Shown here in pieces: positions 1 to 23,809 of a stretch of DNA of 23,809 nucleotides; positions within the stretch are counted from its first letter, which is position 1; every line of letters begins with the position of its first letter. The notes below the pieces were generated by a model. That model did no database searches and was not told the origin of the DNA. It was given only the letters and a program-made list of their open reading frames with translations. Source of the DNA: a virus. The position numbers were made by a program, and so were the translations under genes. The stretch spans positions 1 through 23,809 of the IMG/VR virus record IMGVR_UViG_3300034104_003870; one strand, given 5' to 3'.

Positions 1-1537
1 TGTTTTGTACAGCAGCATCAGCAGTTCTTTGTTGAAATGCAGCAGTATCTGACACTGATTTTTGTGCTGATGCAATCTGATCAGGATTGATAGCAACGCC
101 TTCGTCTTTGGCTTTGGCCAATATGTCGTCAAATTCTTGTTGTGTTAATCCGCCTTCGTTGCCTGCTTGAACAAACATGTTGCGATATTTGTTTTGTACA
201 GCAGCCTCGGCATTTCTTTGTTGAAATAATTCAAACTCTTTTGCTCTATTTGAAAAATACTGTAGATTATCAGGATTGATAGCAATGCCTTCGGCTTGTG
301 CCTTGGCCAGAATGTCATCAAATTCTTGCTGTGATAATCCGCCTGTGTTGCCGGCTTCCACAAACATGTTGCGATATTTGTTTTGTTCAGCAACTTTTAT
401 TTGATTCTGTTGTTCTACTTCGTTGGTTTCAACCCTTTTGGTATAGTAATCCAGGGTCCCTAAATCAAGTTCAACACCCTGGGCTTGAGCACGAGACACA
501 ATGTCATTGAATGTTTGCCGATTCAGATTGCCAGTATTACCTGCTTCAACCAATTGATTACGGTATTGTTGTTGTGCAGCAACTTCGGCCTGGCGTTGTT
601 GTTCTGCTGCCCGTTGTTCAGTACGCTTTTGTTCAAAAGCCAGGTTGCTATCAATTTGTTTTTTTATTGCTTCAGCACTGCCTGAATTGATAATAGCACC
701 TTCGGCTTGAGCACGCTGTAGCACAGCATCATATTGTTCTTGAGTTTTGGCGTTTCGAAGTTCTGGTAGATACTTTTCGCCTAGTTTTTCACCGGCGATA
801 CGAGTTCTAGCACCTTCGATAATATCTTGTGGTATGGTAATACCATCCTGTCGAGCCATGCCCATTAGGCTAGAAATGTTGCCTTCTGTGGCAGCGTTCT
901 TCATCCAGTTGCTGTATTCTTCAGTGGCTTTGACTTTGGCAGCAGCGGCCCTGGCATCAGCTTCTTCTCGAGCTTTGGCAGCAGCGGCAGCACGCTCTTG
1001 TGCTGCTTTTTCTTGTGCTGCTTTTTCAGCAGCTTCTTTTGCGGCTTTTTCAGCAGCAATTCTATTGGCTTCTTTTTTGGCTTCAACTGCCCGTTGCTCA
1101 GCAGCAGCCTTTTCAGCAGCAGCTTTTTCAGCCACTTCTCTTGCGGCTTTTTCAGCAGCGGCTTGTTGGGCTGCCCGTTGCTCAGCAGCAGCTTTTTCGG
1201 CAGCGGCTTTTTCGGCAGCAGCTCGGGCCTCAGCAGCGGCTTTTTCGGCAGCAGCTTCTTGTTGTGCTTTTAACTGTGCAGCAGCCTTTTCGTTGATGAT
1301 ACGGTTGGCTTCAGCTTCTTTTTGCTGATTGGCTTGTTCAATTTTGAATGCATTGGCCCTGGCAGCATTTTGAGTGGAGGTCGGAATGCTGATACCCAGT
1401 TGCTTGGCCTGATTGAGATACATGTTCAACTGGCTGGTACTGGTGGCCGCGTTGATTTTTTTCAATAAGTCTTGAGTTTGTGCTGCTTTTTGTTGCGCTG
1501 CCTTTTGTGCAGCATTGGAAGTAGTTGTTGTGGCCAT
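1..1537 (-). CDS. Partial repeat-rich, Ala/Gln-rich coiled-coil protein (possible internal virion or tail protein)
   Basis: An open frame with no stop runs from an ATG at 1537 to the left edge, giving at least 512 residues; the C-terminus is outside the window. After a short N-terminal segment, residues about 82-215 are an Ala/Glu/Lys/Gln-rich stretch (EKAAAE-type heptads) that should form a long coiled coil. Residues about 322 onward are tandem units of 63 residues, starting near 322, 385, 448 and again at the edge, each with an AGNxGxLxxQxFDDI core. A looser form (xLxxxxxxAxxxGIxI) recurs nearer the N-terminus. It lies downstream of the tail genes, where short-tailed phages often place internal virion or ejection proteins, but no family is recognised. 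The start is preceded by GTAAATA and 5 nt, with no Shine-Dalgarno. Long fibre or scaffold-like roles are alternatives. Confidence 0.85.
   Translation of the reverse strand, partial: MATTTTSNAAQKAAQQKAAQTQDLLKKINAATSTSQLNMYLNQAKQLGISIPTSTQNAARANAFKIEQANQQKEAEANRIINEKAAAQLKAQQEAAAEKAAAEARAAAEKAAAEKAAAEQRAAQQAAAEKAAREVAEKAAAEKAAAEQRAVEAKKEANRIAAEKAAKEAAEKAAQEKAAQERAAAAAKAREEADARAAAAKVKATEEYSNWMKNAATEGNISSLMGMARQDGITIPQDIIEGARTRIAGEKLGEKYLPELRNAKTQEQYDAVLQRAQAEGAIINSGSAEAIKKQIDSNLAFEQKRTEQRAAEQQRQAEVAAQQQYRNQLVEAGNTGNLNRQTFNDIVSRAQAQGVELDLGTLDYYTKRVETNEVEQQNQIKVAEQNKYRNMFVEAGNTGGLSQQEFDDILAKAQAEGIAINPDNLQYFSNRAKEFELFQQRNAEAAVQNKYRNMFVQAGNEGGLTQQEFDDILAKAKDEGVAINPDQIASAQKSVSDTAAFQQRTADAAVQN
2..590. 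repeat. Tandem repeat of about 189 bp
   Basis: The segment GTTGCGATATTTGTTTTG occurs at about 180-197 and 369-386, exactly 189 bp apart. The same register recurs at position 1-16 (TGTTTTGTACAGCAGC, compare about 190-205) and, more diverged, near 557. The period equals 63 codons of the coding frame, so the repeat is in phase and is a protein repeat. The two left units are nearly identical over about 100 bp, which suggests recent duplication or gene conversion. Confidence 0.85.
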
Positions 1538-1542
1538 ATCAA

Positions 1543-1549
1543 TATTTAC
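1543..1549 (-). promoter_or_regulatory. GTAAATA late-promoter-like box, 5 nt before ATG
   Basis: On the minus strand GTAAATA is followed by TTGAT and then the ATG at 1537. No Shine-Dalgarno lies between box and start. It is the G-variant of the CTAAATA box seen at seven other minus-strand positions. The T4-type late promoter core is TATAAATA; assignment here is by resemblance and position. Confidence 0.45.
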
Positions 1550-1578
1550 TCATATTTTTTAAACCGCTGTTGTTAGCG

Positions 1579-2442
1579 TTATTCTTTGACCACCTGAGCA
1601 CTGAGACTGCGAAGATTAAATTCGGCTTGATCTATTTTTAGATCTCCAGTGGGTTCAAACAACACTTCAAGAATGTACCAGAAATAGCCTGGTGGTGGTT
1701 GGTCAATCACTGTGCTGAACACAGTTTCAATTTCTGTCAACAATCCTGTGCCTGTGATACCATCAATCTGATACACTTTGCGACTCACAGTTTTGTCAAA
1801 GTCAAACAAGAAGTCTGGATTTATAGGGTCATTGTTGGGAAAGCCCACATACCTATTGACTTCCACAGTGTAGGTTAGATCTCCACCAGTGCTGCTGACA
1901 TAACTCATGATGTTGCTGAGTTGTGCAGAAATAAACACACGGTCAGTACCACCTGTCACAGTCACACGAGCATTTGAATCTGTTGAGTTTAATTGGTCGT
2001 TGGCATCGTACTCAATTGTGCCACCGGTAAGGTCATCACCTATGCCTGGATAACTTGCTGCTGTGCGAATAATAACAAAAGTGGTTGTGCATTGAACCAC
2101 ACCAATGGCACCTGATCCACCATTGTAGAATGTGTTGGTCCAGCCAGCTCCAAATGTGTTGTTGCCAGGTTTGAACGGTGCTGTTGGTTGTGCTGATGTA
2201 AAATTGTATTGAAATGTTCTGTCATCAATCTGTTCTGCACTGCTGCATGAAATAGGCGGCACATAGATTGATTCTGGCGTGGTGGAGCCGTAGGGACGAC
2301 GAAAGTTGCCTGTTAGGTATCCTGTTTCATAGGCACTGAAGCCTTCAAAGTTCTGTCCCAGGCCACCTGGGCCTGACAGCACATAGTTTAGGCCATCAAC
2401 CAGACCTTGTTGATCACCAGGCTCAATAGGAAATTGACTCAT
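1579..2442 (-). CDS. Beta-rich virion protein of unknown function
   Basis: A 287-residue protein. The ATG at 2442 was chosen because it overlaps the TAA of the upstream gene (TAATG), the coupling used elsewhere in this tail block; a longer in-frame version to 2496 would lie inside that gene. The sequence is rich in Thr, Gly, Asn and aromatic residues with alternating hydrophobic positions, as in beta-sandwich virion proteins, and shows no signal peptide or membrane segment. Cysteines are few. Its place between the nozzle-like protein and the repeat-rich coiled-coil protein suggests a tail-tip or fibre-associated component. I do not recognise a family; receptor-binding or tail-assembly roles are both possible. 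Confidence 0.8.
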   Translation of the reverse strand: MSQFPIEPGDQQGLVDGLNYVLSGPGGLGQNFEGFSAYETGYLTGNFRRPYGSTTPESIYVPPISCSSAEQIDDRTFQYNFTSAQPTAPFKPGNNTFGAGWTNTFYNGGSGAIGVVQCTTTFVIIRTAASYPGIGDDLTGGTIEYDANDQLNSTDSNARVTVTGGTDRVFISAQLSNIMSYVSSTGGDLTYTVEVNRYVGFPNNDPINPDFLFDFDKTVSRKVYQIDGITGTGLLTEIETVFSTVIDQPPPGYFWYILEVLFEPTGDLKIDQAEFNLRSLSAQVVKE

Positions 2443-4361
2443 TAGCGGTCGTCCTCCACCTGTGTATACTGCCACGTTGTGGCTGAACACATCCAAATGT
2501 CAGCGTTGCTGGTGTTTGAAATTTCAATGGCATGCACACGAAAAGCGTTTTGGTTGATCTGGCACCAAGGATTGTTGGTGTCTATCTCCATTTCAACAGG
2601 TGTTTTAACAGCAGGTTCTGATCCCACTGAGTTGGCGCCTTCCACTGTGATTGAAACATTGCCTGTTGATGGGTACTCAGGCAGTTCATTGTTGTTCATG
2701 TTTACTACTTCGGGCAGGATACGATGAACCATGCTCAAACTTGAATAGTTGGGCAAGACCTTGACATTGTCTCTGCGGAAACTTGATGCAATGTTGCCAT
2801 TGGGGTTGGCATTGGCTGTGAGAAAACTGTAGCCTTGATCTTTCATGACCAGTTGTTGATTGGTCAAGCCACGAGCATACACCACTGTTCTTGAACCTTC
2901 GTCAAATGTCCAGACAGGCAGGCTTGAGTCTGTGGTGTCTGACCAGATTGGTGATTCAGAAGCAAATGTAGCACTGCTTACTTCGCGTGGTGCGTTCCAG
3001 CAGTCCAGGTCATATCTATAACTAATCATCTTGTTGGGTACACCATTCACAATAGGGTTTAGAGCACTTGCGTATTCTGGCTTTGATGTGTAGTAGATTT
3101 CAACTTGGTTGCGTTGTGTGTTGACTTCCATGAATATTCGTTGAACATAGGCAGGATCCAGCTGATCAAACAACCAGTTTTTGAGTCGTTGATTGCCCAG
3201 TCCAGTAAAGTTCTGTCCATCAAACACCCACACATCGCGTGAGTCAATGCCATACACTTCTTTGTCAGTGTTGGCCCATGCATTGCTGGTCAACATACCA
3301 CGGCCCTGGTTGTAGAGTCGCACACCCAGAATAGGTGCTGATGTTGTGGTATAGTTGATTGGGCTAAAAACCACAGTGTCCCAGTACGAGCTTAGAAACA
3401 ACTGACCGTTTGATGGAAACGCATCCACACAGGTGCCACGCAAGGGCACTTCAAGTTGGTTGGCCACATTGGTCACAGTGGGTTGCCATGTTAGTGGTGC
3501 TTCGTTGAGTCCAAACGCTTGGCTCCATTGAACTGTGACAGGAAACTCCAGGATCTCATCGTTGATGTCTGTCACAGTTAGGTTGCCAGCCACAAGGATT
3601 GAGCCCACATTGGGTGTGTTGTAGATACGCATCCAACCAGCGTAATAACTCTTCCAGTTGGGGTTGTAGTTCCATTGAAACTTGGGTGCCACAGTACCGC
3701 CGCCTGGGAAAGCAGCACCTGGTATGGCCAAGTAATCTACATAGGCTGTGGTGCCACCTGTGACAGTGAACACACCATCATAGAATGTGTTCACATCTGA
3801 AATAACAATCTGCTCACCAGCAGCATAAGGAGTAGTCACTGCACTTGAGAATGTGAGTCGTTGTGTTGTGGGTGATTGATATTGAATGTCATCAATGTCT
3901 GCACTCAAGGTGTTGGAATACAACACCAGCACAGCAGCATCTTGATCAGGCAAGAACATTGGCGGGTTGATACTGTCATTGAAAAACGGCACAGTGCCGT
4001 TCCAGGCTTCTGTGATGTTGGTGCTTTGTGTGTAGCCTGTGAATGGCACACCACCAGGTGTGATGTCATACCAGTTGTCATAGCCATTGCTGGCCCACCA
4101 GCGTCCTTCTGTTGTGGCAGCAATGAACCAAAATTCACCATTGCGTCTAAATCCAGAACTCACAAATGTGGGTGTGCCAGGAATAAAATCCAGGATCTTT
4201 TGATCGCCAGCCATTGATCTGATGCCACGCACATCAGTTTCCACATTTTCACCTGCGTTGTATTCATTGGGTCCCAGTGCCGTTGATGGCACATCGGGTG
4301 AGAATGTCATCTTGGCAAATGGGACTCGGGCTTCTTCAAAACTTGATTTAATTTGTGCCAT
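2442..4361 (-). CDS. Large tail protein, nozzle/stabilisation-like (T7 gp12 or P22 gp10 type by context)
   Basis: A 639-residue protein. The N-terminal part has the pattern NVETDVRGIRSMAGDQ and then Trp-, Gly- and Asn-rich repeats such as FWFIAATTEGRWWASNG and VWVFDGQNFTGLGNQ, as in beta-propeller-like tail nozzle proteins of short-tailed phages. Residues near 165-230 form a Thr/Gly/Val-rich block (YAAGEQIVISDVNTFYDG) resembling small beta-domain insertions in phage structural proteins. The start has AGGAAC about 6 nt upstream, and the preceding gene ends 4 nt before it. Size, composition and position after the fibre and lectin genes support the call, but family assignment is inference; P22 gp10-like stabiliser and T7 gp12-like nozzle are the closest models I know. 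Confidence 0.8.
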   Translation of the reverse strand: MAQIKSSFEEARVPFAKMTFSPDVPSTALGPNEYNAGENVETDVRGIRSMAGDQKILDFIPGTPTFVSSGFRRNGEFWFIAATTEGRWWASNGYDNWYDITPGGVPFTGYTQSTNITEAWNGTVPFFNDSINPPMFLPDQDAAVLVLYSNTLSADIDDIQYQSPTTQRLTFSSAVTTPYAAGEQIVISDVNTFYDGVFTVTGGTTAYVDYLAIPGAAFPGGGTVAPKFQWNYNPNWKSYYAGWMRIYNTPNVGSILVAGNLTVTDINDEILEFPVTVQWSQAFGLNEAPLTWQPTVTNVANQLEVPLRGTCVDAFPSNGQLFLSSYWDTVVFSPINYTTTSAPILGVRLYNQGRGMLTSNAWANTDKEVYGIDSRDVWVFDGQNFTGLGNQRLKNWLFDQLDPAYVQRIFMEVNTQRNQVEIYYTSKPEYASALNPIVNGVPNKMISYRYDLDCWNAPREVSSATFASESPIWSDTTDSSLPVWTFDEGSRTVVYARGLTNQQLVMKDQGYSFLTANANPNGNIASSFRRDNVKVLPNYSSLSMVHRILPEVVNMNNNELPEYPSTGNVSITVEGANSVGSEPAVKTPVEMEIDTNNPWCQINQNAFRVHAIEISNTSNADIWMCSATTWQYTQVEDDR

Positions 4362-4364
4362 TGG

Positions 4365-4646
4365 TTATGTTCCTGCTTGTTCGCGACCTGAAGTAGCGTA
4401 TAATTCTTGTGCTTGTTCAGCTGTGAGATTGTTGATCCAACCTGTGCTGTTCCACACATGACCATAATACACAGTGGCATTGGTATGTGTGGGATCAAAT
4501 TTTGTGCTGTCGCGAGTTTGTGCGGCAGCATCGCCCACAGGGCGTTGTCCTGCAGCAATGGTTGCAAATGTTGCCTGATCTATCTCACGCCACTGATAAC
4601 CACGCAGCGTGCCATCTTGTAAAACACAACTCAATCTATAATACAT
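4365..4646 (-). CDS. Small virion-block protein of unknown function
   Basis: A 93-residue protein with ATG at 4646 and AAGGA upstream (GATCAAGGATAAAAGATG). It begins MYYRLSCVLQDGTLRGYQWREI and contains an HTNATVYYGHVWN stretch and an amphipathic C-terminal segment. It has no membrane segment or known motif. It stands 3 nt before the nozzle-like gene and directly after the lectin-like gene, so it is likely made with the tail proteins, perhaps as a fibre-associated factor or chaperone. No family recognised. Confidence 0.75.
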   Translation of the reverse strand: MYYRLSCVLQDGTLRGYQWREIDQATFATIAAGQRPVGDAAAQTRDSTKFDPTHTNATVYYGHVWNSTGWINNLTAEQAQELYATSGREQAGT

Positions 4647-4649
4647 CTT

Positions 4650-5405
4650 TTATCCTTGATCATTGTCACATGTGGTAGCACCATTGGCACCATCCCAATG
4701 CACCAACTGTGTGGTAAATTCTTCAACAACAAAAGGTGCTGTGGGCACAGTTAGACTTCCTGAAGCAGGATACAGTGCTGTGCCAACCGTGATATTGAGT
4801 TCATCAAAATACACAAATTGACTGCCATCAGAGCCTTGAGCATTGCCAAAAGTGATTTGTTGGCCGCCACTGTTGTCAGCAAAATTTCGAGTGCCGCCAC
4901 CAGAACCTTGTGTGGTCTGTTGTGTGCCATCTACCCAGAAAGAGATAGTGGTGCCTGACCTTTGTATCACTATCCAATACCAGGTGTCATTGCTCCAGGT
5001 AAAGTTGCAATAATCTAAGTCGGCCTGGCCGCGGGCAAAAATGTTTAACCCGTCGCGAGTAGTAGCATTGAAGTTTGGTCCAAAACGGAATCCCAATCCA
5101 CCGATGGTGTTGTTGGACATAATGTCTTGCCAACGGTTGGTGGGTGTGCTGGAAGTCATTCGAGCCCAAAAACTTATGGTAAAATCACCAGTGTTCACAT
5201 CCATAAATGTGCGATCTCCTGACGATGCATAAAATCCACTGGTGGTAGCCTGGTTTGAATCAGTGTACATGCTGGCAGTGCCAAACTGGAATTGTGCTGT
5301 TGACAATTCAGCAGCACCCTCAGCAGTCCAAGTTGTCAGCGGATTGGTAAATCCTCCTGCGGTCCAGGCACGAGACAACCAGGCTGTTTTTGCTGATCCC
5401 AACAT
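4650..5405 (-). CDS. LamG/concanavalin A-like lectin domain protein
   Basis: A 251-residue protein that is almost entirely one jelly-roll lectin-like domain. Diagnostic stretches are GDFTISFWARM (about residues 73-83), NDTWYWIVIQRSGTTISFWVDG in the middle and VYFDELNITVGTALY near the C-terminus, the usual strand order of LamG/concanavalin A-like (laminin G type 3) domains. Such domains bind glycans or are structural parts of phage fibres. The ATG at 5405 overlaps the stop of the fibre gene (TAATG), so the two are translationally coupled and probably work together in host recognition. There is no signal peptide, which fits a virion component. The glycan target cannot be read from sequence. Confidence 0.85.
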   Translation of the reverse strand: MLGSAKTAWLSRAWTAGGFTNPLTTWTAEGAAELSTAQFQFGTASMYTDSNQATTSGFYASSGDRTFMDVNTGDFTISFWARMTSSTPTNRWQDIMSNNTIGGLGFRFGPNFNATTRDGLNIFARGQADLDYCNFTWSNDTWYWIVIQRSGTTISFWVDGTQQTTQGSGGGTRNFADNSGGQQITFGNAQGSDGSQFVYFDELNITVGTALYPASGSLTVPTAPFVVEEFTTQLVHWDGANGATTCDNDQG

Positions 5406-7720
5406 TACACAAACTCCGGTGAAACTGTGGTCAAGTAAGTGACTGTTCCACGTACATTGGCTGCTGTCACAGATATCATTGTGACTGCGTTGGCTGTGGC
5501 ACCCACTGTTGACACATTGCCAGCATACTTGTATGTGCTGCCTGTGGGCAAGGTCACTGTGTAAGGTGTTGACCCTTGTTCCACAATAATTGTGAGTGTG
5601 TCTACTTGTGAGTCTGTGTTGGTGCCATCGCTGGCACTTGTGACCATGTTTGAATATCCTGTAATGGTGCAGTTGCCTGTGGGTGCAATATTGTGCACCT
5701 GTGCTGTGTTTTTGTCTATGGCAAAACTGCCTGATGTAGCAGTGGCTGCTTCAAACTCGTGATATCGCTTCAAGCTACCCAATTGCACCTGTGCCACATT
5801 GTCTTCGTTCATCAAGAAGTAATAATTGGTAGCACGACGCCAGTTGTTGGTGTTGCTGAGGCCATGTGTGGCAGTAGTGCCAGGCATGTAGAAACCATAC
5901 ACATTGGTTGGTGCTGTAGTGCTGGTCACAGTGCCACCAAAATTGCTGAAAAAGCTTATGGCTGATGTTGTATTGCTGCTGGTGCCTGTGATTGTCTGAA
6001 TCTGACCCACAACACCTACAGCATTGCCCACATTGGCATTGGAGCCCACTGAGATACTGGACTGTGATCCAGCAACATGGCTTACAGTGGCAGTTCCGCC
6101 CATGTCTACGGTGCTGCCACTCACTGTAATATTACCAATGCCAACAGCACTACCAACACCAGTGGCAGTAGAATACACAGCACCTGCTGATATTTGTTGT
6201 GTGCCGTTGCCCATAAACAACATACCCTGCAAGGGTTGTAAACGACGAGCGTTGTTGGTCAATGTAGCACCGCCCATGTCAGCATACAGCGTAGATGTAG
6301 TCAGACGCTGTGCCATGTTGGTGTCAGAGTTGCCAATGTTGTATTTGTCAATCACAGCCAGGGTGCCGCCGCGGCTGATTGTCAGTGGATCCACATTTGA
6401 CCCAAAGTTGCCATTGTAGCCATTGCCTATGGTAATACGCTGTGGGCTGGGCGTGGTATTCAAATCAACAGCATTTATACTCTTGATGTTGTTGTTGGCC
6501 AGGCTAATAATGATATTACCAGTGGTTGTGTTGGTAGTAGCATTTAGGTTGGCACCAGCGACATTACCTGTGGCTGTTATAGTAGCCGGAACAAATGCGC
6601 CGCTTACAATTAAGTTACCACCTGAAATGTTGGCTGTGGTTGTGATGTTGCCAGTTGCAGTAATAGTGTCAACCGAAGTGATACTGCCACCGGACACACT
6701 TAAATTGCCAGTCACAGTATTGCCAAACACCACCAGGTCAGTATTGACCTGTAGATTGGCGCCAATTTCAGCAGCTCCCAGTCCTGTGATTTTACCACTG
6801 AACTGCACATTTCCTGTTGAACTCAAAATTCCAGGGCTGTATGTAAATCCTGTTGTGCCAGCTAGGACACCACCGTTGTTGTATTGGATTTCTCCACTGC
6901 TGCCGCCTGGAGTGGCAGTTGAGACAATACCAGTTAGTAAACTACCATTGCCAATGAAAAATCCGCCGCTGGTAATATTGCCAGCTAATAAAGGTGCATT
7001 TTGTATTCCTGACCCTACCAATGGATCGTTAAACGATATAGCTTGATTTGCTGCTGCATTCTGAATCTGAGCAGTTTTCAATACACCTGGCAAGAAAAAA
7101 CTGCCAATTACATTGCCTGTGATAGAAATGTTGTTGGCATTGGTGCCTGATGCAAGAAATTGGGCCACATTGGCGTTGCCATATGATGTGGTAATACCTG
7201 TGAGCAAAGCACCGTTGCCCAGGACATAGTTGCCAGACACATTTCCAGCTGTGATCAAATTACCACCAGTAATATTGCCAGTGGTCTGAATGGTGTTTGA
7301 ACCAAAGTTGGCCAACAAGGTCACAACATTGGCGTTGCCATAACTTACTGGCAGGCCTGTGAGCTGTGATCCATTGCCCAGGATGTAATTGCCTGACACA
7401 TTGCCAGTGGCTGACACATTGCCAGTCATGGACAATGCTGTGCCAGTGTAGGACAAGTTGGATGTGCCAGCTAGGGCACCGTTGTTGTTGTAAATAATCT
7501 GTGTGTTAGACCCAGGTGCTGCAATGTTGACATTGGCAATCAGAGTGCCAGTCACTGTCAAGTTACCAGTAACTGTTTCGTTGCCTGACACCAGGAGATT
7601 GCCACCTATAGCAGCATTGCCTGAAACATTTAGATTGGTAGCAAACAGCGTGTTGCCGATTGATACGGTGGTGTCAACACCATATAAGCCTGTGGTGTTG
7701 TTGGGTTGGATAATTGGCAT
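5405..7720 (-). CDS. Tail fibre with GN-rich repeats
   Basis: A 771-residue fibre-like protein rich in Gly, Asn, Thr, Val and Ser. The N-terminal half is built from short beta-strand repeats: GNVSGNYILGNGSQLTG at residues about 106-122 recurs as GNVSGNYVLGNGALLTG at about 159-175, a 53-residue period, with further NGSLLTG-type copies later. Such GNISGNY/LGNGSxLTG repeats are common in fibres of aquatic tailed phages. The C-terminal third is less repetitive and contains a YHEFEAATATSGSFAIDK segment, likely the distal or attachment part. The start at 7720 has AAGGAAAAG upstream. Its length, repeats and coupling to a LamG-like gene indicate a host-binding fibre; which end binds the particle is inference. 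Confidence 0.88.
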   Translation of the reverse strand: MPIIQPNNTTGLYGVDTTVSIGNTLFATNLNVSGNAAIGGNLLVSGNETVTGNLTVTGTLIANVNIAAPGSNTQIIYNNNGALAGTSNLSYTGTALSMTGNVSATGNVSGNYILGNGSQLTGLPVSYGNANVVTLLANFGSNTIQTTGNITGGNLITAGNVSGNYVLGNGALLTGITTSYGNANVAQFLASGTNANNISITGNVIGSFFLPGVLKTAQIQNAAANQAISFNDPLVGSGIQNAPLLAGNITSGGFFIGNGSLLTGIVSTATPGGSSGEIQYNNGGVLAGTTGFTYSPGILSSTGNVQFSGKITGLGAAEIGANLQVNTDLVVFGNTVTGNLSVSGGSITSVDTITATGNITTTANISGGNLIVSGAFVPATITATGNVAGANLNATTNTTTGNIIISLANNNIKSINAVDLNTTPSPQRITIGNGYNGNFGSNVDPLTISRGGTLAVIDKYNIGNSDTNMAQRLTTSTLYADMGGATLTNNARRLQPLQGMLFMGNGTQQISAGAVYSTATGVGSAVGIGNITVSGSTVDMGGTATVSHVAGSQSSISVGSNANVGNAVGVVGQIQTITGTSSNTTSAISFFSNFGGTVTSTTAPTNVYGFYMPGTTATHGLSNTNNWRRATNYYFLMNEDNVAQVQLGSLKRYHEFEAATATSGSFAIDKNTAQVHNIAPTGNCTITGYSNMVTSASDGTNTDSQVDTLTIIVEQGSTPYTVTLPTGSTYKYAGNVSTVGATANAVTMISVTAANVRGTVTYLTTVSPEFV
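7176..7420. repeat. Repeats of about 159 bp in the fibre gene
   Basis: Two units, near 7176-7260 and 7336-7420, share TTGCCCAGGA and TTGCC(A/T)GACACATT(T/G)CC at the same spacing. They encode the two GNVSGNY-x-LGNG-xx-LTG segments. Third-codon positions differ freely, so the duplication is old and held by protein structure. Confidence 0.7.
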
Positions 7721-7732
7721 TTGCTCTTTTCC

Positions 7733-8722
7733 TTATTTGATGTTGTATTGGCGATACTGTCGTGGTTGCCATACGGATGTCATACGAGTGTGACCTCCTG
7801 ACCATTTGCCAAGGTTGTTTTGATCCATTACAATGTTCCAGGCATTGTCATATTTGCTGGCATAGATAGCTGCGTCTTGATCATTGTGACGCTTGATGTA
7901 GTATTCACGCAAGGTAGCATACACATAGCCTTCAGGCCATGATTGCAACACTGCATTGTTTTGAACTGTCTGATCAGTTAGACCCACATTGGTCACTGTG
8001 CCTGCTGTGGGCGTGGTGCCTCCAGTGGCTGTGAATGTGATTGAAGTTGAACTGGGAATTGAAGCCACTGTGTATACACCACCAGCACCTAGGCTACCTG
8101 TGCCAGCATTGGCTGATATCTTGTCGCCTACGCTGAGTCCTGTCACCGTGGTCATACCTGTGATTGTGGCAGTCCAAGGTCCTGTGCCTGTGATTGATCC
8201 AACTGTGCCTGTTGTGCTTACAATGGCATCATCCACAGGTGTAAACAACAAGGGCCATGATTTGTAGTAGTACAGGTTGATCAGGTCGCCTTCGCCCACA
8301 TACGGCAAAAACTTGTAGCTGTCATACACTTCTGAGAACTTGCCGCGGATCACAGCAGGCACATTCACTGGCGATAGATACAACTGAGCAATCATGCCCT
8401 GTGTGATAATGTCTCTATCACCAATACGGTCATACACAATCCAAGGACCAGTGGAACTTGAGGTGACGCCGCCAGGATTGCCCTGTTTGAAAAACACAAT
8501 GGGCTTGTTCATGTCAGCTGGGATTGGTACCATGCCTTGTGCGTCTGCCACGCCAATGTTCACAGGATCATAGGGATCGCTACGCAAGGCTGGCAGTTCC
8601 AGGTTACGCATTGATAATTCAGCAAGAAAGATACACTGTTTGATTTCAGTGTCGTTTGCGGATCCTGTGAAGTCCTGGATGTATTCAACCAGTGCGTCAC
8701 CGTTGGGTATTAAGAAACTCAT
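7733..8722 (-). CDS. Head-to-tail adaptor-like protein with beta-rich insertion
   Basis: A 329-residue protein. The N-terminal part (FLIPNGDALVEYIQDFTGSA, then helices around IKQCIFLAELSMRNLELPALR) and the C-terminal part (LREYYIKRHNDQDAAIYASKYDNAWNIVM) look like the helical adaptor (gatekeeper) proteins that sit under the portal of short-tailed phages, which are usually about 200 residues. Between them, at about residues 165-255, lies a Thr/Gly/Ser-rich block (TATITGMTTVTGLSVGDKIS to TATGGTTPTAGTVTNVG) that explains the extra length. ATG at 8722 has AAAGGAC upstream and overlaps the previous stop (ATATGA). Context between capsid and fibre genes fits; the family call is inferred. Confidence 0.8.
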   Translation of the reverse strand: MSFLIPNGDALVEYIQDFTGSANDTEIKQCIFLAELSMRNLELPALRSDPYDPVNIGVADAQGMVPIPADMNKPIVFFKQGNPGGVTSSSTGPWIVYDRIGDRDIITQGMIAQLYLSPVNVPAVIRGKFSEVYDSYKFLPYVGEGDLINLYYYKSWPLLFTPVDDAIVSTTGTVGSITGTGPWTATITGMTTVTGLSVGDKISANAGTGSLGAGGVYTVASIPSSTSITFTATGGTTPTAGTVTNVGLTDQTVQNNAVLQSWPEGYVYATLREYYIKRHNDQDAAIYASKYDNAWNIVMDQNNLGKWSGGHTRMTSVWQPRQYRQYNIK

Positions 8723-9312
8723 ATTGTGTGTCCTTTAAAGAACTTTTGTTCGCCTACTCGAGCAGGATATGGCACATCAACAGGGATGGGCAACTTGCCG
8801 CCAGGATAACAAACATATTGATTGTATTCACGTTCTACCACCCGGTAAAACTGTGCTTTGAGTGTGCGGTCATGTTTGATAGCAGCCCAGGGCATGCCAC
8901 CAAAATACTGATCACTGATACGAATGCTCACAACATTGGGCAGGTCCATCCATTTGTATGTGAGTCGGCCATCATCACCAATGGGTGCCAAGGGATCATG
9001 GTGTCCTGCTTCGGCTGCTTTGCGATATTCAGCACAGCGGCGTGCCACTGCTTCAGCATTCTTTTGTTCACGACGAATGTAGAACTTGCCATCTTCACGC
9101 CCAGTGGTTGTGATGATGTTTTTGCTGCCGCTGAGACTGGTGCGTTTCCAATCGCCTTTCATGCTGCGATATAGCTGGTCGTTTTTGAGCAGTGTGTCTG
9201 CTACGCCGTTGTGATTTGTGACAATACCACCATGATCTTGACGCCAATAATCATAATTGCGTTCTGGATCTGTGTTGTCTAGGTATTCTGGTTGGTTGAT
9301 ATCTTGGCTCAT
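8719..9312 (-). CDS. Unknown protein of the head-tail block
   Basis: A 197-residue protein rich in charged and aromatic residues (YDYWRQDHGG, YIRREQKNAEAVARR, RVVEREYNQYVCYPGGKLP). No known motif is visible. The ATG at 9312 is preferred over a GTG at 9327: the latter would start inside the CTAAATA box, and from the ATG the box lies 5 nt upstream, as at several other genes. The gene is the first after the capsid terminator, so it opens the tail transcription unit, and it ends overlapping the adaptor start. It could be a head-completion or tail-assembly protein, but that rests on position only. Confidence 0.8.
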   Translation of the reverse strand: MSQDINQPEYLDNTDPERNYDYWRQDHGGIVTNHNGVADTLLKNDQLYRSMKGDWKRTSLSGSKNIITTTGREDGKFYIRREQKNAEAVARRCAEYRKAAEAGHHDPLAPIGDDGRLTYKWMDLPNVVSIRISDQYFGGMPWAAIKHDRTLKAQFYRVVEREYNQYVCYPGGKLPIPVDVPYPARVGEQKFFKGHTI

Positions 9313-9317
9313 ATGGA

Positions 9318-9324
9318 TATTTAG
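9318..9324 (-). promoter_or_regulatory. CTAAATA late-promoter-like box, 5 nt before ATG
   Basis: Minus-strand CTAAATA, then TCCAT, then the ATG at 9312, with no Shine-Dalgarno. It sits between the capsid terminator (9358-9379) and the first tail-block gene, the place expected for a promoter. Confidence 0.55.
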
Positions 9325-9357
9325 CACTAATGCAACATACAGGGTTTTTGATCAAAC

Positions 9358-9379
9358 AAAAAGGCCCCGAAGGGCCTTT
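9358..9379 (-). terminator. Rho-independent terminator after the capsid gene (UUCG loop)
   Basis: On the minus strand AAAGGCCC-TTCG-GGGCCTTT is a perfect 8-bp stem closed by a UUCG tetraloop and runs into TTTTT. It begins 25 nt after the capsid stop codon. Strand is set by the U-run; the plus side has only TTT. Confidence 0.9.
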
Positions 9380-9403
9380 GAATATCCATCAACTCAGGGT
9401 TGA

Positions 9404-10579
9404 TTAGACATAGCTGTTGCCTGCACCAGCGTTGATACGCTGAACGAAGCTGGCTCCACGCGGTGCACTTACTGCTGCACCAGTTGTTGAGATGTTGTGC
9501 AACACGCCAACGCCTGCTGGGTTGCGAACAATCAATGTACCTTCCATCAAGAACTGATCCAATGAAGCGTCAGCATTGCTGAATACTTCGTTGTTGGGTC
9601 CTAGATCGCGGAGTGAACCCCACTGTACAACATCTTCGTTCAAGAAGTAGATCTGATCGCTTACACCAGCACTGTCCATTATCCAACTATCATATATCTC
9701 ATATGTGTAGTTGAAGTCACCTTCGTAAGTCTGGATTGTGTCGCCACGCTCCACATTACGACGGTTGATGCTGGTGTTGCTGTTCACGATGTTGTCAGAG
9801 ATCATGGTACGCAGGCTGGTTGGAACAACCATGGTACGGATCTTGGCATTGTAACGCTGTTCAGCAGTGGTGACCAATTGCTTGTAAATCACAGGCTGGA
9901 ACACTTGGTTAGTGAAAGTACCTGTGTAGAACTGGCTACCGTCAGCTTGAATGTTCAAGTTACCTACGTTGGCAGTGCTGCTGTCTGTAGATTCGTTGTT
10001 GGTGTTTGTGGTGATGTTGCCGATAGCAGCACCGCTGGGGTTGAAACTGTGTGTGCCAGCAAAAGCATCCAGGCTACCCATACGACGACCGCCGTCTTGA
10101 GCTGTGCCTGGGTTGGTAATTGCTGTACCAGTTTGGCCGCCGTACTTGGTACCAATTTGGTCGCCACGCACAAGTTGCATTTCCACATCGAACATCAATT
10201 CGATCAACTGCTTTACCTCTTGGTAGGCCTGCGGATCTCCGCCCGCCTGCATAACAGCACGAGCAGTACCACTAGCAGCGATAGTTGTTTGGAAGATCTG
10301 TGTGTAGTTGCCCAAGTTGTAACGGCTGTTACTCTCTGCGTTGCTTGTGCTAACTGCGGCACCTTCTTTCACAGCTTGTGCTGAAGGCAAGCGATAGATG
10401 TCGTCAGTCCACAATGGAAGTGTGCTGTTGACCTTGCGCTTTTTGCTCATACACATGTTGAGCACGGGGGTATCGTCTTTTACACGATTGGATACATCTA
10501 GATCTAAGTCTTTGACAACGATGTCAGCACCATATGCTGTTGTACCATTACCAATTTGACTGGTTGTAATTTCTGCCAT
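9404..10579 (-). CDS. Major capsid protein (DUF5309/N4 gp56-like, HK97-type)
   Basis: A 391-residue protein. The N-terminal pattern DDTPVLNMCMSKKRKVNST (residues about 35-53), followed by PLWTDD, EGAAVSTSNAESNSRYNLGN, TQIFQTTIAASGTA and a long helix with IELMFDVEMQLVRG, matches the layout I know for the DUF5309/N4-gp56 group of capsid proteins (TPF-type start, a W-x-TD element, then VSGT and a spine helix). The C-terminal half has SQFYTGTFTNQVFQPVIYKQLVTTAEQRYNAKIRTMVVP and ends in a short GAGNSYV tail. Gene order portal-scaffold-capsid supports it. AAGGAG lies 7 nt before ATG 10579, a stronger ribosome site than most here, as expected for an abundant protein. Confidence 0.92.
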   Translation of the reverse strand: MAEITTSQIGNGTTAYGADIVVKDLDLDVSNRVKDDTPVLNMCMSKKRKVNSTLPLWTDDIYRLPSAQAVKEGAAVSTSNAESNSRYNLGNYTQIFQTTIAASGTARAVMQAGGDPQAYQEVKQLIELMFDVEMQLVRGDQIGTKYGGQTGTAITNPGTAQDGGRRMGSLDAFAGTHSFNPSGAAIGNITTNTNNESTDSSTANVGNLNIQADGSQFYTGTFTNQVFQPVIYKQLVTTAEQRYNAKIRTMVVPTSLRTMISDNIVNSNTSINRRNVERGDTIQTYEGDFNYTYEIYDSWIMDSAGVSDQIYFLNEDVVQWGSLRDLGPNNEVFSNADASLDQFLMEGTLIVRNPAGVGVLHNISTTGAAVSAPRGASFVQRINAGAGNSYV

Positions 10580-10609
10580 GTTATTCTCCTTGAATATTAT
10601 ATTAGGCTA

Positions 10610-11779
10610 TTATCTACCACCTCTGTTGCCACGAATCTGTGCGAGTCGCTGCACCAAGAGGTTGTCTCCGGCTTTTTTATCGCCGGCTTTGGCTTGTTCA
10701 CGAAGTTTGCTCACACCATCATCGCTGTTGCGTTGAGTGCTGGAACCTTTCCGACTGGTCAATTGTGCTATGCTGGCACCTGCTGTTTTGGGCTTGGCAG
10801 CGTTGCGGTATTTCAATCCGTCTCGCACCAGTCCCAGCAGTGTTTCATCTGATGATATCAGGTCAATGTTGGCCACTCCAGGCACAAGTTCATTACGGGC
10901 TCCGGTCCACATCTTTTCAACCTTGTTGCGCAGTTCGTTGTAGACATATTCGTTTTTCAACTCCTTGTCTTGAAACGCCTTGCGGTTGTTTTCCAAGATT
11001 TCCTGCACTTGCTGTCGGCGAACCTGACGGAACTGATCCACTGCTGGGCGTAGTCTTCCAATAACATCTTGCTGCTGGCGAATGTATTGCTCATTCTGCT
11101 GCATTCCTGCCTGGATCCTGGCCTGTTGGGCAGGATCATGTGTGGCTGCAAGTTGTTGTTGAAACACAGTTTGGTAACCCTGCGTCTTCACAATCTCATC
11201 ATAGGCCTTCTGCAGTTGCGGTTCAACTGTGAATTCCATTGCCAGTGTCAAACCTTCCTGGCGGCTACGAGTTTCCTTGATATATTCATCAAACTCAGCA
11301 CGCTCGATTTTCAACTGTCGGGCATCTTCGTGGATGGCTCCACCCTGTCCCAGTATAGCAGCGGCTCTCTTGGCATCAACTATGACTTCTTTACCGTTGC
11401 GGGTAAATTTGAATTTGGCATTGGGGTTTGTCTCTGCAAATTCAATAAAGTCTATGAGTTCTTCTGCCGAAGTATTGTCTGAATTATCGGTGTCGCTTAC
11501 AGACTGTTCAGTCTGGGCTGGTTCCTGTTCAGCGCCTTCATGCTGTTCCGGGGCAAAAATGTCGTCATCTTCTGGCACATCGGGTGCCACAGGGCTTGAG
11601 GCTTCTGCCTGTCCATCCTCTTGTCCTGTTGCAGTATCTTCGGTAGCACGAATCTGGTTACGCAGCGTTTGTTCACGCATCACGGCCATTTTCTCTGCTA
11701 TAGAACCCAAAGTCGGTCCTGCAGTGTTGTCAGTGGCCGCATCCGTTAACGGGATGTTAGGCTTGATCAGTTCTGTCAT
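10610..11779 (-). CDS. Scaffolding protein
   Basis: A 389-residue, highly charged protein. Residues about 40-95 are very acidic and Glu/Gln/Pro/Ser-rich (EDDDIFAPEQHEGAEQEP), and the middle is predicted coiled coil with many Gln and Arg residues (QQARIQAGMQQNEQYIRQQQ). The C-terminus is basic (IRGNRGGR), as in scaffolds whose basic tail binds the coat protein. The ATG at 11779 is chosen for its AAGGAAAAAC leader; an upstream non-ATG start at 11800 lacks a ribosome site. It lies between the portal and capsid genes, the standard scaffold position. No protease domain is visible, so it probably exits or is cut by another enzyme. Confidence 0.82.
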   Translation of the reverse strand: MTELIKPNIPLTDAATDNTAGPTLGSIAEKMAVMREQTLRNQIRATEDTATGQEDGQAEASSPVAPDVPEDDDIFAPEQHEGAEQEPAQTEQSVSDTDNSDNTSAEELIDFIEFAETNPNAKFKFTRNGKEVIVDAKRAAAILGQGGAIHEDARQLKIERAEFDEYIKETRSRQEGLTLAMEFTVEPQLQKAYDEIVKTQGYQTVFQQQLAATHDPAQQARIQAGMQQNEQYIRQQQDVIGRLRPAVDQFRQVRRQQVQEILENNRKAFQDKELKNEYVYNELRNKVEKMWTGARNELVPGVANIDLISSDETLLGLVRDGLKYRNAAKPKTAGASIAQLTSRKGSSTQRNSDDGVSKLREQAKAGDKKAGDNLLVQRLAQIRGNRGGR

Positions 11780-11826
11780 GTTTTTCCTTAAAATTTGCAA
11801 GGGCCTTGTGGTTACCTTGCTGTGAA

Positions 11827-11833
11827 TATTTAG
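11827..11833 (-). promoter_or_regulatory. CTAAATA box upstream of the scaffold gene
   Basis: Minus-strand CTAAATA overlaps the stop codon of the preceding gene and lies 47 nt before the scaffold ATG, which has an AAGGAA site. This is the long-leader class. The overlap with a TAA stop makes a chance match more possible here. Confidence 0.35.
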
Positions 11834-12216
11834 TCATTCGGATCAAAAACTTGTTTTAATTCGGTCTTTTGATTCTTGGTCTGTGGTGACTGTTCCCAGG
11901 CCACAATTTTGTTTTTGTAGTACACAGCACGCTTGAGGCTGTTGACAAAGCCATTGATGCCTGTAAGCTGATTGGCAATGGCCACTCGCTCACTGTTGGC
12001 TTCTGCTGTGTGTGCAGTGAGTTCACTTTGTGTGTCAGCCAGCAAGAACTTGAAGTGATGTATAAACTGAGCCAGGTCACGATTCTTCAACAGTGCTTCG
12101 GCCTGTGAGCCATAGCTTTTTACTGTGTCACGTTGTGATGGCGAAAGTTTTTGTATACTTGATACATCAACAGTGAGCCGTGTGTTGTATGCCTCAATGG
12201 CTTCTTCAGATATCAT
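11830..12216 (-). CDS. Small helical protein between portal and scaffold
   Basis: A 128-residue, mostly helical protein (MISEEAIEAYNTRL, then KSYGSQAEALLKNRDLAQFIHHFKFLL and a coiled C-terminal part). No known motif, signal or membrane segment. AAGGAACTGCA precedes ATG 12216, 22 nt after the portal stop. Its position suggests a head-assembly accessory or co-scaffold, but no family is recognised. Confidence 0.78.
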   Translation of the reverse strand: MISEEAIEAYNTRLTVDVSSIQKLSPSQRDTVKSYGSQAEALLKNRDLAQFIHHFKFLLADTQSELTAHTAEANSERVAIANQLTGINGFVNSLKRAVYYKNKIVAWEQSPQTKNQKTELKQVFDPND

Positions 12217-12238
12217 TGCAGTTCCTTGTTAAATTGGA

Positions 12239-14518
12239 TCAGTGCCCATAATCTTGGGTCTTGCCCATTGCTATGGCCATGTAGTTGAGTTGTGTGTCTG
12301 GGTCAAGTCCTTGTGTTTCAGCAGTGATTTGTTCTGCTTTGACAGCATTGAGTGCTGCCACGCTGAGGTCTTTCTTTTCTGCTGGGCTAGGTTCTTTTTG
12401 TCCAGCAGCAGCCTTGCCAGATTCAATCATGGCTTTGATTTCTTCATCACTGGGCAGATATGTGTCAGCATCTTTGACACCCAGGATATACAGTGTTTCA
12501 CTGAATGGTCGCTTGATCTTTTGGTACACTGTTTCATTCAGCGTACCTTGTGCTACCATGCCTTGTGTTACTGCATAAAGATCTGTCTGACACTTCTGAA
12601 TCAGCTGCTGGCGTCCAATTGCGTTTTCTTGGCTTTGCATGCCCAGGGCCAATTCAATCTGAATGTGCTTGCGATCAGCCAGTTCCATGGCGTCCCAACG
12701 AGTGTAGTCCATAAACTCAGACTTGCTGTCAGGGTGGAACTTGGCAGCCAGGCGCTTGACACCATGGTCATCGCCGTATTGTATCAGAGTACGCCATACC
12801 AAGTAGATTGCTTGCTTGAGTCCATCCGCAGCATTGCGTACTGTGTTGTCTTGAATGATCTGGTTTGGTGTCAGTGCCAGTTGTAGTTTGACACCTGAGT
12901 TGCCGGGTGCCATAACTTCTGGATTGAATGTGTCCTGTGGTGTGGTCATACCAACCATGGCCATTGTGTCCTGCTGGATACGAGTCATGGCCACTTCCAA
13001 GAACTGGAGATTGCCTGCTGGAGGTGGCATTGGGTAAATGTCTTTGGCAGGATCAAATTTTGAATCCAGGATAAAGATGGCTGCTTCGCCGTCCTGCATC
13101 ATTTCAAAGTCCACACGGTCTGGCTTGACACCAATGCGTGGTGTTGCTGTCAGCAGGCCCAGTTGAATTTCTGCTCGTGCTGCTGATGTTTGGTATTCCT
13201 GCATGGGAATCACTGATTCAGCAATGCTCATACCGTAGAAGTTGCCAGGCAATGGTTTAGGACACATGTTGGCCACAGGGATAAACTCCACTTCACGGGC
13301 ACTGATAATGTAACTGCCACTATAGATCAGTTCAACCAGTTCCAGTTCACCATCACCATCAATGTCATATCGGTTCCACACAGTCACAACAGTGATCTGG
13401 CGGCTGTCTGGATCTGCTGATGCTGCACTTGAAACTGGCACACCCATAACAGGTACACTGTCTCTAGCGTGAATGGCCAGGTTGTTGAGCACTGAACCTG
13501 CTTGGTACGCACCGTTCATGTTGTATTCAGCGTGGCGTTCAAATTCGCTTAGATTCAAACCCGGATACAGTTCTGTGGCTTCCTGAATGGTCATGGGATC
13601 GTAGTAGCCGCAGAAGGGTTGATCTTCCATCTTGGGCACTGTGGGATCACAGATCCAGTAGTGTTGTGCGATAGGGTGGAACTTGATGTACAGGTTGTAG
13701 CCTGTGAGTTTGTATTTGGCTGTGTAGATTGTGTTGCGAGCAATGGCGTCATTCAACACAGACTCTTCACCTTCCAGCTGAGCTTGCTGAGCCATGTCCT
13801 GCATCTGAGTGGTATCGTCCAGGAATTCTTCTGAATCACTCATGCCTGCTATGATTGAATCCAGCATGTTGCGGCTGTTGTCTGCACTGACCTGCGGCAA
13901 GTTTTGTTGCACTTCTGCCATCACAGCTTCCATGTCAACTCCTGTGCGTCTGCGCATTTGTTGCACAGCATTCATGCCAGAATCTCGTGCTTGTTGTTCA
14001 AAAGCCAACAGTTGATCTGCTGTGCCCTGTGTGTCAACATAACGCACAATGGGTTCACGCACAGGCTTGATCATCATCATGCCGTTTTTGTGCATGTTGG
14101 CGTCCATGATCCAGCGTTCCATAATGAAATGCGGATCATTCATTTCATTGATCACATGACTTACCATGTTGGTGGCCTGTCGTGCTGCTTCTGCGTCAAA
14201 TTCGTTTTCAGGCACAAAGTCAAAGTTTACTTCACCATTGGGTGCAATGCCTTTGGCAATCACAGCAGTAGCATAATCTACCACAGGCTTCACACTAGGG
14301 TGAATATAATCTATGCCGTTAACGGGTGCTGTTGAGTCTGTGACTGCCAAACACAGGTAGTGGTAGTCTGACGCACGGTTCACAGCGTTCTTGGTGCCTA
14401 GATAACGCAGGTAAGATGCCATCTTGACATCCATCAGGTTCTTCATTCGCACAAAGTTGGCATTGATTTTACGGTTTTGGTTGATTCTCTCAACCGGGAT
14501 GTTTTTGATATCCAGCAT
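12239..14518 (-). CDS. Portal protein
   Basis: A 759-residue protein, the size of P22- and N4-type portals (about 725-765) and longer than T7-type connectors (about 535). The N-terminal region has RYLGTKNAVNRASDYHYLCL, then HPSVKPVVDYATAVIAKGIA; the middle has the wing and stem pattern with LVELIYSGSYIISAREVEFIP, MCPKPLPGNFYGMSIAESVIPMQ and TSAARAEIQLGLLTATPRIGVK. The stretch NFYGMSIAESV-x-x-MQ is typical of large portals, before the channel helix. A Gln/Asn/Ala-rich C-terminal part may form the barrel. It forms the dodecameric DNA entry ring that docks the terminase. AAGGAACG lies upstream of ATG 14518. Confidence 0.92.
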   Translation of the reverse strand: MLDIKNIPVERINQNRKINANFVRMKNLMDVKMASYLRYLGTKNAVNRASDYHYLCLAVTDSTAPVNGIDYIHPSVKPVVDYATAVIAKGIAPNGEVNFDFVPENEFDAEAARQATNMVSHVINEMNDPHFIMERWIMDANMHKNGMMMIKPVREPIVRYVDTQGTADQLLAFEQQARDSGMNAVQQMRRRTGVDMEAVMAEVQQNLPQVSADNSRNMLDSIIAGMSDSEEFLDDTTQMQDMAQQAQLEGEESVLNDAIARNTIYTAKYKLTGYNLYIKFHPIAQHYWICDPTVPKMEDQPFCGYYDPMTIQEATELYPGLNLSEFERHAEYNMNGAYQAGSVLNNLAIHARDSVPVMGVPVSSAASADPDSRQITVVTVWNRYDIDGDGELELVELIYSGSYIISAREVEFIPVANMCPKPLPGNFYGMSIAESVIPMQEYQTSAARAEIQLGLLTATPRIGVKPDRVDFEMMQDGEAAIFILDSKFDPAKDIYPMPPPAGNLQFLEVAMTRIQQDTMAMVGMTTPQDTFNPEVMAPGNSGVKLQLALTPNQIIQDNTVRNAADGLKQAIYLVWRTLIQYGDDHGVKRLAAKFHPDSKSEFMDYTRWDAMELADRKHIQIELALGMQSQENAIGRQQLIQKCQTDLYAVTQGMVAQGTLNETVYQKIKRPFSETLYILGVKDADTYLPSDEEIKAMIESGKAAAGQKEPSPAEKKDLSVAALNAVKAEQITAETQGLDPDTQLNYMAIAMGKTQDYGH

Positions 14519-14539
14519 CGCAGGTTCGTTCCTTATGGC

Positions 14540-14674
14540 TTATTTAGCGTCTGGTGTTTTACCTGGTGGTTTAGGTTCAGGTTCAGGCTTTTTCCGACTG
14601 AATATCCTGTCCCAGTTGTCTCTGTAGTCTTGTTTGGGTATGTCGATTGGTCTGGGGTTTGATCCTTTGCCCAT
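14540..14674 (-). CDS. 44-residue protein before the portal
   Basis: A short frame with ATG at 14674 and AAGGAATCACC upstream gives a basic protein: MGKGSNPRPIDI start, a YRDNWDRIF core and a Lys/Pro/Glu-rich tail ending PDAK. Short proteins with an MGKGS-x-x-RP start and a Y-x-x-N-[WY]-D-x-I-F core are familiar from many phages, so I consider it real. It lies 9 nt after the previous gene and 21 nt before the portal. Function unknown. Confidence 0.7.
   Translation of the reverse strand: MGKGSNPRPIDIPKQDYRDNWDRIFSRKKPEPEPKPPGKTPDAK
14541..14547 (-). promoter_or_regulatory. CTAAATA box upstream of the portal gene
   Basis: Minus-strand CTAAATA ends 22 nt before the portal ATG, and AAGGAA lies between. 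It overlaps the last codons of the 44-residue gene (GCT AAA TAA), so a chance match must be considered. Confidence 0.35.
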
Positions 14675-14683
14675 GGTGATTCC

Positions 14684-14926
14684 TTAGTGTAAGATTATTT
14701 TGGGTCGCTTGACTTCTGTGAGATGACAGGCTTGGCAAGCAATGGGTTCTTCATCTTCTGGCAGTTCATACACTGAGATTTCCACAGCGGCTGCTTCACA
14801 AGCCAATCTCATGGCTGTCATGTGTGCAGTGCACAACACAGTGGCATTGCCGTCCTGGAAATCCACAATGTATTCAGAGTCAGGCACTGCGTTCCAGTGC
14901 TGTCCGTATTCATCTATATCTTTCAC
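14684..14926 (-). CDS. Small protein with a C-terminal Cys pair
   Basis: An 80-residue protein starting at GTG 14926, which overlaps the stop of the glycosyltransferase gene (GTGA). The only motif seen is ACQACHL near the C-terminus, plus single Cys residues in VLCTAHM and LACEAA, which could bind a metal. It is acidic in the middle (ELPEDEEP). As it is translationally coupled to the glycosyltransferase and methyltransferase, it may be an accessory of that module; no family is recognised. Confidence 0.7.
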   Translation of the reverse strand: MKDIDEYGQHWNAVPDSEYIVDFQDGNATVLCTAHMTAMRLACEAAAVEISVYELPEDEEPIACQACHLTEVKRPKIILH

Positions 14927-15642
14927 AGCGTGACTCCTGTTAGACCAGCCAGCAAGGCTGCTACATCTTGTCCGCGTGTGCTGCCGCGTGTGCCATGATA
15001 GTGCAAGATGCGTGTGTGCTGTATGGGAAAACTGTTGAACTGTGCGTGTGCTGCCAGTTCTGGCAGTGTGGTGCCTGTGGGTGCTTGCCAGTTCAGTTCT
15101 GGGTGGTGTGCGTCTTCAAATGTGAGTCCTTGACTCCAGAACATTGCGTTGAATATGATCTGCTCTTGATCCCAGATATCCATACGCCAATTGGCTGCTA
15201 ATTCATCGCCCACAGCCCAGGTCTCAGCTGACATTGTGTGCGGATGATAACGCACAGCAGCATTGAAGTAGTTTTCAAAGCCGTGGTCCTGTGGTGGGGT
15301 TGACCAGTTGAACAAGCGGTATTGATCAAATCGTCCAAAAATTTCAGTGGGCTTGAGAAACACAGTGTCACTGTCAAGATACAGCACATTGCAGGGTTCG
15401 CTGTGCCATAGGTCGCGGATGCGTTGCCAATTGCTGCGAAACATTTCAATACGGTTTTCAGCTGGCTCTGTGAACACAACGGGTTCCCAGTCACCACGCA
15501 AGAATTTCTGGGCTGATGCCAGGCTGTATCTAAACATTGTGTCATAGTCTGCTGTGACGCTGTCATCAGCACAGGGTTCAATACCAAAGCGGTGCTCAGT
15601 TTCACGGACTTTACAGTTGGTCCAAACTACATAGTTTTTCAT
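14923..15642 (-). CDS. Glycosyltransferase, GT-A fold (GT8-like)
   Basis: A 239-residue protein. The signature is VLYLDSDTVFLKP at residues about 86-98, a hydrophobic strand leading to the DxD motif (Asp90-Ser-Asp92) that binds a metal and the nucleotide-sugar diphosphate in GT-A enzymes. Downstream are FNAAVRYHP, WDQEQIIFNAMFW (a conserved DQ element of the GT8 group) and a C-terminal LHYHGTRG, whose His often completes the metal site. The enzyme should transfer a sugar from a nucleotide-sugar donor; donor and acceptor are not readable. It overlaps the methyltransferase gene (ATGA) and lies between terminase and portal, so it probably acts late, perhaps on virion proteins or host surface glycans. 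Confidence 0.85.
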   Translation of the reverse strand: MKNYVVWTNCKVRETEHRFGIEPCADDSVTADYDTMFRYSLASAQKFLRGDWEPVVFTEPAENRIEMFRSNWQRIRDLWHSEPCNVLYLDSDTVFLKPTEIFGRFDQYRLFNWSTPPQDHGFENYFNAAVRYHPHTMSAETWAVGDELAANWRMDIWDQEQIIFNAMFWSQGLTFEDAHHPELNWQAPTGTTLPELAAHAQFNSFPIQHTRILHYHGTRGSTRGQDVAALLAGLTGVTL

Positions 15643-16295
15643 TTTGGTTTCTTTATGATCAAAATTTGGTCATCAGCACGACCACCCTTGTGTCCCAGGT
15701 GTTGGTTTATGCCCACAGTGACATCTGGACCCAGCCAACGTAGTATGGTTTCACGCAGTTTTTGCATGCTGTCTGAACTTTCCACATCTTCAATGTAGTA
15801 CACACCACCCTCAGCCAGGGCAGGCCAGTAGTTGCGGAATGTGAGGAATTGACTTTGCCAATCGTGAGCACCGTCATCCAGGATAATGTTGAATGGTTCA
15901 TCAAACTCCACTTGCTGGCGTGTTGAATCAATACCAAAGTGTAGTTCAATCTTGGGGTCACTCTCTAAATCAGCTTGCCAGGGTCGAGTATCATTCCAAC
16001 CGTTTCGCAGGTCAATGCCAGCAATTTCGTACAGGTAAAAATACTCTGTCCACAGTTTCATACTAGCACCTGTCATCAAGCCAATCTCCAGCATGCGACA
16101 AAACTTGCGTGCTGATTCAAAATTGGCTGCATAGAAATCAATGTAACTGTGAACAGTGCCCTTGTCAGAGAACTGTTCTACTATCTCTCCCACAGTGTTG
16201 ATGTTGTAGTGTGCAATAAGATCCAGATAGATCTCCTGCATGCTCTTGTCTATTCTTTTCCAGGGCTCTGGTCGGTATATTGAATTTGTGTTCAT
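15639..16295 (-). CDS. Class I SAM-dependent methyltransferase (TylF/cephalosporin-hydroxylase-like)
   Basis: A 218-residue protein with the class I methyltransferase motifs in order: LEIGLMTGAS at residues 69-78 (motif I, S-adenosylmethionine site), GIDL at 93-96 with the ribose-binding acidic residue, IILDDGAHDW at about 137-146 (motif IV; DDG-x-H is typical of the TylF/macrocin O-methyltransferase and cephalosporin-hydroxylase-like group) and GGVYYIEDV at 163-171. Members often methylate sugars, which fits the glycosyltransferase that follows with an ATGA overlap. The ATG at 16295 overlaps the previous stop in the same way. Likely it methylates a sugar or glycan; DNA is less likely as no base-flipping NPPY-type motif is seen. 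Confidence 0.85.
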   Translation of the reverse strand: MNTNSIYRPEPWKRIDKSMQEIYLDLIAHYNINTVGEIVEQFSDKGTVHSYIDFYAANFESARKFCRMLEIGLMTGASMKLWTEYFYLYEIAGIDLRNGWNDTRPWQADLESDPKIELHFGIDSTRQQVEFDEPFNIILDDGAHDWQSQFLTFRNYWPALAEGGVYYIEDVESSDSMQKLRETILRWLGPDVTVGINQHLGHKGGRADDQILIIKKPK

Positions 16296-16594
16296 TTTTT
16301 GTACTTTAAGATTAAAAAAGTTCGCTGGGGGTTGTCGTCTCCAGGTGCCACTTCATCTAGGAAATCATCAAAGCTCATTGTGCGACCATCAATCATGAAT
16401 CGGTGCTGTCGGGCTGACAAGGCACTGTTGTAGGCTGCCTGTTGCTGAGCCAGCATGTTGGACGCATGCTGACCACTGTAGGCTTGATTCTGGTTGTAAG
16501 CGTTTTGCAACGCTGAACCTGATGTCATCAGCATGTTCTGACCAGACAGGGCTGAAGTGGTTGATACCGGGATTCCAAATAATGAATTAAACAT
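16292..16594 (-). CDS. Small Ala/Gln-rich protein after the large terminase
   Basis: A 100-residue protein. ATG 16594 is chosen over an upstream GTG at 16609, because AAAGGACACACT directly precedes it. The N-terminal 60 residues are Ala/Gln/Ser/Asn-rich and helical (GSALQNAYNQNQAYSGQHAS), and the C-terminus is MIDGRTMSFDDFLDEVAPGDDNPQ-like and acidic. Not recognised. It overlaps the methyltransferase start. Confidence 0.72.
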   Translation of the reverse strand: MFNSLFGIPVSTTSALSGQNMLMTSGSALQNAYNQNQAYSGQHASNMLAQQQAAYNSALSARQHRFMIDGRTMSFDDFLDEVAPGDDNPQRTFLILKYKK

Positions 16595-16613
16595 AGTGTG
16601 TCCTTTCACATTG

Positions 16614-16620
16614 TATTTAG
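16614..16620 (-). promoter_or_regulatory. CTAAATA box after the large terminase
   Basis: Minus-strand CTAAATA lies in the 33-nt gap between the terminase stop and ATG 16594, 19 nt before the ATG, with AAAGGA between. It is truly intergenic, which favours function. It would start transcription of the small protein, methyltransferase and glycosyltransferase genes. Confidence 0.5.
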
Positions 16621-16627
16621 CATAATG

Positions 16628-18238
16628 TCAAGCATCTGGATTATAACTGCGCTTCCAGGCTGGCAACTTGTCTTCAACCCGGCGAACATAACGATCACGC
16701 TGTGCTGCCATTCGTTGTTGTGGTGTGCGGTTGTCCCAGGGTTCAGCAATGCCTTGCAGTGCTGCCAAGTAGGCGTAGCGGGCTGAGTCTATGCAGTCGT
16801 CTGGATCACTGAAACGACCCTTTTCATCCACGTGATAGTTCTGTGCTTCGTTCAGAAACTCTGTGCAGTTCTCATTGATGTAGAATGTGCCAAACTCCAG
16901 ACTCTGTCGCATGGCATTGATACCATAACTCTTGTGGTTGCTGCGTCGACCTTCAGAGTCAGGTGGATTCAGGATAGCACTCTGAACCACATTGAGTTCA
17001 TACTTTTCAAACAGTTGACGGATACTATCACTACTCATTGTGTAGCGTCCAGGTGTTGATGCATCAGCAGGCAGCACAATGGGTGTGCCAAACACTTCAG
17101 GGCGGAGCAAGTGGTTGATGTATTGGCTGGGCACTGCTTCTTCAACACCCTGAATCACAATCTGTTTGTGCAACCAGAATGTTTCTTCCCACGGATCCCA
17201 GTAGGCCAAGGTGATCACTGTTTTGTCGTTGACCAGTCCTAGATCCAGTGCAATGACCCGTTGGATATTTGGCATTTCGCGGAAGTTGAAATCACTAGGT
17301 TTATAGGTTGGCCAAGAGCGAAGTTGGAAAACAGCACCCTTGCCCATGATAGGCCGCCCTTGGATACGAGCCTCGCGTTCGTGCGGAAGATAATCTCGCT
17401 CCAGTTGGGCTCTGGTTGAGGCAAGTAGGAAGGGCTCTCCCCAAGGGTCATATTCGGGCACATCGTCCCAACTGACCCTAATATAGTCATAGCCCGACTC
17501 ACGATTCCAGAACTTGGAGACGAGTCCGTTAAGGCCTTTAAGCGGGGTAAAACTGCAGAGAACCATGCCTTGTGTTGTTGCAGTTCGGGTGACAATCTCA
17601 GAGAAGAAGTCATCTGGTGGTTGTTCATCAAATACCGCCAAGTCCAGTTTGAAACCCTGCAACTGGCGGACCTCCTGTGTGTAGTTAGCAAACAGCAAAT
17701 AACTGCGTCCACCAGAGGCGTGCAGTATCTCACAGCCTATGCAGTTAGCACCATCATTGCGCATGGTATCTGTCACAATGGCTGCACGTGGTATAGCACC
17801 AGTGCCCAGTTGTTGTTGCAGTTTGACATCGGGTGTGCCCAACAGTTCTTGTTGTAGCACAAGAGCAACCTGGCTCCAACCTTCACCAGCAACCATCACT
17901 GTGACAGGCCGGTCAAAGCGATGGCCTTGCCACCAGTCTGGATACTGTCCAGTAAGGTGCATGGCAGTTTCATAGCAGGTGCTTACTGTTTTACCAATAC
18001 GGTTGGCAGCAAGAATACCTCTACGGTCGTTCTGGGTAGTGAAGAATTTCAGCTGGTGTGCAAATGGTCTGAAGTATCGCAGTTGATTGAACTGCATGTC
18101 ATCAGCCACAGCAGTCACCAGGTCTTGTAGGCGTAGTTGTTGGTCTGTGGTCAGTGTCACATACTGAGCAGGCTCAATGTCGTGCTGATCACAAACCCAA
18201 CGCACAGCTCGACGCATTAGAACGCTGGGATTGATCAC
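16628..18238 (-). CDS. terL: Terminase large subunit
   Basis: A 536-residue ATPase-nuclease that cuts and pumps phage DNA into the prohead through the portal. The Walker A loop is AANRIGKT at residues about 77-84, the Walker B strand with catalytic acid is LAVFDEQ at 200-206, and coupling motif III is SFTP at 229-232. The nuclease part starts at VIALDLGLVNDKTVITLAYWD (Asp332 and Asp338) and ends with DPDDCIDSARYAYLAAL, giving the usual acidic metal cluster. Length is normal for the family. The start is GTG at 18238 with GGAG 8 nt upstream (GGAGTAAGTCGTG); the region is just after a small gene's stop. Confidence 0.96.
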   Translation of the reverse strand: MINPSVLMRRAVRWVCDQHDIEPAQYVTLTTDQQLRLQDLVTAVADDMQFNQLRYFRPFAHQLKFFTTQNDRRGILAANRIGKTVSTCYETAMHLTGQYPDWWQGHRFDRPVTVMVAGEGWSQVALVLQQELLGTPDVKLQQQLGTGAIPRAAIVTDTMRNDGANCIGCEILHASGGRSYLLFANYTQEVRQLQGFKLDLAVFDEQPPDDFFSEIVTRTATTQGMVLCSFTPLKGLNGLVSKFWNRESGYDYIRVSWDDVPEYDPWGEPFLLASTRAQLERDYLPHEREARIQGRPIMGKGAVFQLRSWPTYKPSDFNFREMPNIQRVIALDLGLVNDKTVITLAYWDPWEETFWLHKQIVIQGVEEAVPSQYINHLLRPEVFGTPIVLPADASTPGRYTMSSDSIRQLFEKYELNVVQSAILNPPDSEGRRSNHKSYGINAMRQSLEFGTFYINENCTEFLNEAQNYHVDEKGRFSDPDDCIDSARYAYLAALQGIAEPWDNRTPQQRMAAQRDRYVRRVEDKLPAWKRSYNPDA

Positions 18239-18241
18239 GAC

Positions 18242-18547
18242 TTACTCCCAGCTTTGGCGTATCAAGTCCAGGTGATACAGTGCTTGTGCTAGGTCAGCAA
18301 TCTCGTGTGTTGTTGCTGGCCATGTGTCAGGATCAGCAAGATCAGTGCCTTCTGGCTTGTTGAGGCAGTTCATGAGTCGTTCGTTGACCAGGCGCATTGA
18401 ATGCTGCAAGTATCCTGGAAACTTGATCACAAAGGCTTCGCGGTTTACGGCCATGACCTTTTGCTGGATCTTGGTGTCGACCACTCGTCGAGCCTCTGTG
18501 GCTGCTCGGATCTCAGCGTCACGCATCTGGGGAGTGATATCACTCAT
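18242..18547 (-). CDS. Small helical protein upstream of the large terminase
   Basis: A 101-residue, all-helical, charged protein (SDITPQMRDAEIRAATEARR, HSMRLVNERLMNCLNKPEG and a C-terminal ALYHLDLIRQSWE). ATG 18547 overlaps the preceding gene by 8 nt. The place just before the large terminase is classic for a small terminase, but no helix-turn-helix is evident and a better candidate lies at 20642-21007. Unassigned. Confidence 0.75.
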   Translation of the reverse strand: MSDITPQMRDAEIRAATEARRVVDTKIQQKVMAVNREAFVIKFPGYLQHSMRLVNERLMNCLNKPEGTDLADPDTWPATTHEIADLAQALYHLDLIRQSWE

Positions 18548-19319
18548 TGCCCAAGTCCCAGGGATTGATAGCAGCCTTCATGTCAAGACTGATAAAGTCT
18601 CGGTCCACATAACGCACCCATTGGTTGGAGTCATTGTAGCGGAATGTCTGCATCATGGCACGCAGTCTGCGGCCAATGGGAGTGAGTGTGCCATCTTCAC
18701 GCTGAACCAATTGTTCGCCTGTGCGTGGATCAACCCAACGAATGATTTCAGGACGCACTTTGCCCCACTTGTCAATCTTTTCACCATAAGGGCGTGGTTC
18801 AATAGGACCCAGCACTTCATAGGTGATTTCGCCTGTGCGATACTTGCGGAATGTGCAGTGCATCTTGCGACCCTGTGCGTGATATTCTGGATCACTATGT
18901 GGCACAAAGGCAGTGAAGAATTCGTTTTGCACTTCTGTGCGTGGTGGTAGGCTGGCCAGGCGTTCAGGCAAGGTTTTCATGGGCTCTTCAGGCACAAGAT
19001 CAGTCTTCTCCAGGTAAGGATTGTCTTTGCCCAGGTAAGCAGGATCAACTTCCGAACCGTTGAGCACATCCATGGCCACTTGGTATTTGAGTTTGTTTGA
19101 GCGACCTTTGAGGTTCAACACAATGCCAGTTTCGTCGAACACAAAGCGTTCAAGGTCTCGGGCAGTGGGAAAGTCAGTCATGAGGCCGTCCAGGTCATAT
19201 TCAACCTGGGTGGCCAATTGTTGCTCAAGATTTTTTTTTGGTGCTGCGGCCTTTGCGGGCTTTACAGTCTTGGAGGTGGGCTCTTCGTCAGCCCAAGGGT
19301 TGGTGGTTTGATCAGTCAT
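18540..19319 (-). CDS. Unknown protein upstream of the terminase block
   Basis: A 259-residue protein. An N-terminal Lys/Ala/Pro-rich linker (TVKPAKAAAPKK) precedes a region starting DLDGLMTDFPTARDLERFV. The middle has NEFFTAFVPHSDPEYHAQGR and TFRKYRTGEITYEVLGPIEP, and the end VRYVDRDFISLDMKAAINPW. No catalytic motif or membrane segment is clear. ATG 19319 has AAGGAACTGAT upstream and is the first gene after the terminator at 19345-19375. A run of nine A residues on the coding strand lies near residues 28-31 (AAG/AAA codons). Confidence 0.8.
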   Translation of the reverse strand: MTDQTTNPWADEEPTSKTVKPAKAAAPKKNLEQQLATQVEYDLDGLMTDFPTARDLERFVFDETGIVLNLKGRSNKLKYQVAMDVLNGSEVDPAYLGKDNPYLEKTDLVPEEPMKTLPERLASLPPRTEVQNEFFTAFVPHSDPEYHAQGRKMHCTFRKYRTGEITYEVLGPIEPRPYGEKIDKWGKVRPEIIRWVDPRTGEQLVQREDGTLTPIGRRLRAMMQTFRYNDSNQWVRYVDRDFISLDMKAAINPWDLGNE

Positions 19320-19344
19320 ATCAGTTCCTTACAGTTATAGATCA

Positions 19345-19375
19345 GAAAACAGCCAGTGCCCTGGGCACTGACTGT
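19345..19375 (-). terminator. Rho-independent terminator before the 259-residue gene
   Basis: On the minus strand ACAGTCAGTGCCC and GGGCACTGGCTGT pair over 13 bp with one G-U, around a single central A, then TTTTC follows. The loop is tight, so the innermost pairs probably open. It lies between the stop at 19387 and ATG 19319. Confidence 0.75.
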
Positions 19376-19386
19376 GAATAGGCTGT

Positions 19387-19647
19387 TTAGGCCTTGTTGC
19401 CTTTTGTAGGTCCTCGTCCCACATTTACCATGGGTTTGAGTCCTTCCACTGCGGCGTCGCGGAAGCCTTTCATTTTGCGGCCACGGTTGGCCACAGCGTC
19501 ACTTACCATGTCAGCAAGAGCACTGCGTTCATTACCAGATTTGGCTTTGGCTGTCATGAACTGTTCACGCTTGCTTGCAGTACCAGCGTTGCCTGTTGTG
19601 GGTCCACGCTTTTGGTTGATGGGTTTAGATTCTGGATTGGTTTTCAT
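19387..19647 (-). CDS. Small basic protein with two RGPTxGN motifs
   Basis: An 86-residue basic protein. It carries QKRGPTTGN near the N-terminus (about residues 13-21) and VNVGRGPTKGN at the C-terminus; the neighbour at 20026-20481 carries VNFGRGPTRGN. The middle is helical (ANRGRKMKGFRDAAVEGLKP). ATG 19647 has AAGGAACAACA upstream. The motif may bind another phage component or nucleic acid; no family is recognised. Confidence 0.75.
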   Translation of the reverse strand: MKTNPESKPINQKRGPTTGNAGTASKREQFMTAKAKSGNERSALADMVSDAVANRGRKMKGFRDAAVEGLKPMVNVGRGPTKGNKA

Positions 19648-19656
19648 TGTTGTTCC

Positions 19657-20010
19657 TTACTTGTACTGTGTCACGCCAGGTGTCACAAACACATTGCCTG
19701 TGGCACTGTCGCCAGCAGCACTTAGATACACAGGCCCAGTGCGGTAGTGTGAGTCAATGCCAATCATGGCATAACCAAACGGTGCGATCACTGTGCCTAT
19801 GCCATTGGCTCCTGATGTAGGGATGCTGGCGTTGGTGTCCAGTGGATCAAAACTCACATTGACCACAACCACATTGGCAGTGTCTGGGTTCACAACATAC
19901 AGCACATTGGGCACGCCTAACGCACCCATGTCCAGGGTCACGCTGTTGTCTGTTGAGTCATCAGTGTAGGGCAGTATCACTGATGGACCTTGGGGGATAA
20001 ATGGGATCAT
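19657..20010 (-). CDS. Beta-rich small protein, possible head decoration or fibre protein
   Basis: A 117-residue protein with alternating hydrophobic residues (VILPYTDDSTDNSVTLDMGA, VLYVVNPDTANVVVVNVSFD, ATGNVFVTPGVTQYK), a pattern of an all-beta sandwich. No Cys. AGGAACC lies upstream of ATG 20010. Decoration or minor virion proteins look like this, but the assignment is by composition only. Confidence 0.72.
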   Translation of the reverse strand: MIPFIPQGPSVILPYTDDSTDNSVTLDMGALGVPNVLYVVNPDTANVVVVNVSFDPLDTNASIPTSGANGIGTVIAPFGYAMIGIDSHYRTGPVYLSAAGDSATGNVFVTPGVTQYK

Positions 20011-20025
20011 GGTGTCAGGTTCCTA

Positions 20026-20481
20026 TTAGTATTGCTTCTTGGGGCCATAGTTGATGCCTTCGGTGCTGCCTGGGGCAACAGGACGACTACCACGACTTGT
20101 GGCACCATAACTTGTGCCGCCACCTTGACCAATACGAATGTTGTCAGGTGCGGGCTTGCGTACTTGTGTGCCACCTGCACCACGGTCTTGATGACCACGG
20201 TTGATGTTGTCGCGTACACTGCCTTGTGCGGGCACTGCGGGCAGGGCTGATGTGGGAGGACGACGACCTTTGTCTTTGGTCACTGAAGCACCCAAGTTCT
20301 TTGGAGTGTCGCACATGCCGTCGTTGCCTCGGGTGGGGCCACGACCAAAGTTTACTTCACGACCATCATTAGAGTGTCCTGACCACTTGTTGTGTGCAAA
20401 CTTTGAACTGCGGCTGGGGCTCATGCTTTCCATGCCATCAAAATTCAAGTTGGTATCTCGTTGTGTACCTGCTGGTTTCAT
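20026..20481 (-). CDS. Disordered Gly/Arg/Pro-rich protein with RGPTxGN motif
   Basis: A 151-residue protein, strongly enriched in Gly, Arg, Ser, Asn and Pro, thus likely disordered. It holds REVNFGRGPTRGNDG at about residues 41-55, the motif shared with the gene at 19387-19647. The C-terminal part is Gly-rich (IGQGGGTSYGATSRGSRP). The ATG at 20481 overlaps the stop of the 51-residue gene (ATGA). Unknown role; possibly nucleic-acid or capsid-interior binding. Confidence 0.75.
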   Translation of the reverse strand: MKPAGTQRDTNLNFDGMESMSPSRSSKFAHNKWSGHSNDGREVNFGRGPTRGNDGMCDTPKNLGASVTKDKGRRPPTSALPAVPAQGSVRDNINRGHQDRGAGGTQVRKPAPDNIRIGQGGGTSYGATSRGSRPVAPGSTEGINYGPKKQY

Positions 20482-20633
20482 TTTTGTTTTCCTTTTGACT
20501 TCGAAGTCTTTGCTGCCGATCGCTTGGTGGCATACGCGATAGCCACAGCCTGACGAGGCGGTTTCCCCGCTGCGATTTCTGTCTTGACATTTTTGTCAAA
20601 CGCTTGTTTTGATTTGGACTTTATCAACGGCAT
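20478..20633 (-). CDS. 51-residue basic protein (MPLIKS type)
   Basis: A short frame from ATG 20633: starts MPLIKSKSKQAFDKNV, continues EIAAGKPPRQAVAIAYATKR and ends in a Lys/Ser-rich tail. Short basic proteins with the pattern MPLxKSxSxxAxxxN-(x)n-GKPxxQAVAIAY are common in phages and some bacteria; role unknown to me. The stop overlaps the next ATG (ATGA). CTAAATA lies 5 nt before the start and there is no Shine-Dalgarno. Confidence 0.88.
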   Translation of the reverse strand: MPLIKSKSKQAFDKNVKTEIAAGKPPRQAVAIAYATKRSAAKTSKSKGKQK

Positions 20634-20638
20634 ATGAT

Positions 20639-20645
20639 TATTTAG
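20639..20645 (-). promoter_or_regulatory. CTAAATA box, 5 nt before ATG of the 51-residue gene
   Basis: Minus-strand CTAAATA, then ATCAT, then ATG 20633. It overlaps the TAA of the previous gene. No ribosome site lies between box and start. Confidence 0.45.
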
Positions 20646-21007
20646 TGTTTCTTGGCTATACCAGCTATTTGGGCTATGGCTTCTGCAAAAGCTGCTGATT
20701 TTTGTGCCACTGTGTCTGCACTGTCTACTGTGGTCACTTCAGTTTTGTCAGCAATCATCTTGTTCATGAATGCTTTGTCGTAGTCGCGAACACCATTCCA
20801 GTCTTCACGAGCAATGGCTTGAACATAGTTCTGTGCCAGGAGTTCACCATAGGGGCGACCAGCCGTGGTGTGTATGGTGGTCATGAGTTCTTCAATCCGG
20901 ATCTTGTTGGTTGATCCTACGGGACGGCCAGCACCTTTGCGAGCACCACCACGACTGGGTGCCTTCTTACGCACTTTTGGTTGATCTGATTGTTTTTCCG
21001 TTGTCAT
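20642..21007 (-). CDS. Candidate terminase small subunit (AT-hook-like N-terminus)
   Basis: A 121-residue protein. The N-terminus is basic and has SRGGARKGAGRPVGSTNK at about residues 18-35, a GAGRPxGS pattern that is frequent at the start of phage small terminases and resembles an AT-hook; small terminases bind the packaging site. The rest is helical (IRIEELMTTIHTTAG, ending AEAIAQIAGIAKKH). The ATG at 21007 is preferred over an upstream in-frame start at 21028, because the CTAAATA box lies 5 nt before it. Distance to the large terminase (about 2.4 kb) is larger than usual. A plain DNA-binding regulator is the alternative. Confidence 0.72.
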   Translation of the reverse strand: MTTEKQSDQPKVRKKAPSRGGARKGAGRPVGSTNKIRIEELMTTIHTTAGRPYGELLAQNYVQAIAREDWNGVRDYDKAFMNKMIADKTEVTTVDSADTVAQKSAAFAEAIAQIAGIAKKH

Positions 21008-21012
21008 GCAGA

Positions 21013-21019
21013 TATTTAG
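21013..21019 (-). promoter_or_regulatory. CTAAATA box, 5 nt before ATG 21007
   Basis: Minus-strand CTAAATA, then TCTGC, then ATG. It directly follows the terminator at 21027-21051 and lies in a true intergenic gap, so chance overlap with a stop codon does not apply. Confidence 0.55.
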
Positions 21020-21026
21020 CGGAAAC

Positions 21027-21051
21027 AAAAAAGCCCTGCGTTTAACAGGGC
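21027..21051 (-). terminator. Rho-independent terminator before the late block
   Basis: On the minus strand GCCCTG, a 7-nt loop and CAGGGC, then TTTTTT. It stands 24 nt after the stop of the 66-residue gene and 8 nt before the CTAAATA box. Confidence 0.88.
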
Positions 21052-21074
21052 CAAAACCTATAAACAGGGAGGCT

Positions 21075-21275
21075 TTAGGTTTTCTTCATTTTCATTGTTT
21101 CCATAATCCATACACGATTATCTTCAATGCCTGCTTGAATGTCATCAAGACTTTTGCCAAGAGCCAGTTCGTGATTGATAAATTCTGTTGGTTCTACATT
21201 GTTTGAAATGTCGTCGTATGATCTCATTAGCAATGCTTTGTATTCTAATAGTTGTTCTTGTGTGCGTTCTGTCAT
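21075..21275 (-). CDS. Small acidic protein of unknown function
   Basis: A 66-residue helical protein (MTERTQEQLLEYKALLMRSY, then ELALGKSLDDIQAGIEDN). ATG 21275 has AAAGGAATTAAA upstream. It follows the 103-residue gene and a GAAA-loop hairpin and precedes a terminator, so it probably ends an early or middle transcript started at 21660-21688. No family recognised. Confidence 0.75.
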   Translation of the reverse strand: MTERTQEQLLEYKALLMRSYDDISNNVEPTEFINHELALGKSLDDIQAGIEDNRVWIMETMKMKKT

Positions 21276-21292
21276 TTTAATTCCTTTGTAGG

Positions 21293-21310
21293 AAAGCCCT
21301 TTCGGGCTTT
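21293..21310. terminator. Terminator-like hairpin between two small minus genes
   Basis: AAAGCCC and GGGCTTT (7 bp) pair around a 4-nt loop (TTTC on plus, GAAA on minus). The plus side runs into GTTTTATTT and would stop antisense readthrough; on minus it is followed by only CCTAC, so it would be a weak attenuator or stabilising stem between the 103- and 66-residue genes. Confidence 0.6.
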
Positions 21311-21313
21311 GTT

Positions 21314-21625
21314 TTATTTCTTTCTAACTATTACGCTGAACTCGTAATGGTCCAGGATATCAGCAGGACCAAGACTACTGTGTGCAATCCTGGGATCTAC
21401 TTTGTCTTCAGGGAAGGCCTTTTGGGCTGCTTCATACAAGAACTTTAGTTGGTTCCTGTATTCTTGTTCTACTGATTCAAGATATGCTTTGGCTGATTTA
21501 TCATGCTTGGCATCTTGTTTGACCATTTCTAACTTGGTAAAAGTTTTGAGAACTGGTGTGATAAAATCAACAACGCGACTGTTGTCTTTCATGATATCTA
21601 ATGTGATGTCTTGTGGTGTTTGCAT
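21314..21625 (-). CDS. Small helical protein, likely early
   Basis: A 103-residue, charged, mostly helical protein (QDITLDIMKDNSRVVDFITP, LESVEQEYRNQLKFLYEAAQ, C-terminal HYEFSVIVRKK). ATG 21625 has a strong AGGAGG ribosome site and a near-perfect sigma70 promoter 35-63 nt upstream, unlike the late genes. This suggests transcription by host polymerase soon after infection. The function is unknown; host-takeover or regulatory roles are guesses. Confidence 0.82.
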   Translation of the reverse strand: MQTPQDITLDIMKDNSRVVDFITPVLKTFTKLEMVKQDAKHDKSAKAYLESVEQEYRNQLKFLYEAAQKAFPEDKVDPRIAHSSLGPADILDHYEFSVIVRKK

Positions 21626-21659
21626 TGTAAGCCTCCTGTTTGTTTAACAATGTGTAGTA

Positions 21660-21688
21660 ATTATAGCATGAGTTTGAATACTGGTCAA
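21660..21688 (-). promoter_or_regulatory. Sigma70 promoter for the 103-residue gene
   Basis: On the minus strand TTGACC (21688-21683), a 17-nt spacer and TATAAT (21665-21660), with TGC before the -10 giving an extended -10. The -10 is perfect and the -35 differs by one base from TTGACA. Points left to ATG 21625, and is divergent from the plus gene at 21710. Confidence 0.85.
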
Positions 21689-21698
21689 CACATTTTGG

Positions 21699-21705
21699 TT
21701 AAATA
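21699..21705 (+). promoter_or_regulatory. TTAAATA late-promoter-like box, 4 nt before ATG
   Basis: Plus-strand TTAAATA, then CACC, then ATG 21710. No Shine-Dalgarno between. It is a plus-strand variant of the minus-strand boxes and shows that the pattern tracks gene direction. Confidence 0.4.
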
Positions 21706-21709
21706 CACC

Positions 21710-22051
21710 ATGCCCAATTCAACACCAGTTCGCACACCCCTAGGTACCTTTGCCAGTGCAGCACAGGCAGCACGAGCACATCACTGTGATCGCTCAACCA
21801 TATTGAATCGTGTTCACGCTGATCCTGAAAACTATGTCATGGTTGTTCGTGAGCCTAGACTGCCTGTGCTGAAATCCATCTCCAATCCCAGTTGGCGTCA
21901 CTACTACAGTCTGGATCACGACGGTCGTGATGCTTGGTATCAGGCCTGGTGTAGGGCTGCTGACCTGGATCCTGATTCAGAAGCAGGAGGCAATGCTTTT
22001 TTTGATGCCTTGGATGCAGCAGCGGAGGCATCAGATGTGGAATCGAATTGA
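21710..22051 (+). CDS. Small DNA-binding-like protein (TPLGTF domain)
   Basis: A 113-residue protein. Residues about 8-45 (VRTPLGTFASAAQAARAHHCD, then RSTILNRVHADPENY) resemble the short repeat-type helix-turn-helix domains (NUMOD1-like) found in phage proteins and homing nucleases: a TPLGxF strand, then helices with a DRSTI recognition-like segment. No nuclease motif is present. The C-terminus is acidic (LDHDGRDAWYQAW ... DALDAAAEASDVESN). ATG 21710 is chosen for the TTAAATA box 4 nt upstream; a longer start at 21611 would lie across the divergent promoter. It may be a regulator of the adjacent early gene. Confidence 0.75.
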   Translation: MPNSTPVRTPLGTFASAAQAARAHHCDRSTILNRVHADPENYVMVVREPRLPVLKSISNPSWRHYYSLDHDGRDAWYQAWCRAADLDPDSEAGGNAFFDALDAAAEASDVESN

Positions 22052-22157
22052 ACCTGTGTTGGATAAACTAATTGAACTTTGGAGTAGACCCGTGAGTTAT
22101 GTTTGGATGAGTGTTATTATTGGCATCATTGCCGCTGTACAAAACTGGCCAGTATGA
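22035..22157 (+). CDS. 40-residue membrane protein
   Basis: From ATG 22035, with CGGAGG 7 nt upstream, an open frame of 40 residues: MWNRIEPVLDKLIELWSRP followed by VSYVWMSVIIGIIAAVQNW, one likely membrane segment. It overlaps the previous gene by 17 nt and its TGA overlaps the next ATG (ATGA). Small membrane proteins in phages often act in lysis or host-membrane modification, but nothing here proves it. Confidence 0.65.
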   Translation: MWNRIEPVLDKLIELWSRPVSYVWMSVIIGIIAAVQNWPV

Positions 22158-22501
22158 AACTGCCCAGACTGAAAAATTACTTTGTGGCAGTGCCTCCGGA
22201 CCTGTACACAGAGTTTGAAACTACTCGTGTGCTGCCTGTCACGCCCTTGACTGTGGACATGATGTCAGGCACTGTGCGTGGGCGACCCTCGTGGTATTTG
22301 GCAGCACAACCAGATCTTGCTGACAACATAGTGCGTGAGCAGTATCGTTATGGTGGTGTGGTGTATATTTTGAGAGTGCCTGCTGCGTGTGTGGATCGAA
22401 ATCAACTGCGAACACTTGAAGGATCTGATCAAGTTTGGCAATACAATCATGCTCTATCCATACCCCAATGTGCTGTGTATAGATACGAAACGCAGAAATA
22501 A
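22154..22501 (+). CDS. Unknown small protein, weakly ADP-ribosyltransferase-like
   Basis: A 115-residue protein with ATG 22154 overlapping the upstream TGA. The order of segments (NYFVAVPPDLYTEFETTRVL, SWYLAAQPDLADNIV, GGVVYILRVPAACV, SIPQCAVYRYE) recalls short ADP-ribosyltransferase or KptA-like folds, where an N-terminal H-x-T-type strand, a YL strand with Ala-rich helix and a VVxxxV strand occur. The catalytic residues of those families are not clearly present, so this is only a weak resemblance. Confidence 0.75.
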   Translation: MKLPRLKNYFVAVPPDLYTEFETTRVLPVTPLTVDMMSGTVRGRPSWYLAAQPDLADNIVREQYRYGGVVYILRVPAACVDRNQLRTLEGSDQVWQYNHALSIPQCAVYRYETQK

Positions 22502-22509
22502 AAGTCCGG

Positions 22510-22559
22510 TGCCGTAGGCATGGTAGATCCTGGGTGGGGGATTGCCGGCAGACCCACCC
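22510..22559 (+). other. Hairpin-rich gap between plus-strand genes
   Basis: Contains TGCC-GTA-GGCA at 22510-22520 and GGGTGGG (22532-22538) paired with CCCACCC (22553-22559). No U-run follows, so it is not a standard Rho-independent terminator. It may shape the 3' end of the upstream transcript or the start of the next. Confidence 0.5.
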
Positions 22560-22569
22560 ACCCCTGAGT

Positions 22570-22576
22570 GTAAATA
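22570..22576 (+). promoter_or_regulatory. GTAAATA late-promoter-like box, 4 nt before ATG
   Basis: Plus-strand GTAAATA, then TGCT, then ATG 22581. No ribosome site lies between. Confidence 0.4.
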
Positions 22577-22580
22577 TGCT

Positions 22581-22808
22581 ATGTTTATCACTGTTCAGAC
22601 CATATATCGTCGACGACGCACAGATCCTGCCAGTTGGCACTACGGCATCACGCGAACACAACCCTTGGATCCCGAGGTTGTGGCTTGGTATCAACGCTGG
22701 CTTCAAACTCAATCTGCCAAGGAGTTCCAGCACACAGCCGATTCCAACGGCCCAGCATTGCTTCGGGTAGATCTCGCCCGTGTGCCAACTGATCAATCAT
22801 GTCTGTGA
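22581..22808 (+). CDS. 75-residue basic protein, antisense overlap with the next minus gene
   Basis: The frame from ATG 22581 encodes MFITVQTIYRRRRTDPASWH, then DPEVVAWYQRWLQ and ALLRVDLARVP near the end. The ATG with a GTAAATA box 4 nt upstream is preferred over an earlier in-frame start at 22542. The last 161 nt lie opposite the end of the minus gene at 22648-23052, and both frames read like protein there. No family recognised. Confidence 0.6.
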   Translation: MFITVQTIYRRRRTDPASWHYGITRTQPLDPEVVAWYQRWLQTQSAKEFQHTADSNGPALLRVDLARVPTDQSCL

Positions 22809-23052
22809 GTATGTCTTCGGGTGAGTAGTATTCACCGCGTCTGCTTTTGCGGAAGTCTGCCATGGGAGTACAGAACCATGCACCCAGGTCAGCATCTATC
22901 TGTGCTATGCTCACAATGTTTTCTGCTATGTCAATCAACCACTTCAGCAGTCGTTGATGTTCTTGATGATCCTGTCGGATGTACACAGTTGCGTATTTCA
23001 CACCTGGTCTTGGTTCCAGGGTCTTGCGAGATCGATAATAAAAAGTTGCCAT
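22648..23052 (-). CDS. Unknown protein with hairpin-enclosed ribosome site
   Basis: A 134-residue protein (MATFYYRSRKTLEPRPG, YIRQDHQEHQRLLKWLIDIAE, ADFRKSRRGEYYSPEDIL, TPWQIEFEASVDTKPQ). No known motif. The ATG at 23052 follows a 9-bp stem whose loop holds the ribosome site. Its 3' 161 nt overlap the plus gene ending at 22808. Confidence 0.72.
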   Translation of the reverse strand: MATFYYRSRKTLEPRPGVKYATVYIRQDHQEHQRLLKWLIDIAENIVSIAQIDADLGAWFCTPMADFRKSRRGEYYSPEDILTDMIDQLAHGRDLPEAMLGRWNRLCAGTPWQIEFEASVDTKPQPRDPRVVFA

Positions 23053-23076
23053 AATGGGAATGTTCCTTTCCCATTA
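23052..23076 (-). promoter_or_regulatory. Hairpin around the ribosome site of the 134-residue gene
   Basis: On the minus strand TAATGGGAA (23076-23068), a 7-nt loop with part of AAGGAAC, then TTCCCATTA (23060-23052) form a perfect 9-bp stem. Its end touches the start codon. It could hold the ribosome site in the loop or block initiation. Confidence 0.7.
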
Positions 23077-23081
23077 TTTAG
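23075..23081 (-). promoter_or_regulatory. CTAAATA box upstream of the 134-residue gene
   Basis: Minus-strand CTAAATA ends 22 nt before ATG 23052, in the 45-nt gap between the two minus genes. If start follows about 5 nt after the box, as in T4 late promoters, the RNA would begin within the first hairpin arm. Confidence 0.45.
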
Positions 23082-23097
23082 TCAAATGGGCAAAAAA

Positions 23098-23403
23098 CTA
23101 CATGGTGGCCCAACTGCGAGATTCATAACTGATTTGATCCCAGTGATCAATCAAGTTGTTGCTGAGAAACAAACATTGAGTAGGCGTCATAGAATCCCAA
23201 CGATCATAGTCCCAGCAGATGTCTCGCATTTGTCCCAGTAGTCGGCCATCAAGTGCGTGTTGGTTTGAGATTCCACGCAGCCAATACTTGGTGGCTTGAA
23301 CCCATTGATCCTGTGTGAATGCCTGATTGATTTCCCATCTGAGTTCAGGTGTTAGGTTGTCAAGTTCAATGTGTGCTTGTTCAATAATATGGTATATTTT
23401 CAT
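23098..23403 (-). CDS. Small unknown protein near the right edge
   Basis: A 101-residue, Trp- and Asp-rich, mostly helical protein (MKIYHIIEQAHIELDNLTPE, DICWDYDRWDSMTPTQCLFL). ATG 23403 is chosen; an upstream in-frame TTG at 23415 is less likely. No clear Shine-Dalgarno is seen. It follows an inverted repeat at 23420-23448. No family recognised. Confidence 0.72.
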   Translation of the reverse strand: MKIYHIIEQAHIELDNLTPELRWEINQAFTQDQWVQATKYWLRGISNQHALDGRLLGQMRDICWDYDRWDSMTPTQCLFLSNNLIDHWDQISYESRSWATM

Positions 23404-23419
23404 ATTTGTTTGCAATAAT

Positions 23420-23448
23420 ATATCAACTCAACTTCGTTTCGTTGATAT
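23420..23448. repeat. Inverted repeat upstream of the 101-residue gene
   Basis: ATATCAAC (23420-23427) and GTTGATAT (23441-23448) are exact inverted copies 13 nt apart. The site lies between the terminator and ATG 23403, where an operator or a 5' leader hairpin would be expected. Confidence 0.6.
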
Positions 23449-23461
23449 GTTCTTCGTTAAA

Positions 23462-23481
23462 AACAGGTCTAAAGACCTGTT
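23462..23481 (-). terminator. Rho-independent terminator at the end of the structured region
   Basis: On the minus strand AACAGGTCT and AGACCTGTT form a 9-bp perfect stem with a 2-nt loop, followed by TTTTTAAC (23461-23454 side). An overlapping alternative stem, AAAGAC with GTCTTT (23471-23487), is mutually exclusive with it. Confidence 0.7.
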
Positions 23482-23524
23482 GTCTTTATAACTCGAACCT
23501 CCAATAACAAAGAAGATCAAGTAA

Positions 23525-23615
23525 TCGATGAACACGAAGCCGTGAGAAGGCAAAATGTAATACAGTCTAAAAAAAACCGATTACACGCCTTCCCACTCTG
23601 CTTCATGCTCATTGA
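23525..23615 (-). ncRNA. Large imperfect hairpin, possible structured RNA
   Basis: The arms TCGATGAACACGAAGC (23525-23540) and GCTTCATGCTCATTGA (23600-23615) pair; inside, GTGAGAAGGC (23542-23551) pairs with GCCTTCCCAC (23587-23596), and TGTAAT (23556-23561) with ATTACA (23580-23585), about 32 bp in all. The minus transcript keeps more pairs: two plus-strand A-C mismatches become U-G pairs there, leaving one C-A mismatch. The apical loop contains eight T on the minus strand. A terminator follows at 23462-23481 on the same strand. Family not recognised. Confidence 0.5.
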
Positions 23616-23657
23616 GCACTCGACCCATTCAAGGGCTGAACAGATTCACGAAATGAC

Positions 23658-23783
23658 TTACCGTAGAGACCGTTGACTATCTTCTACTCTACACCAGCAT
23701 TGCTGGCTCATCGAGGCCGCCTCCTGTGTTGCACTTATCCGTAAACATTCGTGCGGAGTCGGATCCTTTTGCCCCGTTATCAT
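23658..23783 (-). CDS. Doubtful 41-residue reading frame
   Basis: ATG 23783 has AAGGATC just upstream and opens 41 codons (MITGQKDPTPHECLRISATQ start, Cys- and Ser-rich end). The region is rich in short palindromes such as CCAGCA-A-TGCTGG and may be RNA instead. The frame has no recognised family, and no other good gene is seen from 23404 to the right edge. Confidence 0.2.
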   Translation of the reverse strand: MITGQKDPTPHECLRISATQEAASMSQQCWCRVEDSQRSLR

Positions 23784-23809
23784 GATCCTTGTTTTCTATT
23801 TTCTACTAT

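Follow-up and report, generated by a model that had tools for sequence, protein, structure and literature searches.

The late promoter of phage T4 is the sequence TATAAATA at positions -13 to -6, which is used with gp55, gp33, and gp45. The T4-like Aeromonas phage Aeh1 has a diverged gp55, which reads late promoters with CTAAATA at -12 (PMC1524935). Late promoters are also single elements in the phiEco32-like podoviruses, in which tAATGTAtA lies 6–8 bp before the transcription start and is used with the phage sigma factor phi32_gp36; leaderless messages go unmentioned in the paper on these promoters (PMC8948821). Among bacteria, the leaderless genes of Deinococcus-Thermus and Actinobacteria have a TANNNT box that is the -10 element of the host's own sigma-70, and -10 boxes about 12 bp upstream of leaderless genes are common in some bacteria (PMC3160421).

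The stretch of DNA analyzed here (the window, 23,809 nt) has 11 copies of the core of the T4 motif, TAAATA, compared with 5.4 expected. These copies, along with the genes and signals to which we refer below, are:

1543..1548, minus strand: GTAAATA box, leaderless class, 5 nt before the ATG at 1537
2-1537, minus strand: gene for a long Ala/Glu-rich putative structural protein, open at the window edge
7491..7496, plus strand: TAAATA copy antisense inside the gene 5405-7720 (minus strand), a background copy
8719..9312, minus strand: 197-aa conserved gene, function not assigned, between the capsid and adaptor genes
9318..9323, minus strand: CTAAATA box, leaderless class, 5 nt before the ATG at 9312
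9404..10579, minus strand: major head protein gene (phrog_1328)
11827..11832, minus strand: CTAAATA box, leadered class, 47 nt before the ATG at 11779 (389-aa scaffold-position protein), Shine-Dalgarno (SD) sequence AAGGAA
12239..14518, minus strand: portal protein gene (phrog_1216), leadered
14541..14546, minus strand: CTAAATA box, leadered class, 22 nt before the ATG at 14518 (portal), SD AAGGAA
16614..16619, minus strand: CTAAATA box, leadered class, 19 nt before the ATG at 16594 (100 aa), SD AAAGGA
16628..18238, minus strand: terminase large subunit gene, without a box of its own
20639..20644, minus strand: CTAAATA box, leaderless class, 5 nt before the ATG at 20633 (51-aa protein, phrog_2423)
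21013..21018, minus strand: CTAAATA box, leaderless class, 5 nt before the ATG at 21007 (121-aa protein, terminase small subunit-like)
about 21026-21053: terminator hairpin preceding the box at 21013..21018
21660..21688, minus strand: near-consensus sigma-70 promoter, TTGACC-N17-TATAAT, before a 103-aa gene (21314-21625)
21700..21705, plus strand: TTAAATA box, leaderless class, 4 nt before the ATG at 21710 (113 aa)
22571..22576, plus strand: GTAAATA box, leaderless class, 4 nt before the ATG at 22581 (75 aa)
23075..23080, minus strand: CTAAATA box, leadered class, 22 nt before the ATG at 23052 (134 aa), SD AAAGGAA

The first-pass annotation had listed six boxes placed 4–5 nt before an ATG with no SD in the spacer. 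All six were confirmed in position and strand (spacers of 5, 5, 5, 5, 4, and 4 nt), but the list was incomplete, as four more boxes lie 19–47 nt before SD-led genes. The base 5' of TAAATA is C in seven of these ten upstream boxes. Equal frequency inside genes was not seen, the copy at 7491..7496 being the sole intragenic one of the 11. Counting only the ATGs of ORFs of at least 50 codons, six of the 11 copies are 4–6 nt before an ATG (0.19 expected; binomial p = 1e-8), and TAAATA ranks first among all hexamers at this start-proximal position in the window. A scan of ten near-complete genomes gave the same picture, with 37 of 152 copies 4–6 nt before an ATG (2.1 expected; p = 8e-35). Counts across relatives, here and below, are not independent, because the relatives share ancestry. 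Fourteen hexamers of the same composition gave from 1 to 21 such sites in these genomes. With a window of about 53% A+T, one might attribute the pattern to AT-rich sequence before start codons, but we give this reading practically no weight: it is refuted by the hexamer ranking, matched hexamers have no such peak save ATAAAT and AAATAT, the next best, which overlap the box itself, and composition would not explain the rules of position and -1 base described below or the conservation over relatives.

The box is conserved in orthologues while its flanks have diverged. It was kept in all 63 orthologues of the portal gene, and for the 197-aa gene 56 of 59 relatives have it at the corresponding site. 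The 197-aa gene is leaderless in every examined relative whose ATG was correctly set. The box also precedes 13/13 orthologues of an SD-led gene for a 240-aa structural-type protein, 26/28 of the 51-aa gene, and 38/57 of the 389-aa scaffold-position gene, mostly 39–51 nt upstream in the last case. For the terminase small subunit-like gene, TAAATA is present in 17 of 35 orthologues, and several others have TAAGTA at the same place. The site at 1543..1548 is the same in the close relative G001, and the corresponding first long gene of G003, G004, G007, and G015 has a box 5 nt before its ATG. No box was found before any of 71 orthologues of the terminase large subunit gene or 51 of the adaptor gene. 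The nearest annotated phages (MW202484, OR003940, MW202674, and MW202520) have no enrichment of the box before their ORFs; the phage collection has no isolate with a close capsid, the nearest being MW202484 at 62%, and a contig scan with the capsid protein, conducted as a host search, returned no relatives.

Across 315 non-redundant sites the distance from box to ATG is bimodal, with peaks at 4–8 and 15–28 nt and an almost empty gap at 9–14 nt. Both classes share the logo [A/G]CTAAATA, and neither has a -35 element, the sequence upstream of the box having only a weak AT bias. An SD is present between box and ATG at 102 of 116 leadered sites versus none of 144 leaderless sites, where a 5' UTR would not fit into the 4–6 nt after the box. 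At a spacing of 5 nt the base before the ATG is never a purine (T 74, C 19, A 0, G 0; n = 93), which differs from SD genes (A 137, G 20, T 50, C 42; Fisher p = 8e-32), while at leadered sites the equivalent place after the box is A in 82/116. Based on this contrast between a pyrimidine-only -1 base and A in leadered sites, RNA of the leaderless class should start on the A of the AUG. The earlier suggestion that these mRNAs begin at or near the AUG is therefore in line with the start-base logic for that class. The further suggestion that the box itself marks leaderless genes is not supported in that form: four boxes precede SD-led genes, and the same element would drive the portal, scaffold-position, and 240-aa genes and a non-coding RNA, with only the distance differing.

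This RNA is small and structured, has no ORF of its own and shows covariation; an Rfam search returned no family. In addition, a terminator lies at most 70 nt upstream of 36/144 leaderless sites, compared with 0/116 leadered and 5/600 random sites. The box before a non-coding RNA and the frequent terminators upstream argue that it is a promoter rather than a translation signal. TAAATA could in principle be an A/U-rich ribosome-binding element, or one for stop-coupled reinitiation, since at 20644 and 11832 the preceding gene ends with the TAA of the box. However, most window boxes do not overlap the stop of a called gene, and elsewhere the box stands 15–51 nt before the ATG, separated from it by a good SD. 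We consider this explanation highly improbable.

We believe that CTAAATA is probably a late promoter of the T4/Aeh1 type which occurs in two architectures, one of them leaderless. The box has the T4 core in its Aeh1 variant, has no -35 and precedes virion genes (the portal, scaffold-position, 240-aa, 197-aa, and small-terminase-like genes) as well as some small genes and the non-coding RNA, in keeping with the first-pass annotation's comparison to the T4 late core. It shares with T4 the core TAAATA, the restriction to a -10 element and the association with late or structural genes, although positions -13 and -12, which are T and A in T4, become A/G and C. The similarity to Aeh1 is closer, extending to the seven-base motif, the preferred C at -12, the position before structural genes, the presumed distance to the start site, and SD-led leaders of similar length (18–28 nt in Aeh1, where we re-found the motif). 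We propose that TAAATA at -11 to -6 is a single -10-like element, which would start most box-marked transcription units with structural genes, plus the small RNA; gene content is our only ground for considering these genes late. In the leadered architecture (15–28 nt, or 39–51 nt for the scaffold gene) the first base of the RNA would be a purine some 5 nt beyond the box, and translation would use the SD. In the leaderless one (4–6 nt), that same place is occupied by a pyrimidine or by the A of the AUG, and RNA would start exactly on the AUG and be translated as a leaderless mRNA. One promoter would thus give either kind of mRNA through spacing alone, a clear case that is conserved across a wide uncultured lineage of small tailed phages. 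The rule for the start base is simple, purines being excluded from the position just before the AUG, and leaderless expression of virion genes becomes directly testable. There is no leaderless peak in the 200 kb of Aeh1 examined, unlike the large leaderless class here, nor a comparable one in 80 gp55-bearing contigs, which are mostly cyanophage-like as the scan was led by a cyanophage sequence and serve as a spacing control only.

Phage T4 belongs to the myoviruses of about 170 kb and Aeh1 encodes gp55 and gp45, whereas this lineage has podovirus-like genomes of 33–37 kb in which gp55 was not detected. The gp55-like late sigma factor for which the first-pass annotation had called a search (phrog_234) was in none of 20 records at E ≤ 1, although the same search recovered Aeh1 gp55 at 5e-56. 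Sigma70_r2 and Sigma70_r4 were likewise not found in the 20 records, unlike the phiEco32-like phages, which encode a recognizable sigma factor and have another motif. A search for single-subunit RNA polymerase was also negative in all 20 but gave no signal in any control. Two conserved uncharacterized proteins that we folded as candidates for a hidden sigma factor gave models of modest confidence that had neither a sigma-like nor any other significant PDB match. These results raise the question of how a T4-type late promoter is read, and by which protein, in phages without detected gp55; most likely, the host's core RNA polymerase would be redirected to it by a factor of the phage that is not recognizable by sequence.

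That no phage-encoded specificity factor was found in the 20 records would also fit recognition by the host, with the box serving as the -10 of a primary or alternative sigma factor in a host rich in leaderless genes, comparable to Deinococcus or Actinobacteria. There too, genes have a promoter box in place of the SD, about 12 nt ahead of the start codon, and such -10-led genes are common in some bacteria (PMC3160421). The fit of this alternative, which the first-pass annotation had offered, is poor: the known boxes are TANNNT, while the box here ends in TA and has A as its sixth base in that register. The same genomes also carry near-consensus TTGAC[CT]-N17-TATAAT promoters before small non-structural genes (that at 21660..21688 lies in a region identical in G001, position 20594), pointing to a conventional host sigma-70 that is not the reader of the box, and motif and spacing equal those of a known phage late promoter. 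We therefore regard host recognition as unlikely. The sigma-70 promoters are a second and probably early class, and their combination with single-element late promoters without a -35 is shared with phiEco32-like podoviruses.

Virophages use the late promoter of their giant virus. By the same principle, the small phages could be transcriptional parasites of a co-infecting T4-like phage, whose gp55 machinery would read the box. The motif is identical to that of Aeh1, environmental collections contain gp55-bearing contigs in which TAAATA is preceded by C, neither gp55 nor family-A DNA polymerase was found in any record, and a DUF5906 helicase/primase was found in only 4/19 virus records. Nevertheless, the presence of that enzyme in some members, a complete structural gene set and their own sigma-70 promoters make helper dependence very unlikely, as does the fact that two accessory genes tested as a link occur only in contigs of the same lineage or short fragments, and not in T4-like contigs. 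Taken together with its milder form, a new phage factor with a preference for CTAAATA and a start-on-AUG rule, the borrowing of late machinery as a counterpart to virophages is still quite unlikely. The argument that these phages have no replication genes and so are satellites was dropped because of the four records with DUF5906.

Gene finders that rely on the SD may set the starts of box-led leaderless genes wrongly. The ORF at 22581 (plus strand) is short and overlaps a conserved gene on the opposite strand; its homologues have 48–58% identity, and in eight of ten the box lies 5–7 nt before the ATG.

All six TAAATA boxes of the first-pass annotation were confirmed, each with an ATG 4 or 5 nt downstream and no Shine-Dalgarno (SD) sequence between them. 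The list was incomplete, as there are four more boxes, all of which precede SD-led genes:

47 nt upstream of the scaffold-position gene
22 nt upstream of the portal gene
19 nt upstream of a 100-aa gene
22 nt upstream of a 134-aa gene

The window contains 11 copies of TAAATA versus a mean of 5.4 in dinucleotide shuffles (≥11 in 3/100), and this excess is positional: six of the 11 lie 4–6 nt before ATGs opening at least 50 codons (0.19 expected, p = 1e-8) and only one, at 7491 (+), is intragenic. Before ATGs of such ORFs, TAAATA is the most enriched of all hexamers at 4–6 nt, with the SD-type AAGGAA ranking below it.

The window is a 23.8 kb viral fragment encoding phage terminase, portal and head proteins. 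Over 1072–21975 it is 99.9% identical to the near-complete genome G001 (33,889 bp), whose ends overlap by 260 bp, giving a genome of ~33.6 kb on a circular map. IMG/VR holds >480 relatives by terminase and >520 by capsid; capsid searches turned up no isolate or host, and the closest GenBank genome has 62% capsid identity. The box occurs at the same genes across the near-complete genomes. Among orthologs whose upstream sequences have diverged, it precedes the portal gene in 63/63 (mostly at 19–28 nt), a 240-aa gene in 13/13, a 51-aa gene in 26/28, the scaffold-position gene in 38/57 (mostly at 39–51 nt) and the 197-aa gene between the capsid and adaptor genes in 56/59 (at 4–7 nt), the three exceptions all being mis-set GTG or TTG starts. 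It was absent before the internal operon genes for terminase (0/71) and adaptor (0/51), and TAAGTA replaces it at the same spot in some small-terminase-like orthologs. Each gene thus largely keeps its own type of placement, leaderless or leadered. In the longer scaffold-position leader (window 11779–11832, minus strand, and orthologs) the element GGTAAC...GGCCCT is conserved and may form a regulatory hairpin.

The box-to-ATG distances of 315 non-redundant sites, which are not independent events since the relatives share ancestry and whose gene starts were assigned by simple rules, fall into two modes: 4–8 nt (leaderless; 144 sites, of which 93 have a distance of exactly 5 nt) and 15–28 nt (leadered; 116 sites), with five sites at 9–14 nt. 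Such a gap is expected of a promoter because leaders of this length would push the AUG away from the 5′ end yet leave no room for an SD. An SD separates box and ATG at 102/116 leadered versus 0/144 leaderless sites. At the fifth position downstream of the box, A is found at 82/116 leadered sites, and T or C at all 93 leaderless sites with 5-nt spacing; in SD genes of the same phages the base before the ATG is mostly A (Fisher p = 8e-32 for the contrast with leaderless genes). The simplest reading, which is specific and testable, is that the polymerase would initiate at a purine lying 5 or 6 nt downstream of the box, and that selection would purge any purine preceding the A of AUG at leaderless sites.

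Terminator-like hairpins with a T run lie upstream of 36/144 leaderless sites, 0/116 leadered sites and 5/600 random positions. The box also precedes a family of structured RNAs, which start ~5 nt downstream of it; at the box these RNAs lack an ORF of their own. A promoter would account for both observations, a ribosome signal for neither, and the box is probably a promoter rather than a translation signal. The RNA element (~80–130 nt) comprises a variable hairpin, an invariant TAAACGCAG and a strongly covarying hairpin; one stem is paired in 70/70 cells, where as many as four pair types occur. An Rfam search gave no match. In some genomes the element overlaps short opposite-strand reading frames. 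Its locations include:

G001, about 22647 (+), just past the window's end
L174 (this and the following are relative contigs), 10600–10738 (−)
L008, 4385–4522 (−)
L035, 3445–3582 (−)
L015, L033, L053, L064, L069, L124, L169, L179, L196 and L197

The logo, [A/G]CTAAATA without a −35 element, bears out in part the proposed likeness to T4-type late promoters. Those of T4 are TATAAATA (−13 to −6), and Aeh1, a T4-like phage of Aeromonas, has CTAAATA from −12 as its late element (PMC1524935), identical to the box. The gp55-like late sigma factor implied by that likeness was not found: phrog_234 (gp55), Sigma70_r2 and Sigma70_r4 had no match in 20 records, while Aeh1 gp55, the control, was detected at 5e-56. 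Single-subunit RNA polymerase was likewise not found in the 20 records, a weak negative as that search matched no control, and modest-confidence models of two conserved unknown proteins had no significant PDB match. The box is therefore read by an unrecognized phage factor, a host sigma or the gp55 of a helper phage, and we favor the first. A host sigma is less favored: leaderless genes do occur under host sigma-70 of the TANNNT type (PMC3160421), but this motif mismatches the box, which also counts against the Deinococcus-type alternative raised earlier. Helper gp55, the most novel option, is the least likely; it would suit the absence of recognizable replication genes from most genomes, family-A DNA polymerase being found in no record, but a DUF5906 helicase/primase is present in four of 19 virus records. 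In 200 kb of Aeh1, CTAAATA lies mostly 18–28 nt before ORFs with an SD and there is no leaderless group, and 80 gp55-bearing environmental contigs show no leaderless peak (10/170 sites at 4–8 nt). Thus, among the sets compared, leaderless use is particular to this lineage.

Near-consensus sigma-70 promoters (TTGAC[CT]-N17-TATAAT) precede small non-structural genes in the same phages, for example:

window 21660–21688 (−)

Their presence beside the box suggests an early/late division, with late timing deduced from gene content, like that of phiEco32-type podoviruses (PMC8948821).

The near-complete relatives, including G001, are 33–37 kb and almost devoid of recognizable replication genes. All ten near-complete genomes encode two further proteins, one ferritin/Dps-like (PF00210) and one acetyltransferase-like, the latter assigned by its sequence and by weak similarity to one annotated phage gene; G001 additionally has a GroES-like co-chaperonin. 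The ferritin/Dps-like and acetyltransferase-like region is exemplified by:

L168, 7247–7678 (−)
L168, 6505–6990 (+)
L168, 6992–7246 (+)

Capsid gene matches in L131 (10001–11435) and L132 (8412–9846) are ~265 nt longer than usual, which suggests that the major capsid gene of these two contigs holds an insertion (intron or intein). Comparison of window 1–1331 with G001 32559–33889 indicates that the left-end long gene continues around the circular map to encode a large repeat-rich protein, within which lie direct repeats of ~87% identity. Finally, the conserved opposite-strand genes at 22581–22808 (+) and 22648–23052 (−), both with homologs, overlap tail-to-tail by 161 nt.

Follow-up and report, generated by a model that had tools for sequence, protein, structure and literature searches.

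Structured RNAs that adjoin a protein gene are known from several settings. The HEARO or omega RNAs of IscB and TnpB are about 300 nt in length and lie beside a protein gene in mobile settings, and the RNAs of type III toxin-antitoxin systems consist of short tandem repeats ahead of the toxin gene. Large phage RNAs of unknown function are likewise a known phenomenon. Among them, GOLLD and ROOL belong to phages and prophages, measure some 650 to 800 nt, and lie often, though not obligatorily, near tRNA islands, according to PMC12286853. The same source (PMC12286853) describes predicted pseudoknots in ROOL, for which no protein partner is known, and reports RNA-only complexes for ROOL, GOLLD, and OLE.

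Here, we describe RNA-1, an element of about 300 nt found directly behind a small protein gene, OrfA, in phage contigs. We put the probability at roughly 0.55 that RNA-1 is a new family of structured phage RNA that is co-transcribed with OrfA and acts in trans with it as a ribonucleoprotein. The family and its pairing with OrfA are well supported, whereas the expression of RNA-1, its binding by OrfA, and its function are what we infer from these.

The virus fragment and its terminal region

The window, 23,809 nt in length, is the full 23.8-kb fragment of an IMG/VR virus record. Its long open reading frames (ORFs) are nearly all on the minus strand, and RNA-1 lies at the contig end, upstream of the terminase, portal, and head genes (Table 1). 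The nearest annotated relative is MW202484.1, a 41.8-kb circular podovirus record with 52% identity in the terminase and 62% in the head protein. Assignment of the window to a T4-like or large myovirus was rejected, the nearest annotated record being that of a podovirus. A baseplate-wedge-like domain (4650 to 5405, minus; PHROGs 3545 and 13163, E of 6e-19 or better) is present although this relative is listed as a podovirus. Between the terminase and the portal is a methyltransferase-like gene (15639 to 16295, minus; PHROG 21658, E of 1.5e-21); a blastp comparison with L058 and further RNA-1 contigs turned up no equivalent gene. The ORF at 23098 to 23403 had no homologue among the viral contigs.

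A sequence-only reading of positions 23404 to 23809 had called the region gene-poor and proposed that it encodes, on the minus strand, a phage noncoding RNA of unknown class built around a 91-nt hairpin (23525 to 23615). Only two ORFs of at least 50 amino acids touch the region's edge (23098 to 23415, minus; 23327 to 23491, plus), and the hairpin is real. Its minus-strand fold reaches -47.5 kcal/mol against a mean of -19.7 for 200 dinucleotide shuffles (z of -8.6, 0 of 200 as good), and the plus strand reaches -29.7 (z of -6.5), so the strand preference claimed for it holds as well. The base of the hairpin extends further on both sides (Table 1); the fold of 23510 to 23630 is worth -61.5 (z of -9.9), and the whole 406-nt region scores a z of -6.1 on minus and -3.9 on plus. 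Two palindromes that had been pointed out are both present, TGCTCATTGAGCA at 23606 to 23618 and the one that we name H3. A terminator was also described, and its stem, AACAGGTC/GACCTGTT, does exist, but in place of 9 bp followed by TTTTT on the minus strand there are 8 bp, a 4-nt loop, and only 3 T; a simple terminator scan placed the terminator on plus, not minus.

What of the proposed RNA class? Rfam 15 at gathering thresholds gave no match in the window or in seven relative loci, including L058, and subthreshold matches in the window, L058, and 11 further loci were to weak and mutually inconsistent families only. Together with extensive compensatory changes across 13 distinct copies, the window's included, this supports the proposal of a noncoding RNA of unknown class. 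The hairpin is the 3' domain only, however, and a better conserved core lies upstream of it.

TABLE 1 Coordinates of features in the window and of a second RNA in related contigs
Feature	Position	Strand	Details or basis
Large terminase	16628-18238	minus	
Portal	12239-14518	minus	
Major head protein	9404-10579	minus	
RNA-1, HMM-matched extent	23517-23802	minus	HMM trained without the window
Conserved core (H1, H2, P3, H3, H4, pseudoknot)	23639-23789	minus	Alignments and covariance models
Hairpin H1	23761-23788	minus	5-bp stem GGATC/GATCC, 18-nt loop with GGCAAAAG
Hairpin H2	23721-23758	minus	Outer CTCC/GGAG, inner GCAC/GTGC, asymmetric bulge AACACA
Pseudoknot 5' strand GTTTACGGA, H2 loop	23738-23746	minus	Strand-swap test
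Pseudoknot 3' strand TTCGTGAAT, directly behind P3/H4	23644-23652	minus	Strand-swap test
Junction stem P3, 5' strand GATGA	23708-23712	minus	Permutation p of 0.00015, 10 sequences, L164 kept although its strand was mislocated
Junction stem P3, 3' strand TCATT	23652-23656	minus	One base shared with pseudoknot strand
Hairpin H3, palindrome CCAGCATTGCTGG	23694-23706	minus	Relatives differ in length and sequence
Hairpin H4	23663-23692	minus	GTAGAG/CTCTAC, 18-nt loop TAGAAGATAGTCAACGGT with near-invariant ATAGTCAA
Small hairpin H5, CCC-TTGAAT-GGG	23624-23635	minus	Seen by eye; relatives have small hairpins here too
Long 3' hairpin, U8 in loop	23514-23626	minus	Folding
TTTTGCC in 3' hairpin	23549-23555	minus	Possible long-range partner of GGCAAAA (23767-23773) in H1 loop
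Terminator-like hairpin, weak U-tract	23462-23481	minus	Sequence, folding, terminator scan
Second downstream inverted repeat ATATCAAC/GTTGATAT	23420-23448	minus	Sequence
Second RNA	L047 4086-4300, L090 1566-1777, L029 3380-3581, L084 249-441, L085 1628-1821, L002 4334-4522, L008 2969-3149, L027 1337-1516, L009 2174-2340, L143 2723-2909, L135 3336-3528	plus	nhmmer

Homologues of RNA-1

RNA-1 was found in 15 phage contigs, representing 13 distinct sequences. With the window's minus strand as the sole query, a copy was recovered in L058 at 4183 to 4471 (E of 6e-9); as in the window, it precedes the terminase, here by about 5.5 kb. Comparison of the two yielded a core motif, AGTANNNNATAGTCAANGNTCT, which occurs in 35 IMG/VR stretches; by HMM, the whole element is present in L058's contig and 10 others (E of 8.4e-8 or better) and absent from the remaining 24. 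With the window left out of its training set, an HMM recovers the window with an E of 1.9e-24; leaving out L058 as well gives an E of 5e-19 (both by nhmmer).

A search that used OrfA alone returned 10 loci, five already known and five new (L197, L198, L199, L200, and L201). RNA-1 lies directly behind OrfA in L198, L199, and L200; L197 is cut inside RNA-1, and the L201 contig stops where OrfA does. When these five new contigs are kept out of training, a covariance model places RNA-1 exactly behind OrfA in L198 (E of 6.6e-6), L200 (0.0016), and L199 (0.0019), all of which outrank three short motif matches (E of 0.016) that share the pattern used to fetch them. The same model gives the L197 copy, cut by the contig end, an E of 0.015, level with those motif matches. 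On sequence alone, a 10-sequence profile missed both L198 and L199 (no match, or one with an E near 1); they were first recognized by their fold, and only afterward did the covariance model, which had not been trained on them, pick them up.

Other searches came back nearly empty. Among 50,697 phage records, there was no direct DNA match to the window end, the L058 copy, or the L168 core, and a single scan of a collection of bacterial and archaeal genomes turned up just one match, by chance (L191). The first motif patterns tried for RNA-1 returned only L058's contig plus chance matches. Matches of a longer nhmmer query in L002 and other loci were set aside, as they fall in the coding gene at 22648 to 23052 and not in RNA-1.

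Architecture of RNA-1

RNA-1 is predicted to fold into a compact pseudoknotted core, in which the loop of H2 would pair behind the P3/H3/H4 junction, followed by a long 3' hairpin. The window lacks the 5' end of the unit, as its contig stops about 20 nt before H1. The window nevertheless has the 18-nt H1 loop, the two-step H2, the 18-nt H4 loop, and the H2-loop pseudoknot by which RNA-1 is defined.

To briefly describe the individual elements, H1 has a stem that varies in sequence and carries compensatory changes, with 96.7% of cells paired; it was found in 13 of 14 regions and then separately in the 14th (L174). Its loop is 18 nt in nearly all copies and ends in GGCTAAAG, the form seen in most relatives, or something close to it, such as the window's GGCAAAAG. 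P3 encloses the variable hairpin H3 plus H4, which is paired in 97 to 100% of cells. The H4 loop motif is replaced by ATAGCCAA in L198, and L200 deviates from it. In the minimum-energy fold of the window sequence itself, the GGG of H5 is part of the long hairpin instead. A comparable long 3' hairpin, often with a U run in its loop, is present in all 13 sequences examined, and by eye the relatives have similar tandem terminator-like hairpins after RNA-1. An RNAalifold pairing of GGCTAAAGGA with TTCCTTTGGC was rejected; it shows hardly any compensatory change, and several of its pairs are broken in the window.

A long-range contact between the H1 loop and the 3' hairpin, GGCTAAA:TTTAGCC in relatives, is suggested by the sequences. 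The window has changed on both sides and L166 at one position; there is a mismatch in L164, and the pairing is partial in L163, L199, and L200.

Selection on the fold

In 12 aligned cores, standard pairs fill 83.9% of cells, versus 64.6% in shuffled alignments, and 24 of 29 pairs show change on both sides. The covariation score of 0.536, compared to 0.188 for shuffled alignments, is reached by none of 500 shuffles, and slid versions attain at most 0.167. Shuffle controls are generous with related sequences, but the slid control retains relatedness. For the 10 cores that were found without OrfA, 90.5% of cells are paired, 21 of 29 pairs show change on both sides, and the score is 0.579 (slid versions at most 0.110; 0 of 500 shuffles as good); the window's outer H2 stem is out of register in this alignment.

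The pseudoknot, a helix of 7 to 11 bp between the H2 loop and the strand just behind P3, was found in 13 of 13 sequences examined. Its sequence differs greatly between phages, as in AACTTACACA/TGTGTAAGTT, GGTTTTCTG/CAGAAAATC, and ACTTGATC/GATCAAGT. Strands from the same phage score a mean of 18.9, and strands swapped between phages score 10.7; none of 20,000 permutations reaches the observed sum, with or without L170, a near relative of L168. Shuffle tests of the pseudoknot in single sequences were not significant for the window (p of 0.31) or L166 (p of 0.34, with the region mis-set) and gave p values above 0.09 for L163, L164, and L174. When the search was unconstrained, the best helix in the window was another one, incompatible with H2. 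The predicted H2-loop helix of the window is supported by the swap test despite this result. Stem P3 was subjected to a permutation test of its own (Table 1).

Every homologue has the same sense as OrfA, and of the two strands it is the OrfA-sense one that folds more stably in 12 of 13 sequences, the exception being L177. These observations bear on whether the good folding of the region could be incidental to a role at the DNA level, for instance as a packaging site or an origin of replication. The region does contain inverted repeats and an A8/T8 tract, as such a site might, but the defined strand relative to OrfA, the better folding of that strand, the covariation of the pseudoknot, and the varying orientation relative to the packaging genes leave this explanation with almost no credence.

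Could the conservation simply reflect a reading frame? In 8 of 12 contigs, the OrfA frame stays open across the H1 anchor, in one shared phase, and translation may enter RNA-1 in many of these phages. In the other 4 of 12, it is in another phase or stops before the anchor. The fold is kept in all of them, which argues that selection on the RNA is independent of the frame. Comparative alignment shows RNA-1 to have a common predicted fold that has been under selection. Phage genomes have little space for noncoding DNA, and RNA-1 keeps near-invariant loops and a covarying pseudoknot in two lineages; such an RNA must earn its place.

OrfA and a proposed ribonucleoprotein

OrfA is a family of ORFs of about 110 amino acids that, in contigs reaching far enough, end just before or inside RNA-1. 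In all 14 contigs that extend past the core, RNA-1 is directly behind OrfA. An OrfA HMM run across all loci collected finds 16 contigs, every one an RNA-1 contig or cut there (two are cut by the contig end), and elsewhere only four matches with an E of 0.36; none of the 16 was shown to lack RNA-1. The window is the sole RNA-1 contig without OrfA because its contig ends about 20 nt before H1. Physical linkage of the two is thus shown at the level of sequence. OrfA is basic, with K+R exceeding D+E in 12 of 12 sequences compared, and its AlphaFold2 model is helical (pLDDT of 80.7, pTM of 0.65). It has no Pfam or PHROG family match, its model has no PDB match with an E below 2.5, and searches of 50,697 phage records and of plasmids gave no match.

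A small basic protein strictly linked to a compact RNA with conserved unpaired loops argues for a ribonucleoprotein. In the mechanism that we propose, OrfA and RNA-1 would be transcribed together, OrfA would bind RNA-1, and the complex would act in trans during infection. Positions 23517 to 23802 (minus) of the window would be the RNA half, and the protein half, OrfA, would lie upstream, cut off by the contig end. Several observations count against this explanation: Pfam, PHROG, and PDB structure searches recognized no RNA-binding domain in OrfA, RNA-1 is rare (see below), and where the OrfA frame continues past the H1 anchor, as it does in 8 of 12 contigs, its translation may disturb the RNA.

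The main rival to the ribonucleoprotein is regulation in cis, with RNA-1 as a 3' or intercistronic element at which OrfA would bind and regulate its own message or by which the stability or expression of neighboring genes would be set. RNA-1 comes immediately after OrfA, often overlaps the end of its frame, and is followed by hairpins and further genes, as one would expect of such an element. The downstream genes differ between contigs, however, and an element of some 300 nt, complete with a pseudoknot and conserved loops of 18 nt, is bigger than one would expect for autoregulation; we consider this rival unlikely, though it is one to be taken seriously.

Might RNA-1 work alone, as a homo-oligomer or cage of the kind reported for ROOL and GOLLD, with OrfA a mere linked passenger? 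The precedents of ROOL, GOLLD, and OLE, as given in PMC12286853, and the elaborate pseudoknotted fold and phage location of RNA-1 fit this idea, which the strict adjacency of OrfA in 14 of 14 contigs makes improbable.

Distribution and possible mobility

RNA-1 occurs in two phage lineages. Terminase-module genes are common to the window, L058, L162, L164, L174, and L177. A second lineage is made up of L168/L179/L183, L198, and L199. L220, the contig of L179, has a different terminase, portal, and head protein, plus a tape-measure protein, and the contigs of L198 and L199 carry homologues of several of these genes. In the window and L058, RNA-1 points the same way as the terminase module; in L162, L164, L174, and L177, it points the opposite way. 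This varying orientation makes RNA-1 look like a cassette rather than a fixed part of an operon. The genes downstream vary too: OrfB or an HNH-like gene follows in some contigs, and neither is found at the window's position.

RNA-1 is rare. It was present in 0 of 40 records in one set, 1 of 43 (L058) in another, and 13 of 42 in a third, where all 13 came from the 15 records selected because they carry RNA-1 or OrfA and the remaining 27 had none; many of the surveyed records are short fragments, which makes absence weak evidence.

The HNH endonuclease-like gene of L220 is at 2392 to 3045 (plus; PHROGs 1872 and 826, E of 3e-11). It has homologues in L162, L168, L170, L174, and L183, in several contigs is separated from the upstream RNA-1 by a few hundred bases, and is possibly linked to the spread of the cassette.

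An HNH-like gene after RNA-1 in L220 and its homologues in several RNA-1 contigs, along with an OrfA frame that enters the RNA in most contigs, bring to mind a self-splicing intron, another ribozyme, or a remnant of one, with OrfA as an exon or an intron-encoded protein. RNA-1 is unlikely to be a self-splicing intron: none of the 16 contigs with OrfA was shown to lack RNA-1, which leaves no intron-less allele among them, and no Rfam intron or ribozyme model matches RNA-1. Nor do the genes behind RNA-1 keep an order that would mark them as one exon. Taken as a whole, we regard the intron or ribozyme explanation as very improbable.

A more far-reaching form of the ribonucleoprotein proposal is that OrfA and RNA-1 make up an undescribed complex that is passed as a cassette from one phage to another, unrelated one and targets the host in trans, for instance to take it over or to counter its defences. 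We put this forward tentatively, as a possibility that falls short of even odds.

A second structured RNA nearby

A second conserved structured RNA, about 160 to 215 nt, occurs in relatives of the window and, where it could be placed, lies some 5 to 8 kb upstream of the terminase (Table 1). A long stem closes it, and inside is a hairpin followed by a near-invariant CTGCGTTTA. Compensatory changes are again seen, with 95.8% of cells paired and a score of 0.572 versus 0.186 for shuffled alignments (0 of 500 shuffles as good), and there was no Rfam match in L002, L009, L027, L029, or L047. L058 at 3491 to 3649 (plus), just upstream of OrfA and RNA-1, and L063/L065 at about 3110 to 3250 (plus) share a related stretch that resembles it (nhmmer E of 7e-7 between them and 0.16 to L008). 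One phage, L058, may thus carry both RNAs. A second unlisted RNA in the same neighborhood suggests a hotspot for RNA genes in these phage genomes.

Comparison with known systems

We rate RNA-1 as a new RNA family with a partner protein. The literature surveyed, mostly the openings of abstracts and with few subscription journals represented, contained no description of it. Like the type III toxin-antitoxin systems, it links a small protein gene to a pseudoknotted RNA, but RNA-1 is a single 300-nt unit behind OrfA, with no tandem repeats. With HEARO and the omega RNAs it shares a structured RNA of about 300 nt adjoining a protein gene. RNA-1 has no Rfam match, however, and OrfA, at about 110 amino acids, is all-helical and has no nuclease domain match; in place of a RuvC or HNH effector beside the RNA, as with IscB and TnpB, there is an HNH-like gene further downstream in some contigs.

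OLE, according to PMC12286853, is a structured noncoding RNA that acts in a ribonucleoprotein, as we propose for RNA-1, but it is bacterial and about 600 nt; RNA-1 lacks an Rfam match and OrfA a Pfam family. The Rfam covariance models of GOLLD, ROOL, and OLE do not match RNA-1. ARAGORN found no tRNA or tmRNA in the window and no tRNA in 24 relative loci, among which only L058 carries RNA-1. Overall, RNA-1 resembles GOLLD and ROOL as a large structured phage RNA and differs from them in its length of about 300 nt, the lack of an Rfam match, the lack of a tRNA in the window, and its place behind OrfA in 14 of 14 contigs. It adds to such RNAs a family absent from Rfam 15 and a candidate partner with no Pfam, PHROGs, or PDB-fold match, a defined two-component system that makes the role of large phage RNAs testable.
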